A stretch of 64,000 nt of DNA from Mycolicibacterium lutetiense (GTDB lineage: Bacteria; Actinomycetota; Actinomycetes; Mycobacteriales; Mycobacteriaceae). Below, in pieces: positions 1 through 64,000 of the stretch. The notes beneath the pieces are model-generated. The model was not told the origin of the DNA. It ran no database searches and was given only the letters and a program-made list of their open reading frames with translations. The position numbers were made by a program, and so were the translations under genes. Within the stretch, counting starts at the first letter, position 1, and each line of letters opens with the position of its first letter. The stretch spans positions 1,793,442 through 1,857,441 of the forward strand of contig NZ_JAGIOP010000001.1 in the NCBI RefSeq assembly GCF_017876775.1, written 5' to 3'.

Positions 1-25
1 CAGGTTTGCCAAGGCCAACCCGGAT

Positions 26-1579
26 ATGAAGCCGCGCAATTTGATGTGGCGCTGTATGGGTCGGCGTGAACGGGCGCTGGTCCCCGAAGACATCCTGATG
101 GTGTGGGGGATTCCTTACGAGAAATCCTCGCTGCGGCGCATCTATTTCGAGGAGGCTTATCGCATCGACGCCGAAGTGCGCGCGGCGATCGCCGAGAACC
201 GCCGCCGGACCGATGGTGTCGCTCCCGACCTGCTTCGGCGCAAAAACAGGATGATCCGCGACCGGGTATCGGGGCTGCAGTGTTTCACGATTGCCGATGC
301 TGCCTCGATGATGGGGATCAGCGCCTCGGGGACCCGCAAGGCGTTGCAGCGCGGAGGGGCCGTCACCTGGACCATTGCGGGGACGACGCGAGTCTGCCAA
401 GACGACTTGTTCGCTGTGCTCCAGCTGCGCAGCGACAAGATCCGCAAATCTCGGGGCCTTCCGCCCGGCGGCTTGATGAAAGACCCACTGCTGGTGCCGA
501 TCGCGATGGCCGCCGACAAGATCGGTGTCACCGTACGCACCCTGCGCCGCCGTGCCGCTGCTGGCAAGCTTGAAATAGTCACCTCCGGATCCAAGCTGTG
601 GTTGCGGCGCCACGAGGTGGATGCGCTCGTTGCCGCCCAGGCCGCCAAACCGGCACGCGCCGCCGAGGCTCGCGACCGCCGCCGCGCCGCTGCTGAACGG
701 GGTGCGAACCTGACCGATGCGCACGTGGAGAACTTCCTGGCGTGGCTGAAGTGGAGCCAACCCGACATCGACCCCGCATTGGCGCTGCACACGCGTTCCA
801 GCGCAGCTACGTTCGCCGGCACCCGACCGAATGTCATCGAGGCGCTTGTCGCCGAAGGGCTGCTGCCGGCCCAGCGCCGTGGCCGCGATCTTCGGATCCG
901 CACCGTCGATCTGGTTGCGGCAGGGGTGTTCAGTGCCAAGGTGGCGCGGATGTGCCCGAAGCTGCGGATCGGTGATCCGCGTCAACGGCGCAGCGTCACC
1001 GCGGAATACCTCACTTTTGACCAGGCCGCCCAGATTGTCGAGCGACCCGCATCTGAGGTTCGCTATCTGGCCAGGATCGGAACCTTGCACGCGGTGCGCT
1101 TCGGGTCGGGGAACCATCGATTGCATGAAAGCGAGGTTTACGGCCCCGGTTTGGTGCGCTACCGGCAGACGGCCCGGCCGTATCGAACGATCAAGCACAG
1201 GCGGTTCGGTGGCTACAACCAGACTGTCAATGAGACGGCCAACCACCTCGGTGTCAGTGAACGAACCGTGCTGCGCATGATCGAACGGGGAGCGCTGTTG
1301 GCGATCGAGGCGGCCAAGCAGCGTTGGTGCCGCATCGAGGGCGGGGCATGGGTACAGCGCGACTTCCCCGTCAACCATGGCGGGTTCCTGGTGTCGGACA
1401 AGAGCGTTCGTACCGCGATCCGGCTGCGACAGTGCCGCGGTGACCTGCCGCGGACACCGATCCCGGTCACTGTCGAGCATCTGCGTGACGGCCGCGCCCC
1501 AGAGCTGGAACCGTGGCAGGAGTATCAGCTTGTCGACCGGCAGGGGAACCGTGTCGACGAGTACGGCCGGGCGAGTTGA
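26..1579 (+). CDS. Protein with about five tandem excisionase/MerR-like HTH modules (possibly 5'-partial)
   Basis: The 517-residue product contains repeated units that look like winged helix-turn-helix excisionase domains, each a short HTH followed by a basic wing and a (D/E)-(D/L) helix. They lie near residues 86-133, 157-203, 260-300, 328-371 and 399-440, with motifs such as ADKIGVTVRTLRRRAAAGKL and ANHLGVSERTVLRMIERGAL. This argues for a DNA-binding protein that reads an extended or repeated site. No nuclease, polymerase or recombinase domain is visible. The reading frame is open to the left edge of the window, so the ATG at 26 may be internal. It could be a plasmid replication or partition protein or a regulator; the role is inferred only from the domain repetition. 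Confidence 0.7.
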   Translation: MKPRNLMWRCMGRRERALVPEDILMVWGIPYEKSSLRRIYFEEAYRIDAEVRAAIAENRRRTDGVAPDLLRRKNRMIRDRVSGLQCFTIADAASMMGISASGTRKALQRGGAVTWTIAGTTRVCQDDLFAVLQLRSDKIRKSRGLPPGGLMKDPLLVPIAMAADKIGVTVRTLRRRAAAGKLEIVTSGSKLWLRRHEVDALVAAQAAKPARAAEARDRRRAAAERGANLTDAHVENFLAWLKWSQPDIDPALALHTRSSAATFAGTRPNVIEALVAEGLLPAQRRGRDLRIRTVDLVAAGVFSAKVARMCPKLRIGDPRQRRSVTAEYLTFDQAAQIVERPASEVRYLARIGTLHAVRFGSGNHRLHESEVYGPGLVRYRQTARPYRTIKHRRFGGYNQTVNETANHLGVSERTVLRMIERGALLAIEAAKQRWCRIEGGAWVQRDFPVNHGGFLVSDKSVRTAIRLRQCRGDLPRTPIPVTVEHLRDGRAPELEPWQEYQLVDRQGNRVDEYGRAS

Positions 1580-1604
1580 TCGGGTGAAAACTGTAGCCGG
1601 AGTG

Positions 1605-2594
1605 CTACCGGCGCTTGAACTTCTTGCCGTAGACGCCTGAGACACGTGGCGGCGGTGGGCCGGTCGGGTCGGGTGCGTCGGGATGGCCGGCGGTGTGCAG
1701 GGAGACGTAGATCAGTTTGCGCAGGCTGTTGTGTGGGCCGTGTGGTTGGTGCTTGTAGTGGCCACGTACGAACCATCGACGGTAGGCGCGATCGTCGTTG
1801 TCTGGGTTGCCGTTGACGCCGCTGACCCCGGGTGGGCGCAGAATGTCGAGCATCGTGACGTCGTTGCGTGTGGTGCGGGTTGATTTCTTGGCCGGGCCAG
1901 TGTTGACCCGTTTCTGGGTGACAACGCGCTGCTGGCCGATCAGTGCGAGCAGCGAGAGCACTGTGGCGGTCAGTGTGGGTGGTCCGGATCGATTCAGTTC
2001 GGGGTCGTCGAGCGGGCTTACCAGGTCGAGGACGCCGGAACCGCGGTCGACCACTGTGGCTAGCTCGTGCTGGTCGAAGCGGAGTACTTTTCCTGGTGAT
2101 GTTTTGGGGCGCATGTCGCTGAGCTGTCCGTGCTTGCGTGGATCGCGCATCTGGGAGAGCAGGTAGCTGGTGATGTGGGTCTGGTCGTAGATCCAAGCGA
2201 TACCGTCCCAGGTGACCGGAACCGTTGATTGGCCCGCGTCTTTCATGTCAATGCTTCGCCAGCTGAATGTTGCGAGCGGTTTCGGCCACAGCATCAGCCC
2301 GACTGGTGCCAGATCTGACGTGGTGATCAGCTCTTGGAAAGTGGTCTCCGGCATATCGCGGCTGGCGAGGTCGGCTGCAACGGATGCCGCTGTGCGGCTC
2401 ATCCAGTACAGCTCGGCGTCAGCGATGTTGTCGGCGAACATCTTCATGTACGGCCTGGTGGGGTGGTTCTTCATCTCGTCTGGGACGGTGTCGATCTCGT
2501 CGATCGAGGCCTGGTAGCAGCGTTCGGAATCTGCGAGTGCCTCGGCGATCCACGGCATGCTGAATGCATCCCACCGGTGCGAACGTCCAGCCAT
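1605..2594 (-). CDS. Conserved hypothetical protein of actinobacterial mobile elements
   Basis: The 329-residue protein starts MAGRSHRWDAF and is soluble, with no signal peptide. The N-terminal two thirds is unrecognised. The C-terminal part has a WFVRGHYKHQPHGP...KLIYVSLHTAG block, which resembles a short element often seen in hypothetical proteins of mycobacterial phages and plasmids (V.GHWR.Q..G......W I.P...G). It is convergent with the multi-HTH gene, 25 bp away. The function is unknown; the C-terminal block probably mediates nucleic-acid or protein contact (inference). Confidence 0.6.
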   Translation of the reverse strand: MAGRSHRWDAFSMPWIAEALADSERCYQASIDEIDTVPDEMKNHPTRPYMKMFADNIADAELYWMSRTAASVAADLASRDMPETTFQELITTSDLAPVGLMLWPKPLATFSWRSIDMKDAGQSTVPVTWDGIAWIYDQTHITSYLLSQMRDPRKHGQLSDMRPKTSPGKVLRFDQHELATVVDRGSGVLDLVSPLDDPELNRSGPPTLTATVLSLLALIGQQRVVTQKRVNTGPAKKSTRTTRNDVTMLDILRPPGVSGVNGNPDNDDRAYRRWFVRGHYKHQPHGPHNSLRKLIYVSLHTAGHPDAPDPTGPPPPRVSGVYGKKFKRR

Positions 2595-2692
2595 TTCCCC
2601 TCCCGACCTCCAGGCAGCGTGTGAGTCGCAATATAGCGGCGCAGGGCGACAGTGCCGTGGGCCCGGCCCCGGGAAAGCTGGGCGCGGAATTC

Positions 2693-2896
2693 TCAGGTCT
2701 TGGATTCGGCGTCCGTCGCCGCGACGCCGCCGCGCTTCAACACCGTATAGGTGAAACCGGGTTTGACGAGGTGGTAGCCCTTGTCAGTGAACAGATCCCG
2801 GTACGAATCACCGCCGAGGATGGACCGGATGTGGCAGTTCACGCCGCTGAGAACAACCACGTCACCCTCTTTCAGATCCCGTCCGAATACGCGCAT
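2693..2896 (-). CDS. Small hypothetical protein
   Basis: The 67-residue product begins MRVFGRDLKEGDVVVLSG. A GGGAAGGG ribosome-binding site ends 6 bp before the ATG, which favours this start over longer upstream frames. The GDVVVLSGVNCHIRSI opening looks like a small beta-barrel (KOW or PRC-like). It lies just downstream of the cysteine-rich small gene on the same strand and is probably cotranscribed from the palindromic promoter at about 3290. Function unknown. Confidence 0.6.
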   Translation of the reverse strand: MRVFGRDLKEGDVVVLSGVNCHIRSILGGDSYRDLFTDKGYHLVKPGFTYTVLKRGGVAATDAESKT

Positions 2897-2913
2897 CGTT
2901 CGTCCCTTCCCGT

Positions 2914-3162
2914 TCAGAAGCAGGCGTCGCAGGTGCAGTGGTGGTGGCCGCCGGAGCGGCACGCTGGAGAGGGGCGGTGATTGGGCATGAGCTCGTTGAC
3001 AGCGGTGCGCCCCTGGCACATCCGGCACGCGGAGTCCCAGAACACCCCGTCAATGTGGCGGTAGAAGATCACATTTCGACCCTCCAGAGTCCCGGGGGCC
3101 AGATGCTGTGGGAGAACTTGTGCCCAGTCGGGGAGTGCGGGCTTTAGCGTTGATGTGGGCAC
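2914..3162 (-). CDS. Small Cys/His-rich protein, possible zinc binder
   Basis: The GTG start at 3162 has AAGGA nine bases upstream and gives about 82 residues; an in-frame ATG at 3171 is too close to that AAGGA. The frame is open further upstream, but a longer start would run through the palindrome at 3283-3299. The C-terminal half carries CRMC and a GHHHCTCDAC tail, a spacing consistent with a small zinc-binding fold. It is the first gene behind one of the five shared palindromes, so it is probably part of that regulon. Function unknown. Confidence 0.55.
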   Translation of the reverse strand: MPTSTLKPALPDWAQVLPQHLAPGTLEGRNVIFYRHIDGVFWDSACRMCQGRTAVNELMPNHRPSPACRSGGHHHCTCDACF

Positions 3163-3282
3163 GGGTGACATTCCTTGTCTGTTCTGGTTGACGGCGTTTG
3201 GAGCGGTGATCGACCGCGGCAGCTGTGGAGGCGGTTCGGGTTCTGCGGGTCTCGCGACAGGGTCGGTGACTGCTCTTCGTAA

Positions 3283-3299
3283 ATCTCTAAAATAGAGAA
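3283..3299 (-). promoter_or_regulatory. Shared palindromic operator, copy 1
   Basis: ATCTCTAAAATAGAGAA, one mismatch from the perfect 17-bp palindrome ATCTCTAAAATAGAGAT seen at 4550, 14254 and 31613. It lies about 120 bp upstream of the small Cys/His protein gene, which reads away from it on the minus strand. On that strand its centre reads TATTTT, which could act as a -10 box. The stretch 3300-3511 holds no convincing gene. Confidence 0.7.
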
Positions 3300-3511
3300 T
3301 ATCACCGAAGGGGCTTCTCTGCATCCCGCCGTTCTCGCCGCGCTGGCCGCCACACCGGGTCCTATTCAGAGCGGCGTTCAGGCGTCGTTATGTGCCCGTA
3401 CGCATCGGCGTGTGCTCTGATCGACGCGACAGTCGCCGTGCCACAGCCTCACGAGCACACCTGAACTGATGACAGGTGCGTCCTGAACATCCACTACATC
3501 CTGCGGTCCGT

Positions 3512-3712
3512 TCAGGTGTCGAGTTCGCGGTAGTCGAACTCGTATCCCTCGCCGTGGAGGTAGTTCTGCAGACTCCCGCTGCCCTCGTCGGCGTAATAGC
3601 CGCCGGGATCGTAGGTGGCGCGAATATGGTCGAACACCTCGTCGTAGGTGGCGTGACGCGTGACTACAGGCTCGCCCGCGCTTGGGTCGGCGGTGGTTAG
3701 TTCCCAGACCAT
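3512..3712 (-). CDS. Small hypothetical protein
   Basis: A 66-residue acidic protein (MVWELTTADPSAGEPVV). Its ATG shares one base with the TGA of the upstream gene (TGATG), so the two are translationally coupled. It is rich in Tyr, Asp and Gly near the C-terminus, with no recognisable domain. Probably a small accessory protein of the element. Confidence 0.6.
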   Translation of the reverse strand: MVWELTTADPSAGEPVVTRHATYDEVFDHIRATYDPGGYYADEGSGSLQNYLHGEGYEFDYRELDT

Positions 3713-3942
3713 CAGACGTCCCAGCTAAATTCGCGGCCGACCAGCCCTGGATCGGCGGAACAGGTGGCGATCTCGGCGAAGTAACCGGACTCGTCGGCAC
3801 CGACATTGCTGCCAGTGCGTGGGCGCAGATGTTCATCGGCCCACTCGTCGAGGTCGCCAGTCGGAGCTGGCACGTCGAAGGTCTCTGTGCGCGGATACTC
3901 CTGGCCGTCATAGACGTCGGTGAATTTCACGGTGATCTGCAC
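3712..3942 (-). CDS. Small hypothetical protein
   Basis: The GTG start at 3942 is preceded by AAAGGA at good spacing. The long open frame further upstream has no plausible ribosome-binding site and reads like non-coding sequence. The 76-residue product (VQITVKFTDVYDGQEYPRTE...) is a likely beta-rich acidic protein. It forms a coupled pair with the next gene and is divergent from the gene at 4182. Function unknown. Confidence 0.6.
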   Translation of the reverse strand: MQITVKFTDVYDGQEYPRTETFDVPAPTGDLDEWADEHLRPRTGSNVGADESGYFAEIATCSADPGLVGREFSWDV

Positions 3943-4181
3943 GGGGGCGGTTCCTTTCGTAGGGGCGAGGTGCGTCGCCACGGTGTCAGGTGACTCCATG
4001 GGCAGGAGCACGCGGCGCGACGTGCTCGGGCTGGTGGCTGTCACGTCCCTTCCTTCGGGCGAGTCGCAGCCCGTGGCCGGCGGCGGGCCGTGGCCCGGTG
4101 TGTCGGTGCATGTGGCTAGGTCGAGCGGCCGGGGAATGGTTTCCTGCTCACGGTGTCCCGCCTGGAATGCAAGGAGAATCC

Positions 4182-4493
4182 ATGTCTGAGAGCGCATCGC
4201 GAGTCGCAGCCGAAGCGGCGCTGTTCCTGGCCGGCCGCAGCGCCGATGATCTCGGCTGGCCCGACCGCTCCTGCGTGGCACGGCAGTTCGACGCCGCGCT
4301 TATGGGTGGTCTCGGTCCCGCGCAGTGGGTACCCGATCCGGTTATGTGGTGCATCGCGGTGCTGGAGCCGGCCATCGAACGTCGCATGCCCGGTCCCAGT
4401 GACGATCTGCGCGCCTTGGGGTGGCCGCACGCGCCCACAGTTGCAGCGCGGCTGGTTCAGTGGCTCGTCGAGGACGGAATCTTGACTGACTAG
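4182..4493 (+). CDS. Small hypothetical protein
   Basis: AAGGAG lies five bases upstream of the ATG at 4182 and fixes the start, giving 103 residues (MSESASRVAAEAALFLAG...). The protein is helical and Ala/Trp-rich, without a known motif. It lies between a divergent small-gene pair and the palindrome-controlled RIIA-like operon. The 240 bp upstream, between the divergent starts, should hold both promoters. Function unknown. Confidence 0.6.
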   Translation: MSESASRVAAEAALFLAGRSADDLGWPDRSCVARQFDAALMGGLGPAQWVPDPVMWCIAVLEPAIERRMPGPSDDLRALGWPHAPTVAARLVQWLVEDGILTD

Positions 4494-4530
4494 TGGCTGA
4501 CTAGCACCGCTTTTATTGCACAACGCGAAC

Positions 4531-4566
4531 TTGTCGGTGGCTGTGTGTAATCTCTAAAATAGAGAT
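4531..4566 (+). promoter_or_regulatory. Promoter with palindromic operator over the -10 box, copy 2
   Basis: TTGTCG at 4531-4536 and TAAAAT at 4555-4560 are separated by 18 bp, a fair sigma-A-type promoter. The -10 lies inside the perfect palindrome ATCTCTAAAATAGAGAT (4550-4566). A protein bound there would block polymerase, so repression is the simplest reading. It drives the operon that starts with the RIIA-like gene 28 bp downstream. Confidence 0.75.
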
Positions 4567-4593
4567 CAACCGACACCCCTTCAGGAGCTTGAG

Positions 4594-6666
4594 ATGCGTC
4601 TTCCCGCCCCCGTTTCGACACTGGTCACCACTGGCGATGTCACTGCTTCGGCACCGACGATGGCTAGCCGTGTGGACCCCGAGGGGGCGCGGCGCATGAT
4701 GGACATTCTCATCAACCTTTACGCCGACCGCCGCCTGGCGGTGGTGCGCGAGTACGTCTCCAACGCCGTCGATGCCACTCGCGTGGCGGGCAGCACCGCC
4801 CCGGTGCAGGTGACCAGCCCGACCGAACTGGAACCCAACCTCATTGTCACCGATGCCGGTATCGGTATGTCCGCAGCCGAGGTCGAAGCCACGTTCCTGG
4901 CGTTCGCTGCCTCGACCAAGCGCGACAGCAACGACCAGATCGGCGGTCTTGGTGTCGGAGCGAAATCGGCTCTGACAGTGGCCGAGTCGTTCCTGGTGGA
5001 CACCATCAAGGGTGGTCGCCGCACCCTGGTGCGCGCCGCCCGTGACCTCACCCATCAGGTGCTGCTCGCTGATGCGCCCAGTGACCTGCCCAACGGCACC
5101 ACGATCACCGTCGCCGTGGAAGTCGCAGGCCAGCTCGACAAGTGGAACACGGTCATCCGTGAGGTCTCCTCGGCCCACCCCGAAGGTGCCGTCCTGGTGG
5201 ACGGTAAGCCGGTGGCGAGCCTGTCGGGTGGGCTGCGCTGGATCGGACCCGTCGGCTGCCTGCGCGCGGGGGATCGCACTGTCGCGGTGCTGTCCGGCGG
5301 CACCCTGTTCGACGCCGTTCCAGAGGTGGTCAACCGAGTCCTCGCAGCCACACGGTTGCAGGCGGCGGTGATCGAACTGCCCATCGGATCGTTCGATCAC
5401 ACCCCCAGTCGCGAATCAGTGGTCGCCACCGAGCGCACGCTGAGCGCCGTGGACGCCGCGCTCGAGACGTTCGCGCAGGTCTACGGAGACCTTGAGGAAA
5501 AGGTGGCGACCCTGGCCCTGACCGACGTGCACGCCGCTGCGACCCTGCGTGCCAGCATCCTGGGCGATGTGGCCCGCGCCGATCTGCTGCCGGTCCCGTT
5601 TCACGCCGTGGTTCCCGGCGGTTCGGGTGTTCGGTTCGGGTCGGAAAAGGGGCGCCGGACCAACCGGCGTCGCTGGAAGATCGCCGAGGCCGGCGAGGTG
5701 GTGTTCACCGCATTGGGGGCCGAGCGCGTCCTCAAAGACGTTGTGGTGGTTACCGATGTGCCCGCGCGACGCGGCCTGCGAAGCTTCGCCACGCTGATGG
5801 CTGAAACGCACTCTGAGGCTCGGTGGGTGGTCCCAATCGTCGAAGGCACCGACCGCATCGATCTTCCGATACTGGGAGAAGGCGACACCGCTACCGGGCA
5901 GGTCTGGCCGATCAGTGCCGACACCCCCGGTGTCACCGTGTACAGCTTCACCGAGTGGCTGGCGGCCACGACGACTAAGCGCGCACCGCGCAGCGGGCTG
6001 TCCGGATACGAGACCCGCATGGTCGCCACGGATGGCGGGCCGCAGACCCGGCAGGTGCTGACCGGCGCGGAGATCGCCGCGCTCGGGTTGCCGGTCTGGT
6101 ACATCGAGGGCGACCCTCACTACAGCCACGATTCCCGACTGGATTCCATTGTGGCAGTGGCGGTCTACCTGGGTAGGCGCAAACCGGGTCCGTTGCTGGC
6201 TGCGGTCCCCGAGGCGCAGCCCTATCACCAGTGGGCGCGGGCGCGGTTCGACGCCGAGTCCGCCGGTTGGACCGACATCGAACGTATCGCTGCTGCGGTG
6301 GATGCGCAGCCCTACTGGACCGGCGACAAGATGCGCCTGGCGCTCGCCACCGATGCGGTGGCCCGGATCGCTCCGGGCCACCCGCTGCGCGAGATGGTGG
6401 TGCGCCTTGCCGAGATCGAGACTGCACGCCGGGCGCTGTCCGCTGACCATGCCACGGTAATGGCCCGTGCGGCCGTCCTGGGGGTCGGCAGCGGCGCCCT
6501 GGCCGAGGTGCGGCAGCTGACTACAGCACTGAACAAGGCGTACCCGCTGCTGGACCACATGCGCAGCAACGTCTCTGAATTCGACCGCCGGAAGTTTGTG
6601 GACTACATCGTGCACACCCCGCCGCGATTGCCCACCGCCGACAACGCCTCCGCTAACGCTGCCTGA
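4594..6666 (+). CDS. RIIA-like GHKL ATPase
   Basis: The 690-residue protein has an N-terminal Hsp90/gyrase-type (GHKL) ATP-binding fold: VVREYVSNAVDA (E53, N57) is the N box, TDAGIGM (from T86) the G1 box and GGLGVGAKSAL (117-127) the G2 box. The rest is unlike MutL, Hsp90 or gyrase. The gene directly downstream is RIIB-like, which identifies the pair by context as homologous to phage T4 rIIA/rIIB. In T4 these are membrane-associated proteins that affect lysis and resist Rex exclusion. The start has AGGAG upstream. It is first in a palindrome-controlled operon that continues to a sigma factor and a helicase. Confidence 0.75.
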   Translation: MRLPAPVSTLVTTGDVTASAPTMASRVDPEGARRMMDILINLYADRRLAVVREYVSNAVDATRVAGSTAPVQVTSPTELEPNLIVTDAGIGMSAAEVEATFLAFAASTKRDSNDQIGGLGVGAKSALTVAESFLVDTIKGGRRTLVRAARDLTHQVLLADAPSDLPNGTTITVAVEVAGQLDKWNTVIREVSSAHPEGAVLVDGKPVASLSGGLRWIGPVGCLRAGDRTVAVLSGGTLFDAVPEVVNRVLAATRLQAAVIELPIGSFDHTPSRESVVATERTLSAVDAALETFAQVYGDLEEKVATLALTDVHAAATLRASILGDVARADLLPVPFHAVVPGGSGVRFGSEKGRRTNRRRWKIAEAGEVVFTALGAERVLKDVVVVTDVPARRGLRSFATLMAETHSEARWVVPIVEGTDRIDLPILGEGDTATGQVWPISADTPGVTVYSFTEWLAATTTKRAPRSGLSGYETRMVATDGGPQTRQVLTGAEIAALGLPVWYIEGDPHYSHDSRLDSIVAVAVYLGRRKPGPLLAAVPEAQPYHQWARARFDAESAGWTDIERIAAAVDAQPYWTGDKMRLALATDAVARIAPGHPLREMVVRLAEIETARRALSADHATVMARAAVLGVGSGALAEVRQLTTALNKAYPLLDHMRSNVSEFDRRKFVDYIVHTPPRLPTADNASANAA

Positions 6667-6710
6667 CCGGTATCTCCCATCGAGCTTCGAAAGACAAGGA
6701 AACACACACC

Positions 6711-7763
6711 ATGCGCGCATTCATCGACGCCAACTCCATCATCGTCACCGAAGGCGATGACACCGTGATGGTCGGCTCCGCCGACCCCGCCTACCAGAAC
6801 GTGCGGACCTACCTCGTTGATGACCACGGCCAGGACTTCGCCACCGTCAAGAGCCTGGTGGAGGTGGTGCGGGTCACCGTAAGAGCAGCCGTCGCCGAGG
6901 CGGTGTCGGTAGTGGACGGCAACGACGACGACGCCGACGACGCCTACCGGGTCACTCACGGTGACCCGGTGGCCGAGACAGTGCTGTCTACCGCTCTGCG
7001 GCTTGCCCGCGAGACCGCCGACATGGCACCACTGGGGGCGTTCCTGCGCCGTCTGGAGCGCAACCCGTCGGCCGCATCGCGCTCACAGCTGTTCGGCTGG
7101 CTCAAGGCCGGAGGCTTCGTGCTGACCACCGACGGGCTGATCGTCGGCTACAAGTCGGTACGCAACGATGGCTTCTCGGCGCACGCCGGTCGTGAGGCGG
7201 TGACGGTGGTCCACCAGGACGGCACCAGCGAGACCATTACCGGGAACATTCCGTACCCGGTCGGTGCGACGGTGTGGATGGACCGTGATCTGGTCAACCC
7301 AGACAGGCACTCGGCGTGCTCGGTGGGCCTGCATGTCGGAACCTACAACTATGCCAGCGATTTCAGCGAGCAGATGCTGGTGGTGTTGGTGGACCCGGCC
7401 GATGTGGTGTCGGTGCCCGCCGATCACAACGCGCAGAAGATGCGGGTGTGCCGCCTGACGGTCGCCGCTCGTCACGACGGTGAGCAGATCTCGGACGCGG
7501 TGATTGAGCATATCCGTACGGTGCCTGATTTCGAGGCGTCCGACGAATACGCCCGCCGAGAGGGGAATAAGCCACGTCCGACGTTCGGCGTCGTGGTGTC
7601 GTTCGGTGATTCGGACGACGAACTCGATAGCGATCACGAAGACCACGAAGGTGATGAACAACAGGGCGATCAGCGCTGCGATGAGTACGCGGGTGGCGAC
7701 GAGGATGAGATCGTTGTGCCGCTGGGGGAGACGCCGTGCATGCCGGATCAGTGGTCGCTATGA
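6711..7763 (+). CDS. RIIB-like protein
   Basis: The 350-residue product has the RIIB signature in order: FLRRLERNPSAASRSQLFGWL (111-131), TTDGLIVGYKSVRNDG (139-154), a CSVGLHVGTYNYASDF block (203-218) and VVLVDPADVVSVPADHNAQKMRVCRL (224-249). These match the ordered landmarks of T4 RIIB (YKRVR, CSAGLH, VVSIPADYN). The C-terminal 90 residues are strongly acidic and look disordered. It lies 44 bp after the RIIA-like gene. The stop overlaps the next start (ATGA), so the operon continues. The exact role outside phages is unknown. Confidence 0.8.
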   Translation: MRAFIDANSIIVTEGDDTVMVGSADPAYQNVRTYLVDDHGQDFATVKSLVEVVRVTVRAAVAEAVSVVDGNDDDADDAYRVTHGDPVAETVLSTALRLARETADMAPLGAFLRRLERNPSAASRSQLFGWLKAGGFVLTTDGLIVGYKSVRNDGFSAHAGREAVTVVHQDGTSETITGNIPYPVGATVWMDRDLVNPDRHSACSVGLHVGTYNYASDFSEQMLVVLVDPADVVSVPADHNAQKMRVCRLTVAARHDGEQISDAVIEHIRTVPDFEASDEYARREGNKPRPTFGVVVSFGDSDDELDSDHEDHEGDEQQGDQRCDEYAGGDEDEIVVPLGETPCMPDQWSL

Positions 7764-7918
7764 GGACTACCGAGATCCACGCTGAGCCGCTTCGGGCGGG
7801 AGACTTCTTCGAGCATGGGGCTCGGCTCCGCGTAGAGGATCCCTCCATTGGAGGAGTCCGAGAGGGGTACGTCACTTACGGCCCACACGCGATTGTGTCG
7901 CGTCTCAGGGAGATGTGA
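7760..7918 (+). CDS. Small coupled hypothetical protein
   Basis: ATG at 7760 overlaps the RIIB-like stop (ATGA) and the TGA at 7916-7918 overlaps the GTG of the sigma gene, so all three are coupled. The 52-residue product (MRTTEIHAEPLRAGDFFEHG) is short and resembles a small beta-barrel. No known domain. Confidence 0.55.
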   Translation: MRTTEIHAEPLRAGDFFEHGARLRVEDPSIGGVREGYVTYGPHAIVSRLREM

Positions 7919-8574
7919 GCACGGCCATGCATTTAGTGAAGCAGACGGATCTTCCCAAGGATCTGCCCGAGTTGTTGACCGCGGAGCAAGAAGTGGAGCT
8001 TGCCAAGCGGATAGAGGCCGGCTTGTACGCACAGTTCCTACTCGCCAAGGGAGCCTCGCAGTACACCCCGGCACAGTTGAGATTGGTCGCTGCGGACGGT
8101 CGAGCAGCATTCGAGCATTTCGTGACCGCGAATGTTCGTCTCTCCGCGTGGTGGGCGCGTAAGCGGGCGGTAAGGGGCGCCAGTGCGTTGCTGACAGTCG
8201 ACGACCTCACCCATGAAGGGATGCTCGGCGTCATTCGGGCTGTTCAAAAATTCGACTACACACAGGGATTCAAGTTCTCCACGTACGCGCTTCATTGGGT
8301 GCGTCTCCATCAACAGCGAGCGATCGCCAAGGCAACCCCCGCCGCGCTGTCTTCCAGCGACCAGGAGCGTTGCAGGGAACTGCTTATGGTCACCTCCCAG
8401 CTGGGTACTGACCTGGGTAGGACGCCTAGCGATGCCGATGTCGCGGCTGTGATGGGTGTCAGCCCAATGGGCATCGCTCAGATGCGCGCCATGATGTCCC
8501 GCGCAGTTTCGCTGGACGCACCGCTAAGCCTTGATCCACCGATGAATGGGCTGGTTGTTGGGGTGTCGGAATGA
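7915..8574 (+). pseudogene. Sigma-70 family sigma factor, 5' part (disrupted by IS1380)
   Basis: Host-derived sequence ends at 8528; the frame then runs into the IS and stops at 8574. The retained part has a region 1.2-like helix, region 2 (HEGMLGVIRAVQKFDYTQG, then FKFSTYALHWVR, core binding and -10 recognition) and region 3 with an HTH, ending in the SLDAPLS linker. Region 4 is in the fragment at 10486. Joining 7915-8528 to 10486-10774 gives one frame of 300 residues, the size of compact alternative sigma factors. The start is GTG 7915, coupled to the upstream gene; ATG 7927 is possible. The truncated product might still bind core polymerase. Confidence 0.85.
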
Positions 8575-8649
8575 GGAAAGTGCCCTCTGAGCTGGAAAGA
8601 TTGGTGTTCTCTACGCAACAATCCGACCAGCACAAGAAAGGCACTTCCA

Positions 8650-8823
8650 GTGCGAGTGTCCCACACGTTCGGTCCCGACTCCGCGGTGTTCGACGAGGAC
8701 AACCTCGTGTCGTGCGCCGGGCTGGTCCCGGTGATGGCCCTGGCCGAGCAAGCTGGCCTGACACGGTTGTTGGACAACACAATTCACATCAGGTCGTCTC
8801 GGGTCAAGTCCGGGGCGGCTAAC
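8650..8823 (+). pseudogene. 5' remnant of an IS1380 transposase
   Basis: From GTG 8650 the frame reads VRVSHTFGPDSAVFDEDN and continues through a VSCAGLVPVMALAEQAGL block, clearly homologous to the start of the intact transposase at 8943 but diverged. It stops being homologous at the left inverted repeat of the inner copy (8824). It marks an earlier IS1380 copy into which the present one inserted. Confidence 0.8.
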
Positions 8824-8942
8824 CCTCGATCCACCGATGAATCGCCTGTTCGGAGGGTGTTGATGTAAGGAAAGTGCCCTTTGAGCTGGGATGATTGGAG
8901 TTACCACACTTCGATCAGCCCACGTTCAGAAAGGCGCTTCCG

Positions 8943-10346
8943 GTGCAAGTGTCCCATAGGTTCGCCGTGTCGTCGGCGGTCTTCGATGATGCACATCTCG
9001 TGTCGTGCGCCGGGCTGGTGCCGGTGATGACCCTGGCCGACCAGACCGGTCTGTCGCAGCTATTGGCCGACAAGATCCGGTTCACCTGTGAGCGGATCCG
9101 TTCGGCCGCGGCCCATCCGTCACCGAAGCTGACCACGCTGATCGCCGGGATGTGCGCCGGCGCGGACAGCATTGATGACCTAGACGTTGTGCGCTCGGGT
9201 GGGATGAAGACCCTCTTCGGTGGTGTGTACGCCCCGTCGACGATCGGAACCTTATTGCGGGAGTTCACCTTCGGGCATGCCCGCCAGCTCGAATCTGTCC
9301 TGCGCGAACACCTGGCCGCGCTGTGCGGGCGTGTCGATCTGTTGCCCGGCGCCGACGGACGGGCGTTCATCGACATCGACTCACTACTACGCCCGGTCTA
9401 CGGGCACGCCAAGCAGGGCGCCAGCTACGGACACACCAAGATCGCCGGCAGGCAGATCCTGCGCAAAGGCCTCTCACCGTTGATCACCACGATCAGCACC
9501 GACCACGGTGCGCCGGTGATCGCCGGGGCGAGGTTGCGGGCGGGCAAGGCCAACTCCGGCAAGGGCGCAGCCCGCATGATCGCTCAAGCGGCCGCTACCG
9601 CCCGTGCTGCCGGGGTCACCGGGCAGATCCTGGTGCGTGGCGATTCGGCCTACGGCAATAGCACCGTGGTCACCGCCTGCCACCGAGCAGGTGTCCGGTT
9701 CTCGCTGGTGCTGACCAAGACCGCAGCAGTTGCCGCCGCCATTGACGCAATTCCCGAGACCGCGTGGACCCCGGTGAACTATCCCGGTGCTGTGCGTGAC
9801 CCCGACACCGGCGCCTGGATCTCCGATGCCGAAGTCGCCGAAACCACCTACACAGCCTTCGGTTCCACCAAGACTCCGGTGACCGCCCGGTTGGTCGTGC
9901 GCCGGGTCAAAGACGCGCGGTTCCTCGATGCGCTGTTTCCGGTGTGGCGGTACCACCCGTTCTTCACCAATTCCGACGAACCCGTCGACGCCGCTGACAT
10001 CACTCATCGCCGCCACGCCATCATCGAAACCGTGTTCGCCGACCTCATCGACGGACCTTTGGCGCACATGCCCTCGGGGCGGTTCGGCGCGAACTCGGCC
10101 TGGATCCTGTGCGCCGCGATCGCCCACAACCTGCTGCGCGCCGTCGGCGTCCTGGCCGGAGGTGCCCACGCGGTCGCCCGCGGGGCGACACTGCGCCGCA
10201 AGATAATCACTATCCCGGCCCGCCTGGCCCGTCCGCAACGCCAACCTATCCTGCACCTACCAGCGCACTGGCCCTGGACAGAGCACTGGCTCACGTTGTG
10301 GCGCAACACCATCGGCTACAGCCCACCAGAAATCGCCACCACCTGA
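8943..10346 (+). CDS. IS1380-family transposase
   Basis: About 467 residues from GTG 8943, which follows AAAGG and aligns with the start of the remnant copy. The DDE-fold landmarks are GRAFIDIDSLLRPVYGHAKQ, ILVRGDSAYGNSTVV and, further on, HRRHAIIETVFADLIDGPLA, as in IS1380 transposases. It is full length for the family and has no internal stop, so it may be active. It lies inside the element that splits the sigma factor gene. A longer in-frame start at 8895 would lie in the terminal region. Confidence 0.92.
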   Translation: MQVSHRFAVSSAVFDDAHLVSCAGLVPVMTLADQTGLSQLLADKIRFTCERIRSAAAHPSPKLTTLIAGMCAGADSIDDLDVVRSGGMKTLFGGVYAPSTIGTLLREFTFGHARQLESVLREHLAALCGRVDLLPGADGRAFIDIDSLLRPVYGHAKQGASYGHTKIAGRQILRKGLSPLITTISTDHGAPVIAGARLRAGKANSGKGAARMIAQAAATARAAGVTGQILVRGDSAYGNSTVVTACHRAGVRFSLVLTKTAAVAAAIDAIPETAWTPVNYPGAVRDPDTGAWISDAEVAETTYTAFGSTKTPVTARLVVRRVKDARFLDALFPVWRYHPFFTNSDEPVDAADITHRRHAIIETVFADLIDGPLAHMPSGRFGANSAWILCAAIAHNLLRAVGVLAGGAHAVARGATLRRKIITIPARLARPQRQPILHLPAHWPWTEHWLTLWRNTIGYSPPEIATT

Positions 10347-10485
10347 CCATATGCCGAAAGGCCCGACCGGAGCGCACAGGAACAGCTGGACAGACCAGCA
10401 GATACCCCCTGCCCGCGACCAGGACCAGCCCTCAACAGCCCAGCGAGGCACACCTACCCCAATTCATCAGTGGATCGAGGCTAAG

Positions 10486-10774
10486 CGAGGGAGGTCGCGA
10501 TGGCTCCTCCAGCCTGCTCGACTTCCTGGCAGGTCGAGACTGTGGCGGCCACGACAATGATCATGACATTGCCGCCCAACAGCTTTCGCAGTTGATGGAG
10601 CGGCTCTCTCATCGCGAGCGGCGAGTCATCTCTGAGGTGTTCGGTCTGGATAGGGGAGAGCCGCAGTCGGTGGCCGAAGTCGCAGACAAGTATCGGCTCC
10701 CCGTCGTCAAGGTCCGCGGGCTCATTGAAGGGGCGATGGCCAAACTTCGCGGCGAGCAGCAGGTGGCGGCATGA
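10486..10774 (+). pseudogene. Sigma-70 family sigma factor, 3' part (region 4)
   Basis: Downstream of the second CTAAG the frame reads EGGRDGSSSLLDFLAG, then region 4: LMERLSHRERRVISEVFGLD, SVAEVADKYRLPVVKVRGLIEGAMAKL, the -35-binding HTH. It continues exactly the frame and sense of the 5' fragment (SLDAPLS then EGGRDG), typical of the region 3.2 linker of compact sigma factors. Its TGA overlaps the ATG of the helicase (ATGA). Whether it is translated on its own is unclear. Confidence 0.85.
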
Positions 10775-13700
10775 CTGCGCTACTGCAGGGGTGCTCACCG
10801 ATCAGTGACGCTGTGCCGCAACCGCGTCCGCATCAGCGTGCCGCGCTCGACGAGCTAGCCGACGCAGGGGAACGAGCGCAGCTGCGGATGGCGTGTGGCA
10901 CCGGTAAGACTCTCATCGGACCGTGGCACGCGCTCGAAGTCGGGGCCCGCACAGTTGCGGTGTTCACGCCCAGTATTGCGTTGGTGGCACAGACCGCCGC
11001 CGAATGGCGACGCGTCATACCTGGTGTGCGCGTATTGGCCGTATGTTCAGATCCGACAACGGATGCCGGGCGCGCGGAAATCGGCGTTGACGGAATCGAC
11101 CCGTTCGAAGGGCAACACGACCAAGGCGGCAACGTGACCACCCGAGCTGAGGTGGTTGCCGGGTTCCTTGAATGTGCTGAGACATTCGGTGCGTCCATGT
11201 CTCTCGTGGTGTCCACTTACCATTCCTCGCAAGTGGTCGCTGACGGGATCGGCTTGACGCGCAGCGGACAACCCCTGGATCTGGTGGTCGCTGACGAGGC
11301 TCACCACCTTGCCGGCCGCACCAACGCTGCATTTCTCCCGGTGCTCGATTCGCGCAGTGTGCTGGCGCGGCGCCGAGTATTCGCAACGGCAACGCCCATA
11401 GTCCTGAAAAGCCGTGGCGGCGCTGAGGCCATCGACGATTTGTCCGGAGCGAGTGCGGTCGCAAGATCCATGGATGACACTGGGTTGTTCGGGGAGATCG
11501 CATACACCTTGAATGTCGGGGAAGCCGTCAGCGCTGGATTGTTGGCCGACTACCGCGTCTTGGTGACCACCACAACCGAACCAGCAGGGGAAGCGACCGG
11601 AGAGCGAGCTGCGTTGGCCGCGCTGCTCGATGTAGTGCGCCGGTACGGTGTGCGGCGCATCCTGACCTTTCACAATCGAGTAGATTCTGCACGGGCATTC
11701 GCTGAACGTGTCAGCGCACTCATCGATGTGGACGGCACACCCATCCGTGCGCTCGCCGTTGACGGTTCAATGCACGACTCAGAGCGCGTGAAGATCCTGG
11801 CCAGACTCGCCGACACACGGATGGATGGGATCACTGTGGTTGCCTCGTCGCAGTGCCTGCGTGAGGGCATCGACGTACCGGCAGTCGACGCCGTCGTGTT
11901 CGCCGATCCACGCACCAGTCAGGTGGGAATCATCCAGGCCATCGGTCGAGCCTTGCGTAAGCATCCCGGAAAATCCCACGGCACCATCGTCATTCCGCTG
12001 ATTCTCGACCCCGACGCTGATGATCAGGACCAGCTGTCCACGTCCTCCTACGCCCACGTGTGGCGGGTTCTGCAAGGGCTGCGTGCCCATGACTCGCGGA
12101 TCGGTCACGACATCGACAGGGCACGCCGCACTGGTACCAACGGCTACATCGACCCGGATGTTGTGGACTGGTTGGAAGTCACCGGGAGCCAGTCCGGGAC
12201 GATAATCACGCGGCTGCTGCAGCGCACATCGTCGGTATGGGAGCGCAACTTTCAGCAGCTGTGCGACGAGGCGGATCGGCTAGGGTCAGCCGCGCGGATT
12301 ACCACGCAAAGCACAGCGCTGGGCCAGTGGATCACCCTGCAGCGCATTCTATTCCGTGATGGGATGCTCGACGAAGACCGCCGCAAGAGGCTTGAATCGG
12401 TCAACGGCTGGCGATGGGATGCGAAAGAGGCCTCCGACGAGCGAACCTTGGACCGGCTCCGCGCTGTTTGCACTGGTCGGGGAAGCCTTGATGACACGTC
12501 TCCTGGCGATTCGATCTTCACGGGATACGTCGACGGACTGAACCGGCCACTGCGGCTGTGGGTGGCGACGCAGCTGTGCCGATACTGGGACAACGAGCTG
12601 GACAGCTGGATCGCCGAGGCGCTCCGGCAGATGCCGGGCTGGGACTGGTATCCGTTGTCAGAGGTCGATCAAGCCGGCGTGGCGGCATTTCGCTCCTTCG
12701 CCGCGTGGGAAGGTCACGCCGATGTCCCACCGGGGCACATCGAGGATGACATCGACCTCGACGCTTGGCTCGGAACAGTTCGGCGCCGCAAGATCTACGG
12801 GACACTGCCACCGATCCTGGAATCGGTCCTACTGGCATCGACACCGACCGGCCGCAAAGGAGAACGGCGCTTCCTGTGGAAGCCATCGGAAACTCATTGG
12901 CAGATAGCGGAAATGGCGTGCCATCAGTACATCGCCAAGCACGGCACACTGGCGCGGATGCCGATTGGGACCGTCGAGGACGTCGAAGGCAAGCGTTTCG
13001 AGCTGTACCAATGGTGTGCGGCCACCCGGTCTCGGCGCAAGCGCGGAGACTTACGGCCGCAGGATAGCGCTATCGAACGATTCACTGGATGGACCTGGGG
13101 TTCACCCGGGCAGGGCGGCACCGACATGATCACCGGTCCAAAGCCGGGCGTCACCGACCACAGCACCCGTGGATTCCAACAGGGTTGCCGCTGCGTTGTC
13201 TGCGTCACCGAGAACCGCAGTTACATGCGACGCGTCGCATCGGAGCGGCGAGCGACGTACCGCGCTGATTGGGTGTCCGCACAGGACGTCCGTGAACACC
13301 TCCAAGGCTTGCTTGCGCTGGAGACAAGCAAGGACCGATCTGATGCCACATTCACGATCGGTGCGATCGCCGCGGCTGCATGTGTCTCGCGAGGTCTAGT
13401 GTCGCTGCTCGTTGGGCGAGCAGCGGAGCCCAGGTGCAGCAAACTGCATCGGCGCATACTGCTTGACCTCACCGCGGACGACGTCCGCGCGGTGCGGACA
13501 GTGCAGCGGTCCCGGGGACGTCAAGGCATCCGTGACTACAACGCGCAGGTCGACGACCCGGAGCCCACCTGGATGCTGCTCAACCAGGCCGCAGCGGCGG
13601 GTTGGACACGCCAGCAGCTGACCGCAGCGCTCGGTTACAGCAGCACGGCCAACACGCCGATCAGCGGCAAGCCCATAACCATCGCCCAGGCCAAACTCGT

Positions 13701-13947
13701 CCATGTCTGGTTCGAGTCGCTGGACGGCGACTTGACCCCGCCCCCGTTGCCACCAGCGAAGAAGCCGGGAAAGAAGAAATCGCCCGCACGGCGAAACAAG
13801 CGAGTCGACCGCGCTAAGTCGGTGACACCCGATGCGGAGGCTTGGGCCAAATCGTTTTTAGATCAAGGGTATTCGGTCAAGCATTCCGCTGAGAGAAGCG
13901 GAATGCCAATTGAATTTGTGTCCACGTTGGAAAAGTTGCGGCGATGA
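10771..13947 (+). CDS. SF2 DEAD/DEAH helicase with C-terminal accessory domains
   Basis: The 1058-residue protein has Walker A MACGTGKT (40-47), DEAH at 175-178, a motif III-like TATPI, and a motif VI region GIIQAIGRALRKHPGK. Helicase-associated repeats follow (FRSFAAWEGHADVP, LDAWLGTVRRRK and similar). Beyond them are a GCRCVVC zinc-like motif, an HTH (VSRGLVSLLVGR) and a Lys/Pro-rich tail. Helicase-associated repeats are typical of actinobacterial restriction-like or plasmid helicases. The gene is coupled to the sigma factor and is the last of the palindrome-controlled operon, so the IS may be polar on it. A perfect 9-bp stem (13882-13905) lies within its 3' end. Role in replication or late expression is inferred from context. 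Confidence 0.85.
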   Translation: MTALLQGCSPISDAVPQPRPHQRAALDELADAGERAQLRMACGTGKTLIGPWHALEVGARTVAVFTPSIALVAQTAAEWRRVIPGVRVLAVCSDPTTDAGRAEIGVDGIDPFEGQHDQGGNVTTRAEVVAGFLECAETFGASMSLVVSTYHSSQVVADGIGLTRSGQPLDLVVADEAHHLAGRTNAAFLPVLDSRSVLARRRVFATATPIVLKSRGGAEAIDDLSGASAVARSMDDTGLFGEIAYTLNVGEAVSAGLLADYRVLVTTTTEPAGEATGERAALAALLDVVRRYGVRRILTFHNRVDSARAFAERVSALIDVDGTPIRALAVDGSMHDSERVKILARLADTRMDGITVVASSQCLREGIDVPAVDAVVFADPRTSQVGIIQAIGRALRKHPGKSHGTIVIPLILDPDADDQDQLSTSSYAHVWRVLQGLRAHDSRIGHDIDRARRTGTNGYIDPDVVDWLEVTGSQSGTIITRLLQRTSSVWERNFQQLCDEADRLGSAARITTQSTALGQWITLQRILFRDGMLDEDRRKRLESVNGWRWDAKEASDERTLDRLRAVCTGRGSLDDTSPGDSIFTGYVDGLNRPLRLWVATQLCRYWDNELDSWIAEALRQMPGWDWYPLSEVDQAGVAAFRSFAAWEGHADVPPGHIEDDIDLDAWLGTVRRRKIYGTLPPILESVLLASTPTGRKGERRFLWKPSETHWQIAEMACHQYIAKHGTLARMPIGTVEDVEGKRFELYQWCAATRSRRKRGDLRPQDSAIERFTGWTWGSPGQGGTDMITGPKPGVTDHSTRGFQQGCRCVVCVTENRSYMRRVASERRATYRADWVSAQDVREHLQGLLALETSKDRSDATFTIGAIAAAACVSRGLVSLLVGRAAEPRCSKLHRRILLDLTADDVRAVRTVQRSRGRQGIRDYNAQVDDPEPTWMLLNQAAAAGWTRQQLTAALGYSSTANTPISGKPITIAQAKLVHVWFESLDGDLTPPPLPPAKKPGKKKSPARRNKRVDRAKSVTPDAEAWAKSFLDQGYSVKHSAERSGMPIEFVSTLEKLRR

Positions 13948-14250
13948 GTGATTTTGGTCGAACGCGCCGAACAGGCAGCCGGCTGTCGCTTCCCTCGGTG
14001 CGGCATCTGCGACCCGCCGTGGCTCCTCGCAGTGGTCGTTTTGTACGCGGGATCCCCTCACATGGTGCAACTTCTCCCGCCTGCACGCGCTCACCAGCCA
14101 GCCGCTTTCTCGCACGCTTGTTGCGCGCTGCTGGCGTCGATGTGATCTGCCCACGACTGGAATCCGTTGTAGTTCAGGGCACCGTCCACGCGCAGCCCCT
14201 CGGCGCGGGGATGAGGTGCGCCCGGTGATCACGGCATAGACAGCGGTATG
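13948..14250. other. Intergenic region without convincing gene
   Basis: Several open frames cross here on both strands, but none has a ribosome-binding site or a protein-like composition. It ends in the promoter/operator of the next operon. Confidence 0.5.
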
Positions 14251-14273
14251 CTAATCTCTAAAATAGAGATTAG
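14251..14273 (+). promoter_or_regulatory. Shared palindromic operator, copy 3 (longest)
   Basis: The core ATCTCTAAAATAGAGAT (14254-14270) is extended by CTA on the left and TAG on the right, giving 10-bp arms around AAA, the most extended of the five copies. TAAAAT at 14259-14264 could be the -10, with ATAGAC 17 bp upstream as a weak -35. It controls the gene starting at 14336. Confidence 0.75.
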
Positions 14274-14335
14274 GCTGACGGCGGGAGCTCAACGCCATCG
14301 ACCCGTGATGTCAACTGTTGAAAAGGGGTACGAGC

Positions 14336-15040
14336 ATGAGCAACGTTCTGTTCACTGCCGACTTGTACCGGATTATCAAGCAGGCGATGGCATTCGCCGA
14401 GCACGACAAAGTGCTCGCATACACGGGAGCGGCCAAGAGCTATCACCAGATCCATCTGGCCTCATTCGGTGAAAACCTGCTGTCGGTGGCCACCGACGGG
14501 AAGGCCATGGGCGTCTCGAAGGCGAAGTGGATTACTGAGATCAGCGGGGAATGTGACATCCCGTCGCCATCGCAGTTCGACAACCAGCCGGGGCCGGTGT
14601 TCGGGCTCAATGTTTCGCTAGACGACGCCAAAGAACTGATACGGCTGAGCCGTACGCTCAAAAGTGACCGCTGGAGGCGGACTGTATCGGTGAATCCGGC
14701 CGGCAACTACGCCGAGTTCGTGTTCAGTTCCGGGGAGACGCTGACCGCCAAGGACACTGACGTCTATTTCCCGCGCTGGCAAGCCCTCTTCCCTGAGTCA
14801 ACCGAAGGCGTGCCGCGCTCGGTGACGGGCCTCAACCCCAAGCAGATCGCCAAGTTCGCAGTCGTCGATGACTCCCCGATGTCCCTGGTGACGCGCGACG
14901 ACGTCCATGGCAAGTCGCAGAAGAGCATCCTGGTCACGATCGGAGACGCCTTCATCGGTGTCATCATGCCGGTCAATCTTCGCGACGGCACCAACGAACA
15001 CCCACAGTGGCACCGCCCCAACTGGATTGGGGAACTGTAA
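14336..15040 (+). CDS. Possible sliding-clamp-like (DnaN/gp45 fold) protein
   Basis: ATG 14336 follows AAAAGGGG; 234 residues. Motifs recalling beta clamps are: LASFGENLLSVATDGKAMG near residues 42-60 (compare clamp ATDGHRL), FGLNVSLDDAKELIRLSR, LTAKDTDVYFPRWQALFPE (compare the G.YPDY..LIP turn) and a C-terminal IGDAFIGVIMPVNL (compare the clamp ILPMRL end). It is shorter than bacterial DnaN (about 370), nearer to the roughly 230-residue phage clamps. The identification is an inference from pattern, not certain. It is first in a palindrome-controlled operon, coupled to the next micro-ORF by TAATG. Confidence 0.4.
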   Translation: MSNVLFTADLYRIIKQAMAFAEHDKVLAYTGAAKSYHQIHLASFGENLLSVATDGKAMGVSKAKWITEISGECDIPSPSQFDNQPGPVFGLNVSLDDAKELIRLSRTLKSDRWRRTVSVNPAGNYAEFVFSSGETLTAKDTDVYFPRWQALFPESTEGVPRSVTGLNPKQIAKFAVVDDSPMSLVTRDDVHGKSQKSILVTIGDAFIGVIMPVNLRDGTNEHPQWHRPNWIGEL

Positions 15041-15177
15041 TGCACGGAGGCCATGTAGGGCAGACGTTTTCCGGCCCCTCGTTCGAGATCCCGATCGATG
15101 AAAAACGGGCACGCGCGGACAGGTCGGAAAGATTCGAGATCCCGCGACGGCATGAGAGTCGGATGTGCTTCCTATGA
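15040..15177 (+). CDS. Coupled micro-ORF (45 aa)
   Basis: Starts in a TAATG overlap with the clamp-like gene and ends in an ATGA overlap with the next gene. The 45 residues contain FEIP twice around a charged stretch (EIPIDEKRARADRSERFEIP). The double overlap is the main support; no function can be given. Confidence 0.45.
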   Translation: MHGGHVGQTFSGPSFEIPIDEKRARADRSERFEIPRRHESRMCFL

Positions 15178-15548
15178 CGAGCTTCAAACGCGGAGACGGA
15201 ATCGTGTTCGTGCGCAATGAGCGGGTGGCCATGATCGGTCAACCGTCCTACGACCGAACCACCATCAGTGTGGGTCTTGTGACCTCGGTGACCCGCGAAG
15301 GCGCGATCAAGGCCTATCGTCACTCGACCTACGACCAGCCGGAAATCAAGCTCCACAAGCATTCGCTGGAGCACGGTATGCAGAAATACCTACTGCCAAA
15401 AAGTGACTGGGACATCGGCGCAGTCATGGACTACTGCCGCGATCGTCCGTGGGCGCACTCCCCTGAACACACCGGAGCTCCGTTCGACAGCCTTGACCAG
15501 CTCCGCGCCGAGCTCAAGCAGTTCCGAATCCAGGAGAAATCACCATGA
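15174..15548 (+). CDS. Hypothetical protein, KOW-like beta-rich N-terminus
   Basis: ATG 15174 overlaps the preceding TGA; 124 residues (MTSFKRGDGIVFVRNERVA). The first 60 residues look like a small beta-barrel (GDGIVFV...VGLVTSVTREGAIKAYRH), followed by a helical tail. Its stop overlaps the next start (ATGA), so it belongs to the 14.3-16.0 kb operon. Not recognised further. Confidence 0.6.
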   Translation: MTSFKRGDGIVFVRNERVAMIGQPSYDRTTISVGLVTSVTREGAIKAYRHSTYDQPEIKLHKHSLEHGMQKYLLPKSDWDIGAVMDYCRDRPWAHSPEHTGAPFDSLDQLRAELKQFRIQEKSP

Positions 15549-16000
15549 CCGAGATCGATTGCCGTAAGCCGGCCACACACCGAGAAGGCGTGTCGGCGCT
15601 GAACCTGCGACGAGGCACCGGTATCCGCCGCAGAGTGGACTGGAACCACATCAAGACACGAGACGTGTCACCGGAATATCCCATCAACGTCACACCCGGC
15701 AACGAGCTGACAATCGTGGTGTGGAGCGGTATTCCGAGGCTCATCGTCGAATCCGGCCACGTCACGATCGACTTCCGTTCATCCTGGGGCAACTCACTCA
15801 AGGTGCGGCCCGCCGCCAGTGCTCACGTCCTCACCGATGGCCACACCAAGGTGACAATCGACAACGAGGGAAATCTGCATGTCGACGCACCCGAGGACAA
15901 CCGTGTTCATGTCTATGGGCCAGGGCAGGTCACCGGCGGAGAGTTTCCCAAAAGCATCTTCGGCACAGTTATCGACGCAGTTCGGGGGCGGGATGGCTGA
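15545..16000 (+). CDS. Hypothetical beta-rich protein
   Basis: 151 residues from ATG 15545, overlapping the previous stop. The sequence alternates short hydrophobic strands (ELTIVVWSGIPRLIVESGHVTI, TKVTIDNEGNLHVDA, NRVHVYGPGQV), suggesting a repetitive beta fold. No signal peptide or enzyme motif. Last clearly coding gene before a strong stem-loop. Confidence 0.6.
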   Translation: MTEIDCRKPATHREGVSALNLRRGTGIRRRVDWNHIKTRDVSPEYPINVTPGNELTIVVWSGIPRLIVESGHVTIDFRSSWGNSLKVRPAASAHVLTDGHTKVTIDNEGNLHVDAPEDNRVHVYGPGQVTGGEFPKSIFGTVIDAVRGRDG

Positions 16001-16268
16001 GTTCGGCACGTCCCGCGTTGCGGGCTGCCGCACGCCGCTTTCTGACGAGCATCGGCTCAGCGCCCTATCGACTCGCTGCGATTCAGTAGCCGGTACCTCC
16101 TGCTCGGACTCCAGCCGGGTGGTGCGATGCGACCGACGAGGGATCCCGCACCACCCGGCTGTCACCAAAGTGCCGCCGGCACTGACATCATCGCGCCGCA
16201 AACACAGCCCACGCGTCAGCGGAGGTAGACAGCTCACGCAGCGACCACAAGGAAACGGGGGACCGTGA
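15993..16268 (+). CDS. Doubtful ORF across a strong hairpin
   Basis: The 91-residue frame (MAEFGTSRVAGC) overlaps the stop of the previous gene by 8 bp and the GTG of the next gene by 4, which fits the local coupled style. However, its composition is Arg/Ser/His/Pro-rich and poorly protein-like, and it contains a perfect 14-bp inverted repeat. It is more probably intergenic. Confidence 0.25.
   Translation: MAEFGTSRVAGCRTPLSDEHRLSALSTRCDSVAGTSCSDSSRVVRCDRRGIPHHPAVTKVPPALTSSRRKHSPRVSGGRQLTQRPQGNGGP
16113..16160 (+). terminator. Strong stem-loop, terminator or processing site
   Basis: AGCCGGGTGGTGCG (16113-16126) and CGCACCACCCGGCT (16147-16160) form a perfect 14-bp GC-rich stem with a 20-base loop. 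There is no T tract afterwards, as is common for actinobacterial terminators. It lies between two groups of small genes. Confidence 0.55.
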
Positions 16269-16540
16269 TCAACACCTACCATCGGGGAAACGTCGCCTTG
16301 ACCGTCGATGAGCCGATCGGCGCAGGTCAGGTCACGTTCACCATCACCCGCACAGCTGAGCTCACCGACGACGACGTGCGGCGCGTCAACGCCGAACTCG
16401 CCGATTACCCCGCAGCGCAGGGCGCGCGGCTGGTGCAGTCGCGTAGCGCCGGGGAGTGGGAAATTCGAAGCGGCGTCACGGTTCTCGCGACCGGCATCGC
16501 CATCCCGACCGCGCCGCTGCAGTGGACGGCACGGCGATGA
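16265..16540 (+). CDS. Small hypothetical protein
   Basis: GTG 16265, preceded by AAGGAAACGGGGGA, gives 91 residues (MINTYHRGNVALTVDEPI). It reads as an alternating beta/alpha protein of about one domain. Its TGA overlaps the next ATG (ATGA). Function unknown. Confidence 0.6.
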   Translation: MINTYHRGNVALTVDEPIGAGQVTFTITRTAELTDDDVRRVNAELADYPAAQGARLVQSRSAGEWEIRSGVTVLATGIAIPTAPLQWTARR

Positions 16541-16818
16541 GCGGCTGGGTTCGCGGTGATACCTGGGGCGGCCGGGCCTGCTACCGACGCGAAGTCGGCG
16601 GCGATCGGATCATGGCCTACGTCGCTTTCGATCTGCCGGACCCAGATCTTGACGGCGGCCGCACGCAGCCCTACACGTACAACTGGTCAGTAGAGGACGG
16701 ATCCTGCGGGCGCGTCATCGAACAGGGGAGCTCGGACGGCGACGACGGCCTCGAAACCGCACAACTGGCCGCGGACGAAGCGGCGGCTCGTCTGTTCCCC
16801 GAGCTGGCGGGAGACTGA
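16537..16818 (+). CDS. Small hypothetical protein
   Basis: 93 residues (MSGWVRGDTWGGRACYRREV) from ATG 16537, coupled to the previous gene. Acidic and Trp/Tyr-rich; no recognised domain. Followed after 5 bp by another small gene. Confidence 0.6.
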   Translation: MSGWVRGDTWGGRACYRREVGGDRIMAYVAFDLPDPDLDGGRTQPYTYNWSVEDGSCGRVIEQGSSDGDDGLETAQLAADEAAARLFPELAGD

Positions 16819-16823
16819 CCAGA

Positions 16824-17042
16824 ATGTCGGAATGCCAGATTCGCGACCACATTGAGATCGGTCGAGGCGACATCGTGCGTGAGGTCTGGAGCGGAATCCC
16901 GGGAACGGTGGTCGATGTCGACCAGGACGAGGCCGTGATCAAGTACCCGTCTGATCGCCGACTGAGGAGCCGCATCAAGTGTCTGGTGCTGGTATCGGTC
17001 GGTTTAACGTCCGCCAACAACGATCCGACTCGTCAAGATTGA
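16824..17042 (+). CDS. Small KOW-like hypothetical protein
   Basis: 72 residues (MSECQIRDHIEIGRGDIV). The segment GDIVREVWSGIPGTVVDVDQDEAVIKYP is typical of an SH3/KOW-like small barrel with a turn around GIPGTVV. It lies between a small gene and the LpqH-like lipoprotein on the same strand. Function unknown. Confidence 0.6.
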   Translation: MSECQIRDHIEIGRGDIVREVWSGIPGTVVDVDQDEAVIKYPSDRRLRSRIKCLVLVSVGLTSANNDPTRQD

Positions 17043-17049
17043 GGACCTG

Positions 17050-17556
17050 ATGATCGATTCGTCCCCTGGCAGCTGCCGTTACGGCACCAAGAAGGTCGGT
17101 TCGTTGATCACTGCCGCTGCTGTCATCTCGCTCGCGGTCGCCGGGTGTGGCGCGGAACCGGCGCCCGTCGCCGGCGACGTTGCATCGACGACCAGTCGCA
17201 CCGCCGCGCCAGGCCCCAGTGCGGCCACTGTCTCGGTCGGCGGGGTGCCGCTCGACATCGAATCCGCAGTGGCCTGCAGCACCGTTGGCGGAAAAGTGCG
17301 CATCGTCATCGGCACTGGTGAATCCAAGATCACCGCCATCGTCACCGACGCACACGAGCCGATCGTCGAGCAAGTTGACCTGGGCGCCGTGGACGGTCTC
17401 ACGTTGCGGTATGCCTCCGACGTGGCCGGATCTGGCGCTGTGGCGAGCCGCAGCAACGATGCATTTACCGTGCGGGGCAGCGCTGCGGCAATCGAATCGG
17501 ATGGGTCGACTGGTGCGGTCTTGCGGTCTTTTGCCATTACTGTCCTGTGTCCTTAG
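17050..17556 (+). CDS. LpqH-family (19 kDa antigen-like) lipoprotein
   Basis: 168 residues with a signal peptide ending in the lipobox VAGCG (lipidated Cys at residue 33), so the mature protein would be anchored on the outer face of the membrane. The mature part has the LpqH pattern: VGGVPLDIESAVACSTVGGKVRIVIG, a VDLGAVDGLTLRYASD block, then FTVRGSAAAIES and a final FAITVLCP, with two cysteines placed to form a disulfide. LpqH proteins are mycobacterial surface lipoproteins that engage TLR2. This is the best lineage marker in the window. It lies at the end of a run of small plus-strand genes. Confidence 0.85.
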   Translation: MIDSSPGSCRYGTKKVGSLITAAAVISLAVAGCGAEPAPVAGDVASTTSRTAAPGPSAATVSVGGVPLDIESAVACSTVGGKVRIVIGTGESKITAIVTDAHEPIVEQVDLGAVDGLTLRYASDVAGSGAVASRSNDAFTVRGSAAAIESDGSTGAVLRSFAITVLCP

Positions 17557-17649
17557 CGCTTTCTTCCCGCAGCGGCTGTAGGACGTGACAACCGAGTAGC
17601 TGCTGGTACGAGCCGGTTTCTGGCGCAAAATCTGCACCGTGTTGGTGGT

Positions 17650-17670
17650 AGTATCTAAAATAGAGATACT
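17650..17670 (+). promoter_or_regulatory. Shared operator variant, copy 4
   Basis: AGTATCTAAAATAGAGATACT. The right arm TAGAGATACT is intact, while the left arm AGTATCTA lacks two bases relative to a perfect palindrome. TAAAAT at 17656-17661 could be the -10. It lies 22 bp before the first of a chain of micro-ORFs. Confidence 0.6.
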
Positions 17671-17691
17671 GACCTCGGGGAGGGTAAGCGT

Positions 17692-17832
17692 ATGTCGGTC
17701 CCATCGGACATCTTGGAACTGAAGACGAGCTTGGAAACCCGCGAATATCGCATCGACGCGATCTTCGCAGACGCGCAAGCGGCTTTCGCTGGCACCGTGG
17801 CAGACGGCGGCGCAGGCGGGGGATCGCTGTGA
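17692..17832 (+). CDS. Micro-ORF behind operator copy 4 (46 aa)
   Basis: ATG 17692 follows GGGGAGGG. The 46 residues (MSVPSDILELKTSLETREYR) are helical with a Gly/Ala tail. Its TGA overlaps the next GTG (GTGA). Function unknown; support comes from the promoter, the ribosome-binding site and the coupling. Confidence 0.5.
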   Translation: MSVPSDILELKTSLETREYRIDAIFADAQAAFAGTVADGGAGGGSL

Positions 17833-18017
17833 CGGCGCCAGTCACCACCGGCACGTGCGCCGATTGTCCACATGAACATGACGAGCACACCGGTGCATCC
17901 GCGTCGTGCGTTGCGTTCGTCGTCGAGTTCGGTCGCGAACGCGTCTGCTATTGCACCGGATTCGAACCTGAAGACCCCGCCGAAGCCGACAAGATCCTGC
18001 GGGACGGTGCACCGTGA
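17829..18017 (+). CDS. Small Cys/His-rich protein, possible zinc finger
   Basis: 62 residues from GTG 17829. TCADCPHEHDEH followed by ASCVAF and VCYCTGFEP supplies Cys and His pairs suited to bind a metal ion, as in small zinc-ribbon proteins common in actinophages. It is coupled at both ends by GTGA overlaps. Confidence 0.55.
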   Translation: MTAPVTTGTCADCPHEHDEHTGASASCVAFVVEFGRERVCYCTGFEPEDPAEADKILRDGAP

Positions 18018-18187
18018 AGGCGCGGCTGATCGAAGATCAGCTCTACGAAGTGGTCGACGGCCGCAAGTGGTACACAGCAAGCCGCCGACCGGACGGGTCG
18101 TACTTCGTGATGAACCACGTGGGCCGGGCCATCAGCGAGGGCTCCGATATTCATCGCCGCGTAGTCCAGGCTGTCCAGGCGGACTGA
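18014..18187 (+). CDS. Small hypothetical protein (57 aa)
   Basis: GTG 18014 overlaps the previous stop. The product (VKARLIEDQLYEVVDGRKWY) reads like a compact beta-alpha protein with an aromatic core. Followed by TGATG, where a further 21-codon frame could start (18187-18252). Confidence 0.5.
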   Translation: MKARLIEDQLYEVVDGRKWYTASRRPDGSYFVMNHVGRAISEGSDIHRRVVQAVQAD

Positions 18188-18244
18188 TGACTGAGCCCGG
18201 TTGCCGTTCCCACGCCGCGTCGTCTGGACACCGGAGGCATCCGA

Positions 18245-18373
18245 ATGAGTGACCGCATCAAGGTTCAGCCGGTCCGTGCTGCTGATAGACGCATCCAAGG
18301 ATGGGCAATCAGCCGAGGAAACCGGAACTGGACTTCTATGGGGTGTCGCGGTGTGTGGCGCTGGGTGGCTTAG
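18245..18373 (+). CDS. Possible micro-ORF (42 aa)
   Basis: CCGGAGG six bases upstream of ATG 18245 is a good ribosome-binding site. The product (MSDRIKVQPVRAADRRIQGW) is basic and ends VWRWVA. It meets the minus-strand gene 18370-18630 tail to tail, overlapping 4 bp. Weakly supported. Confidence 0.35.
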   Translation: MSDRIKVQPVRAADRRIQGWAISRGNRNWTSMGCRGVWRWVA

Positions 18374-18630
18374 TTCGCTGGCGCGACTTCCAGCCCAGCA
18401 GGGTCCTCCCACCATTCGTGAACCCCGCGGTCGCGGTCCATCCAGAACACGGGGATGAGACCGGTGGTGGCGGCCGGCGGGCGTGGAGTTCCCGGTTCCC
18501 AGCCGAGGACCGGGTTCAGTCCGCCCATGGATCCACTGTCGGCGAGCACCTCGCCCTCGACACCGGAGCCACCTCGACGCGTGACGCGGTCCCCGACTCT
18601 GAATAGGTGTGCCGCGGGCTCAGACGACAT
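18370..18630 (-). CDS. Small hypothetical protein
   Basis: 86 residues (MSSEPAAHLFRVGDRVTRRG). The start FRVGDRVTRRGGSGVEGEV is a typical small beta-barrel opening. The middle is Pro-rich and the end VFWMDRDRGVHEWWEDPAG is aromatic. It overlaps the upstream gene by 11 bp. Function unknown. Confidence 0.55.
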   Translation of the reverse strand: MSSEPAAHLFRVGDRVTRRGGSGVEGEVLADSGSMGGLNPVLGWEPGTPRPPAATTGLIPVFWMDRDRGVHEWWEDPAGLEVAPAN

Positions 18631-18772
18631 AAGCGTCAGGGTCGCGGGTGAGAAGCTCGGCGATCGTCTTCGCCCAGGTTGGCGACTCGGCCGTGGCGAT
18701 CAGTACTCGATCCTGAGTAGGACCGCTGAATCCGTACACGTGAACGTCGTCAGCGACGAACTCCTGGTCCAT
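18620..18772 (-). CDS. Small hypothetical protein (50 aa)
   Basis: ATG 18772 preceded by GGAAGGGGAG. The product (MDQEFVADDVHVYGFSGPTQ) ends in LLTRDPDAYVV. The frame continues far upstream without a ribosome-binding site, so the short start is preferred. Function unknown. Confidence 0.5.
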   Translation of the reverse strand: MDQEFVADDVHVYGFSGPTQDRVLIATAESPTWAKTIAELLTRDPDAYVV

Positions 18773-18887
18773 GTCGTGGCTCCCCTTCCGTTGCCGCGGT
18801 GAGTGATACGCCCGCTGATCGTGGCATGGGGGCCGGAAGAGCGGGCCGCCAGGCGCGTAGCTCAGATACAGCCACCATGGCTGCTTG

Positions 18888-19385
18888 TCAGGACTCGGCG
18901 AGGCATGCCAAGTAACCGTCAGCGCGATCAGCCGCCTCGCCGGCGAGTTCACCGATTCGCCGAAGCGCTGCGGCGGCGTCACAGCTGCGGTCATATCCCG
19001 GGTCGTCGAACAACCCGCTGCGGGAGGTGTACCAGTCGCGAACCTGCGCGGGTGCAGCATCTTCGGCAAGCGCGCAGATCAAGAGTAGGGCCTCGGCGCG
19101 GTAACCCTGCTTGCCGATCACGTCTGCAGGCTCGTGCAGCCACTGCGGCCACGGCAATCCGGCGATGACCGACGCCACCGCATCCAGCGCCACTTCGGCG
19201 GCCTCTGCACGGTCGCTGAAAGGGGAGCCGATGCCGGAGATGAACCGGTGAAACTCGCCGGCCAGCGATGCGGGTTCGGCGACACTGTCACATGTGTGCG
19301 GCGGCGCGAGGATGCCGGCACTGGTGAGGTTGGCGCAGGCGTCGTCCAGGAAAGTGTCGAACAGCTGGTCCTGAGTGCTGGTCAC
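18888..19385 (-). CDS. Hypothetical helical protein
   Basis: GTG 19385 with AAAGGA upstream gives 165 residues (VTSTQDQLFDTFLDDACANL). It is predominantly helical and acidic, with conserved-looking ADRADGYLACLAES at the end. No known motif. It lies on the same strand as the Nudix gene, 118 bp downstream of it. Confidence 0.55.
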   Translation of the reverse strand: MTSTQDQLFDTFLDDACANLTSAGILAPPHTCDSVAEPASLAGEFHRFISGIGSPFSDRAEAAEVALDAVASVIAGLPWPQWLHEPADVIGKQGYRAEALLLICALAEDAAPAQVRDWYTSRSGLFDDPGYDRSCDAAAALRRIGELAGEAADRADGYLACLAES

Positions 19386-19503
19386 GGTGATCCTTTGGTG
19401 AAGTCGGGGTCCACCGTGAGAATCCGCCTCATGAGGGAGCTGATCGACGCGCGGCGCGGCGGGGCCGCGATCGCCACACAGAATCGCCCGGACGGCCGCG
19501 TGT

Positions 19504-19932
19504 TTAGGCGGTGACCAAGTTGGTGCCGTCGTGAGCTCGTGTGTGGACCGTGCCGTCGAACGCATCGAGCACCCGGATGGCGAACGCTGGCGTCATCGCG
19601 GCCTCGACCTGGTCCCTGGTCATCCAGCGGACGTCTTGAGCCTCGTCGGTCGGGTGAACCTCACCGGCGACAGGGCGGCACCGAAAAACCAGCGCAACAA
19701 TGCCGCGGCTGAGATTCTTGTAGACGCCGGTCAGCTGCTCGACGTCGACCTGTAAACCGGTCTCTTCGCGAACCTCACGCCGTACACCGTCCTCGAACGA
19801 TTCATCCAGCTCCAGAACACCACCAGGAGCTTCCCAGCGGCCGTTGTCGTCACGTCGAATGACGAGAACTCGATTGTCGCTGTCGACGACGATCCCTGCC
19901 ACACTGACCGAGTGTTTCGGTGTGTCTGCCAC
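19504..19932 (-). CDS. Nudix hydrolase
   Basis: 142 residues. The Nudix box is complete: GGVLELDESFEDGVRREVREETGL contains G-x5-E-x7-REVREETGL with the metal-binding glutamates. The fold starts with VAGIVVDSDNRVLVIRRDDNGRWEAPGG. Such enzymes cleave nucleoside diphosphates linked to another group; the substrate cannot be told. It is divergent from the GntR regulator, sharing the 79-bp intergenic region, so the regulator may also act here. In phages, Nudix proteins often accompany ADP-ribosyltransferases. Confidence 0.85.
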   Translation of the reverse strand: MADTPKHSVSVAGIVVDSDNRVLVIRRDDNGRWEAPGGVLELDESFEDGVRREVREETGLQVDVEQLTGVYKNLSRGIVALVFRCRPVAGEVHPTDEAQDVRWMTRDQVEAAMTPAFAIRVLDAFDGTVHTRAHDGTNLVTA

Positions 19933-19987
19933 CGTCCGACCTCCATTGGACTCGGGTGCTGCTTCGTGACACGCGTGAGCGATACCT

Positions 19988-20010
19988 CTAGGCTAGTCGT
20001 CTAGATATGC
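19988..20010 (+). promoter_or_regulatory. Candidate GntR operator 1
   Basis: CTAGTCGTCTAG (19993-20004) within TCTAGGCTAGTCGTCTAGATATG is rich in CTAG dyads of the kind bound by HutC-type GntR proteins. It lies immediately upstream of the regulator start and in the divergent region with the Nudix gene. The stretch CGTCTA..TATGC recurs at the second site (20857). Confidence 0.5.
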
Positions 20011-20011
20011 C

Positions 20012-20806
20012 ATGAAAGGCCGACACGTGCTGCAACTTGACGGGATCGACAAGGCGGACGACCGTCCGCCCTATCGGCAGATCGCGGCGATTTTGCGTGC
20101 AGCCATCGAGTCGCGCCAGTTTGCGGCAGGCGAGCGGCTTCCGTCCGAAGCGGACCTGATCGAGCATTTCGGTGTAGCGCGCATGACTGTCCGGCAGGCA
20201 GTCCAGGAGCTGCGCGGCGAGGGGCTTGTTGTCTCCGAACACGGTCGTGGTGTTTTTGTGCAGGCACGTCCGCCGATTCGGCGACTGGCCTCTGATCGGT
20301 TCGCACGCAGGCACCGTGACGAGGGCAAAGCCGCGTTCAGTGTTGAAGCTGAGAAGTCCGGTTATTCTCCCCGCGTCGACAGCATCACGGTTCGGCGACA
20401 GAAGCCAGGTTCCCTCGTTGCCGAGCGACTTCGCGTCCCCGTCAGCGATGACGTCGTTGTACGGTCGCGGCGTTACCTGGCGGACGGGCAGCCAATCGAG
20501 ACCGCCGTTTCCTACATCCCGGTGGCTTTTGCTGCCGGCACCGCGATCGAACAAACCGACACGGGTCCCGGCGGTATCTATGCGCGTCTCGAAGAATCCG
20601 GGCATGTCCTAGCACGGTTCACTGAGGAGGTTGGAGCACGGATGCCCACCCCTGACGAACGCCGTGTGCTCAACATCGGTTTGGGCGTGCCTGTTTTGAC
20701 CGTGCTGCGTACCGCCTACGACGTGAACGATGTGGCGGTCGAAGTTTGCGACACCGTGAAAGTTGCACCTTCCTACCTGCTCGAATACGAATTCTCGGCG
20801 CGCTAA
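20012..20806 (+). CDS. GntR-family (HutC subfamily) transcriptional regulator
   Basis: 264 residues. The N-terminal wHTH is clear: PPYRQIAAILRAAIESRQFA, LPSEADLIEHFGVARMTVRQ, then AVQELRGEGLVVSEHGRGVFV. The C-terminal UTRA-like ligand domain carries RRYLADGQPIETAVSYIP and a VLRTAYDVNDVAVEV block, typical of HutC proteins. It probably represses itself and adjacent genes via CTAG-rich sites on both sides (19988 and 20842). The inducer is unknown. ATG 20012 directly follows the putative operator, with little room for a ribosome-binding site, so a leaderless message or later start is possible. Confidence 0.85.
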   Translation: MKGRHVLQLDGIDKADDRPPYRQIAAILRAAIESRQFAAGERLPSEADLIEHFGVARMTVRQAVQELRGEGLVVSEHGRGVFVQARPPIRRLASDRFARRHRDEGKAAFSVEAEKSGYSPRVDSITVRRQKPGSLVAERLRVPVSDDVVVRSRRYLADGQPIETAVSYIPVAFAAGTAIEQTDTGPGGIYARLEESGHVLARFTEEVGARMPTPDERRVLNIGLGVPVLTVLRTAYDVNDVAVEVCDTVKVAPSYLLEYEFSAR

Positions 20807-20841
20807 ATCCCCGGAAACCCTTTCGATGGGGCCGCCATGCC

Positions 20842-20866
20842 TAGAACTTGTCTAGACGTCTATGTA
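20842..20866 (+). promoter_or_regulatory. Candidate GntR operator 2
   Basis: TTGTCTAGACGTCTATGTATG contains the palindromes TCTAGA and TAGACGTCTA (20853-20862) and shares CGTCTA..TATGC with the site before the GntR gene. It precedes the small gene at 20980. Confidence 0.5.
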
Positions 20867-20979
20867 TGCTCAACCTATCTGGAGACGGGTCCATCGGATC
20901 AGCCGACCGGACTCTCATTTGCGCCACCACCAAGGACGCAGTGACGTGAGATAACCGCAACAGGAAGGGCATTCGGAAT

Positions 20980-21162
20980 ATGACCACCATCACCGCCACG
21001 GAAACCGACCTGATGCAGCGATTGCGCGTGGCAGGTGATGGGAAACAGTTCGAGGTACGTGGCGGGTCCACTCATGGGCGATCGCTGACTGTCGACGAAC
21101 TGATTGCGGAACTGTCAGCGGTCACGTATTTCCCCAGGTTTGAGGGGTTGTCCGTCACGTAA
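20980..21162 (+). pseudogene. Small gene, 5' part, cut by an IS21 element
   Basis: ATG 20980 (MTTITATETDLMQRLRVAGD) follows AGGAAGG. The host frame reaches about residue 47 (LTVDELIAELSA) before entering the left end of the IS and stopping at 21162. A coding-looking frame resumes right after the IS (23732-23887); the two were probably one gene of roughly 100 codons. Function unknown; likely the target of the neighbouring GntR regulator. Confidence 0.55.
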
Positions 21163-21296
21163 TTCCCCACCCTGGCTGTCACGTAATTCCCCACCCTGGG
21201 CGGTGTGTCTGCCTGGTGTGGGCCTCGTTTACCGGTTCGCTCTGCATCCATCTGATGGTGGATGGAAGGGCGCTGATGGCGAGGAGAAGTATCGTG

Positions 21297-22841
21297 ATGC
21301 TCGATTTGGTCGAGTTGTTCACCCACTGGCACGCGGGCCGTTCGCAGGTCCAGTTATCGGAGTCGCTGGGCATTGACCGCAAGACCGTCCGCAAATATTT
21401 GGCTCCGGCGGTCGCGGCGGGTATCGGCCCGGGTACCGAGCCGCTGACCGCGCCACAGTGGTCGGAGCTGATCGGCGGGTGGTTCCCGGAACTGTCCGAT
21501 CCTGCGGCGCGGGCGCTGACCTGGCCGCTGATCGAACCGCACCGGGACCAGATCAAGACCTGGCTCGATGCCGATGTCACGATCGCCACGATCGCTCAGC
21601 GGTTGCGGGACGAGCATGCGGTAGCGGTGTCGGAGTCCTCGGTTCGGCGTTGGATCGCAACACATTTCGCGGAAGAGGTGGCACGAGCGAAGGTGACCGT
21701 GCCGCGCGGGCCGGTCGAGCCGGGCAGTGAAGCGCAGATCGACTACGGTCGCCTGGGCATGTGGTTCGATCCCGCGGTGGGCCGCCGGGTGGCGGTGTGG
21801 GCGTTCGTGATGGTGTTGGCGTGTTCGCGGCACCTGTTCGTGCGCCCGGTGATCCGGATGGACCAAACCACCTGGTGCGCTTGCCATGTCGCGGCGTTCG
21901 AGTTCTTCGGCGGGGTCCCGGCCCGGTTGGTGTGTGACAACCTCAAGACCGGGGTGGACAAACCCGACCTGTATGACCCGAAGATCAACCGCGCCTATGC
22001 CGAGCTGGCCACCCACTACGGCACCCTGATCGACCCGGCGCGGGCGTTCAAACCCAAAGACAAACCCCGCGTCGAACGGCCCATGCAATACATCCGGGAT
22101 TCGTTCTGGCGCGGCCGCCAGTTCGACGGGCTGCCCGCGATGCAAACCGACGCCCAGCGCTGGAGCATCGAGGTGGCCGGGGCGAGGTCGTGTCGGGCAC
22201 TGGAGGGCGCGCCGCCGTTGCGGGTGTTTGAAGCGATCGAAGCCAGCGCGTTGATCGGGTTGCCGCCCAGAGTATTTGAACTGTCCACCTGGTCGATCGG
22301 CACCGTCGGCACCGACGCGCACCTCAAGGTCGGCAAGGCGTTGTACTCGGTGCCGTGGCGGCTGATCGGGCAACGCCTGCATGCCCGCACCGCCGGCGAC
22401 GTGGTACAGGTCTTTCACGCCGATGCGGTGGTGGCCATCCACGTGCGCCGCCCATCGGGGCGCTCGACCGACTTCGCCCATTACCCGCCGGAGAAGGTCG
22501 CGTTCGCGATGAAAACCCCGACCTGGTGCCGGCGCACCGCCGAACTGGTCGGCCCGGCCTGCGTCGCGGTGATCGCCGCGTTCATGGCCGACAACGCCAT
22601 CCACCATCTGCGCGCCGCGCAAGGAGTGCTCGGGCTGCGCGACAAACACGGCTGCGACCGGTTGGAGGCCGCGTGCGCCCGCGCCATCGCCGTCGGTGAC
22701 CCGTCCTACCGCACCATCAAAGGCATCCTGGCCGCCGGCACCGAACACGCCGGCGACGAACCGCCCGCCAGCACCGGCGCGGCGGGGGCGTTTCTGCGTG
22801 GCCCCGACCAGTTCGGCACCGATACCGGCATCATCGCCTGA
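21297..22841 (+). CDS. istA: IS21-family transposase IstA
   Basis: About 514 residues from ATG 21297 (GAGGAG ten bases upstream); in-frame starts at 21276 and 21216 are less likely. The N-terminal HTH (LSESLGIDRKTVRKYL) is followed by the DDE core: EAQIDYGRLGMWFDP, CDNLKTGVDKPDLYDP and DKPRVERPMQYIRDSFW. The C-terminal beta domain (VGKALYSVPWRLIGQRLHAR) is typical. It cuts and joins IS ends together with IstB. Full length, no internal stop. Confidence 0.93.
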   Translation: MLDLVELFTHWHAGRSQVQLSESLGIDRKTVRKYLAPAVAAGIGPGTEPLTAPQWSELIGGWFPELSDPAARALTWPLIEPHRDQIKTWLDADVTIATIAQRLRDEHAVAVSESSVRRWIATHFAEEVARAKVTVPRGPVEPGSEAQIDYGRLGMWFDPAVGRRVAVWAFVMVLACSRHLFVRPVIRMDQTTWCACHVAAFEFFGGVPARLVCDNLKTGVDKPDLYDPKINRAYAELATHYGTLIDPARAFKPKDKPRVERPMQYIRDSFWRGRQFDGLPAMQTDAQRWSIEVAGARSCRALEGAPPLRVFEAIEASALIGLPPRVFELSTWSIGTVGTDAHLKVGKALYSVPWRLIGQRLHARTAGDVVQVFHADAVVAIHVRRPSGRSTDFAHYPPEKVAFAMKTPTWCRRTAELVGPACVAVIAAFMADNAIHHLRAAQGVLGLRDKHGCDRLEAACARAIAVGDPSYRTIKGILAAGTEHAGDEPPASTGAAGAFLRGPDQFGTDTGIIA

Positions 22842-22895
22842 TCGTCACCAATTCCACACTGCTGCAACATAATCAACCTTCAAAGGAAGCCCACC

Positions 22896-23651
22896 ATGTC
22901 TATCTGTGATCCGGCGCTACGCACCGCGCTGCGCACCCTGAAACTGTCCGGCATGCTCGACACCCTCGATGCCCGGCTCGCCCAAACCCGCGACGGCGGC
23001 CTCGGCCACCTCGAATTCCTGCAAGCCCTCTGTCAAGACGAGATCGCCCGCCGCGAATCCGCCGCTCTCACACGGCGATTGCGCCGCGCCAAGTTCGAAG
23101 AACAGGCCACCTTCGAAGACTTCGACTTCACCGCCAACCCGAAACTGCCCGCCGCGATGCTGCGCGACCTGGCCGCCCTGCGCTGGCTCGACGCCGGCGA
23201 ATCAGTCATCCTCTACGGCCCCGTCGGCGTCGGCAAAACCCATGTGGCACAAGCACTCGGACATCACGTAGCCCGCCGCGGCGGGGACATCCGCTTCGTC
23301 AAATGCGCCCGCATGCTCGCCGACCTTGCCGGCGGACACGCCGACCGCACCATCGGCCAGCGCATGCGCGAGTACACCCGGCCCCTGGTACTGATCGTCG
23401 ATGACTTCGCGATGCGTGAGCACACCACCACCCAATCCGACGATCTCTACGATCTGGTCTCCGACCGGGCCATCGCTGGCAAACCCCTCATCCTGACCAG
23501 CAACCGCGCCCCCAAAGACTGGTACCCGCTGTTCCCCAACCCCGTCGTGGCCGAATCCCTACTCGACCGACTGATCAACACCAGCCACCAAGTCCTCATG
23601 GACGGACCCAGCTACCGACCCCGGAAACGACCCGGCCGCACCACCACCTAG
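22896..23651 (+). CDS. istB: IS21-family AAA+ helper IstB
   Basis: 251 residues. The N-terminal IstB domain (LRTLKLSGMLDTLDARLAQ) is followed by the AAA+ core: Walker A GPVGVGKTHVAQALG, Walker B LVLIVDDFAM, and sensor TSNRAPKDWYPLF. It regulates target choice and activates IstA. Located 54 bp after istA, with AAGGAAG upstream of the ATG. Confidence 0.93.
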   Translation: MSICDPALRTALRTLKLSGMLDTLDARLAQTRDGGLGHLEFLQALCQDEIARRESAALTRRLRRAKFEEQATFEDFDFTANPKLPAAMLRDLAALRWLDAGESVILYGPVGVGKTHVAQALGHHVARRGGDIRFVKCARMLADLAGGHADRTIGQRMREYTRPLVLIVDDFAMREHTTTQSDDLYDLVSDRAIAGKPLILTSNRAPKDWYPLFPNPVVAESLLDRLINTSHQVLMDGPSYRPRKRPGRTTT

Positions 23652-23731
23652 ACAACGCCCGCCCCGACCGGTAAGACCAACACGAGGCCCACACCTGGGG
23701 AATTACGTGACAGCAACCCCTGGGGAATTAC

Positions 23732-23887
23732 GTGACCGACGACACGGAACTTCTTCCCGGGCCCTTCGTGTTGGGTGCCGCCGTCGAACGGCTTGAAGCC
23801 GGGTACCCGGCACTTGTCGGGATCGTCGACGCCGAAGGCGAGCGGGAAATCTGGGTGAAGACCCAGTCTCAGGACGTCAGCGCATAG
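23732..23887 (+). pseudogene. Small gene, 3' part, downstream of the IS21 element
   Basis: Frame from GTG 23732 within the outer repeat: VTDDTELLPGPFVLGAAVER..., 51 residues ending QSQDVSA. It looks protein-like and is on the same strand as the 5' fragment at 20980. GGGGAA in the IS end could serve as a ribosome-binding site, so it might be expressed. Ends one base before the convergent lipoprotein gene. Confidence 0.45.
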
Positions 23888-24553
23888 TCAGTCGTTGCTG
23901 ACTGTCACTTGGAACAGACCGTCTCGGGACAGGCCGATGCCGCGCACCGACCGAACACCCCACGCCGCAAGCAGGTGGCTTTTGACCAGGGAAATGGCCG
24001 TTCCTTCAGTGATTCCCTGAAGCTCGAGAATTACTTCAGCGTCCCCGTCTGGGCGCGGGTCGACTCTGACGAGAACCAGCGCGTCCGACATGCCGACTGC
24101 GGCGCACGCGCCGACGGTCGCCCATCGAGCACGGGTGCAGCCTCCGTCGGAATCCAGCAGTGCACCCGCCGCTGACTCAGGAGTCGGCGGCACGAAAGCC
24201 GACTCCTGGCTGGGAGGTTGCTCTGCTTCTGTCGATGGGGGATTGCTGCCTTTTGATCGGCCTACGGCGATTCCGGCGATGCCGGCGATGAGAAGCAAGG
24301 CTCCAGCAACTATCGACCAGGAATCCTTGTCTCCGTCAGCCAGCTTTCTCGGCAGCGATCGATCCTCTTGAGCCTGGTACCAGGCATATTCCGCCTCGCA
24401 GGCGGCATTCGTGGCATCCCTCAGTGCTCCGTGGAGGGAAGAGTTATCGTCTCTGCACGTCGGTTTCGGGGGCGATTCTTGGCACCCGGCCACGAATGTC
24501 GCAACCAGTACCACAAGAAGAAGGGTGATTGCCTTCGTCGGCATCTTCCGCAT
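23888..24553 (-). CDS. Membrane lipoprotein of unknown function
   Basis: 221 residues. The signal peptide LLLVVLVATFVAGC ends in a lipobox (Cys near residue 24). A second hydrophobic helix follows (WSIVAGALLLIAGIAGIAVG, about 80-99), then a Pro/Glu-rich linker and a C-terminal soluble domain (VLVRVDPRPDGDAEVILELQ). This suggests an N-terminally anchored envelope protein. The start may be the ATG three codons downstream. A 22-bp palindrome lies about 43 bp upstream. Confidence 0.65.
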   Translation of the reverse strand: MRKMPTKAITLLLVVLVATFVAGCQESPPKPTCRDDNSSLHGALRDATNAACEAEYAWYQAQEDRSLPRKLADGDKDSWSIVAGALLLIAGIAGIAVGRSKGSNPPSTEAEQPPSQESAFVPPTPESAAGALLDSDGGCTRARWATVGACAAVGMSDALVLVRVDPRPDGDAEVILELQGITEGTAISLVKSHLLAAWGVRSVRGIGLSRDGLFQVTVSND

Positions 24554-24595
24554 CCAGCCCCCTGCGCCCTGCGTCCGTTCGAATCACCCACGAAC

Positions 24596-24617
24596 ACAGG
24601 GTGATGTCTCACCCTGT
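24596..24617 (-). promoter_or_regulatory. Palindrome upstream of the lipoprotein gene
   Basis: ACAGGGTGA and TCACCCTGT, perfect 9-bp arms around TGTC. Its position in front of the lipoprotein gene fits an operator. No other copy noticed in the window. Confidence 0.5.
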
Positions 24618-25005
24618 TGGGTTACACGAATTTACGTGGTGTGGATCGGGTGCCGGTCAGCCTGGTCCGTTTTCGTCCTCAAAACGCCGCGCTACGTCGC
24701 CGCGGCCTTCGCCCGGTCATAGTTGGTCAAGGCCTGCTTCCTCCCGGATCTCGGGTACGCCGCGAAGGTGCTGGTCGGCCAACGCCGCAGGATCGGCTTC
24801 TTGGGCCTCGGCTGCCCTCGCATTCTTGCGCGACAACGTGCGCAGCGCCGACTGACTCCAGCTGCAGGATTAACGAACGCGCTCGACTGCGCGAGGAGTG
24901 CCGAGATCTGGAACTGATGCACGGTCCGGCCGCCTTAGTGCCGATCACGATGCCCCGAGGCGACAGTCCTGGTGCCGACAACCCACGGGGGCAGTGCGTA
25001 CCCGA
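24618..25005. other. Intergenic region, possible decayed coding fragment
   Basis: No intact gene is seen. On the minus strand, about 24720-24850, a frame reads LSRKNARAAEAQEADPAALA and on to GVPEIREEAGLDQL, which looks coding but has no start; it may be the end of a lost gene. Confidence 0.35.
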
Positions 25006-27135
25006 TCAGTTCGCCGGAGCCACTCCGGCAGCTGCGCCCTTCACCGAGGCCTTCGCACGCTTCTCGGCGCGTATAGGTTTTCCGTCGCGCACGAAGCCAG
25101 CGGTGGAGGCGACCGTAGAAACGAGCATGCTCTCATCGCTGATGAACGGATGGAACCCAACACCGCTGCCGCCACGTCCTTTCGTCGGAATATCCCAGAC
25201 AGCAGTGACTTTCCAGCCCTTCTCTGAGATCGACAAGATCGCTTCAGACTCAGCTCCAGTGAGCTGGAACGCGGCGATCACCGCGTCACCTCCATCGGAG
25301 GCCAGCTTGATGCCGAGCACCCCGTTGCCGGCGGCGCCCTGTGGATTAACGGTCGCGGGATCCAGTCGCAAGACCTTGCCGCGCCGGGTGATCAGTCCGA
25401 GGTGCGCACCAGGGGCCAACACCCCGGAGCACAGCAGCCCGGTGATGTCTGGGGCGACTGGAACGTCGCGCGTCTTTGTCGGCAGGCCTTTGCCGTCAGT
25501 CAGTTTCACTCTGCCGTCAGTCCATACCGCCCAGCCGAGACCATTCGAGAGCAACTCACCGTGACTGTCGGAGAACACGCCCCGATCATCGAGTCGCCAG
25601 TTCTTGTTGATCGTGCGCTCACGGGGGCCGTCGTCGGAGCCCCCACCAGTCACCGGCACCGCATCGAAGTCCAGGTGCGTACGGCGATCGAACTCGGGCG
25701 CGTTGAACAATCTTGTCGTCTCGACCAGCTCCGCGTCGATCACCGCGCGGCGCTCGGTCGGTGACGAGACCAGTCGAGTGAGCGTGGCGTGTTCAGCATC
25801 CAGCTTCTTCGATTCAGCCTGCAGTTCCAGCACGTCGAGCCGGGTCAGCCGGCGCAGCTGCATCGCCAGTACGTAGTCGGCCTGCTCTGCGTCGAGCGTG
25901 AACCGCGCTTGCAGCCCAGTGCGTGCGTCGTCGACGGTATCGGAGCCGCGGATGATCGCCACGGCGGCGTCGATGTCCAAGTGCACCGCCATCAGGCCGG
26001 CCACCAGGTGCCGCCGCGCCTCGACCTTCTCCAGCCGGTACTCGCTGCGGCGCAACACCACTGAATCACGCAGGGACAAAAATGCCGAGATCAGTTCGCG
26101 CACAGTCCACCAGCGCGGAACCCGGTCGCCATCAAGCGCAACCACGCTGGCCGCGAACGTGCCCTCCAGCGGAGTCTGGGCCAGCAGCTGGTCACGCACC
26201 GTCTCAGGATCGTGCCCGCGCTTTACTGTGACTGCAATGCGTAGTCCGTTGCGGCGGTCGGTTAGGTCGGACATGTCGGCGATGCCCGGAGCTTCCCCCG
26301 ACTCGACTAGAGCACGGATTCGTTCCTGCACAGTGGAACTGGCAACACCGGGCGGAAGCTCAGTGATCGTGATCGTCTTACCGTCGACCACCGCCGTGCC
26401 GCGTACGGTGAACGCACCTTTTCCGGTGGTGATGTAGTCGCGAAGCCCGTCGGAACCGACCACGGATGCCCCGCAACCCCAGTCAGGGCCAGGCAGCAGT
26501 TCCATGAGCGCGTCATCGGACAACTGTGGATCAGCCAGTAGCGCCCGGCACGCCGCCATCACCTCGCGAGGGTTGTGTGCGGGAACCTTGGTGGCCCAAC
26601 CTTCGGCGATGCCGACGGCACCGTTGCAGAGCAGGAACGGGAATTGCGCCGGCAGCACGGCCGGCTCAATCCATTCCCCGTCGAACGTGTCGGTCATCGG
26701 TACCGCGTGGTCTCCGAGTTCAGAGGTCAGTGCGGCACCCGTTGGGGACAGGCGCATTTCTGTGTATCGGTCGGCGGCCGGTGTGTCACCTTGAATGCGC
26801 GGGAAAGCTCCCTGTCCGTCAATGATTTTGACGCGCTGGAAGTCGGCGGCCAGAAGCGCCGCTGCGCCATACATCGCTGCACCACCGTGCGGGTGCAGGT
26901 TGCCGGTAACCGCCGAGCAGACCTTCGACGACTTCTGCGGCTTGTTGCCCGGCAGCAGCTTTGAGGCGTGCATCTGGTACAGCAGACGGCGCTGTCCAGG
27001 TTTGAGACCATCGAATGCTGACGGTATCGCACGATCGCTGACGCTGTAGAGCGCGAAGGTGAGTTGGTATCGGTTCCAGTAGTCCTCGGCGCTCTGCTCG
27101 AGCACAAGGTCACGGTTCTGTTCTGTGGCAGTCAC
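25006..27135 (-). CDS. Type IIA topoisomerase, GyrA/ParC-like subunit
   Basis: 709 residues. The breakage-reunion domain has AADRYTEMRLSP with catalytic Tyr124. A C-terminal domain has beta-propeller-like repeats (LGLITRRGKVLRLDP, EAILSISEKGWKVTAVW) and a possible degenerate GyrA box (KGRGGSG). It is shorter than mycobacterial GyrA (about 840). In the quinolone-contact helix the usual HPHGDxxIYD reads HPHGGAAMYG (81-90). It is 12 bp downstream of the GyrB-like gene, hence an operon. As mycobacteria usually rely on a single chromosomal gyrase, this is an accessory enzyme; whether it supercoils or only decatenates cannot be told. Confidence 0.9.
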   Translation of the reverse strand: MTATEQNRDLVLEQSAEDYWNRYQLTFALYSVSDRAIPSAFDGLKPGQRRLLYQMHASKLLPGNKPQKSSKVCSAVTGNLHPHGGAAMYGAAALLAADFQRVKIIDGQGAFPRIQGDTPAADRYTEMRLSPTGAALTSELGDHAVPMTDTFDGEWIEPAVLPAQFPFLLCNGAVGIAEGWATKVPAHNPREVMAACRALLADPQLSDDALMELLPGPDWGCGASVVGSDGLRDYITTGKGAFTVRGTAVVDGKTITITELPPGVASSTVQERIRALVESGEAPGIADMSDLTDRRNGLRIAVTVKRGHDPETVRDQLLAQTPLEGTFAASVVALDGDRVPRWWTVRELISAFLSLRDSVVLRRSEYRLEKVEARRHLVAGLMAVHLDIDAAVAIIRGSDTVDDARTGLQARFTLDAEQADYVLAMQLRRLTRLDVLELQAESKKLDAEHATLTRLVSSPTERRAVIDAELVETTRLFNAPEFDRRTHLDFDAVPVTGGGSDDGPRERTINKNWRLDDRGVFSDSHGELLSNGLGWAVWTDGRVKLTDGKGLPTKTRDVPVAPDITGLLCSGVLAPGAHLGLITRRGKVLRLDPATVNPQGAAGNGVLGIKLASDGGDAVIAAFQLTGAESEAILSISEKGWKVTAVWDIPTKGRGGSGVGFHPFISDESMLVSTVASTAGFVRDGKPIRAEKRAKASVKGAAAGVAPAN

Positions 27136-27147
27136 GGTGTTGCGCTC

Positions 27148-29169
27148 CTAATCCAGGTCCAAGGACGAGGTATCGATGCGCGAAGCGGCGTCGGCCATCC
27201 ACGTGCGCCGGCCTTCAGGAGCCCCGCCAAACAAGGTGTGGTGCAGTGCGCCGCCGAGGGCGTCGGGGCGTACCTGAATGACGGTCCGCTGACCTGGATC
27301 CAGCACGGTGTTCCAGAAGTCGTCGGCGTTCATTTCGCCGAGGCCTTTGTTGCGTTGTACCTCGACCCTCGACCGGCCTCCTGACCTCAATCGAGCTACG
27401 GCGACGTCACGTTCGGTGTCGTCCTGGCAGTAGATGCGCTGCGAGCCGTCGGAGACCACGAACAGCGGCGGAAGGGTGACGTAGACCATGCCGGCTTCGA
27501 CTAGAGGCCGGTAGAAGTCGAGGAACATCGAGATCAGCGACGAGTTGATGTTGCCACCATCGGGATCGGCGTCGGAGGCGAAGAGAATCTTGTCGTATCG
27601 GCACTTCTCCGGGTCGCAATGGTCACGTACCCCGCAGTCGAGAATCCGCTCGATAGCCTGAAATTCCTCCTTGCCGCGAGCTTTTGCGACCGTCCACCCG
27701 TAGACGTTCGGTGGTTTGCCCTTGAGCGGGAACGCTGCCTGGAACGTTGCGTCCCGCGCGGCCTTGATGGTGCCCAGAGCCGAGTCACCCTCTGCTATGA
27801 ACAGCTCTGCTCCAGAACCGCGGCCAGTTTCACGGCAGGGCAGCAGCTTTGGCGGCAGTGAGAGATTCGTCCCCAGCCCCTTGGCTTTAGATGCCGCACG
27901 GGACCGGGATTTGGCCCCCTCAGCGCTGCGGCGAGCTCGTGCGGCTTCGAGAGCGAGTTTCGTCCACATGGTCACGGTGTCGGTGTTCGCCGGGTTGGCC
28001 GACCACACCGCGGTGCTGCGTGCCACGTCGGTCGACATTGCCGTGTTCAGAGACCGTGACGACACTCCGGTCTTGTCTTGGCCGTTCCAGGAGACATCAG
28101 GCGCACGGGTATCGACGGCCAGCGCGGTGACCGCGGCGAAGTCCTGCGGCTCGGGGCCATCCTCTCCTTTGGCCAGGCCGAGGTCGCGCAGCCGCGCGGC
28201 GCGGGACGCCAGGGCCTCGGTCAGTCCTTTTACAGCCGCGTTCAGATGTGATCCGCCATCAGCGGTGTAGACGGTGTTGCAGAAAGAGGACACCGTTGCG
28301 GGCTCGGCCGGTCCGGCCGTCAGCGACCAGCGAAACGGCGTAGGTCCACGACCAGTCACGTACTCGCCGCGGCCCTCGACGGAGGCCCGAAGCGCGGGTA
28401 TGGGGGTCTGCGCGCAGGCACACATGAAGTCCAGCACTGCGCTCGTACCCCAAGGCCCGGAGAATGACCCCAACAAAGCTGCGGGTAGGGGACCGCTTGG
28501 CCAGCCTTCGTCGATCACGGTCAGGTGCACGTTTTGGGTCATGCGCACCGCCGCGTGGGCACGCAGCAGAACCTCGGTGATGTCGAGTGCGGTGTCGGGG
28601 GCCACCGACGGGTCGAGCAGCATGCGTACAGAGGTGCCGTGCACGGCGGGCTCGCCGTTGGACACTCCACGCAGCTTCTGAGTGTCATCGCGGGTGAAGT
28701 CGGCGTCGGGATTGAAGCCGTCACCCGCGAAGCGGCCAGGATACCCACCACCAAAGCTCTGCTTGTACGTTTTCCCGGCGCGGTACACGGTGACGTCAGT
28801 GCGTCGGGAGATGAATACCGCAGCTGCAGCACCGATCCCGTTGAGGCCGGCACCGGTGGACTCGGCGTCGGCATGCGCGGTGAACTTCCCACCTGACCGC
28901 GCCGTGCCCAGTGTTTTGACGACGCCGTTCTTTCCGGCCGGGTCGGAGTCAACAGGTAAGCCCCGACCGTCATCAGTGACGGTGAACGATCCGTCGGATC
29001 TCAAGATGATCGACACCGTGGACCCGTGAGCACCTGCCTCTTCCACGGCGTTGTCGACGATCTCGCGAGCGGCGGTCTGGTAGACCCTCGCACCGAGGTT
29101 GACCTGTGGCCGCATCCGGGTGTGCTGGATGTCGTCTAGCTCGATGACATCCGCGGCGGTGTAGCTCAC
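27148..29169 (-). CDS. Type IIA topoisomerase, GyrB/ParE-like subunit
   Basis: 673 residues. The GHKL ATPase domain has REIVDNAVEEA, DDGRGLPVD and TGAGLNGIGAAA; the TOPRIM domain has LFIAEGDSALG, LKGKPPNVYGW and FASDADPDGGNI, where the canonical form is DADVDGxHI; the C-terminus has QRNKGLGEMNADD. All catalytic groups (Glu of EGDSA and the DxD) are present. It pairs with the adjacent GyrA-like subunit. The cluster may resemble the atypical second topoisomerase reported in Mycobacterium smegmatis (a possibility, not tested). Confidence 0.9.
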   Translation of the reverse strand: MSYTAADVIELDDIQHTRMRPQVNLGARVYQTAAREIVDNAVEEAGAHGSTVSIILRSDGSFTVTDDGRGLPVDSDPAGKNGVVKTLGTARSGGKFTAHADAESTGAGLNGIGAAAAVFISRRTDVTVYRAGKTYKQSFGGGYPGRFAGDGFNPDADFTRDDTQKLRGVSNGEPAVHGTSVRMLLDPSVAPDTALDITEVLLRAHAAVRMTQNVHLTVIDEGWPSGPLPAALLGSFSGPWGTSAVLDFMCACAQTPIPALRASVEGRGEYVTGRGPTPFRWSLTAGPAEPATVSSFCNTVYTADGGSHLNAAVKGLTEALASRAARLRDLGLAKGEDGPEPQDFAAVTALAVDTRAPDVSWNGQDKTGVSSRSLNTAMSTDVARSTAVWSANPANTDTVTMWTKLALEAARARRSAEGAKSRSRAASKAKGLGTNLSLPPKLLPCRETGRGSGAELFIAEGDSALGTIKAARDATFQAAFPLKGKPPNVYGWTVAKARGKEEFQAIERILDCGVRDHCDPEKCRYDKILFASDADPDGGNINSSLISMFLDFYRPLVEAGMVYVTLPPLFVVSDGSQRIYCQDDTERDVAVARLRSGGRSRVEVQRNKGLGEMNADDFWNTVLDPGQRTVIQVRPDALGGALHHTLFGGAPEGRRTWMADAASRIDTSSLDLD

Positions 29170-29415
29170 TGACTAGATCCTTCCGTCGGTGGCGGGGGCT
29201 GGTGCCGCGCACCTTCTTGGTCCGGGGAGGCGCATCTGGGATTGCAGTCGCGGATCGGTCGGACCTGATGCGTTTCAGGGACACCTTGCCTGCGCGCGGT
29301 GCGTTGGCCCAGGGAGCGAGCACGACACGCCGGGGGAGCGAGAACGGCCGGACCGCGCCGCAGAATCGCTCGCTGTCATCAATTCCAACGCGGGTCAGGA
29401 AGCGGCGAGCAAAGT

Positions 29416-30435
29416 TCAATCCAAGCCCGATTGTTGTACTTCTCGTGCTGCGCGCAGGATCCTCTGAACCTTGCTCGGTGACGTACCGAGTTCAGCTGCA
29501 ATCTCCCGACTCGGCTTCTTTTCCGCGTTGTGATCCAGGACGGCGCAGATCATGTCGGGGGCAGCGGCGACACGCTTCGAGTCGAAGAGCTGGTGAGCCA
29601 AAGCGGCGTGTTTGGACCGCGACAGCTGCGACCGTCGGGGCGCGGGGTACGTCGAGCTTCCTGGCTGTGGGCGGTTCGTTTGGTCGCTGCCCGAAGTGGC
29701 GGCAGGTTCAGACGTGGACAGTGACGAAGCGGATATGGGTGCTTCAAGACCAGGTGGTGGCAGCGTTGCGCGTGTCTGGTTCTGATGCGCCCCGTCACGT
29801 GTGATGGCGGGCGTTGCTTCGCGATGCGTCGCGTCAACAGGTGCTTCACGAGCGTCGTTTCGCTGCATCACCGCGGGCCGGGCTTGCGTCACCGGCCCGC
29901 TCCGGTTGAAGCGATGCACCGCGGTGGTGATGCAGCCGCGCAGGCGAGAGATGCGGTGGCGTGCTGCGTCAGGTGCGTCATTGGTTGCGTCAGCTGCGGC
30001 GCTTTGGTGTGCCATCGCGGCGATCTCGATACGCGTCAGAACGACTAGTCCGAGAGTGCAGACCGCGATGATTCCATCGATCATCACGGGGAAGAGAGCC
30101 GCCTCGTTCGCCGTGTATCCGTACTCGATGGCCAGCGACCGCAGTGCGTCGAACGAGAGCCTGAATGCCGTGGCGGACAGGGCAATGATCGCGACAAGGA
30201 AGCACCAGTAGGTCGGACCGCGCGCGGCGATATGTGACCACAAGCCAAGCAGGTGAGTGAGACTCAACAGTGCGAACGGTGCCAGCGCGGCTGCGACAAT
30301 CGGTCCGACAGCGGCGGCACCGGAGTGCGTGATCACGGTCCGAGCAACGTTTCCAGACAGGCTAGCGGTGGTGGCGAATGCCAGCAGTGCCCACAGCAGG
30401 CGACGTACGCGTGTGTGTATTTCGTAGGGGGTCAC
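29416..30435 (-). CDS. DUF2637-type membrane protein with C-terminal HTH
   Basis: GTG 30435 with AAAGGG gives 339 residues. Four hydrophobic segments lie in the first 150 residues (LLWALLAFATTASLSGNVAR, VAAALAPFALLSLTHLLG, YWCFLVAIIALSATAF, FPVMIDGIIAVCTLGLVVL), the DUF2637 pattern common on actinobacterial plasmids and integrative elements. A Pro/Ser-rich linker leads to a C-terminal HTH (SREIAAELGTSPSKVQRIL). Membrane anchoring plus a DNA-binding end suggests a role in DNA positioning or transfer (inference). The linker-coding DNA contains several TGCGTCA motifs. Confidence 0.75.
   Translation of the reverse strand: MTPYEIHTRVRRLLWALLAFATTASLSGNVARTVITHSGAAAVGPIVAAALAPFALLSLTHLLGLWSHIAARGPTYWCFLVAIIALSATAFRLSFDALRSLAIEYGYTANEAALFPVMIDGIIAVCTLGLVVLTRIEIAAMAHQSAAADATNDAPDAARHRISRLRGCITTAVHRFNRSGPVTQARPAVMQRNDAREAPVDATHREATPAITRDGAHQNQTRATLPPPGLEAPISASSLSTSEPAATSGSDQTNRPQPGSSTYPAPRRSQLSRSKHAALAHQLFDSKRVAAAPDMICAVLDHNAEKKPSREIAAELGTSPSKVQRILRAAREVQQSGLD
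29885..29992. repeat. TGCGTCA motif cluster A (inside DUF2637 gene)
   Basis: TGCGTCA occurs at 29885, 29965, 29974 and 29986 within 110 bp. On the coding strand it reads TGACGCA (Asp-Ala codons). The same motif is dense in the noncoding cluster at 31250-31506. Confidence 0.45.
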
Positions 30436-30590
30436 CGCATTCCCTTTCTGGCCCGCGCGCCGGGTGCGTTGGCCGCGATTAGGAAACCAGAAGTTGCAAT
30501 GTGATTCGGGTGCAGGACGCGCATCGGACGAGGGGCGCTTTTTGGGGTACTGCGAGCTGTGGCACCCATAATCGACTGTGCTACAGGCCT

Positions 30591-30617
30591 CTCGCATCGT
30601 CGGCCGGCTGATGCGAG
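30591..30617. promoter_or_regulatory. Dyad CTCGCATC / GATGCGAG
   Basis: Perfect 8-bp inverted repeat around 11 bp, in the divergent region between the DUF2637 gene and the RYxx-repeat gene. Possible operator for either. Confidence 0.4.
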
Positions 30618-30671
30618 CCTCCTATAGTCCGCACGATGTCGTAACGCGCATGCGTGAGGAGTATTTGTTCG

Positions 30672-30986
30672 ATGACGGCTCCGCGCTACAGGCCGCGCTA
30701 CAGCGCACGCTACGGACTTCGCTACAGCGATAGCTACACAGATAAATACAAGTACCGATACAACGCCAGATACGGCTTCCCTCAAAGTCTTTGGCGATGG
30801 ATAACTGACCCCGAACCCTCCGCTGTGAACCAACCGCCGACGTGCTCGTGCACGGCGGGATCAGCGGAGCGGAGGTGCACCCGTTGCGGCTCGAATTCCG
30901 CGCCGACTGATGGGCGCATGCAGGTAGCCGGCTCGCGGGTCGTGCTGACTAGCCGGGGTTGCATCTGCACCTGTGACAGCGCCTAG
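30672..30986 (+). CDS. RYxx-repeat and cysteine-rich small protein (possible)
   Basis: GAGGAG lies ten bases before ATG 30672; 104 residues. Residues 5-36 are eight successive tetrapeptides of the form (R/K/S)-Y-x-x (RYRP, RYSA, RYGL, RYSD, SYTD, KYKY, RYNA, RYGF). The C-terminal half has paired cysteines (CSC, CTRC, CICTC). The DNA underneath is an exact 12-bp periodic repeat, so the frame could instead be a by-product of noncoding iterons. Confidence 0.4.
   Translation: MTAPRYRPRYSARYGLRYSDSYTDKYKYRYNARYGFPQSLWRWITDPEPSAVNQPPTCSCTAGSAERRCTRCGSNSAPTDGRMQVAGSRVVLTSRGCICTCDSA
30684..30779 (+). repeat. Eight tandem 12-bp degenerate repeats
   Basis: Units begin CGCTACAGGCCG, CGCTACAGCGCA, CGCTACGGACTT, CGCTACAGCGAT and drift to AGATACGGCTTC, with consensus (C/A)G(C/A)TAC(A/G) every 12 bp and no gaps. 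They encode the RYxx repeats if translated, or may act as iterons. Confidence 0.75.
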
Positions 30987-31249
30987 CGCGGACCGATGGT
31001 GGGCTGTCACGTCCCTCGATAATCACGCGGTTAAAGGCTCGCAGTCTCCATTTTGAGTCACCCGCCGCCGTCGCGCCGTGGGGGCAGGCGGGGGGAGTGT
31101 CAGCACATCCGACCATGCGGTTTTCGCGACAGCATGCGACACCCCGGCCGGCTTCCACATCCATCGCTCGGCGGCGAAGCTGGAAGCTGGCGCATGCCTC
31201 CGCAGCTGTTTGGTAGCCACGAAACTCCGGGGCGCCAGAAGAACTGATT

Positions 31250-31506
31250 TGCGTCACGCCGACGCATCAGTGCCCGCGGTGATTGCGTCACCAATGCAGA
31301 AGCGGTGCGTCATGAACCGTATGACGCGGTACAGCTTCGCGGAATGTTTTCCGTGTTCGCGTGATGCAGCACTGCGTCACGCGCTGCATCACGCAGCTGC
31401 GTCACGAGTCCGTCTGCAATGCGCTCAGCCGCGTCAAGCCACTGCGTCAGGTGACGCGGCGGTTGTGTCGTGCTGGTGCGTCACTCGTGCCGAATTGTTG
31501 CGTCAC
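31250..31506. repeat. TGCGTCA(C) motif cluster B in a 660-bp gene-free region
   Basis: TGCGTCA occurs at 31250, 31284, 31306, 31373, 31398, 31443, 31477 and 31499, with extra GCGTCA copies in inverse orientation (31322, 31452) and a TGCATCAC at 31385. The region 30987-31593 holds no convincing gene. Such clusters are typical of plasmid origins, partition sites or binding arrays. Confidence 0.6.
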
Positions 31507-31593
31507 GAGCGCCGCGAATCGGACTCTTCACACGTCGGCGCAACAGATTGTCAATGCCACGACCAAGCCGCGTTGGCGGTCTTGTGTGACTAC

Positions 31594-31629
31594 TTGTCAG
31601 ACCCGTCCATTAATCTCTATTTTAGAGAT
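31594..31629 (+). promoter_or_regulatory. Promoter with shared palindrome, copy 5
   Basis: TTGTCA (31594-31599) and TATTTT (31618-31623), 18 bp apart, with the -10 inside the perfect palindrome ATCTCTATTTTAGAGAT (31613-31629). Same geometry as the promoter at 4531. It lies about 20 bp before the ATG of the PARP gene. Confidence 0.78.
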
Positions 31630-31648
31630 AACCAGACAGGGAGAAAAC

Positions 31649-32950
31649 ATGACCACCGCCACGACACCCACCAATGCAGTCGAGACCGTGACCCTGATCC
31701 AGGTCAACGCGGCCGGCAACAACAACAAGTTCTACGAGCTGTCGAGGATGCCTGACGGATCGACACTGGCACGGTGGGGCCGCATCGGCGCTGGCAACGC
31801 CCAGACCCGCACCTACCCCGGACACGGCAGTTTCCAGGTCAAACTCAATGAGAAGCTGCGCAAGGGCTACACCGTGTTCGACGGAGCCTCCACCCGGGCG
31901 TGCAAACCTCGCGCAGCAAACGGCGCGTTGCGCCGCCACGTCGCTGCCGGTCTGTTCCCCGGTGCCGTGCCATCGACGTCAGCCGAGCTGCTGGACCAGC
32001 TGGTCCGCTACAACAGGCACGCTATCGACAGCGCCACCGGTGGCCGAATCACGGTCAGCGACAGCGGATCGGTGACTACCGCACTGGGACCCGTGTCGCT
32101 TGACCAAGTCACCGCGGCGCGGTCAGCACTCGCCCAGCTGCGTTCCGGATACGACCGCTGGGCAGTGGAGAAGTACCTGACGTTGATCCCGCAGAAAATC
32201 GCCAACGTTCGCGAGACGGACTGGGTGACGCCCGCATGGTGCCGACAGCAGGACGACCTACTTGACGCGTTGGAATCGGCGGTCGTCATGTCAGCCGCGG
32301 CTGCCGACGACGAGGCTGAGAATGTGGCAATCCCGTTCCGTCACACGATGACCGAGCTGGGAACGGGGGATGAGGATTTCGCACGCATTGCTGCGAAGTT
32401 CGACCATTCTCGCAACTCCATGCACGCTGCGAACCGGCTCAAACTGCGCCGTGTGTGGACGCTCGTCGACGGCCACAGCGCAGCCTGGGACGCCCGTAAG
32501 GACTCCCTCAAGCACACGCGTGAGTTGTGGCACGGCACCACTACGGGGAATGTGCTGTCGATCTTGCGTACCGGCTTGATCTGCCCACCGTCGACGGCAG
32601 GTGCCTACAACACGACCGGCCGCATGTTTGGCGACGGCGTCTACTTCTCCGACCAGTCAACGAAAAGCCTCAACTACGCGATCGGCAGTGCCCCTGGGCA
32701 ACGAGGTCGTGGTGGACAGGGCAATCCTCTGATGTTCCTCGCCGACGTGGTGATGGGCCGGGAATGCCGCTCTACTGCGGGCGCATATGGGTCTGATCTG
32801 GTACGCAGATCCCGCACCGGCACCGACGATAAAGGCCGCAAGTTCGACTCGCTCTACATCCGTGGCGGCCACTGCGGTGTACTCAACAACGAGATGATCG
32901 TCTGGCGCACCGATCAGATCAAGCTCACCCATCTGTGCGAGTTCCAATGA
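31649..32950 (+). CDS. WGR-domain poly(ADP-ribose) polymerase-like protein
   Basis: 433 residues from ATG 31649 (GGGAG upstream); an open frame further upstream runs through the promoter and is not coding. Residues 25-90 are a WGR domain (KFYELSRMPDGSTLARWGRI, W43-G44-R45), which in eukaryotic PARPs reads DNA breaks. A helical middle part follows. The catalytic domain has LWHGTTTGNVLSILRTGL (His295), GRMFGDGVYFSDQSTKSLNY (Tyr332) and LNNEMIVWRTDQI (Glu415), giving an intact H-Y-E triad as in polymerising PARPs. Bacterial WGR-PARPs are rare. Its operator is shared with the RIIA-RIIB-sigma operon. Targets could be DNA-bound proteins or polymerase. Confidence 0.88.
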   Translation: MTTATTPTNAVETVTLIQVNAAGNNNKFYELSRMPDGSTLARWGRIGAGNAQTRTYPGHGSFQVKLNEKLRKGYTVFDGASTRACKPRAANGALRRHVAAGLFPGAVPSTSAELLDQLVRYNRHAIDSATGGRITVSDSGSVTTALGPVSLDQVTAARSALAQLRSGYDRWAVEKYLTLIPQKIANVRETDWVTPAWCRQQDDLLDALESAVVMSAAAADDEAENVAIPFRHTMTELGTGDEDFARIAAKFDHSRNSMHAANRLKLRRVWTLVDGHSAAWDARKDSLKHTRELWHGTTTGNVLSILRTGLICPPSTAGAYNTTGRMFGDGVYFSDQSTKSLNYAIGSAPGQRGRGGQGNPLMFLADVVMGRECRSTAGAYGSDLVRRSRTGTDDKGRKFDSLYIRGGHCGVLNNEMIVWRTDQIKLTHLCEFQ

Positions 32951-33110
32951 GCTCGTCGCAGTAGTGTCCCGATTCGAACCGCCAACCAGAGCGCAGCGGC
33001 GTGCTGGACGCTAATCGCAGCAGCCTGTGCCACTCGCGTTCTCCAGCCAGGTACTCCTCCACCTCGGGCGGCAACTGCGGCCCCGTCAGATCCTCCGCGT
33101 ATTCGTCCAC
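32925..33110 (-). CDS. Repeated small gene unit, copy a
   Basis: From GTG 33110 the frame reads VDEYAEDLTGPQLPPEVEEY, then LAGEREWHRLLR, about 61 residues. Closely related units occur at about 37.34 kb (minus) and 45.25 kb (plus), together with the upstream GTGGAACcGATC DNA. It overlaps the end of the PARP gene on the other strand. It might be a real small gene or a recombination scar; function unknown. Confidence 0.4.
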   Translation of the reverse strand: MDEYAEDLTGPQLPPEVEEYLAGEREWHRLLRLASSTPLRSGWRFESGHYCDELIGTRTDG

Positions 33111-33220
33111 AACCAGTTGGACGCGCCCCGGCCGCGATCGGTTCCACTGAGTTTTGGACCCGTCCACGCGAAATCAGCGTCGGAGCCATCCCCGGCGCGG
33201 CGGTGCGCGCCGAGTTGCGC

Positions 33221-33262
33221 GGGGTGGCGCGCGAGTGGTGCGGGGTGGCGCGCGAGTGGTGC
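33221..33262. repeat. 21-bp tandem repeat, two exact copies
   Basis: Two adjacent identical 21-bp units beginning GGGGTGGCGCGCGAGTGG, preceded by a diverged partial third, in the gap between the PARP gene and the NACHT gene. No gene is seen at 33111-33410. Confidence 0.6.
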
Positions 33263-33410
33263 GGGGGGTGACGCGGAGGCGTAGGCCGCCACGAGTGGCA
33301 CGGCACGGTAGATGCAGAATCATGTCGGGTGTCCGGGTTGAATGGAAACGAGCATTCGAGATCCCGACGACAGTGGCAACACGATCGGGTTGGAGCAGAG
33401 GAGTCCGCCC

Positions 33411-36400
33411 GTGCCCGAGAGCCGACATCGGTACCTCTACGAGCGCCTGGGCGACCACGACTTCCAACAGCTAGCCAGCGCGCTGCTGGCGAACCAGTTC
33501 CCGAACTACATTCCGATGGCGCTGCGGCAGGCCGACGGAGGCCGGGACGGTCTACGCAAGCTCGACGCCTCGAAGGTGATGGTCTACCAGGTCAAGTGGT
33601 CGGTGAACGGCAAGGAGAAGGACCCGGTCAGTTGGCTGGACGGCATCGTGAGGTCCGAGGAGGCGAGTCTCCGACGCCTTGCAGAGCAGGGCGTACGTAA
33701 CTACGTCCTGGTCACCAATGTGGGAAGCACTGCCAAGCCAGAGTCGGGCACCTTCGACCGGTTGAACACGAAGCTCGAAGAGCACGAGAAGAACTTCGGC
33801 TTCGACCAGATGACCGTGATATGGCGCGAGGCGCTGGATCCGTGGGTCGACAACGCACCGACGGAGACCAAGTGGGCCTACGCCGACATGCTGGCTGGCT
33901 GGGACCTCGTCAGGTACCTCGTCGCTGAACACGTCGGAACGAGTAAGGACAAGGCCCACCGTGACCTCATCCGTAAGGTTGCCGCAGCTCAGTGGGAGGA
34001 CGACAAGCGGGTCAAGTTCAGCCAGTCCGATGTGGATCGAGAGCAGGTTGTGGACCTCTTCGTTGACGTCACCGCGGACCGGGTACACGCAACGGCGAAC
34101 AGCCGTGCGCACGCACACCTGCCAGATTCGGTCGGTGGGGCTGCCGCCTATCTGGTCCGTGCGACGGCGCCGTTCACGTTGGTGCGCGGTGCCCCTGGGC
34201 AGGGCAAGTCGACCCTGAGCCAGTTCGTTTCCCAGGCGCATCGGATGTCGTTCATCCCGGAGTCGGAACGCCCCGAGTCGATGCGCGAACTGGAGATTCC
34301 TCGATTCCCGATCAGGCTGGATCTCAGCGACTACGCGCTCTGGCTAGCTGGGCACGATGTGTGGGATCACACGGACGATTCCAAGTCCAAGGGCAAGGCA
34401 CGTAAGGGCGAGCAGGCGACCATCGAGTGCTTCCTCGCCGACCTGATGGCGAACGAGAGCGGTGGACTGGCCGTCGATGCGAAGACAGTGCAGGACATCT
34501 TCGAGCGTGTTCCGAGCCTCGTTGTCCTCGACGGGCTCGACGAAGTCGGCAGCGCCACGATGCGCAACCGAGTCGTCGGGGCGATCGACAAGTTCGTCAG
34601 CCGCGGCAAGGCGTACGTCGACCCGCCCAAGGTAGTCGTCACCACACGGCCGAGTGCGGGTGAGCTTCCGGAGCCGTCACTCGACTTGTTCGAGGTCGTC
34701 ACTCTCAACCCGCTGACGGGACAGCAGCGGGCCGATTACCTGCGCAAGTGGTGCTTCGTTCGGGGCATCCGGAGCGGCGACGGCCGCGCGCTCCGAAGGA
34801 GTTTCAACGAGAAGAGCCGAGAGCCCTACATCCATGAGCTCGCCGGCAACCCCATGCAGCTGACGATCCTCCTGGACCTCCTCCATCAGCAGGGTGCCGC
34901 CACACCCACCCAGCGGACCGACCTCTACGACAAGTACGTCGACCTGCTCCTGGCGAGAGAGGCGAACAAGCACCCCAAGGCCGTGAAGGATCACAAGGAG
35001 GAACTCCTCGAGATCATCCCGTTCCTCGGCTGGTACCTCCACGCGAACACCGAGGAGTTTCAGATCAACGGCCGCATGAGCGTCGACGAGTTGAAAGAGG
35101 CGATGCGTCACTTCCAGCGCACGTACGGCAAACGTGAGTCCGTCGTCGATCAGCTCTTCGAGGGTGTCAGCGACAGACTCTGGGCGCTGACGAGCAAGGT
35201 GGATGGCAGCTATGAGTTCGAGGTCTTGTCGCTTCGTGAGTACTTTGCAGCGCGGTTCCTGTACCGCAACGCGGGAGAGGACAACCCCGACTTCGACAGC
35301 ACGACAGTGCTTCGGGAGCTTCTGCGGCGCCCGTACTGGCTCAACACCGCCAGGTTCTACGGAGGCAACGCGAAAGGCAGCAGTCTCTACGCTCTCACTG
35401 CTGGGATCGAGCAGGAGCTGGCGCAGACCTCGGCACCTGCGTCGTACCTCGCCGCGTGGGCACTGTTGACGGACGGGGTATTCGTAAGCCGACCACGCGA
35501 GGCACGCAAGGTGTTGACCGCGCTCTGCTCCGATGAGGGGATCGCGATCCTGTTATCCGCACTCGACCGGCGCGACATCGTCGCCCTCCCCGAATTACCA
35601 GACCTCCCCGCCGAGGACGGTGCTGATCCGACCTGGACGCGCCTAACGACTTTGATCAGCAACGACCCGACCGCCGCGGAGAACCCGCAGCGCATACGCG
35701 TTCTACGAGAACTGCTCAACCAGCGCAGCGAGTTCGCTGCCTGGTGGTTCGAACAGCTCACCGGAGCGATAGGCACGCCACAGCAGAACGCATGGCTTGC
35801 AATCGGGGCCGGGTGCGAAGCTGGTGCTGGGACCACCGCGGCATTCGAGAACATGTACCTCTCCGACGGCGCCGCCGAACTTTTCCTCAGCACGGGCCTT
35901 GCTCCGGACCCCGGCAGTGCGTTCGAAGCAGCACTACTCGCGGCAGTACTAGATGGTGAGTGTCCTTACGTCACGTCGACCCGGTCCATGCCGGCGCAGG
36001 TCGCAGTCGCTCTTGCTCCAGGCGAATTCCTGACAAGTTCCGATACTGGGTTCAGCGCTGGTGATGACCGAGCGAGGCGTCGCAGAACCGAAGCGCTCAA
36101 CCAGCTTCGGAAGGGAGCGTCTCCCTGGGAGAAGATCGGGAAGCAGCGCGCATTCAAGGCCGGCCATAAGGGCAGCACGTTCCCATGGGCGAATACTGCC
36201 TCCGCCGTGTACGAGCACACCGGCCGCGGCTGGATTGCGTCAGAGATCGCGATCATCGGCGCCGCGTCGCCGCTCCGGCTCGCGTACTCGAAGTGCGCCG
36301 GCGCGACGGCGTTCGGCGCTGCGAGCCACCCCGCCGAACTACTTGCTCAGACACGAGCCAACGAGGGCAACGCCGACTGGTGGCGCGAGCAGCTGGCGGC

Positions 36401-36770
36401 CATCGACGACGACCTCTCCCGAGCCGAATGGACGCTCGCACTGTGGGCTACCGCATCGGGCGACGTCGTCTCCGAGCTGCTCCCCGAGATGACCGAAGTC
36501 CTCGCGCAGCTTCCGACGACGCGGCGGCGTACGGTTCTTCGCGCAGCGGAACAGATCGCACGATTCGGATGGCTGAGGAAGCGCCCCGTGAATGTCGACA
36601 TCGCCGACGCCGAGCTGGCGACGTTGAACCAGCTCCGAGTGCAGACGGTGAAGGTCGGGGAAGGCGGACGTTCGACCAGCCCGCGAGACGTGACAGAGCA
36701 GCCTTCACTTCGCAGCGTGGCGAGGACCGAGAAGTGGCTGAAGGTTGACGCGAAGCCTGTCTACCGGTAG
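33411..36770 (+). CDS. NACHT-type NTPase with N-terminal PD-(D/E)XK-like nuclease domain
   Basis: GTG 33411 has GGAG seven bases upstream and gives 1119 residues; an ATG at 33342 lacks a ribosome-binding site. Residues 5-150 resemble a restriction-like domain: FQQLASALLANQFPN, GGRDG (Asp46) and VYQVKW (Gln60, Lys62), the D...QxK pattern of Mrr-type nucleases. The NACHT core has LVRGAPGQGKSTLSQ (257-271) and SLVVLDGLDEVGS (369-381), then a FLGWYL...LSLREYFAARFL winged-helix region. The C-terminal 500 residues are helical and could be the sensor. Bacterial NACHT proteins of this plan protect against phages by activating the effector on infection; that role is inferred here. Confidence 0.82.
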   Translation: MPESRHRYLYERLGDHDFQQLASALLANQFPNYIPMALRQADGGRDGLRKLDASKVMVYQVKWSVNGKEKDPVSWLDGIVRSEEASLRRLAEQGVRNYVLVTNVGSTAKPESGTFDRLNTKLEEHEKNFGFDQMTVIWREALDPWVDNAPTETKWAYADMLAGWDLVRYLVAEHVGTSKDKAHRDLIRKVAAAQWEDDKRVKFSQSDVDREQVVDLFVDVTADRVHATANSRAHAHLPDSVGGAAAYLVRATAPFTLVRGAPGQGKSTLSQFVSQAHRMSFIPESERPESMRELEIPRFPIRLDLSDYALWLAGHDVWDHTDDSKSKGKARKGEQATIECFLADLMANESGGLAVDAKTVQDIFERVPSLVVLDGLDEVGSATMRNRVVGAIDKFVSRGKAYVDPPKVVVTTRPSAGELPEPSLDLFEVVTLNPLTGQQRADYLRKWCFVRGIRSGDGRALRRSFNEKSREPYIHELAGNPMQLTILLDLLHQQGAATPTQRTDLYDKYVDLLLAREANKHPKAVKDHKEELLEIIPFLGWYLHANTEEFQINGRMSVDELKEAMRHFQRTYGKRESVVDQLFEGVSDRLWALTSKVDGSYEFEVLSLREYFAARFLYRNAGEDNPDFDSTTVLRELLRRPYWLNTARFYGGNAKGSSLYALTAGIEQELAQTSAPASYLAAWALLTDGVFVSRPREARKVLTALCSDEGIAILLSALDRRDIVALPELPDLPAEDGADPTWTRLTTLISNDPTAAENPQRIRVLRELLNQRSEFAAWWFEQLTGAIGTPQQNAWLAIGAGCEAGAGTTAAFENMYLSDGAAELFLSTGLAPDPGSAFEAALLAAVLDGECPYVTSTRSMPAQVAVALAPGEFLTSSDTGFSAGDDRARRRRTEALNQLRKGASPWEKIGKQRAFKAGHKGSTFPWANTASAVYEHTGRGWIASEIAIIGAASPLRLAYSKCAGATAFGAASHPAELLAQTRANEGNADWWREQLAAIDDDLSRAEWTLALWATASGDVVSELLPEMTEVLAQLPTTRRRTVLRAAEQIARFGWLRKRPVNVDIADAELATLNQLRVQTVKVGEGGRSTSPRDVTEQPSLRSVARTEKWLKVDAKPVYR

Positions 36771-36803
36771 CTCGTAAGGAGCTCCGCGACTTGCACGAGC
36801 AGC

Positions 36804-37372
36804 CTAGTAGTCCATCGCGTCGTCCGACTCGTACAGCGCCTTCGCGTCGGCTCCGTCGCGAACGTCCTTCCGCACCGACTCCTTGGTCAGGTCCAGCACC
36901 CGTAGCTTGTCGCCGACCTTCGCCACAGCCTCAATGCGGCCGTACTCGGAGCCGAACGTCTCCGCGAAGTCGGCGAGCCCTCGCAGCTTGGGCATCGCGT
37001 GGGACATGTGGTGCCCGCGCGGCGGGAGAAGAACAGGAAGTCAGGCCGCAGCGCCTTAAAAGCGCAGCTCGACATGTCGCGGTACGCGATCGCCAGCGAG
37101 TCCTTCGCGGTGCGCGACGGGTTGCGCCACCAGGCGACGAAACCCGAGGCCTTCATCTCCTGCGTCAGTACGAGCGTCTCCCAGCCGTTGAGTGTGGTCG
37201 GCACGTCACCGTTCTCGTCGCACAGCAGGTGATGCTTCTGCATCGGCAGGTCGGATTCGCTGCCTGGCGGCGTCGCGGACCTTGGTGTCGGGGCCAGGTA
37301 CGTCTCCGCTGAGGCCGGCAGCCTCGGCCTGGGCAGATCCTCCGAGAACTCGTCCACAACACGGTTAGACAC
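36804..37372 (-). pseudogene. Frameshifted fragment: repeated unit copy b joined to a helicase 3' end
   Basis: Reading leftward, it starts with VVDEFSEDLPRPRLPASAET (repeated unit, copy b). It then switches near 37280 to MQKHHLLCDENGDVPTTLNG, GFVAWWRNPSRTAKDSLAIA and RPDFLFFSRRAG. A shift near 37005 moves to another frame: MSHAMPKLRGLADFAETFGS, VLDLTKESVRKDVRDGADAK and ESDDAMDY. The latter blocks resemble the C-terminal end of large DEAD/DEAH defence helicases (from memory of the family). A decayed leftover of a larger gene. Confidence 0.5.
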
Positions 37373-37446
37373 GCCGCGGTTCGATCAGTTCCACTCGGTT
37401 CCGAACCCGCCCCGCACCTCCAATCTCGTGTCACGTCCCCCAGCAA

Positions 37447-37465
37447 TCGTGAGGTAGCCTCACGA
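37447..37465 (+). promoter_or_regulatory. Dyad upstream of the toxin operon
   Basis: TCGTGAGG and CCTCACGA around TAG, a perfect 8-bp inverted repeat 28 bp before the first gene of the type VII toxin operon. Candidate operator. Confidence 0.5.
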
Positions 37466-37493
37466 CCAGGTGTTCGCCGGTTGGGGGATTGGC

Positions 37494-37754
37494 ATGGCAA
37501 ACAAACTGAACGTGAACTCTGACGGCCTGCGGGCGGCGGCCGCCGACAGCGATGTCGCTACCGCTGCACTGGCCGGCGAGGGCGGGACGTCCAGCAACGT
37601 CGGCATCGCCGCGATGGACGCGGCGCTGTCCTCGCTACGCCGACGCCAGGCCGACCGGATCAGCGGCCAGGCCGGCGACCTGTCCACCGGTGGTGCCCGC
37701 TACGACACCACCGACGGAGACGGCGGCGATGCCATCACCACGGTGAGCGTGTGA
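37494..37754 (+). CDS. EspC/WXG100-like small secreted partner
   Basis: 86 residues (MANKLNVNSDGLRAAAADSD). The helical pattern LNVNSDGLRAAAADSDVATAALAG with a Gly/Ser/Asn turn matches small ESX substrates of the DUF2580/EspC kind, which pair with large toxins for type VII secretion. Its TGA overlaps the GTG of the toxin gene. Confidence 0.65.
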   Translation: MANKLNVNSDGLRAAAADSDVATAALAGEGGTSSNVGIAAMDAALSSLRRRQADRISGQAGDLSTGGARYDTTDGDGGDAITTVSV

Positions 37755-40039
37755 GCGCTGCTCCCTCCGGCCGGTTCACCACACGTTCGGAGATCGAGGA
37801 CCTCACCACGTCCGACTTCTCGGACGCTGCAGCACGGTGGCGCACCGCGGCAGACCAGTCCGACGAGGTGTTCGACCGGCACCGCCAGAACATCGCCTCG
37901 CCGGGCGGAACCACCTGGGAGGGTGACGCCAAGGACGCGGCGTTGGATTGTGCGACCGCGGACGGTGTGGTGGCCGGTGACCAGAACGGAGTCGTGCGCG
38001 AAGCCGCCGGCATCGCCGAGGACGCCGTCACCGACATCAACGCGGCCCAGCGCGAGGTGGTGGCCGCGATCACCACCGCGGAGAACGACGGGTTCACGGT
38101 GAGCGAAGACCTCAAGGTGACCGACGCACGCAAGTACGACATCAACACGATCGCCGAGCGGAACAAGGCCGCTGCCGAGCATGCGGAGGACATCAGGTGG
38201 TACGCCGAACGGCTGGGCCAGACCGTGGCCTTCGCGGAGGGGCGGCTGCAGGCGAAGGCCGGTGAGCTGGAAGGGATCCGGTTCGAAGGCGAGGGTGAGG
38301 GACGCGACGGCGAGGGCGAGGGACGCGACGGCGAGCCCACGGTGCAGCTCGTCGACAACAAGGTTCAGGACAAGCCGAGCGACGATGGCAAGGGCGAGAA
38401 GCCCGGTGCGGCACCCGGGCAGATCGGCCCCTTCGCGGTACCCAAGTCCGTAGAGGACGCGGCGAAGAAGGATGGGCTGAAACCCGAGGAGAAGCCCGCC
38501 GCGAGTGACGTCGGCGGTGATCTCGGAGACCTGCTGGGTGTCAACGACCCTCCGGCCGCCGGAGCAGAACCGAAGCCCTCGGCGCCGCCGATAAGCCCGC
38601 AGGCAGTCGAACAGTTCAAGTCCCAGGCTCGGAACCTATTACGGCAGCAGGGCGTACCACCGGACCAGATCGAGTCGCAGGTCAACGCCATGGTGGCCGA
38701 CGCGCAGCGGATGAACGCCGCGCTCGCGGACTCAGCTGCTCACACCCCGGCCAAGCCGGACACCACGCCGGGTCCCGCCCCCGTCGACACTCGCAGCTTC
38801 GGCGAGAAGCTGGGAGATGGGTTCAACAACTTCGTCAAGGAAGCCCACGACCAGTTCTATAACCGCCTCGACTCCACGGTGGAGACGCTGCAGAACCTCA
38901 CCGGCACGGGTGGTGAGGGCCGCCCCGGCGTCCTCGAGTCATGGCAACAGCTGGGGGAAGCGGCCGTCGAGAACCATATGAAGGATCCGCTGCATCTGCG
39001 TGACCCGATGGGGCCTCTGGGACCGTGGGGCGCCGTCAACGGGGTCGTGGACGACATACCGGAGATGATCGAGAACCCGGGCAAGCACGCCGGCGACGTG
39101 TTGTTCGACGCCACCGCCATGGCCGCCACGGCGCCGCTGGGCGCGGAGGGGTTGCTGGGCAAGTCGATGCTCCCCGAGCTGGGTGCGCTGGAACGTGGCG
39201 TGCTGCCCGAGGTAGGTGCGCTGGAACGTGGCGTGGTGCCGGTCGTCCCGCACACGGCCGAACCGCCGGTGGTTCCGCACACAGCTGAGCCGCCCGTGGC
39301 GCCCCGCACCGCAGAAGCGCCTCCGATCCCGCACAGCGCCGAGCCGGTCGCTCCCCACACTGCGGAGCCGCCACCCGTCCCGCACACGGCAGACCCGCCG
39401 GCCGGGCACCACACGCCTTCCGCCGACGCGCCAGTGGAACACTCTGCGCCGGCGCCCGATACCCCGGCACACCACGTCCCCGACCAGGTGCCGACCCACC
39501 GGCCACCAGCGCCCGACACTTTCGACCCGGGCCAAGGGTTGCACTACCCTTCCGCCGACTCCCACCACCCCGGCATGTGGCCGCCGCAGACGCCCGACAT
39601 CACCTACAACAAGGCCGAGGGGCAGTCGGGCTGGACGCATATCCAGCACAACGTCGACAAGGACTGGCTGCCCTACCAGGGCCAGATCGGAGGTGTCGAG
39701 CGCACACCCGAGGGCGCGATGCCCGAGTGGAGTCAGATCAACCCTGAAACGGGTGCGAAAGTCGATTTCGACGGACACGACTACCGCGGCCCCCAGGAGG
39801 TGTTCCTCGAAGCCAAGGACGGGTTCCGGGGCTTGGCGTTCGCGCCGGACAACTCCTACTGGGAAGGGCGAGCGGAGAAAGCACTCGCCCAGGTCCAACG
39901 GCAGCTCGAGGCGATCCCTCCAGATGCCGTGCTGGAATGGCACGTGTCGGACCCCTACGGGGCGGCTGCACTTCGGCAACTGTTCCAGGACCGCCAGATC
40001 TACGACGTCGACGTGTTCTACACCCCGAAAGCACCATAG
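37751..40039 (+). CDS. Type VII-secreted polymorphic toxin, Tox-REase-5 tip
   Basis: 762 residues from GTG 37751, coupled to the EspC-like gene. The N-terminal 170 residues are a helical LXG/WXG-like module with a TTWEGDAKDAAL turn. A long low-complexity linker includes GEGEGRD twice and about seven copies of a (V/I)PHTAEPP-like motif (about 497-560). The C-terminal 120 residues carry VDFDGHDYRGPQEVFLEAK and QVQRQLEAIP, then VLEWHVSDPYGAAALRQLF, the pattern of the Tox-REase-5 nuclease fold (Glu and Lys of FLEAK as metal and catalytic residues). The protein is probably exported by an ESX system and attacks nucleic acid of competing cells. Confidence 0.8.
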   Translation: MSAAPSGRFTTRSEIEDLTTSDFSDAAARWRTAADQSDEVFDRHRQNIASPGGTTWEGDAKDAALDCATADGVVAGDQNGVVREAAGIAEDAVTDINAAQREVVAAITTAENDGFTVSEDLKVTDARKYDINTIAERNKAAAEHAEDIRWYAERLGQTVAFAEGRLQAKAGELEGIRFEGEGEGRDGEGEGRDGEPTVQLVDNKVQDKPSDDGKGEKPGAAPGQIGPFAVPKSVEDAAKKDGLKPEEKPAASDVGGDLGDLLGVNDPPAAGAEPKPSAPPISPQAVEQFKSQARNLLRQQGVPPDQIESQVNAMVADAQRMNAALADSAAHTPAKPDTTPGPAPVDTRSFGEKLGDGFNNFVKEAHDQFYNRLDSTVETLQNLTGTGGEGRPGVLESWQQLGEAAVENHMKDPLHLRDPMGPLGPWGAVNGVVDDIPEMIENPGKHAGDVLFDATAMAATAPLGAEGLLGKSMLPELGALERGVLPEVGALERGVVPVVPHTAEPPVVPHTAEPPVAPRTAEAPPIPHSAEPVAPHTAEPPPVPHTADPPAGHHTPSADAPVEHSAPAPDTPAHHVPDQVPTHRPPAPDTFDPGQGLHYPSADSHHPGMWPPQTPDITYNKAEGQSGWTHIQHNVDKDWLPYQGQIGGVERTPEGAMPEWSQINPETGAKVDFDGHDYRGPQEVFLEAKDGFRGLAFAPDNSYWEGRAEKALAQVQRQLEAIPPDAVLEWHVSDPYGAAALRQLFQDRQIYDVDVFYTPKAP

Positions 40040-40051
40040 GATTCAGAGACG

Positions 40052-40774
40052 ATGAGTACCGCCGTCACAGCCCCGGTGTGGGGCAATCAGCGCGCGAATG
40101 TCCGCGCGATCCGCGTAGCTGCTGGTGAGTCGCCGGAATCGATCGCGGCCCGCACTGACGCACTGCTGCGCGAGTTGAAAGCAGCGTTCGACGTACCGGA
40201 ATGGCGGCTGACTAGCGGTCAGGTGTGGGAGGGCTCCCCAGATGCGCTAGTGGACCTCGTGCGTAGCAACCCCGTGCGTGAACTTGTCGGCGGGTCCGAG
40301 GAGATCGGGGAGGCCCTGCAGGGCGAGGGGTACTCGTTCGTGCTGTCCGGTGCTGGGGGGCGCGTTTCCCCGCGGGTCTGGATCGCAGCTGGGAACCCCG
40401 TCGTCGGACGGAGGCTACCGACCCACCATCTGCTCCTTGAACTCCGTGAGATGTACGTCGGCGCCATTACCGCGGGCGACGGCGACGCTGCGTGCGCCGC
40501 GGTCGCGCAGACGTGGGAGTCTGCCACGTTCACTCTGTCCGACGACCCGGTTCGTCAGCTCGCGCGGCGGGGCAACTGGAAGATCGGCATCGGCTACCGC
40601 ACCTGGATCAGCTCCGAGGTCGGGATGGTCAGTCGGGTCGCGCACGGGCTCACCGCGTCGGAACTGGCTGGGGGAATGTTGATCTCGGCGCCGGACGACT
40701 GGGCGGCCGAGCGGGTGGTCGCCGCGATGACGGAGACGCTCGCCGCGAACGGTCTCGACGAAGTGCCGCACTAG
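40052..40774 (+). CDS. Imm52-type immunity protein
   Basis: 240 residues, 12 bp after the toxin. VWGNQRANVRAIRVAAGESPESIAARTDALLREL is the typical Imm52 opening (a G.R.E..E..A.R....L pattern), and PDDWAAERVVAAMTETL ends it. Imm52 genes usually follow Tox-REase-5 toxins, so the pairing supports both calls. It would bind and block the nuclease domain in the producing cell. Confidence 0.75.
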   Translation: MSTAVTAPVWGNQRANVRAIRVAAGESPESIAARTDALLRELKAAFDVPEWRLTSGQVWEGSPDALVDLVRSNPVRELVGGSEEIGEALQGEGYSFVLSGAGGRVSPRVWIAAGNPVVGRRLPTHHLLLELREMYVGAITAGDGDAACAAVAQTWESATFTLSDDPVRQLARRGNWKIGIGYRTWISSEVGMVSRVAHGLTASELAGGMLISAPDDWAAERVVAAMTETLAANGLDEVPH

Positions 40775-40784
40775 GCCAGCTGCG

Positions 40785-41150
40785 GTGACCAGGTATATCG
40801 AGTTCATCCCCCACGCCGGCGCGTGCTTGGCGACGACCAACGTCATGGACCGCCGGGGCAAGGTGCGGTGGATGGTGAGGGTGCCGTCCACCGGCGGTGC
40901 GGACAACGGCTGGCAGATCATGAGCCACATCGACACCACCGAGTACCTCACCGACAAGAGCAACTGGCGGATCGTCGCGTTCAACGATGTGTGCAACATC
41001 GAACCAGCACTCATAGGTATCTATGACTTCCCGGTCGGATCCGACCTGCAGATCGTGCGAGACGAACGCGGCATCAGCATCTACGACACACCGACAGGAC
41101 GGCAGATCCCCGTTGAGGACTTCTACGTGCCACCTCAGTTCCGAGACTGA
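40785..41150 (+). CDS. DUF2185-family protein, probable second immunity protein
   Basis: 121 residues from GTG 40785. LATTNVMDRRGKVRWMVRVP, NGWQIMSHIDTTEYLTDKSN and LIGIYDFPVGSDLQIVRDE follow the DUF2185 (Imm33-like) plan with the DNGW turn. It lies 10 bp after Imm52. Its cognate toxin is not in the window; it may act as an orphan immunity gene. Confidence 0.7.
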   Translation: MTRYIEFIPHAGACLATTNVMDRRGKVRWMVRVPSTGGADNGWQIMSHIDTTEYLTDKSNWRIVAFNDVCNIEPALIGIYDFPVGSDLQIVRDERGISIYDTPTGRQIPVEDFYVPPQFRD

Positions 41151-41165
41151 GCGCGACCGAGAGGC

Positions 41166-41303
41166 ATGGCGATGTCCTACATGGCGGGACAGCTGCTCTT
41201 CTTCGCGGTCGTCGCGGCGCTGATCGGCGGCGTGATCTTGGCGGTGGTGTTGCGCAAACCGCGCCCGCCGCTTGAGGAAGCGGACGACGAAGACGACGAG
41301 TGA
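41166..41303 (+). CDS. Small single-pass membrane protein (45 aa)
   Basis: MAMSYMAGQLLFFAVVAALI continues into a hydrophobic helix and ends in an acidic tail (LEEADDEDDE). The start could be the second ATG at 41172. It follows the immunity genes on the same strand; membrane role unknown. The gap 41304-41459 shows no clear gene. Confidence 0.5.
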   Translation: MAMSYMAGQLLFFAVVAALIGGVILAVVLRKPRPPLEEADDEDDE

Positions 41304-41459
41304 TGAGTCGATTGCGCAATAGGCCGCCCGCGGGCTCGGATTCCCTTCCTGCCGTACAGTCCACCCCTGCCAGAGCCAGGGGTGTTGGCTCGGCGTAGAG
41401 CGCTTGGTACTCCGCCGGGATCGGCACGAAATGATCATCGCGGTCACTGCGTGCAGCTG

Positions 41460-42371
41460 CTATCCAGGTAGGTCGACGAAGAACTGCCGGGTTGCTGGCC
41501 AGACTGCTGATGGATCTTGCTGGCCACTAGCCGCCGCGTCGCTGTCGTAGCTGCGCGCGCCGGCGAACGTCGACGGCACTGTCTGCAGTGCAGCGCCCCC
41601 AAATATTGGGCCCGGGGACGGCATCGCCTGGGGTGCGGATCGATTGGCGGCGTTCAGCGCATATGCCACCGAGCGGGAGAGCCCGGGATAGGGATCGACC
41701 CCCGGCGGCAACAGGCGGCCCTGCCTGCGCAGCGTGTCGATCACAGCCATGAGCGCAGTGCGGCCGGCTTCGGCGGTGAGACTGTCGACCTGCAATGAGA
41801 AAACCAGATCGGAATCGGCCAGCGCGGTGGCCTGTACATCGGTCACTTCACGGTCCTGCAGGCGCGCAGGACGAGAGCCACACAGCGTCACTGGCTGGTG
41901 TATTTGGTCGGTTCGGCTCGACCAAACCGTGGTGAAAACGCGTACGGTGTCGGGTATTTCGGTGCTGTCGATGGTGACGACGGATTCCTCGATATCCGCA
42001 TCGGGTGCGATGGCGCTAGCCACGCGCAGGTACTCGCTCGCGCGTGCCGGGTCAGTGAACATCGCGTCGACGGCGGCGCCCGCGGGTTCGTCAAACGGGT
42101 CGCCGCAGCGGGTGATGACGCGCACCTGCTGGCCGGCGAGCAGATCCGCCGGGCACGTCGCGTAGCCGGCGGATGCCAGCGCGGACATCACGACGTGGGA
42201 GTACGGGATGGCGAGGTCAGCCGCGATGCGGCGCAGCGTCTCCGGGGCGGGGAGGCTCGCCTTCCATCGAGTCACGGTGAGTCGGTTCACGCCGATGCGG
42301 TCGGCGAACGCTGTCACTGTCTCATCGCGTGCGTCCAGGATCCGATTGATCAACTCAAGCAGATTCTCCAT
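41460..42371 (-). CDS. XRE-type HTH regulator
   Basis: 303 residues from ATG 42371. The N-terminus is a Cro/C1-type HTH: LLELINRILDARDETVTAFADRIGVNRLTVTRWKASLPAP. The rest is an unrecognised alpha/beta sensor-like domain. A 22-bp inverted repeat (42411-42432) and related half-sites lie just upstream, consistent with autoregulation. The upstream open frame to 42506 is not coding. Confidence 0.65.
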   Translation of the reverse strand: MENLLELINRILDARDETVTAFADRIGVNRLTVTRWKASLPAPETLRRIAADLAIPYSHVVMSALASAGYATCPADLLAGQQVRVITRCGDPFDEPAGAAVDAMFTDPARASEYLRVASAIAPDADIEESVVTIDSTEIPDTVRVFTTVWSSRTDQIHQPVTLCGSRPARLQDREVTDVQATALADSDLVFSLQVDSLTAEAGRTALMAVIDTLRRQGRLLPPGVDPYPGLSRSVAYALNAANRSAPQAMPSPGPIFGGAALQTVPSTFAGARSYDSDAAASGQQDPSAVWPATRQFFVDLPG

Positions 42372-42410
42372 GTGACGCAGCGTAACGCAATGCATATCAT
42401 AAGATGCGGA

Positions 42411-42432
42411 TTGCACATCGCACGATGCGCAA
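42411..42432. promoter_or_regulatory. Dyad upstream of the XRE regulator
   Basis: TTGCACATCG then CACGATGCGCAA: arms TTGC-CATCG and CGATG-GCAA around CA with one mismatched pair. A second GCAT..GATGC element lies just to its left. Likely binding site for the XRE protein. Confidence 0.5.
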
Positions 42433-42554
42433 GAAGTTATGCAGCTGCGTGCGATCGCGCGCATGGACGCCGCGATTTCAAAAGGTATGTGCAGCCCGCC
42501 GACCACCGCGCCACCACCTTCCAGGGCCGCGGCACGCCGTTACTGTCCCGGCCC

Positions 42555-42842
42555 ATGCGACTGCATCACATCTGCGAGGCGTGCGGGACCGAAGCGATCC
42601 TCGACTCGGAGGCGGCGTTCACTGCCGGATGGGATTACCCGCCGCGGATGGGCCAGTTCGGTGTGATCGGCCCGCGCGTCTGCCCGAACTGCGCCATCAA
42701 CCGCACCGTGTGGTGGGCGCTGGCCATGGAGGGCTACACCGCCGACATGCTCAATCCGCAGCAACAGGCGGTGATTGCACGGATCCAGGCCGAGCCGGGG
42801 TCGATACTGACGTCCGACGGCGACGGTCAAGAGACATGCTGA
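42555..42842 (+). CDS. Small zinc-ribbon-like protein
   Basis: 95 residues (MRLHHICEACGTEAILDSEA). CEAC and CPNC, 37 residues apart, form a likely four-cysteine zinc site; the C-terminal part is helical. There is no clear ribosome-binding site. Function unknown. Confidence 0.55.
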   Translation: MRLHHICEACGTEAILDSEAAFTAGWDYPPRMGQFGVIGPRVCPNCAINRTVWWALAMEGYTADMLNPQQQAVIARIQAEPGSILTSDGDGQETC

Positions 42843-42891
42843 CCGCGCCGCTCAGGGCCGCGAACGACGAGCCCGGCACATGCTCTCCGAC

Positions 42892-43071
42892 ATGGCTTTC
42901 GAGATTCCGAACAACATCCCCGCTCAGATAACGATCGTCAAGCGGGCCAAACGCGGCGATACCGAGGCAATCGGTGCGATCGAAGCGCTGCCTGAAGGTG
43001 TGTGGATGCGTCAGGCATTGGCTGACCCTAACTGGCCACGTCTGCGAACCCGGGTAGACCCTGTGTACTGA
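42892..43071 (+). CDS. Small hypothetical protein
   Basis: 59 residues from ATG 42892 (MAFEIPNNIPAQITIVKRAK); an ATG four codons upstream (42880) is also possible. Mixed alpha/beta, no known motif and no strong ribosome-binding site. Confidence 0.45.
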   Translation: MAFEIPNNIPAQITIVKRAKRGDTEAIGAIEALPEGVWMRQALADPNWPRLRTRVDPVY

Positions 43072-43216
43072 ACCCCGCCGCGGCTGCCGCATCTTCGGGC
43101 AGCGGCGCGTCGGCCGGCATCCGTACCTGGCGATCGGTGATCATGCAGTACGACGCATGCTCGCGCACTCGCCAGCGAAAACTGGACTGCATACCGGAGC
43201 GGTCGTGGAGCTCCCA

Positions 43217-43366
43217 CTACTTCGCGTTGACGGTGTCGAGTTCGATGTCGAATCCCCGCTCGGTGGGCGACACCTTGTACTGGGAGTCTTCGGCAGCGGA
43301 AGCCACCACATCACCGAACGCGCTCACCAGGAAGCCTGCTGCGGCAGAGCAGACTGAGGTGTCCAC
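43217..43366 (-). CDS. Small hypothetical fragment
   Basis: From GTG 43366 the frame reads VDTSVCSAAAGFLVSAFGDV, then VSPTERGFDIELDTVNAK, with normal coding composition. No ribosome-binding site is seen and a TAG lies a few codons upstream, so it may be the rest of a larger gene. Confidence 0.35.
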   Translation of the reverse strand: MDTSVCSAAAGFLVSAFGDVVASAAEDSQYKVSPTERGFDIELDTVNAK

Positions 43367-43390
43367 GGTGCGGGTGTATGTCGTCGCCCG

Positions 43391-43960
43391 CTATCCGAAC
43401 AGCTCTTGAAGCCGCTGCTGGACCCTGTCTGCGAACACCGATGCTCCGGCCAGGCTGAGAGCGTAAGGAAGCGGCCGGCGCCCGGGTTTGGCGCTCCAAT
43501 ACGCATGCTGTTTGGCGGTTACCCGCCGGACCAGTCCCGGCGAAGAGTCGTCGACCAGAGTCAAGAAAGTGTCGGCGGTGTGCGTCTCGAACTCGAGGTC
43601 ATCGTTTCCTGCCAGGCGCTCAAACTTGGCATCGTCAGTCACGAGGTAGCCGACACAGCCAGAGGCGGCTGCATTCACGACATGCCAATCGTGGCGATCC
43701 GGGTGATCGCGGTTGGTGATCTCAAAGCCGTCGATCCGGCCGTCAGGGAAGAGCTCGCGGATGCGGTCGAACCGCGCCGTCAGGTACCCGTCAGAGATCT
43801 CGGGTTTGTTCTTGCGAAGGTGATATCTCGCCTCCGCGAGCACATCCTCGGTCCACACGACCTCGTACATGTTCCCGTAGACGCTAAGCATGCTGACCCA
43901 GTCGAGCAGCGTCCTCGAATAGATCACGTTGGCATCGATCAGCACACGTACCACGGGCAT
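43391..43960 (-). CDS. PIN-domain ribonuclease toxin
   Basis: 189 residues from ATG 43960. The PIN fold is shown by VRVLIDANVIYSRTLLDWV (first Asp), WTEDVLAEARYHL (Glu) and a DRHDWHVVNAAASGCVGYLVTDDAKF block (further Asp residues). It follows the HTH gene at 43998-44432 on the same strand by 37 bp, the order of a VapBC-like pair. It probably cleaves RNA when freed from its partner. Confidence 0.78.
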   Translation of the reverse strand: MPVVRVLIDANVIYSRTLLDWVSMLSVYGNMYEVVWTEDVLAEARYHLRKNKPEISDGYLTARFDRIRELFPDGRIDGFEITNRDHPDRHDWHVVNAAASGCVGYLVTDDAKFERLAGNDDLEFETHTADTFLTLVDDSSPGLVRRVTAKQHAYWSAKPGRRPLPYALSLAGASVFADRVQQRLQELFG

Positions 43961-43997
43961 AGGTGGGACCGTACCGGATGCCTGAACTGCTGAACTG

Positions 43998-44432
43998 CTA
44001 AGTGTCCAGGCCCATTTCCTCATCGAGATCCCGGAGCGCAGACAGAGCTGCCAGCTGCTGCGCGCGTCTACGCTCACGGAACTTTTGGACATCCTCGGCG
44101 TGCAGACGTGCGTGGCTTCCGACTCTGTGTGCTTCGATGTCGCCGCGCCGGATCATTTTCATCAGCGTCGTCCGCGACACCCCAAGCTGTCCTGCAGCTT
44201 CAGTCGTGGTCAGCTCTGCGGGGAGCATGCCCACGGTGACCGTGCCTCCGGCCGAAACCGTGGAGATGATCTGGCCCAGTAGGTCAGCCAGTTCACGGGG
44301 AAGCTTGATCGGTTTGCCGCTGACGGGCAGGACTGCGAGGGCATCGGAGTGTTCGATCCGTCGCTCAGCCTCTTTGGCCTGTTCAACCGCCTGCTGCTCG
44401 ACCACAATCGAGCGCTGCAACGTAGCGGTCAC
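43998..44432 (-). CDS. Excisionase-type HTH antitoxin
   Basis: 144 residues from GTG 44432. The HTH is LTTTEAAGQLGVSRTTLMKM, followed by a basic wing (IRRGDIEAHRVGSHARLHAEDV), as in antitoxins paired with PIN toxins in actinobacteria. Probably represses its own operon via CACTTGTAAGTG just upstream. Confidence 0.75.
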   Translation of the reverse strand: MTATLQRSIVVEQQAVEQAKEAERRIEHSDALAVLPVSGKPIKLPRELADLLGQIISTVSAGGTVTVGMLPAELTTTEAAGQLGVSRTTLMKMIRRGDIEAHRVGSHARLHAEDVQKFRERRRAQQLAALSALRDLDEEMGLDT

Positions 44433-44471
44433 GGTGCACCTCCTTCATCCTTTAACCAGGCTAGGGGGTGT

Positions 44472-44483
44472 CACTTGTAAGTG
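44472..44483 (-). promoter_or_regulatory. Candidate toxin-antitoxin operator
   Basis: CACTTGTAAGTG, a 5-bp inverted repeat around GT, 40 bp upstream of the antitoxin start. Confidence 0.45.
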
Positions 44484-44867
44484 CAACCCCGTTGCGATGC
44501 AGAACACCGACCATCCGTTCAACATTCCAGTTCCTACCCGGGAACAGGACGTGACATACTTCTGACCAGCCACAATGGGGCACGCAGCGCCGATCGGTGC
44601 GCGCCGGGACGGAGCCGACGGAAGCGGTTCCGGCGTCGATCCTGGACCGGAGCACAGTCACTCGAGGTTTATCGGCGGTGACCGACGGGAATTTCCATTC
44701 CCGCAGCGAGTCCAGAGAAAGCGCTGGTGAGCGCGTCTTGGGTGCACGATGCAGGGGAGTAACCGCCGGTCAACCGCGGTGCGGGCTGGTGGCGGCTCAA
44801 GGTTGGTGCCCGGGGTGGGGGCTAGACGTTGGCCGCCGTGTCCTAAAAGTGTGTGACTATCCCGGCC
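44484..44867. other. Intergenic region
   Basis: About 380 bp without a convincing gene on either strand. Confidence 0.5.
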
Positions 44868-45065
44868 ATGAGCATGATCGCACTCCTCCTCATCCTCGTG
44901 GCCGGGATCGCCGTCTGCTTTTTGATTGTTGGTTGGCGACGTAGCGACGAGGTGGCCACCGCTATCGGCGTCCTGCTGCTTTTCGCACTCGCGTTCGTCG
45001 GCCTTCCCGTCGCCATGTCCGACGACCCGCCACCTCAGCGGCCGGCGCAGGTCTCAACCCGCTAA
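44868..45065 (+). CDS. Small membrane protein, two TM helices
   Basis: 65 residues from ATG 44868 (MSMIALLLILVAGIAVCFLI). Two hydrophobic helices (3-21 and about 31-50) are followed by a polar tail. Function unknown. Confidence 0.5.
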   Translation: MSMIALLLILVAGIAVCFLIVGWRRSDEVATAIGVLLLFALAFVGLPVAMSDDPPPQRPAQVSTR

Positions 45066-45253
45066 ACGCACGAACCTTGAGCTGAGCCGTGCCGAGGAGG
45101 TGCCACCAGCGCCATCCGAGGCGGTCGACCCGGCTATGTGGAGAGTTGCCGACCTGTTGACCGCGCGCCCGGACAGACAAGCGGTGCCCGGGTGTGGTTC
45201 CGGCGCATGAATCGGGGTGGAACCGATCACCCGCGGCGTGCGTCTAGACCGGT

Positions 45254-45412
45254 GTGGATGAGTACGCGGAGGATCTGCCGGGGCCGCGACTGCCGCCCGC
45301 GGTGGAGACGTACTTGGCTGGGGAGCGAGCCTGGCACAGGCTGCTGCGGGGGACGGGCGCGGTGACGGGGAAGGAGTCGGCCGAGGCGCTGTCGCGGTGG
45401 TTGGAGGCTTAG
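45254..45412 (+). CDS. Repeated small gene unit, copy c
   Basis: From GTG 45254: VDEYAEDLPGPRLPPAVETY, LAGERAWHRLLR, ending ESAEALSRWLEA, 52 residues. This is the cleanest of three copies; the 60 bp upstream also match the others. It meets the minus-strand gene tail to tail, overlapping 4 bp. Confidence 0.45.
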   Translation: MDEYAEDLPGPRLPPAVETYLAGERAWHRLLRGTGAVTGKESAEALSRWLEA

Positions 45413-46303
45413 GCCTCGGGCACCAGTTCGGCGGCATCGTCGGGCTTGGCTGTGAGCAGCGCCGTGATCGGTACTCCGACTAGATCCTCCAACTCGGCTT
45501 GACGATCACCGGACAGCCGCGCCCACACCTGGTCGAACGGATGCCATGGCCTGTCACCTGGGTGGGCGCTGGCGCCCCACTCGCCCCAGTGGTCGGTACG
45601 CAGCTGCTCGCGGAACGTCTCCTCAGGCTCCCCGGAAATGAACAGCAGCAGGTCGTCGTCCACCCTCGCGGGCACCGGGGTGAAGCCGCGCGCTGTGATG
45701 TCGCCGGGATCGACCAGCCACTCGGGTGTCTTGCGGAACAAGCGGTGCTCCTGCACCACTGCGTCCGGGTCACCCGACTCGATCGCGGCGAGGAAGCGCT
45801 CTGCGGCCTTACGGCCGCTCTGCGGCCTTACGGCCGTGTCGATTGCGAATCGCCCCGAGCGGCGCCATCGCCTCCAGCACTGCCGGCGGGTCGGCCAGTC
45901 GCTGCGCGAGTACCCACAGGTGCCCCTCGTCCGACATGTTCCAGTCCCACCCGAGTTCCGGGTGACGGATTCGGTACACGGCCCACAGCGTCTCCCAGGT
46001 GGCCTCCGGTGCCCGGTCGGCCCAGCTGCCGGCCTTCACCTGGTTGCCGGTCGTGAACACGGTGTCCGTCCGCGGGTCGGCGAACACGAATCTGTTGTAC
46101 GCCTTGAGATCTGCCCTCAGCGCGTCCACCGTGACGTTGTGGTCGGCGGCGACGGCCTCGATCAGCTCTGACACCGGTGAGGGCGCAAACCCGTCCCGCA
46201 TGATCCGTTCCGCCAGCGAGACGCGGGTGCCGTGGTAATTCGGCACTTCGAGTTGAGCGACCTGGTCGGCCATGCTGATGTCCACGGGGACAGGGTTACT
46301 CAT
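45409..46303 (-). pseudogene. Putative ADP-ribosyltransferase-like gene split by a 19-bp duplication
   Basis: The start at 46303 (MSNPVPVDISMADQ) leads to YHGTRVSLAERIMRDGF, similar to the HGT motif and following helix of PARP/ART folds. The frame stops inside a tandem duplication (45799-45817, 45818-45836). Removing one 19-bp copy restores one frame: HGRKAAERFLAAIESGDPDA continues into VVQEHRLFRKTPEWLVDPGD, totalling 291 residues. As it stands, the upper part (45809-46303) and a lower part from GTG 45759 are separate. ART identity is a motif-level inference. Confidence 0.6.
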
Positions 46304-46340
46304 GACTGAGCGGCGTCGGCGGCCGGGGCGGCGGATTCGG

Positions 46341-47342
46341 TCACGGGTCGGGAATGACTTCTCGAACCGGCTGCGCCTGGAGAGCCGCGAGGGTGCGCGC
46401 AGGGTTCTGCACCAACTCCGCGAGCAAGCGGAACATGTGGTGTGCGGCGACTCGGTCGCTGCGGCTGTACCTTCGTGCGTCCAGCAACTTCGAGCGTGTT
46501 CGGTAACCAGCCAGTGGCACATGCTCGTTCGTCATCGCCCGCTTGTACCGGTCCTCGGTCGCCCACATCGCCTGATCGCACTCGTGGTCCGCATCGGCGA
46601 TCGCGGCGATCTCCGGGGTCCGCCGCATCAGCAGGTCCATGCGACGGAGCCCCTCGGTGGACGGCCGCCGGGCTTCCACCTCGTCGAGCTCGGCGGTGTA
46701 GCTGGCGAAGATCTCCCGGGAAGCCGCCGACTCCTCCGTGTCCAGGTTGAGCGGCACCGCGAGCGTCTGCACGTGCGTGATCACAGACGGCACCACCGCG
46801 AGCGAGATAGACCCGGGGTGCTCGTGCACGTTGACGTAGCGCACGACCCGGTAACCCGCCTCGTAGAGCGCGCTGAGCCACACGTTGCCCATGAAGTCGG
46901 TGGGCTCTTCGCCGAGAGGCGACATCTCGGCGAGTGGGCAGGAGATCCGGACGCGGTGCAAGTAGAACTGGCTGTCCGCGTCGCTCTGATTCTGCATGCG
47001 CCGGAACATGTTCTCGATCGCCGACTCGAAGGTGCCCAGGTGCGTTGCGCTCGCCGAGGGTGACTCGTCGGTCGGCGGCCAGTCCGCGCGCGTGCTGCTG
47101 TGGTACCAGGCCAGCCGCTCGATCACGTCGGGGTCCGTCGCCGCGTCGGCCAGGTCAGTGAGCGCCGGGTACTCCGTCCTCGCGGAGACGTCGTGTCCGG
47201 AAGAGCAGGTTCGGGATTGTCCTCTGTCGCGGTCCTCGAACGTCATGACCACGCGATCGCCGCACTGCGCGCACTCGAACCAGCAGGCGTCGTAGGAGAA
47301 GTCGATCGGCTGCTCGATTCCGTCGCTGACGAAATCGCTCAT
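46341..47342 (-). CDS. Zinc-ribbon protein with ART-like middle domain (uncertain)
   Basis: 333 residues from ATG 47342. The N-terminus has a Cys-rich ribbon (WFECAQCGDRVVMTF then RTCSSGH). The middle part has WYHSSTRADWP, a THLGTFESAIENMF block and RYVNVHEHPGSISLAVVP, which together recall ADP-ribosyltransferase-type folds (H...H/Y...E), but the family is not recognised with confidence. The start overlaps the upstream acetyltransferase stop, so they are cotranscribed; the broken ART-like gene follows 37 bp downstream. Confidence 0.5.
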   Translation of the reverse strand: MSDFVSDGIEQPIDFSYDACWFECAQCGDRVVMTFEDRDRGQSRTCSSGHDVSARTEYPALTDLADAATDPDVIERLAWYHSSTRADWPPTDESPSASATHLGTFESAIENMFRRMQNQSDADSQFYLHRVRISCPLAEMSPLGEEPTDFMGNVWLSALYEAGYRVVRYVNVHEHPGSISLAVVPSVITHVQTLAVPLNLDTEESAASREIFASYTAELDEVEARRPSTEGLRRMDLLMRRTPEIAAIADADHECDQAMWATEDRYKRAMTNEHVPLAGYRTRSKLLDARRYSRSDRVAAHHMFRLLAELVQNPARTLAALQAQPVREVIPDP

Positions 47343-47791
47343 CGGGGCGGCTGGATGAACAGCGGGCGGGACCGCTTGGTGGGATGGATGTATCGCTCCC
47401 AGCCGAGAGACGCCCAGAAGCCGTCGGCGCCCTCGGAGTACGCGATCAGACGTCGGTCCGGGTTTCGTTCCTCCACACCGCGGATCACCTGGGTGCCGAT
47501 CTTGCGCCCGCGCGCAGCGATCGCCACCTCGATCCGGTGAATCATCAGCCGCTCGGCTCCGACCACCGGCACTCCCGTGTAAGTCGGGTTGACATCGCCG
47601 CCCTCTGCGAACTGGACCCGAGCGACCTCCACGCCATCCTCGAGCACCTGCACGGACCACGGGTCGTCCAGGTGATAGGGGACCTCGTCCCACCATTGCG
47701 GGTTGTCGTAGGCGACCTCCACGTCGAACGGCGGCATCCACGAGTACCTGTCCGCGGAACCGCGGCGGCGATCAATGAACTCCAGGGTCAT
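47339..47791 (-). CDS. GNAT-like acetyltransferase
   Basis: 150 residues (MTLEFIDRRRGSADRYSWMP). IHRIEVAIAARGRKIGTQVI is the acetyl-CoA pyrophosphate-binding motif A (R-G-R-K-I-G), and YSEGADGFWASLGWERYIHP the following motif B. It is coupled to the next gene by ATGA. Substrate unknown. Confidence 0.65.
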   Translation of the reverse strand: MTLEFIDRRRGSADRYSWMPPFDVEVAYDNPQWWDEVPYHLDDPWSVQVLEDGVEVARVQFAEGGDVNPTYTGVPVVGAERLMIHRIEVAIAARGRKIGTQVIRGVEERNPDRRLIAYSEGADGFWASLGWERYIHPTKRSRPLFIQPPR

Positions 47792-47797
47792 GGCGCT

Positions 47798-49651
47798 CTA
47801 CTCCGCGCTCTCGGCCAGGCTGTCCACGATCTTCATCGTCTCGACCGCGACGGTGGTGACCTTGGCGATGAGATCGACGACGTACTTCGGGTCGTCGTGC
47901 TCATCGCACCAGTCGTTCGGGTCGTTGACGATGCCCGACGCCGAGTCGGCCTTCACCAGGTAACGGTCGATGATCCAGGCCAGCGCCGACCGCGAGCCGA
48001 TCATGTACCGGTTCGCGATTTCCGGGATGCCGGCGATGGTGACCTTCGGGCTGTAGATCAGCGTCGTCACGTCGTCGACCCGCTTGCCTGACTCGGGGTC
48101 CTTCTTCTTGGCCCACTTCATCTTCTTGTCCGTCACGCGCCAGGTGTCGCGGTTGCCGGGATCGACGCCCGCTTTCACCTGGATGTCGAGCGGATACGGG
48201 TCGACGGTTTCGTAGCCGATGTGGAGGTGGCTCAATGCTCGGCCGGCGGCGGTGAGCTGCTCGAACCGTTCCTGGGATTCCGGCGTCGGGATGTGCGGCA
48301 GCATCTTCTTCAGGTCCGCCGCGAAGGTCTCCCGGTAGACGGGGTCGTGGAGCAGGCCGTAGACGTAGAAGAAGATGTCGTCCTTGGTGACCTGATCCCC
48401 GATCGCCTCCCGGTAGATGGCCAGGATCTCGTCGGTGATGTTGTCCACGCGCCGGTACCCGTACTTGTCAGGCTCATCGTCGCCGGTTTCGAAGTCCAGT
48501 GCGCCATCGGCAGCTGCGGACATGTACGTCCAGCGGGAGAAGAACTGACCACCGCTGCCAGCCCCGGTTAGGTGCCTGTCGGGGACGTGGTCGGACATGA
48601 TCGCGGAGAACGGAACGCTCGATCCCGCGCCAACCACGTAGAAGCCGAAGTTCGAGTGATGCCGGGTCGGGAACATCGCCGGCAGTCGGTACACGCGGCA
48701 GTTCACCTGGCGGTCGAACGCAACGTGTTGTCGGCTGAAGGGGCGGTACACCGCGTCTACAAGAACGTCGTCGTTGTAAACCATCCGAGAGCCTGTGCCG
48801 AGTCCGGACTGGAGCCCACCGCCCCAGCTGATCTTGGTCGGGTCAGGGTCGATGAAACTGTCGATGCTTGCTTTCCGGTCGACCGCCGAGATCCTGCGTT
48901 CCTCACAAAACGCTTCGAAGGCGGCAAGTTGACTGTTGTAGAACGCGATCATGCTGCGCACGTTCGACTCGAGTCGCGCCATCGAGAAGTTGTAGACCCA
49001 AGGGTCACGGGCCGTTAGCAGTCCGCCCGAGTACTCGCCAAACACGCGGAGACCACCGTCCTTGTCGCCGATCGCCGGCCATCCGACGAAATCCCCGCTG
49101 CGCTGGTTGATCCAGTCGCCGTGCTCGTTCGGCATGATCGATTGCCACTCAACGGTTTCCAGATCGCCGGCCGCGACGATCTCCAGTTTCCGCTCGCGGG
49201 TCAGGTAGTCGCCGATGTCCCGGTACTGCACTTCACACGGCCCTGAGTGGTCGGGATCCTTCACGCCGATGAAGATGGCTACGGTGTTGCGGCTGCCGGA
49301 CCCGAACACCTTGCCGCCCTCCTTGCGAGACAGCTCCCCGGAGGTGCGCTGGTTCCCGCGCAGGTTGTAGACGTAGACCCGGCTGTATTCGTCGGCCAGG
49401 GACAGCCGGACGCCATCGGCAGTGTTGCTATCGATCCACCCGCCGTTGGAGACGTACGCAACGACCCCGTGGTCGCCCACGCGGTCGGTGGCCCACCGGA
49501 ACGCCCGCAGGTAGGAGTCATAGAGGCTGTTCTTCAATGTCGCCGTCGAGCGCTTCGCGTACGTGTCGGCGATCCGCTTGTCCAGCGTCGGGTACTTGAG
49601 GTTGGCATTGAGATCGTTCGCCGAGTCCTGCCCCGCCGAGTAGGGCGGTTC
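47798..49651 (-). pseudogene. 5'-truncated type ISP restriction-modification enzyme
   Basis: Homology begins abruptly at PPYSAGQDSANDLNANLKYP (the NPPY methyltransferase motif, here EPPY) near 49651 and continues through NSLYDSYLRAFRWATDRVG, GGWIDSNTADGVRL and a long target-recognition region to the C-terminus. The N-terminal nuclease, helicase and first methyltransferase motifs of these roughly 1600-residue enzymes are missing. Upstream codons to 49831 are unrelated and overlap the divergent gene. It cannot restrict; it is a remnant. Confidence 0.75.
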
Positions 49652-49820
49652 CGTACAGGGTTTCGGCGTGTTGCGATCGCGCTCGCTGATCGGTCTGTGA
49701 TTGAAGCCGTGGTGGACACCGAGATTCCACAGGTACCCAACATGTCGTGCCCCGATAGATAGAAGGTTGACCACGTTGTCTTCGCTGACAGCAGCCGAGT
49801 AAACGTCTAACGTCTCTCCC

Positions 49821-50258
49821 GTGGATGACACGTCCGATCGCCTACTGAACTACGCCAGCCTCGCTCTCGGCGCCGCATTCAGTGTTGCGGGTCAGTTCTT
49901 GCCGAGATGGGCCAGCTGGCCGTTCTTCGTTGTCAGCCTGGCGATTCTGAGTTACTCGGTTTGGCAATTTGCCAAGCGGCGGTTCTTGCGTGGCCCATTC
50001 GGTGGCTCATTGGAGCGATTCTCGTTTGGGGAGTACGAGACGCGCTGGGGCAACTCCCCTTCTGACGTTCGCACGGCTGCGCGACTGATGCTCGAACTTG
50101 CGGCGACCGAATCTTCCCATCATCAAGTCCTTCAAGAGCTGCATCAGCGCAATGATCGCTGCATCCGCTTGATCGAGCCTACCTCCACTTCAAAGGTGGT
50201 CGTCAGACCATTGTTTCGGGCGAGAAGTTTGAACAGAGCTTCACCGACAAACGCATGA
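49821..50258 (+). CDS. Small membrane protein next to the DUF6602 gene
   Basis: 145 residues from GTG 49821. Two hydrophobic segments (LLNYASLALGAAFSVAGQFL and WASWPFFVVSLAILSYSVW) are followed by a charged cytosolic part with LMLELAATESSHHQVLQELH. It lies 23 bp upstream of the DUF6602 gene on the same strand, so the two may form a membrane-effector system. Confidence 0.55.
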   Translation: MDDTSDRLLNYASLALGAAFSVAGQFLPRWASWPFFVVSLAILSYSVWQFAKRRFLRGPFGGSLERFSFGEYETRWGNSPSDVRTAARLMLELAATESSHHQVLQELHQRNDRCIRLIEPTSTSKVVVRPLFRARSLNRASPTNA

Positions 50259-50281
50259 CCGAAATCTATTAGGCTGGCTGG

Positions 50282-51229
50282 ATGATCCACAAGCATCACG
50301 AGTGGCTTACCGACGTGAATGAGTCCATCGTCAGGGATTACGAGCGTGAGCAAGAGATGGCCCGTACTAAGGGGCGCACCCAGGAGACCGGGCATGTCGT
50401 CGAGTCACTCTGGGACGGTGTGCTCACCGAGTGGCTGCCGCCGCAATACGAGGTCGATAAGCGGAAGTACATCTTACTCGAAAACGAAGATGGTACGTCG
50501 CTCCCGAAGGAAACAGACATCCTCGTTTACCACCCTCACTATCCGGAGAAGCTACGCAAGAAAAACTATATTCTTGCCTCTGGCTTGGCTGCCGCTTTCA
50601 GCGTGAGGCGAACGGTCGGCAGAAAAGACATCGAGGATGCGTACAAAGAGGGCATTGCCCTCCGGCGCGGCATGAAGTTACGTGAAGCGACTCTCCAGGC
50701 CCACTTGATCCCGCCGGTCTTCTTCGGACTGCTCGGTGAATCTCACGATTGGAAGGCTCCGGGCAGCAAGCCGAAGGAAAACGTCAAAGCCATAACGGAT
50801 GAGTTCGACCGAGACCTGGTTAAGGCGCCCCGTGAAGGACTCGATCTGTTATGTGTCGCAGATCTGGGGACATGGGGCCGAACAACTGCGGTGTTGCCTG
50901 AAAAGTTCATGAGGGGGCCCGTGTGGTCGGAAGAATTCAGGTCAGCCTTCAGTGGCAGCGCTGAAGCCCAATCGCTTGTTCTTTCCGGTATGAAGCATGA
51001 CTATGAACAAACGAATCTGTCACCTCTGACTAATTTCGTTGGTTCATTGTGGAATATGCTGGCTCTTAATGACCCCACTCTGAAACCGCTCGCAGCCGGT
51101 TTCCGCATCACGAAGACTGTGGAGACTACCGGCGGCCTCAATATGGGGTCGGGGCCATACAAACTTGCCGACTTGGTTCCTCCGAAGATCGCAAATGGAT
51201 ACCGGAACGGAGAGCCCTGGTCCTACTGA
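50282..51229 (+). CDS. DUF6602-like protein (nuclease-like fold, degenerate site)
   Basis: 315 residues. GHVVESLWDGVLTEWLPPQY then ETDILVYHPHYP follow the DUF6602 layout (G..(V)E..W...LP..Y and D(I)...H), related to PD-(D/E)XK nucleases. The expected E-x-K strand appears as FSVRRTV (Ser107, Arg109), so catalysis is doubtful. DUF6602 genes are common in defence islands. The codon use is slightly lower in GC than in its neighbours. Confidence 0.6.
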   Translation: MIHKHHEWLTDVNESIVRDYEREQEMARTKGRTQETGHVVESLWDGVLTEWLPPQYEVDKRKYILLENEDGTSLPKETDILVYHPHYPEKLRKKNYILASGLAAAFSVRRTVGRKDIEDAYKEGIALRRGMKLREATLQAHLIPPVFFGLLGESHDWKAPGSKPKENVKAITDEFDRDLVKAPREGLDLLCVADLGTWGRTTAVLPEKFMRGPVWSEEFRSAFSGSAEAQSLVLSGMKHDYEQTNLSPLTNFVGSLWNMLALNDPTLKPLAAGFRITKTVETTGGLNMGSGPYKLADLVPPKIANGYRNGEPWSY

Positions 51230-51447
51230 CGGCCTAGGGGAGTTGTTTAGCGCACCTAGTTAGCGCCCTCGTAGCCGAGTCATCCTGTCCCACTCCATCT
51301 TTCACCACAACTGTGACACCTTGGCAAAACTGTGGGGTGGTGTTGGTCTAGAGTCCGCGAATATCGTGCCGCGTCGGTACCTTACGCTTAGCAGCTTCGA
51401 ACAAGCGGCGAGCGGCTTCCATTCACGACAGGCTGCGTAACGCAACC

Positions 51448-52884
51448 TCATCCTGCGAAGATCCGTGGCCATTCGGAGTTCCAGTTATCACGCTGGTTGC
51501 TGAACCGTTCCGACTGTTCGGTCGCTGATGCGAGCACAGAATCCTGCACCCCAGCTTCGATCAACAGACGAAGCGTCAGCATCCAATGCAGCGACTGGTT
51601 GAGGGCGAGCATCTGGCGGAGCCTTTCGCCACCGAGGCCGTTCTGCCCGAGTCCGTGGGCTAAGGCGATGCGCTGATCGACAACTTCTTTTTTCCACCGT
51701 CCTAGACGTCCAATACAGGCTGGAACAGCTTGGACAACCGGGCCGGCCAGCGCCGCCACCCGCTGTGGGTAGCTGCACTCGTGCCAGTAGTTCCGTAGCG
51801 CCGATGAGAAGCTCTCGGCGATCTCAGGAGGTATGTTTGACGAGCCTACCGCCGACAGCGATGCGCCGATCTGTTCAGTGCTGAACCGGCGAGCATCGGG
51901 ATGGAGCGTCCGGTGGAGAGCCTCGACGGCAGTGGCCAGGGATAGCGCATCGGATTCAACTGTCGGGAACTCGTTGCGGATCACGGCGGCGAGAATTTGC
52001 GGCACCGGCGTGGTGCGACGATGCACCTCGAGCCATCGAGGAAGAAACTCGAGGCCCACGTCCATCCGCGTGAAAAGTAGCTCACCCGCCGCCTCAGGGG
52101 CAGAAGGGTCGATGCGGTAGCCATGCACCGAACACCATTTGCCTGCCCAAACGTCTAGCGACCTTATGGAGCACGGTTTGCCCGAGATCAGGGTCATGAG
52201 GTCGGCGAGCGGGTTCAGGACACGCACCCCCACGTCGGTAATGCTCCAGCCGTTGAAGAGTTCGAACTCCAATTGGCTGGTTGCCTTGACATGGAAGCCT
52301 CGAATGCCAGGGGGTCGGTGCGTCACGGAAGGACCAAGCGTGACATAACCTGCGTCGTCGACGAGTTCGGCGTCGAGAGATTTGTTTCGCAGATCCATGT
52401 GCCAGTCGAGCTTCAGCCGATCATCGAGATGGACAGTTGTTGAAAGCGCGGGGATAGCGGCCCATTCGGCGAGGTTCGTGACATCAGGGCGGATTCCCTG
52501 CAACGGGAGATCAGGATCGGGCAGGTGTTCGCCGACGATGCACCACGTGGCCGCAAGCCTTTGCATGGAGGGGCCGGTGTTAGGCCTGCCAAGGAAGGAC
52601 CTGCGACGGGTTGTGTACGAGTCCCACAAAGTGATCTTGCTCGGTCGTAGTGGGATGGATCCCAAGACGACCATGTCGTCAGGATCGTCACGCATCTTCA
52701 TTGTTGACCCGCTAGACCCGGTCGCCTCTATCGAAAACCGTGGTGTTAGTTCGGGGCTCACGTCAAGGCGGACTTCGGTACCGTCCACCTCAAGCATTCC
52801 GGTTACACGTAAATCACCGAGGTTTGGTAACCAGAACTGACCAAGGGAACTCGTTGTCTGCACGGGAAAATTGTTACTGGACAT
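51448..52884 (-). CDS. ApeA-like HEPN protein, probable abortive-infection factor
   Basis: 478 residues. The N-terminal beta domain begins LGQFWLPNLGDLRVTGMLEVDG, the pattern of the ApeA N-terminal domain. The C-terminal helical domain has the HEPN ribonuclease motif RIALAH (Arg405, His410) after a CIGRLGRWKKEVVDQ helix. ApeA-type proteins are single-gene antiphage factors in which the HEPN part cleaves RNA. Convergent with the DUF6602 gene; 218 bp between them contain nothing notable. Confidence 0.75.
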   Translation of the reverse strand: MSSNNFPVQTTSSLGQFWLPNLGDLRVTGMLEVDGTEVRLDVSPELTPRFSIEATGSSGSTMKMRDDPDDMVVLGSIPLRPSKITLWDSYTTRRRSFLGRPNTGPSMQRLAATWCIVGEHLPDPDLPLQGIRPDVTNLAEWAAIPALSTTVHLDDRLKLDWHMDLRNKSLDAELVDDAGYVTLGPSVTHRPPGIRGFHVKATSQLEFELFNGWSITDVGVRVLNPLADLMTLISGKPCSIRSLDVWAGKWCSVHGYRIDPSAPEAAGELLFTRMDVGLEFLPRWLEVHRRTTPVPQILAAVIRNEFPTVESDALSLATAVEALHRTLHPDARRFSTEQIGASLSAVGSSNIPPEIAESFSSALRNYWHECSYPQRVAALAGPVVQAVPACIGRLGRWKKEVVDQRIALAHGLGQNGLGGERLRQMLALNQSLHWMLTLRLLIEAGVQDSVLASATEQSERFSNQRDNWNSEWPRIFAG

Positions 52885-52949
52885 GCGCAGTCATGTTTCG
52901 TTGCTGCGGAGGAATCCTGCGCAGCGGGCTGGTCTCGCTCACCCCGCTA

Positions 52950-53672
52950 CTACCCCCACTTCTCATCGGCGAGCGGAGCGTCGTTGAGTCGATCGCGTCG
53001 GGTTCGCCAGTCGGGCATCGCCTCATCCATGAGCTTCGTGAATTGGTTGCCATGGTTGCGCTCGAAGTAATGCATCATCTCGTGAACGACGATGTACTCC
53101 AAGCAGTCCGGATGCTTCTTGGCGAGCTCGACGTTGAACGTCAGCCGCCGGGTTTCGCGATTGCAGGTTCCCCATTTGGTTCGCATGCGACGGATAATCC
53201 AGTCCGGTACCTGCGTGGCGAGCTTCGACTCCCAGGTCGAGATCAAAGCTGGGATCGCCGCGCGCAACTGCATCCGGTACCAGGTGTCGAGCACGGTGCG
53301 GCGCTGCTCGGCGTTACGGTCAGACGGCACATACAGGATCAGTCGATCACCATCGATCTCCACGAGGGCACGGCCCGGCCGCTCAACGACCGTGAGCCGG
53401 CGGCGCACACCCCACACGTAGTGGGATTCTCCCGTAACCATTTCGCGCTCTGACTGCCGGTCGGTCGAACGGAGCTGCGCACGTTGACGCTTGATCCACG
53501 GCAGCCGTTGGATGACAGCGAGACGCACCTGGTCGTCATCGAGCCGCCGCGGCGCGGCCACACGCACGCGGCCCGTCGGTGGGTAGACACCGATGTGCAG
53601 GTTCTTGATGTCCTTGTAGACGACGTCGATGTCGATGCCGCGGACGGTGAGGTAGGCGCTAGCGGTATTCAT
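52950..53672 (-). CDS. YgjP/M48-type zinc metallopeptidase of the type I RM operon
   Basis: 240 residues. HEMMHYFERNHGNQF is the HExxH...H zinc site; KWGTCNRETRRLTFNVELAK precedes it, as in YgjP-like (DUF45/SprT-like) peptidases. The start overlaps hsdR by 14 bp, so it is the last gene of the operon. Such peptidases often accompany type I systems; the function there is unclear. Confidence 0.85.
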   Translation of the reverse strand: MNTASAYLTVRGIDIDVVYKDIKNLHIGVYPPTGRVRVAAPRRLDDDQVRLAVIQRLPWIKRQRAQLRSTDRQSEREMVTGESHYVWGVRRRLTVVERPGRALVEIDGDRLILYVPSDRNAEQRRTVLDTWYRMQLRAAIPALISTWESKLATQVPDWIIRRMRTKWGTCNRETRRLTFNVELAKKHPDCLEYIVVHEMMHYFERNHGNQFTKLMDEAMPDWRTRRDRLNDAPLADEKWG

Positions 53673-56600
53673 TGCGTGCCTTCACCAGTTCAAACAGTTC
53701 ATCGAGCCGGTCAAAATCGTCAGGAAGTGTGCGGCTGATCGCTCTCTTGACGACCTTCTCCTTCATCGTGTTGCCAACCCAGTCATGCGGCTTGCTCGTC
53801 AGGATCGCGGTGTCGACCCGGATGGGCATCGTAGGGTCGGGCCATCCGAAGTCGATCAGAGCGCGGCGTGCGCCGTTGTCGGCCCAGTCTGGGTATTTGG
53901 TATCGGATTCCTTACTGCCGAGCTTCTTGGCGGCGTCGAGCAACTTGGCCAGGAACTCCCGGTAGTCAATGGCCTGCTGGCGGCGCTGTTCAATAATGGC
54001 GTCGAGCAGCTCACTCATCTTGTCGTAGTACTTCGGGTTCATCGCGTGCTCGTCGATGATCACCTTGCGCATGTTGTTGGTGATCGTCTCGGCGACCGCC
54101 TCGGGGTCCTTCTTGATCCCGGTCGGTAGCTTGTCGATTGCCCCCGCACCGAGCTTCACGATCAGATCGATCAGGCCCGAGTCCTCGAAATTGGAGACGA
54201 CTTCGGAGGCGCCGGCGTGGATGTAGGTGTCGAGCAGGAACCGCATCCCTGCCTCGTACTGCTTGAAATCGACGTCCTCGCCCGCACCGAGCTTCACCTC
54301 AGCGCGCACGTTGACGTAGTGCGCGATCTCGGATTTGATCGCCTCGGCCTCGGCCGCGCTGTACCCGGCGGTGGTCATGTCGTTGGCGAGGTTGGCGTAG
54401 GCGCGGGTGACGGCGGCAACAGCTTTGTACAGTTCAACGCGCTTGGGTTCGTTGGCCTTGAGCTGAATGGCGTTGCCCTGCTCCAGGGCGCAGAAGTACT
54501 GCTGGTAAAGCAGCGTGCTCTTAGGCTGCGCAACGGGTTCGACCAGGGCGCGGATACGTTCAAGGGCTTCGTCAAGGTCGTCGCGGGCCTTCTCAATGCG
54601 ATCGGAGAGCAGTCCCTCGATGTCTTTCTTCTCGTAGCCGTCCAGTGCACCGGAGGTGTAGTCGGTGATCGCGTCTTCGAGCGAGTTGAACAGGTCCTGG
54701 TAGTCGACGATGTAGCCGTAGTCTTTGTCGTCGCCGTCGAGGCGGTTGACGCGGCAGATGGCTTGGAAGAGGCCGTGGTCGCGCATCTTCTTGTCGATGT
54801 AGAGGTAGGTGGCGCTGGGTGCGTCGAAGCCGGTGAGCAGTTTGTCGACCACGATCAGCAGCCGCATCTGGCCGGGGTTCTCGATGAACTGGCGCTTGAC
54901 GGCCTTCTCGAACTCTTCGACCTTGCCCATCGCGGTGTCTTCGGGCTCGTCGAAGTAGTCGGCCAGCATCTTGCGGTAGATGTCGTACTGGCGGATCTTC
55001 TCGGTCTTGCCTTCGCCGGAGTCTTCTTTGGCTATGTCGCTGGCGTTGGGGGTGTAGCTGGTGACGATGGCGCACTTGCCCTTGAAGCCGGCGTTGCAGA
55101 ACAGCTCGTAGAACTTGCAGGCCTGGTAGATGGATGAACCGACGAGCATGGCGTTGCCGTGCCCATCCATCAGGCGGGGCTTGGTCTCCATGTCGAGCAG
55201 GATGTCGTTGACGATCTGCTTGGCGCGTGGCTCACTGGAGACGACCTTTTGCATGGTGCCCCAACGCTTTTTGAGCTCAGCCTTGGATAGATCGGTCATG
55301 CCTTTGGTCTTGACCTCGAACCACTTGTCGACCTGATGAGGCGACATCAGATCCTGGTCGATGTTGCGGGCCTCGTATTGCAGGTCGAGCACGACGCCGT
55401 CGGTGACGGCTTCGTCGAATTTGTAGGTGTGGATGAACGTGCCGAAGGTCTCGATGCTGGTGGCCTTATCGGCCTTGAGCAGCGGGGTGCCGGTGAAGCC
55501 GATGAACATTGCCTCGGGCAGCAGTGCGTTCATGGCGGTGTGCATCTTGCCAGACTGGGTGCGGTGGGCTTCGTCGACGAAGACGAAGATGTTGCCTTTG
55601 GCTTTGAAATCCTGCGGGACGGTTGCCTGCAGCTCTTTGATGAACTCGGCGGTCGCCGCGTCGTCCTCGTTGTCGTTGTCGGCGGCGCGGAACTTGTGCA
55701 CGAGCGAGCAGATCAGCCACTCCTCGCTGGCGTTGAGTGTGCTGATCAGGTCGGCGCCGCTCGTGGTGCGGTAGATCTGCTCGTTGACACCGTTGAAGAC
55801 CTTCTCGATCTGGTCGTCGAGTTCGGTGCGGTCGGTGATCAGCAGCACCCGCGCATCCGGTTCGTTCTCGCGAATCCACTTGGCCAGCCACACCATCGTC
55901 AAGCTCTTGCCCGAACCCTGGGTGTGCCAGATGATGCCACCCTCGCGTTTCGAGATGCGGCCTTGGGCGGCTTTGACGCCGAAGTATTGGTTGTGGCGCG
56001 GACCCTTCTTGATGCCCGCATCGAAGACGATGAAGTTATGGATCAACTCCAGCAGACTGTACTTGTTGCACATTTGAAGCAGTGCCCGGTCGAGTGGGTC
56101 ACCGACATCGGACGGCTCTTTCCACTCCAGCCAGTACTTCTCCTGCGTGTCGATGACGCCGTAGCGCAACCCTTCGACGTCGTTGCCGGCGAAGACGAAC
56201 TGCACCGTCGAAAAGAACGACCGGATGAACTCCGGCTTCTGGTTACCGATCGTCTGCCGGATACCCTCGGACACAGCGACTTTGGAACGCTTGAGTTCCA
56301 GCGTGGCGAGCGCCAGGCCGTTGACGTACAGCACCACGTCGGGGCGCTTGGTGTGGTGGCCGGCGACGGTGACTTCCTCCACGACAACGAAGTGGTTGGC
56401 GTCGGGGTTCTTCCAGTCGATCAGCCAGACCGTCTCGGCCTGCTCGCCCACGCCAGGCTTGACCTTCACGCCGTAGCGCAGCAGCCTGTAGACGTCCCTG
56501 TTCGCTTCATACAGGTCGTGACCGGCGCCGACCGAGGCAGCTTTGCCGAGCTGGTCGAGCGCACGGTTGATCAGGTTATCGTCGTAGCCGCGCGCCGTGA

Positions 56601-56745
56601 GGTTTTGGGTGAGCAGATCGGTTTCAACGTTTGTGTTGTGCTCGCGGTGCCCCCAATTGCCGAGATACTCGTAACCGAGCTGGTCGCGAAACAGCGCGAC
56701 GACGCGGTTCTGGGTCCTGCGTTCAGGCTGGCCGACGTCACTCAC
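53659..56745 (-). CDS. hsdR: Type I restriction endonuclease subunit HsdR
   Basis: GTG 56745 overlaps the preceding stop (GTGA) and gives 1028 residues. The nuclease domain has RPDVVLYVNGLALATLELKRS (D...E-x-K). The motor has HTQGSGKSLTMVWLA, VFVDEAHRTQSGKMH, GFTGTPLL and LLIVVDKLLTGFDAP. A coiled-coil C-terminus (EKKDIEGLLSDRIEKARDDL) binds the methylase core. It translocates and cuts DNA lacking the cognate methylation. Full length, intact. Confidence 0.94.
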   Translation of the reverse strand: MSDVGQPERRTQNRVVALFRDQLGYEYLGNWGHREHNTNVETDLLTQNLTARGYDDNLINRALDQLGKAASVGAGHDLYEANRDVYRLLRYGVKVKPGVGEQAETVWLIDWKNPDANHFVVVEEVTVAGHHTKRPDVVLYVNGLALATLELKRSKVAVSEGIRQTIGNQKPEFIRSFFSTVQFVFAGNDVEGLRYGVIDTQEKYWLEWKEPSDVGDPLDRALLQMCNKYSLLELIHNFIVFDAGIKKGPRHNQYFGVKAAQGRISKREGGIIWHTQGSGKSLTMVWLAKWIRENEPDARVLLITDRTELDDQIEKVFNGVNEQIYRTTSGADLISTLNASEEWLICSLVHKFRAADNDNEDDAATAEFIKELQATVPQDFKAKGNIFVFVDEAHRTQSGKMHTAMNALLPEAMFIGFTGTPLLKADKATSIETFGTFIHTYKFDEAVTDGVVLDLQYEARNIDQDLMSPHQVDKWFEVKTKGMTDLSKAELKKRWGTMQKVVSSEPRAKQIVNDILLDMETKPRLMDGHGNAMLVGSSIYQACKFYELFCNAGFKGKCAIVTSYTPNASDIAKEDSGEGKTEKIRQYDIYRKMLADYFDEPEDTAMGKVEEFEKAVKRQFIENPGQMRLLIVVDKLLTGFDAPSATYLYIDKKMRDHGLFQAICRVNRLDGDDKDYGYIVDYQDLFNSLEDAITDYTSGALDGYEKKDIEGLLSDRIEKARDDLDEALERIRALVEPVAQPKSTLLYQQYFCALEQGNAIQLKANEPKRVELYKAVAAVTRAYANLANDMTTAGYSAAEAEAIKSEIAHYVNVRAEVKLGAGEDVDFKQYEAGMRFLLDTYIHAGASEVVSNFEDSGLIDLIVKLGAGAIDKLPTGIKKDPEAVAETITNNMRKVIIDEHAMNPKYYDKMSELLDAIIEQRRQQAIDYREFLAKLLDAAKKLGSKESDTKYPDWADNGARRALIDFGWPDPTMPIRVDTAILTSKPHDWVGNTMKEKVVKRAISRTLPDDFDRLDELFELVKARNEYR

Positions 56746-57683
56746 GAACCGGCCCCCCGGCTCATCGCCTCGTCCACACCTTCGGTCTCCCACTGCCCAT
56801 ACCGAGTAGATGTGCCCTGGATGATCCACTTCGTGCGGCCGTTCGAAGCGCGGCCCGCCACCACCGCTGCGGCAGCGCTCGGACTAGCGAAGACATGGTT
56901 GCGGGTAAAGCGCATGTTCGCGCCGTCAGGCGCCGGTTCCAGAGTGCCGTCCTGCTCCAGTTTTTCGCGCAGCCGCCGGTAATTGTGGGTGGCCACACCA
57001 GTCCAGGAAGCCCGCGCCTCAGACCGCTCGAACACGGTGAACTCACCGTCGATCACCTGTGCAGTGGCGGTCACACCCACCTTGGGTAGAGCCATGGTGA
57101 ACAGCGGTGAGTTGGTGCGTCCATTTGCCGGATCGGTGGTGGATACAGCGGGAGCCGTTCGTGGTGACCGCAGAATATTCACCCCGAGCACCGGCAGCAC
57201 GATCTTGGCTTGTTCGATGAAGTACTCCATGTCCGACACGTCCGCCTCCGGCAGGGTGATCGGTGGAGGTGTGGTGCCGTTGGTGAGCTTCGCCCGACTG
57301 GCCTGCAAGGCAAGGGTTATCAGCCGACTTTCCAGGTAGCGGGCGTGTGCCTTCGTCAGGTTGGTGTCTTTGCTCGTCAGCATGATGGCTCGATCCCAGA
57401 AGTCTTTGCCGTTCTGGTCTTCCGAGCGGGCGTGCTGATACAGCCGCTTGCTGACGTCGTCACCTTCGCCGATATAGGCCTTCTGCCCGCCAAGGCTGTC
57501 CGGATCATCACCGAGCAGGATGTAGATACCGGTGCGCGTCGCCTCCGGACGCTGCAACAGTGCCGCCAAGTCCGAACGCGGCGCCGCCACAACGTGACCG
57601 GTCCAGTTCATGATCTCAGCCGTGAGTAGGCCACCTGGTGTGCCGTCAGCCAGGAACAGGCGAACGGACTTGCCAGCGCTCAT
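56742..57683 (-). CDS. GIY-YIG domain protein with DUF4357-like C-terminus
   Basis: 313 residues. TRTGIYILLGDDPDSLGGQKAYIGEGDDVSKRL is the GIY-YIG nuclease signature, with YLESRLITLAL supplying the catalytic Glu. The C-terminal part (SWTGVATHNYRRLREKLEQD...NHVFASPSAAAAVVAGRASN) matches the DUF4357 plan. It is embedded between hsdS and hsdR with start/stop overlaps on both sides, hence an integral accessory nuclease of this RM locus. Confidence 0.85.
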   Translation of the reverse strand: MSAGKSVRLFLADGTPGGLLTAEIMNWTGHVVAAPRSDLAALLQRPEATRTGIYILLGDDPDSLGGQKAYIGEGDDVSKRLYQHARSEDQNGKDFWDRAIMLTSKDTNLTKAHARYLESRLITLALQASRAKLTNGTTPPPITLPEADVSDMEYFIEQAKIVLPVLGVNILRSPRTAPAVSTTDPANGRTNSPLFTMALPKVGVTATAQVIDGEFTVFERSEARASWTGVATHNYRRLREKLEQDGTLEPAPDGANMRFTRNHVFASPSAAAAVVAGRASNGRTKWIIQGTSTRYGQWETEGVDEAMSRGAGS

Positions 57684-58858
57684 GACGTAGCCTCCACAAG
57701 TAGGCGCGTGCGCCCTGTTAGCAGCTGCTGCATCATGCCGGCCTTGATGTCGCGCATCTTGTCGAGACGCACGTGAAGCGCGGCGAGTTGTTCGTCCACA
57801 TCCCAGAGCGCCTCTCCGATGCTGTGTTGCTCGGCTGGCTCCGGTACGCGAACACGACCACCTCTGATAACGCGTGAGTCAATACTGGGAAATGTTGATC
57901 CCGATTGGAGCTTCAGCAGTTCCGTGACGACTGCATCCAGCGCATAGCGGATGTAATTCTGATCGTTTCTGCCCTTCGCGCGGACTGCCGCTATTCCTCG
58001 GCCGATGCAGTACGGCCGGTCGGCGGTGTTCATGCGTCCGGTTGAACTCCCGCGGACGCAGATCAGAATGTCTTCGGGTTCGCAGAATCTAACCGGATCA
58101 GTGGTCCACTGTTTAACAGTTGGATGCCGATCCGTGAATTCAGTGGGGCCGTTGATGAGCGGCACACCAGCTCCATCACGGTTGTAGGAGGCTCCTGCCG
58201 GTGACTGCCCCATTATGACGTCAGCTATGTCGCCGAGAACACCGCTCCGCAGTGGCCCGTTGAAGCCCGGCAGGCGGGTGCGACCGGTCAAGAGCTGCTG
58301 CATCATGCCCTGCTTGATCGCCTGCTTCTTGGCGATGAGGCGTTCGAGGGCTGCGATCAGATCATCGGCTTCTTGGAGCGCATCACCAATCCGACGCTGT
58401 TCCGTTTCTAAAGGCAACGGCAGCGGCATCAGAACGAACTTCTCGCGCGGAAGGTGCGCGATGCTTGTCTGAGTCACAAAATCAGAAAAGGCGCCAATTG
58501 ACGACCAGTACTCCAGAAAGGCCAGCATCAGACGCGCGTCGTAGCCTCTCTTCGCGCGCAGCCGATGAAGCGCCTTTTGGTAGTAGCACTCGGGCAGCTC
58601 GTTTCGCCAGATCGCCCCTCGCCCAACGTCGCCACCTTCACATACCAGGAGGTCACCGTCTCGCAAGCGATAGCGCTGAAGGTCCGAACGAGTCATGGGA
58701 ACAATGCCACCGACTGAAACATCGATCCGTCCCCACTGAACCGCGCGATTTCCAAGATATGGTTTCGGAACGCCAACATTCTTGGCTGCGTCAAGCATCT
58801 TCCCAAGCTGAACGTCGAATTGTTCGCCTACTGTTGACGTAGCCCACGCCCCGGTCAC
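57680..58858 (-). CDS. hsdS: Type I restriction specificity subunit HsdS
   Basis: 392 residues from GTG 58858. Two target-recognition domains are each followed by a conserved helix ending in an identical GMMQQLLTGRTRL motif (about 180-196 and 371-387), the internal repeat typical of HsdS. It sets the DNA sequence recognised by methylase and nuclease. Overlaps both hsdM and the GIY-YIG gene. Confidence 0.92.
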   Translation of the reverse strand: MTGAWATSTVGEQFDVQLGKMLDAAKNVGVPKPYLGNRAVQWGRIDVSVGGIVPMTRSDLQRYRLRDGDLLVCEGGDVGRGAIWRNELPECYYQKALHRLRAKRGYDARLMLAFLEYWSSIGAFSDFVTQTSIAHLPREKFVLMPLPLPLETEQRRIGDALQEADDLIAALERLIAKKQAIKQGMMQQLLTGRTRLPGFNGPLRSGVLGDIADVIMGQSPAGASYNRDGAGVPLINGPTEFTDRHPTVKQWTTDPVRFCEPEDILICVRGSSTGRMNTADRPYCIGRGIAAVRAKGRNDQNYIRYALDAVVTELLKLQSGSTFPSIDSRVIRGGRVRVPEPAEQHSIGEALWDVDEQLAALHVRLDKMRDIKAGMMQQLLTGRTRLLVEATS

Positions 58859-61287
58859 GACACAACTCCCATGTCGGCAAGATGGCCTGCGATCCTGGCT
58901 TCGAGCTTGTCGAGTTCGGCATCGAGATTGGCGACGGTCGATGCGTAGCGTTCGCCGAGCTGCTGGATTCGTGCGACTAGGTCGAGGGTGAGGGCTTCGA
59001 CTTCACCGGCGACTCGTCGCACAACTGTCGCCTGCCATTTGTCATCGAGTACGAGTGTCTTGATCTCGTCCTCGGTGAGCTCGCCGTACTTCTTGAGCGT
59101 GGCGAGGTCGAGCTCACCTTGCGCATCTTTGACGGCCTTCTTGGCGGTCGCTTCGGCGTTGTACAGCTTTGTGACGTGATGCAGTGCCTTGATCTCGTCA
59201 GGATCGCCGCCAACCTTGATGGCCTTCAATCGTGCGGCGACGAGCGCCTTCGAAATCTTGTCGTCGTCCATAGAGTCGGCAAGCAGTCCGTCTTCGACGG
59301 CGTGCTCTTCGACGTACTCCTCGACAGCGCGAGTTGCTTCCTCTGCCGCAGCGGTGAGGTCGTCGACTTTGGCCTGTTCATCAGCAAAGTAGCGGGCCAC
59401 GATAAGTGCGGGCGGGATGAGGTCCATCTTGTACTTGGTGGCGCTGCCACCGGAACCGACGACCAGATCGGGGGTCTCGGTTAGTTTGCGTTCCTTGTCT
59501 TCGATCGTCTTGCGTGGTTTGGCGGCGCCCTGCCAGCCGTCGGCCATGATCAGGTAGACGTCGTCGTGCATGGTGTCGTGCCAGTAGGTCATGAGCTGCT
59601 CGTAGACGTTGTACTCGTCGAGCAGCGGCATCGGCTTGAAGCGGGCCAGCAGGTCGTCGCTGATGGTGGCGATGAGGTCGTTCGGTGTGGTGTCGGCGGT
59701 GATGCCGGCCAGTGCGTCGCGGTGGGTGGCGAACCAGTCTTGGACCAGTCCTGTGGCTTCGTCCCGGAGCTTGTGGAAGCCGGGCGCGTCGAAGATGGCC
59801 TGCTGCACGGCGCTGACGTCGATGGCCAGGTCGCTGTAGCCGGGGCGATTCGGGGTGAAGATCTGGCTGCGCAGCTGCGGGAAGGCATCCCAGTAAGGCT
59901 GGAGCGCGTCGAGGTCGCGGTCGGGAATACCGCCCTGCAGGTGTGCGGACAGGTCTTGCAGGTCCTCAGGTTCGGAGGAGTCGATGTAACGCGGGATATT
60001 GAGGTTGTAGTCGTTCTTCGGGTCGGCGATCTCGCTCATCGGCACCATGCGCGAGTAGCGGTCGATCTCGATCTGCTTGTTGAAGGTGTCGACGATTTTG
60101 TGGATGTCCTGGCTGCGCAGGCGGTTCTTGTTGCCATCCTTCATGAAGCCCTTGGAGGCATCGATCATGAAGACGCCGGTACGTGCCTGGGCGTTCTCCT
60201 TGTCGAGGACGACGACGCAAGCCGGGATGCCGGTGCCGTAAAACAGGTTGGCCGGCAGGCCGATGACGCCCTTGATGAAGCCCTGCTTGAGCAGGCGGGT
60301 ACGGATGGTGGCCTCGGCGTGGCCGCGGAACAGCACGCCGTGCGGCAGGATGATCGCGGCCTTGCCCGCGCTCTTGAGCGAGGTGAGCGCGTGCAGCAGG
60401 AAGGCGTAGTCGCCGTTCTTCGCCGGTGGGCGGCCGTATTCGAAGCGGCCATAGTCGTTCTCGAGGCCGTTGGTCCACGCCTTGTCCGAAAACGGCGGGT
60501 TCATGACGATGTAGTCGAAGCTCCGCAGGCGGTCACCCCTGGTGAATTGCGGGCTGCTGATGGTGTTGCCCTTGGCGATCTCGGCGATCTCGTTGCCGTG
60601 CAGGATCATGTTCATCTTGGACAGCGCCCAGGTGGCGTTGTCCTTCTCCTGGCCGTAGATCGTCATGCCGCGCGGCGCTTCGGCGGCAGCCTTGAGCAGC
60701 AGCGAGCCCGAGCCACAAGCGGGGTCATAGACAGTCTGGTCCTGGCGGGTGTTCGGTCCGATGCCGACAACCTTGGCGAGGATGCGGGAGACCTCGGCCG
60801 GGGTGTAGAACTGGCCCTTACTCTTACCGGACTCGGTGGCGAAGTGGCGCATCAGGTACTCGTAGGCGTCGCCGAGCAGATCGTCGCCCTCGGCGCGCGA
60901 GCCTCGAAAGTCGAGGTCGTTGAAGATGGTGACGAGCTTGGAGAGGCGGTCCTGCATATCCTTGCCCTTGCCGAGCTTCTCTTCGTCGTTGAAGTCGGCC
61001 TGGTCGATGACGTTGCGCAGATCGTTGGCCTCGGCGAGCTTGGCGATGATCTTGTTGAACCGGTCGCCGATCTCCTTGTCGCCCTTGGCGGCGAGCATGT
61101 CGTCGAACGAGCCGCCGGCGGGCACGTCGATGAGGCTGTTGGCGTCGCTCTTGGCCTTATCGGAGACGTACTTCACGAACAGCAGCGTCAGGATGTAGTC
61201 CTTGTACTGGCTGGCGTCCATGCCGCCGCGCAGCTGGTCGCAGCTGGCCCACAGCGATGAGTAGAGATCCGACTTCTTCAACGCCAC
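58855..61287 (-). CDS. hsdM: Type I restriction methylase subunit HsdM
   Basis: 810 residues from GTG 61287 with AAGGAG upstream. N-terminal LWASCDQLRGGMDASQYKDY, SAM motif VYDPACGSGSLLL and catalytic VMNPPFSDKAW (NPPF, N6-adenine). It is longer than classical HsdM (about 500); the extra C-terminal 300 residues include coiled coil (AAEEATRAVEEYVEEHAVED and a final LDAELDKLEARIAGHL). First gene of the operon. Confidence 0.94.
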   Translation of the reverse strand: MALKKSDLYSSLWASCDQLRGGMDASQYKDYILTLLFVKYVSDKAKSDANSLIDVPAGGSFDDMLAAKGDKEIGDRFNKIIAKLAEANDLRNVIDQADFNDEEKLGKGKDMQDRLSKLVTIFNDLDFRGSRAEGDDLLGDAYEYLMRHFATESGKSKGQFYTPAEVSRILAKVVGIGPNTRQDQTVYDPACGSGSLLLKAAAEAPRGMTIYGQEKDNATWALSKMNMILHGNEIAEIAKGNTISSPQFTRGDRLRSFDYIVMNPPFSDKAWTNGLENDYGRFEYGRPPAKNGDYAFLLHALTSLKSAGKAAIILPHGVLFRGHAEATIRTRLLKQGFIKGVIGLPANLFYGTGIPACVVVLDKENAQARTGVFMIDASKGFMKDGNKNRLRSQDIHKIVDTFNKQIEIDRYSRMVPMSEIADPKNDYNLNIPRYIDSSEPEDLQDLSAHLQGGIPDRDLDALQPYWDAFPQLRSQIFTPNRPGYSDLAIDVSAVQQAIFDAPGFHKLRDEATGLVQDWFATHRDALAGITADTTPNDLIATISDDLLARFKPMPLLDEYNVYEQLMTYWHDTMHDDVYLIMADGWQGAAKPRKTIEDKERKLTETPDLVVGSGGSATKYKMDLIPPALIVARYFADEQAKVDDLTAAAEEATRAVEEYVEEHAVEDGLLADSMDDDKISKALVAARLKAIKVGGDPDEIKALHHVTKLYNAEATAKKAVKDAQGELDLATLKKYGELTEDEIKTLVLDDKWQATVVRRVAGEVEALTLDLVARIQQLGERYASTVANLDAELDKLEARIAGHLADMGVVS

Positions 61288-61426
61288 CTGGTGTACTCCT
61301 TCTTCCTGCGATTCCTGCCGGCGGACAGGTCTGATGCGTACCCGCCCGGCCCGACAAGTCTGTCAGCATCAAGACCATTTCTGGGCAAGTCGGGCTACGC
61401 GCGCCCACACACCAGCGGACATGGCG

Positions 61427-61843
61427 TCATGAGCCGGCGCCGGTTCGCAGCGGAACGACTTTACGCACGTCCGGACCGCCTGACCGGAGCTGCTGGTTCT
61501 CCAGCGCGAGCACCTGGATGATGCGCTCCAGCTGATGAATCGTCGCGGTGAGGGCAGTGACGTCAGCGGTTAGTGCCTTTACCTTCTTCGTGGCTGCCGC
61601 GTTCTCCTCCGAGAGTGCGCGTATCGCCGGCGGTTCCATGTCGGTGTTCGCGATCCGGGAGCGGAACTCGTCCTGGAGGTCGGTGTGCCGGTGCGTGAGG
61701 AGCCATCGTTTGACGCGGGCCTCCTCGGCGAGTGACTTCACGGTGAGCTTGCCGTCGGAGCGCAACGCCTTGCCGGCGATGAGCCGGTTCATCGCGTCGC
61801 GGATCGCGCGGCGCACGTTCTCGTCAGACTGGCCGGTCATCAC
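61427..61843 (-). CDS. Coiled-coil accessory protein of the recombinase (DUF6262/TnpC-like)
   Basis: 138 residues. A basic N-terminal HTH-like part (LTVKSLAEEARVKRWLLTHR) is followed by a coiled coil (ALTADVTALTATIHQLERII). The ATG overlaps the recombinase stop. Small proteins of this kind accompany Tn554-like tyrosine recombinases. Confidence 0.7.
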   Translation of the reverse strand: MMTGQSDENVRRAIRDAMNRLIAGKALRSDGKLTVKSLAEEARVKRWLLTHRHTDLQDEFRSRIANTDMEPPAIRALSEENAAATKKVKALTADVTALTATIHQLERIIQVLALENQQLRSGGPDVRKVVPLRTGAGS

Positions 61844-63981
61844 GACCTCGCATTGTTCTGATGCTCGTCGACGATGCCTTGGAGGGCGGTGATGCGTTGT
61901 TCGAGCCGGCCACGTAGCGGTATCGGCGTTGTGGGCGACGCGATCTCGGCCTCATGCTGAGCGATGACATCCCGGATTTCGTTGACGTTCTGGTCGGTCC
62001 GGGCGATGTTGCCGCATCCGGGTTGGCAGTGTGAGACATCAGGTGAGCGGTGCTGGCTTGCCGTGACCTGGCGGTCTGGGTGGCATAAGGCTTTGGCCTG
62101 GTCGTAGCAGCAGGTGACGAACTGTTGCGGGTTGTCGTATATGCGCAGTTGGGGGTTGGCGCGCAGGGCGGCTGCCTGCTTGTTGCTCATGTAGCGGCCG
62201 CGGAATTGCCGATCGAACAGATGGATGGCCTGGGTGTATCGGTCGGCGGCCGGGCCGCTGACCTGTTCACCGTCTTCGAGGCGTTGATGGGCGTCTTCGA
62301 GGTAGTCGGCTCGGGCGAGGGCTTCCTCCATCGGGAAGACGTCTCGCAGGCCGCTGGCGACCCGTGAGCCGTAGCCGTCGGTGGTGTAGCCGCGCAGGTG
62401 TCCGTACTGCACGCCGAGGGCCACACGTCCGCCTGGTTTGCGGTAGATGAACCACGCCAGTGTTCGCCTGAACCGCTTGACGGTCACGGCGTCGTCGGGA
62501 TCAGCGGGGATCACCTCGTGAGGACGTTCGAACCTCTCGGCGGCGTGATTGCTCCAGTCGATCAAGTCCTGGATCCGGTCGCGGACCATGCGGGCGTGCA
62601 CGGCCTTTCCGGCGTTGACACCGCAGGGCCACAGCGAGAACGCGTCGATCGGAAACAGAAGTTGGGAGGAGGGGTTCAGTGCTTCCATCACGGCGACGGC
62701 TTTGGCCACGGGTGCAATCGCCAGCCAGGGTTGTTCCCGTTCGACACCGGCGGGTATGGCGTTGCCCGACTGATCAAGTGCGCCTTTGAAGGTTCTGCCG
62801 TGAATACGGTAGTGGAGTTGACCGGTCGCGGAGTCGGTGTGGGTTTGGCAGCAGCCACGCTCCAGTGCGCGGCACTCCTCGCCGCGCATCCCGGTCAGGT
62901 AGGCAACGACGACGAACGCGGCGGTGGCCAGGTGGCGGCAGAGTTCCTCGACCTCGTAGAAGCCGATCGCCGGCGTCCAGCCTTTCCCGTCAACAGATCC
63001 TGTGATCGGCATGGGCAAGTGCGCTTCGTCGCTGGCACTCAGGCCGGCTATCGGCCAGTGCGGATTCATCATCTGTGATTCTTCGGGAGATAGGCCGAGC
63101 TGCCAGCCGATGAATCCTTTTGCCAGAGAGCGTATGTGCGGCCGGTTGCTGCTGACCCATCCGGGCACCGTCTGTGAATCCTGGCGCCGCTGCTGGATGT
63201 ACGCGCGAAACCGTTGATAGGGCGTGAGGGACTGGAGGCTGGGCGGGACATCGCGCGGTGTCGCTTTGAGTGCCTTTGCGGTGAGGATGTCGTCGCTGAA
63301 GTCGGTGACGAAGCGCAGTGCCCAGACCAGTAGGCCGGCCATCGTCTGCGGATGGATGGGGGTGGTCTTGTTTTCGCTCGACCAGTTCGCCGGCCCGAGC
63401 ACCGAGGTGCGCCCGAGGTGGCTGTTTTCCCATGGTGGGCGTGCGAGGCGGTCGGCTTCGGGAAGGTACGGGGCGTAGAGCCAGGCACGGGTGACGGCGA
63501 AGAGTATGTTGCCCACGTTCTCGCGTGAGCCGCGGTGTTGTTTGAGGTGCTCGGCATAGTCGTCGTAGGTGGCGTCGGTGACCGCGCTGAACTGGTGAAT
63601 GTCCTTCTCTGCCAGCCATGTCATCCATTGCCGTAGGAGGCGCGCGAAGGTGCACACGGTTGCCGGTGCGAGTTGGCTGCGCGCCGCCGAGGAGCGTTCC
63701 AGATCTTCGAGCGGGGTCGGCTTGTTGATGCTTGCCCAGATCAGTCGTTTGGCGGTGGCGGCATAGCTCGGCGGGAAGGTGTCGAAGACGATGCTCAACG
63801 TGCCCGCCACGGTCTGTTTCTGCACCAATGGTGTGAGATCCCAGCGGTTGTCGCCCACGGTGGAGAGGTTTGCTCGCCGTACTTCAGGCACGCGCTCGAT
63901 GTCGGTGATGACCGGTTCGGCGTCGTCAAGTTCGAGCTGACCAGTCTGTTGTGGCCACGGGTTGGCTGCTGCGGTGCTCAC
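61840..63981 (-). CDS. Large tyrosine recombinase/integrase
   Basis: 713 residues from GTG 63981 (AGGAA upstream). The catalytic domain has LTGMRGEECRALERGC (first Arg), KRFRRTLAWFIYRKPGGRVA (second Arg region) and QYGHLRGYTTDGYGSR (His and nucleophile Tyr). The N-terminal core-binding part contains RLLRQWMTWLAEKDI. The large size and coupled coiled-coil partner fit the Tn554-like group of transposon integrases. It probably mobilises the adjacent island; the attachment site is not seen here. Confidence 0.8.
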   Translation of the reverse strand: MSTAAANPWPQQTGQLELDDAEPVITDIERVPEVRRANLSTVGDNRWDLTPLVQKQTVAGTLSIVFDTFPPSYAATAKRLIWASINKPTPLEDLERSSAARSQLAPATVCTFARLLRQWMTWLAEKDIHQFSAVTDATYDDYAEHLKQHRGSRENVGNILFAVTRAWLYAPYLPEADRLARPPWENSHLGRTSVLGPANWSSENKTTPIHPQTMAGLLVWALRFVTDFSDDILTAKALKATPRDVPPSLQSLTPYQRFRAYIQQRRQDSQTVPGWVSSNRPHIRSLAKGFIGWQLGLSPEESQMMNPHWPIAGLSASDEAHLPMPITGSVDGKGWTPAIGFYEVEELCRHLATAAFVVVAYLTGMRGEECRALERGCCQTHTDSATGQLHYRIHGRTFKGALDQSGNAIPAGVEREQPWLAIAPVAKAVAVMEALNPSSQLLFPIDAFSLWPCGVNAGKAVHARMVRDRIQDLIDWSNHAAERFERPHEVIPADPDDAVTVKRFRRTLAWFIYRKPGGRVALGVQYGHLRGYTTDGYGSRVASGLRDVFPMEEALARADYLEDAHQRLEDGEQVSGPAADRYTQAIHLFDRQFRGRYMSNKQAAALRANPQLRIYDNPQQFVTCCYDQAKALCHPDRQVTASQHRSPDVSHCQPGCGNIARTDQNVNEIRDVIAQHEAEIASPTTPIPLRGRLEQRITALQGIVDEHQNNARS

Positions 63982-64000
63982 GCGTCGAGGTTCCTTCCGA

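Follow-up and report, generated by a model that had tools for sequence, protein, structure and literature searches.

Five copies of one palindrome lie in the left half of a 64-kb window of the Mycolicibacterium lutetiense genome (the whole stretch of 64,000 nucleotides analysed), raising the question of whether a single DNA-binding protein controls the genes behind them and, if so, which protein it would be. All five, first pointed out in an earlier note, are real: at up to three mismatches, 0.02 occurrences of the 17-mer are expected in 64 kb, with a maximum of one over 100 shuffles, and the right half of the window holds no copy. Three copies match exactly, at the RIIA promoter (4550..4566, + strand), 65 bp ahead of the gene for a 234-aa protein (14254..14270, +) and at the WGR-PARP promoter (31613..31629, −). 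The palindromic copy at 3283..3299 (+; ATCTCTAAAATAGAGAA) has one mismatch, and the copy at 17651..17667 (+) has two substitutions and a shifted outer arm, its left arm being two bases short once the flanks are included (AGTATCTAAAATAGAGATACT), in line with the two-base deletion described at 17650. The copies at 3283 (there at C1:4197881), 14254 and 17651 are kept in genome G127.

Confinement of the palindrome to an integrated element

The set proved larger than five. Across the 6.35-Mb genome, 18 distinct sites match the 17-mer at up to three mismatches (reversed control, 0), and a 21-bp weight matrix with a score of at least 11 gives 21 after removal of four copies of another repeat. This repeat, about 440 bp long with a look-alike centre, is present in four copies in the element, and its copies were left out of the site counts (four here, four in G127). 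All 18 sites fall within C1:1693556 to the contig end and C2:1-92005, a span whose outer ends each carry a 43-bp tRNA-Pro repeat, which makes an integrated element of about 256 kb on two contigs; at this stringency no copy occurs elsewhere in the genome, so the motif is not equally frequent in its other DNA. One of the 18 sites, C2:33878, falls within B_034, a called ORF of 97 aa that overlaps a tmRNA relic; it scores below the cut-off of the 78-site set described below.

A tyrosine integrase (Phage_integrase, 1.1e-25) is encoded beside a tRNA gene, the 43-bp flanking direct repeats have their ends on the two contigs, and the conjugation machinery comprises EccA, EccB, EccD, an FtsK/SpoIIIE (EccC-type) protein, an S8 protease and an AAA_10 (VirB4-like) ATPase, with EccE slightly below its cut-off. 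Phage structural genes (terminase, portal, capsid, tail) were not found among 50 proteins by Pfam and 10 by PHROGs, the sole exception being a weak match to a terminase small subunit (phrog_57, 2.9e-4) in the multi-HTH protein discussed below. To judge from the scanned genes (about 50 of some 300 proteins), this is an integrated conjugative element of the type VII/type IV secretion kind; they do not support the earlier comparison with a prophage.

Of the 395 other genomes searched in the genus, 356 lack any match to TCTCTAWWWTAGAGA at up to one mismatch, and seven have at least three sites. Outside the genus, a Tsukamurella record holds 18 sites, all behind an integrase at 120.9 kb and one of them directly ahead of a tmRNA. 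The 43-bp repeat was not found, at up to three mismatches, in 320 kb of G127, suggesting that the G127 element is integrated elsewhere. The exact 17-mer also occurs in nine viral contigs, but these were dismissed as chance matches in AT-rich DNA, since their matrix matches were close to the numbers in Markov copies (for example 19 vs 14.8 and 9 vs 14; in L034, 6 vs 1.6). Two DNA searches with stretches of G353 and G338 found no phage.

Placement of the sites and the genes behind them

Over six mycobacterial genomes, none of 78 sites lies inside a called gene (AT-matched null, 56%) and 72 lie within 100 bp ahead of a start (null, 22%). When the near-copies G127 and M. canariasense are left aside, the counts are 0/50 and 45/50. 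Genes were called with a simple in-house caller; the 78 do not include later finds in G254, G196 and M. austroafricanum C5 but retain one divergent copy of the 440-bp repeat, G196 site 68192. The claim that each copy in the window lies upstream of genes holds apart from the copy at 3283, behind which no gene is called nearby (the nearest ORF, of 52 aa, is 210 bp away).

Behind the RIIA promoter are genes for a RIIA-like HATPase protein of 690 aa (4594..6666, +; HATPase_c_3; phrog_612, 6.4e-52), a RIIB-like protein of 350 aa (6711..7763, +; phrog_609, 2e-38), a sigma-70-like protein with regions 1.2-3 (7927..8574, +) and, downstream in the operon, a DEAD/ResIII helicase with helicase-associated domains (10888..13947, +). 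The proposed RIIA-RIIB-sigma-helicase operon does carry the operator at its promoter, but its sigma gene is interrupted by an insertion sequence with a DDE transposase (DDE_Tnp_1_4; 8943..10346, +). The 234-aa protein (14336..15040, +), formerly described as clamp-like, has no Pfam match, and its PHROG (phrog_12598, 5.5e-14) is labelled RusA-like. A 46-aa ORF (17692..17832, +) lies 24 bp 3′ of the fourth operator. The WGR-PARP protein (433 aa; 31649..32950, +; PARP 1.1e-21, WGR) has matches at E ≤ 1e-60 in 5 of 396 genus genomes. The operator also precedes genes for a WGR-ligase, a UvrD-like helicase and a DUF3310 protein, and in relatives a tmRNA.

Conservation in orthologous promoters is partial. 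The site is kept at WGR-PARP (5/5), RIIA (4/4) and the UvrD-like helicase (4/4), and the RIIA-upstream operator persists in M. austroafricanum and M. canariasense with both arms altered, but several orthologous promoters in other species have no operator.

The candidate regulator and competing readings

The best candidate for the regulator, on sequence grounds, is a small XRE (Cro/C1-type) family and not the multi-HTH protein put forward before. The element has two XRE copies, both behind a palindrome: B_040 (109 aa; HTH_3, 40.5 bits, Pfam cut-off 23) and B_038 (167 aa with a Lys-rich tail; HTH_31, 33.6, cut-off 27; HTH_3, 26.9, cut-off 23). The palindrome stands 17-35 bp before the start of both copies here, in G127 and in G196; of the three copies seen per genome in M. 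austroafricanum and M. canariasense, two have it at that spacing. The eccB-divergent XRE copy also has it in Tsukamurella. Scoring gave no operator at the second paralogues AUS_149 (M. austroafricanum) and CAN_013 (M. canariasense) or at the G254 XRE gene, and the operators at B_038 and B_036 are degenerate (scores of 14.4 and 13.1 vs 28.6-39.7 for the five in the window). The motif VxSRIExGxRPxR is invariant in all 14 aligned XRE proteins. Across the 396 genus genomes, an XRE match (E ≤ 1e-8) occurs in six of the eight with at least three sites vs 4 of the 388 others (p 1.1e-9). Pfam finds only HTH families in B_038 and B_040, and no C-terminal S24 self-cleavage domain of the kind that a RecA-responsive CI/LexA repressor would have. 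No viral relatives of B_040 or RIIA were confirmed by tblastn.

These patterns strongly support a single regulon with a single operator: the earlier proposal of a single DNA-binding protein agrees with sites that are element-confined, intergenic, promoter-placed and kept in other species, but the binding we infer, as we do repression (the sign of control), the acting paralogue of the two and the time of use. About 20 promoters with the palindrome, and the same palindrome/XRE pairing in relatives from other species and another family, suggest an off-switch for element genes. The palindrome is thus probably the element-wide operator of a self-controlled XRE repressor over phage-like DNA-metabolism genes. 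The operator, TAWTCTCTA-WWW-TAGAGAW, would be bound by the element-encoded small XRE/HTH_3 (Cro/C1-type) protein, a dimer of which would cover the −10 region and transcription start of some 20 promoters, hold them off while the element of about 256 kb resides in the chromosome, and repress its own gene too. The targets would form a phage-style early DNA-metabolism programme (RIIA-RIIB/sigma/helicase, WGR-PARP, WGR-ligase, UvrD-like helicase, DUF3310 and the relatives' tmRNA) that fires when the repressor is missing, such as when the element enters a new cell. The palindrome is missing at the RIIA relatives of four plasmids (50-53% identity), and the XRE was not matched in those four records either, which fits this account, yet indicates that RIIA can do without the palindrome. 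Against it stand G353 and G393, each with at least three look-alike palindromes and no family XRE nearby; 13 of 14 tested sites there (16 matches in all) fall in some open frame of at least 114 nt, a loose test.

It is improbable that another element protein, either the multi-HTH_17 protein (26..1579, +; its longer frame starts outside the window, at C1:1792798) or an excisionase-like HTH protein, binds the palindrome and has the XRE genes merely as further targets. The multi-HTH protein has counterparts in G127 (94%), in M. austroafricanum and M. canariasense (37%) and in a second record from the same Tsukamurella strain (38%), but its own promoter has no scored operator, the nearest match, 279 bp upstream, belonging to another repeat family. 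It also has no match in the proteins predicted from the retrieved G196 stretches, where eleven sites occur, or in the Tsukamurella record holding 18 sites, and MerR/excisionase-like HTH_17 domains do not typically bind symmetric sites of 17-21 bp. The XRE family fits better.

The promoter geometry bears on a further reading, in which the sites are activator sites, with which placement by itself is compatible, or belong to a class of promoter recognised by a sigma factor of the element itself. The geometry noted at 4531 and 31594 is indeed shared: the TTGTCG box of the RIIA promoter (4531..4536, +; 27 bp 5′ of the palindrome centre) and the TTGTCA box of the WGR-PARP promoter (31594..31599, +) each stand 18 bp before a central TAAAAT/TATTTT. 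That hexamer is central, as the placing of the −10 inside the palindrome had it, but the central −10 is without strand bias (46 vs 49 of 72). Strand bias is found in the outer TANNNT, formed by the upstream arm (53 vs 17 of 72, p 2.5e-9), and in the TTGTCG box at −27 (17/72 on the gene strand vs 1/72 on the other). Both biases count for the repressor reading too, as marks of promoters, and they favour an activator or sigma factor, as do the sigma gene within the RIIA operon and the TTGTCG-N11-TANNNT that precedes plasmid RIIA and A_105 without the palindrome. Such a reading nevertheless seems unlikely: the symmetric core is more informative than any promoter part, the sigma gene is broken here and has no match in the sequences retrieved for M. 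austroafricanum C11, M. canariasense C33, G196 (200 kb) and Tsukamurella despite abundant sites, and repressors usually bind where these sites lie, over the −10 and the transcription start. Complementary two-sided variation of palindrome positions was seen at ±8 (p 0.046; 0.20 minus near-copies) and at no other position.

A transposed or recombination-related repeat of no regulatory role, which the four 440-bp copies and the G353/G393 look-alikes, most of them in open frames, might recall, is highly improbable given that operator copies share no flanking sequence outside the core and the weak box, lie before gene starts and are conserved at orthologous promoters.

An extension of the XRE repressor reading is tentative, and we regard it as possible though doubtful: the switch may drive a zygotic-induction programme in a family of giant integrated conjugative elements that would be widespread in Mycobacteriales. 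In a repressor-free cell, the one XRE switch would fire about 20 promoters and then close itself, delivering a phage-like anti-defence and take-over kit of RIIAB, WGR-PARP, WGR-ligase, helicases, sigma factor and element tmRNA.

Relation to known systems

Mycobacteriophage L5-type immunity has one element-coded repressor and many dispersed short operators, some of them at promoters. The proposed arrangement is alike in its single element-coded repressor and many short operators spread over the element, but here the sites are symmetric and nearly all at promoters, and the 50 Pfam-scanned proteins include no phage structural gene. SetR of SXT and ImmR of ICEBs1 are self-controlled XRE/C1-type repressors of integrated conjugative elements, as the present one would be; they act at a few promoters, in contrast to about 20 here, and no S24/ImmA-type partner was found among the scanned proteins. 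In plasmid RK2, KorA and KorB coordinate many promoters through a repeated operator. One repeated operator would likewise coordinate many promoters of a conjugative element here, whereas the regulator would be an XRE protein and there is no sign of a KorB-type sliding clamp. KorA and KorB are termed global regulators of RK2 (PMC11790492).

tRNA arrays occur in M. austroafricanum, M. canariasense and M. mageritense, and an XRE regulator gene is present in about 87% of G2-group mycobacterial tRNA arrays (PMC5966550); the relevant passages mention the XRE gene without describing an operator or a regulon. The ESX-P5 plasmids of M. avium are linear and carry a tRNA array and a plasmid-type T7SS with a virB4 homologue (PMC12803027), features in which the present element resembles them, although it is integrated. 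The same source places an ESX locus on the M. mageritense chromosome beside the ESX-P5 clade, and its excerpts mention no XRE, repressor, palindrome, promoter or sigma.

If the proposed operator is right, a family of very large mobile elements, recognised until now through tRNA arrays and secretion genes, has a control switch that can be put to the test, and the palindrome could serve as a sequence tag for finding element genes and borders in Mycobacteriales genomes. Placement of tmRNA, RIIAB and PARP genes under one operator suggests that they act at the same time, and such shared timing would make the role of tRNA-array elements in a new host approachable. The present element gave no Rfam match for a tmRNA; by eye, only the first part of its tmRNA relic resembles the G127 and Tsukamurella genes.

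The palindrome and its host element

A motif scan bore out all five positions at which the earlier note had placed copies of a palindrome (arms TCTCTA and TAGAGA), with 5 places in the window at up to three mismatches against 0.02 expected. A genome-wide scan (6,345,289 bases, three contigs) found 18 distinct places at this cut-off and none for the reversed control. All lie at C1:1698436-1825070 or C2:21549-87613, C1 and C2 being two contigs and the window the final 64 kb of C1. At a score of at least 10, a first weight matrix built from 13 sites gave 24 matches in the host element, its training sites included, versus none in the flanking chromosome (81.5 kb) and a mean of 0.2 in Markov copies; 4 of the 11 non-training matches belong to another repeat.

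Two copies of a 43-bp direct repeat, which corresponds to the 3′ part of tRNA-Pro(ggg), lie at C1:1693556-1693598 and C2:91963-92005. Since all 18 sites fall between them, we read the two contig ends as a putative single element, interrupted by an assembly break and measuring about 164 + 92 kb. A tyrosine integrase (C1:1693721-1694929) adjoins the C1 copy, and the secretion and conjugation genes comprise EccA, EccB, EccD, an S8 protease, an FtsK/EccC-type ATPase and a VirB4-like AAA_10 ATPase; an EccE match was below the cut-off. With an integrase at a tRNA repeat and this Ecc/VirB4-like gene content, the element looks like an integrated conjugative element. No phage structural genes stood out among 50 Pfam-scanned proteins of about 300 predicted. 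The element also carries 30 tRNA genes (C2:21.4-32.1 kb), gyrase A and B, and restriction and defence genes. Relatives known from the literature are the mycobacterial tRNA array units (PMC5966550) and the ESX-P5 plasmids (PMC12803027).

Some of the cargo has no operator, namely the DNA gyrase A and B pair (window 25006-29169) and, at window 33411-64000, genes for a NACHT protein, a Tox-REase-5 protein, a Type ISP-like protein, an ApeA-like HEPN protein and type I restriction-modification.

Position of the palindrome at promoters

A 21-bp matrix (score at least 11) yielded 78 sites in six genomes, from which ten sets of stretches were scanned: 21 in M. lutetiense, 20 in the genus genome G127, 15 in M. 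austroafricanum, 9 in M. canariasense, 11 in G196 and 2 in G254. Scored against our own gene calls, none of the 78 lies inside a gene, compared with 80% of random and 56% of AT-matched positions. Up to 100 bp upstream of a start lie 72 sites (13% random, 22% AT-matched), and 64 are within 50 bp (7% and 15%). After removal of the near-copies G127 and M. canariasense the figures were 0/50 in genes, 45/50 and 40/50.

With sites oriented by gene, TTGTCG (at least 5 of 6) precedes the palindrome centre by 27 bp on the gene strand in 17/72 and on the opposite strand in 1/72 (9/45 and 1/45 without near-copies). As the earlier note described, this box is 18 bp before a central TANNNT; it is also 11 bp before an outer TANNNT formed by the upstream arm. 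Strand bias is seen for the outer hexamer (53/72 vs 17/72; 34/45 vs 10/45 without near-copies) and not for the central one (46 vs 49 of 72). At least one is present in 68/72 sites, and the 17 boxed sites include 17 outer and 13 central hexamers. Under either choice of -10, the palindrome covers the predicted -10 and start region, where a bound protein would block polymerase.

Four plasmid RIIA relatives (50-53% identity) lack the palindrome, and have TTGTCG (three) or ATGTCG (one) 11 bp before TAGAAT. TTGTCG-N11-TANNNT without the palindrome thus stands at the RIIA promoters of stretches L113-L116, and also at C1:1748457, upstream of gene A_105. This is possibly a promoter type of these elements, its box lying closer to the -10 than a usual -35 would, and the arrangement recalls T4 middle promoters.

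A candidate XRE repressor and its predicted targets

Two small XRE genes (Pfam HTH_3/HTH_31) of the M. lutetiense element have a palindrome of their own: B_038 (C2:37397-37900) 35 bp before its start, with a score of 14.4, and B_040 (C2:40387-40716) at 29 bp, with 23.7. Both are weaker than those of the window (28.6-39.7). Both XRE copies are preceded by a palindrome in G127 and in G196, while M. austroafricanum and M. canariasense have one at one XRE gene of the tandem pair and at the eccB-side copy; none was scored at AUS_149 (M. austroafricanum), CAN_013 (M. canariasense) or the G254 copy. The eccB-divergent copy occurs in Tsukamurella and in five of the six genomes, the G254 stretches showing none. 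An alignment of 14 XRE proteins has thirteen invariant positions; these include the start and VxSRIExGxRPxR, which belongs to the presumed recognition helix.

At least three sites of TCTCTAWWWTAGAGA (up to one mismatch) were found in 8/396 genus genomes; an XRE match (E<=1e-8) was obtained in 6 of these 8, versus 4/388 others (p 1.1e-9). A profile search of 11 chosen genomes detected the family well clear of background in 7 (75 bits or more; the next scores were 63 and then 45 or less); G338 is among the positives, its XRE start about 130 bp from a palindrome. Look-alike palindromes around TTCTCTRWWWYAGAGAA in G353 (L119-L121, G353:C1:2240295-2290599) and G393 (L123-L124), several followed by GGTCA and mostly within open frames, had no XRE family member found nearby, and are perhaps the operator of another element.

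Conservation at homologous promoters, which the earlier note had proposed to test, held for part of the set. The site is present before WGR-PARP in M. lutetiense, G127, G196, M. austroafricanum and M. canariasense, the same five of 396 genus genomes that have the gene at E<=1e-60 (orthologues 68-96% identical to that of M. lutetiense); before RIIA in all of these except G196; before the UvrD-like helicase B_035 in M. lutetiense, G127, M. austroafricanum and G254; and before B_071 and B_052 in M. lutetiense, G127 and G196. As its DNA is 95% identical over the aligned part, G127 adds little independence. No site was scored at the A_080 and A_093 orthologues of M. austroafricanum and M. canariasense, the B_031 and G196_074 orthologues in M. 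austroafricanum, the B_036 and B_052 orthologues in M. canariasense C36, or the weak (28%) A_142 orthologue in G127.

The closest match of B_040 in the plasmid collection (47.6%) comes from another family, in Tsukamurella tyrosinosolvens NZ_LR134455.1. Its label, "plasmid 13", seems doubtful because chromosome-like genes (cobN, RbpA, lnt; 1-120869, 120.8 kb) are followed by an integrated element, with an integrase at 120870-122210. All 18 matrix places at a score of at least 9 lie at 123013-260204 (Markov copies 0-1), and none before 123013. By eye, against an incomplete gene table, 18/18 are outside genes and 16/18 no more than 100 bp upstream of the tmRNA or a listed start, the exceptions being 123013 and 131377. 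Here the XRE gene and eccB are divergently oriented, and a site lies 23 bp ahead of the XRE start.

The most likely mechanism is that an XRE repressor, acting as a dimer, would keep about 20 element promoters closed, together with that of its own gene. Genes behind the M. lutetiense sites include RIIA-RIIB with the broken sigma gene and helicase, WGR-PARP, a WGR-ligase, the UvrD-like helicase, a DUF3310 protein and small unknowns. The operator also directly precedes element tmRNA genes in G127 (L066:11916-12340) and Tsukamurella (L195:10226-10652), which start 4-5 bp behind it; there only the central hexamer fits, which speaks for the central and not the outer -10. The M. lutetiense tmRNA copy (C2 about 33400-33880) is without a matching 3′ portion and has a degenerate operator. 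The palindrome does not clearly control the T7SS genes, with the exception that the XRE gene and eccB-eccC have an intergenic region in common. Repression may be released on entry into a repressor-free cell or, alternatively, by an antirepressor; the element encodes a P22_AR_N (antirepressor-type) protein (C1:1783895-1784989; L023:3895-4989), for which the remaining predicted gene sets gave no match.

Regulons under an element-wide repressor are a known kind. As far as open-access searches reach, this XRE family, with its operator and gene set, appears undescribed: the motif letters gave only 13-base sub-string matches, one each in two neuroscience papers; the texts mention neither xre nor repressor (PMC7478629), nor xre, repressor or palindrom (PMC12803027), nor xre, operator or palindrom (PMC8190616); and wider searches listed no title on such a regulon.

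Other features of the element

A non-coding repeat of about 440 bp has four copies, at C1:1721213 (L020), C1:1792503 (L023), C2:39379 (L025) and C2:80194 (L028). It has a central palindrome, CTCTGTTTCAGAGAG, 130-nt inverted arms in the copy tested, and no Rfam match at gathering score. Four look-alike centres occur in G127 and a 65% identical copy in G196. A structured RNA of about 430 nt is reported from most tRNA arrays (PMC5966550).

The sigma-70-like gene is split by an IS with a DDE_Tnp_1_4 transposase (window 7927-10775), with a region 4 remnant after it by eye; in G127, too, the match is broken in two, with about 1.6 kb between the pieces. The sRNA family Ms_IGR-7 may be an IS end, because both strong Rfam matches (window 8530-8649 and 8825-8942, minus strand) sit at this IS.
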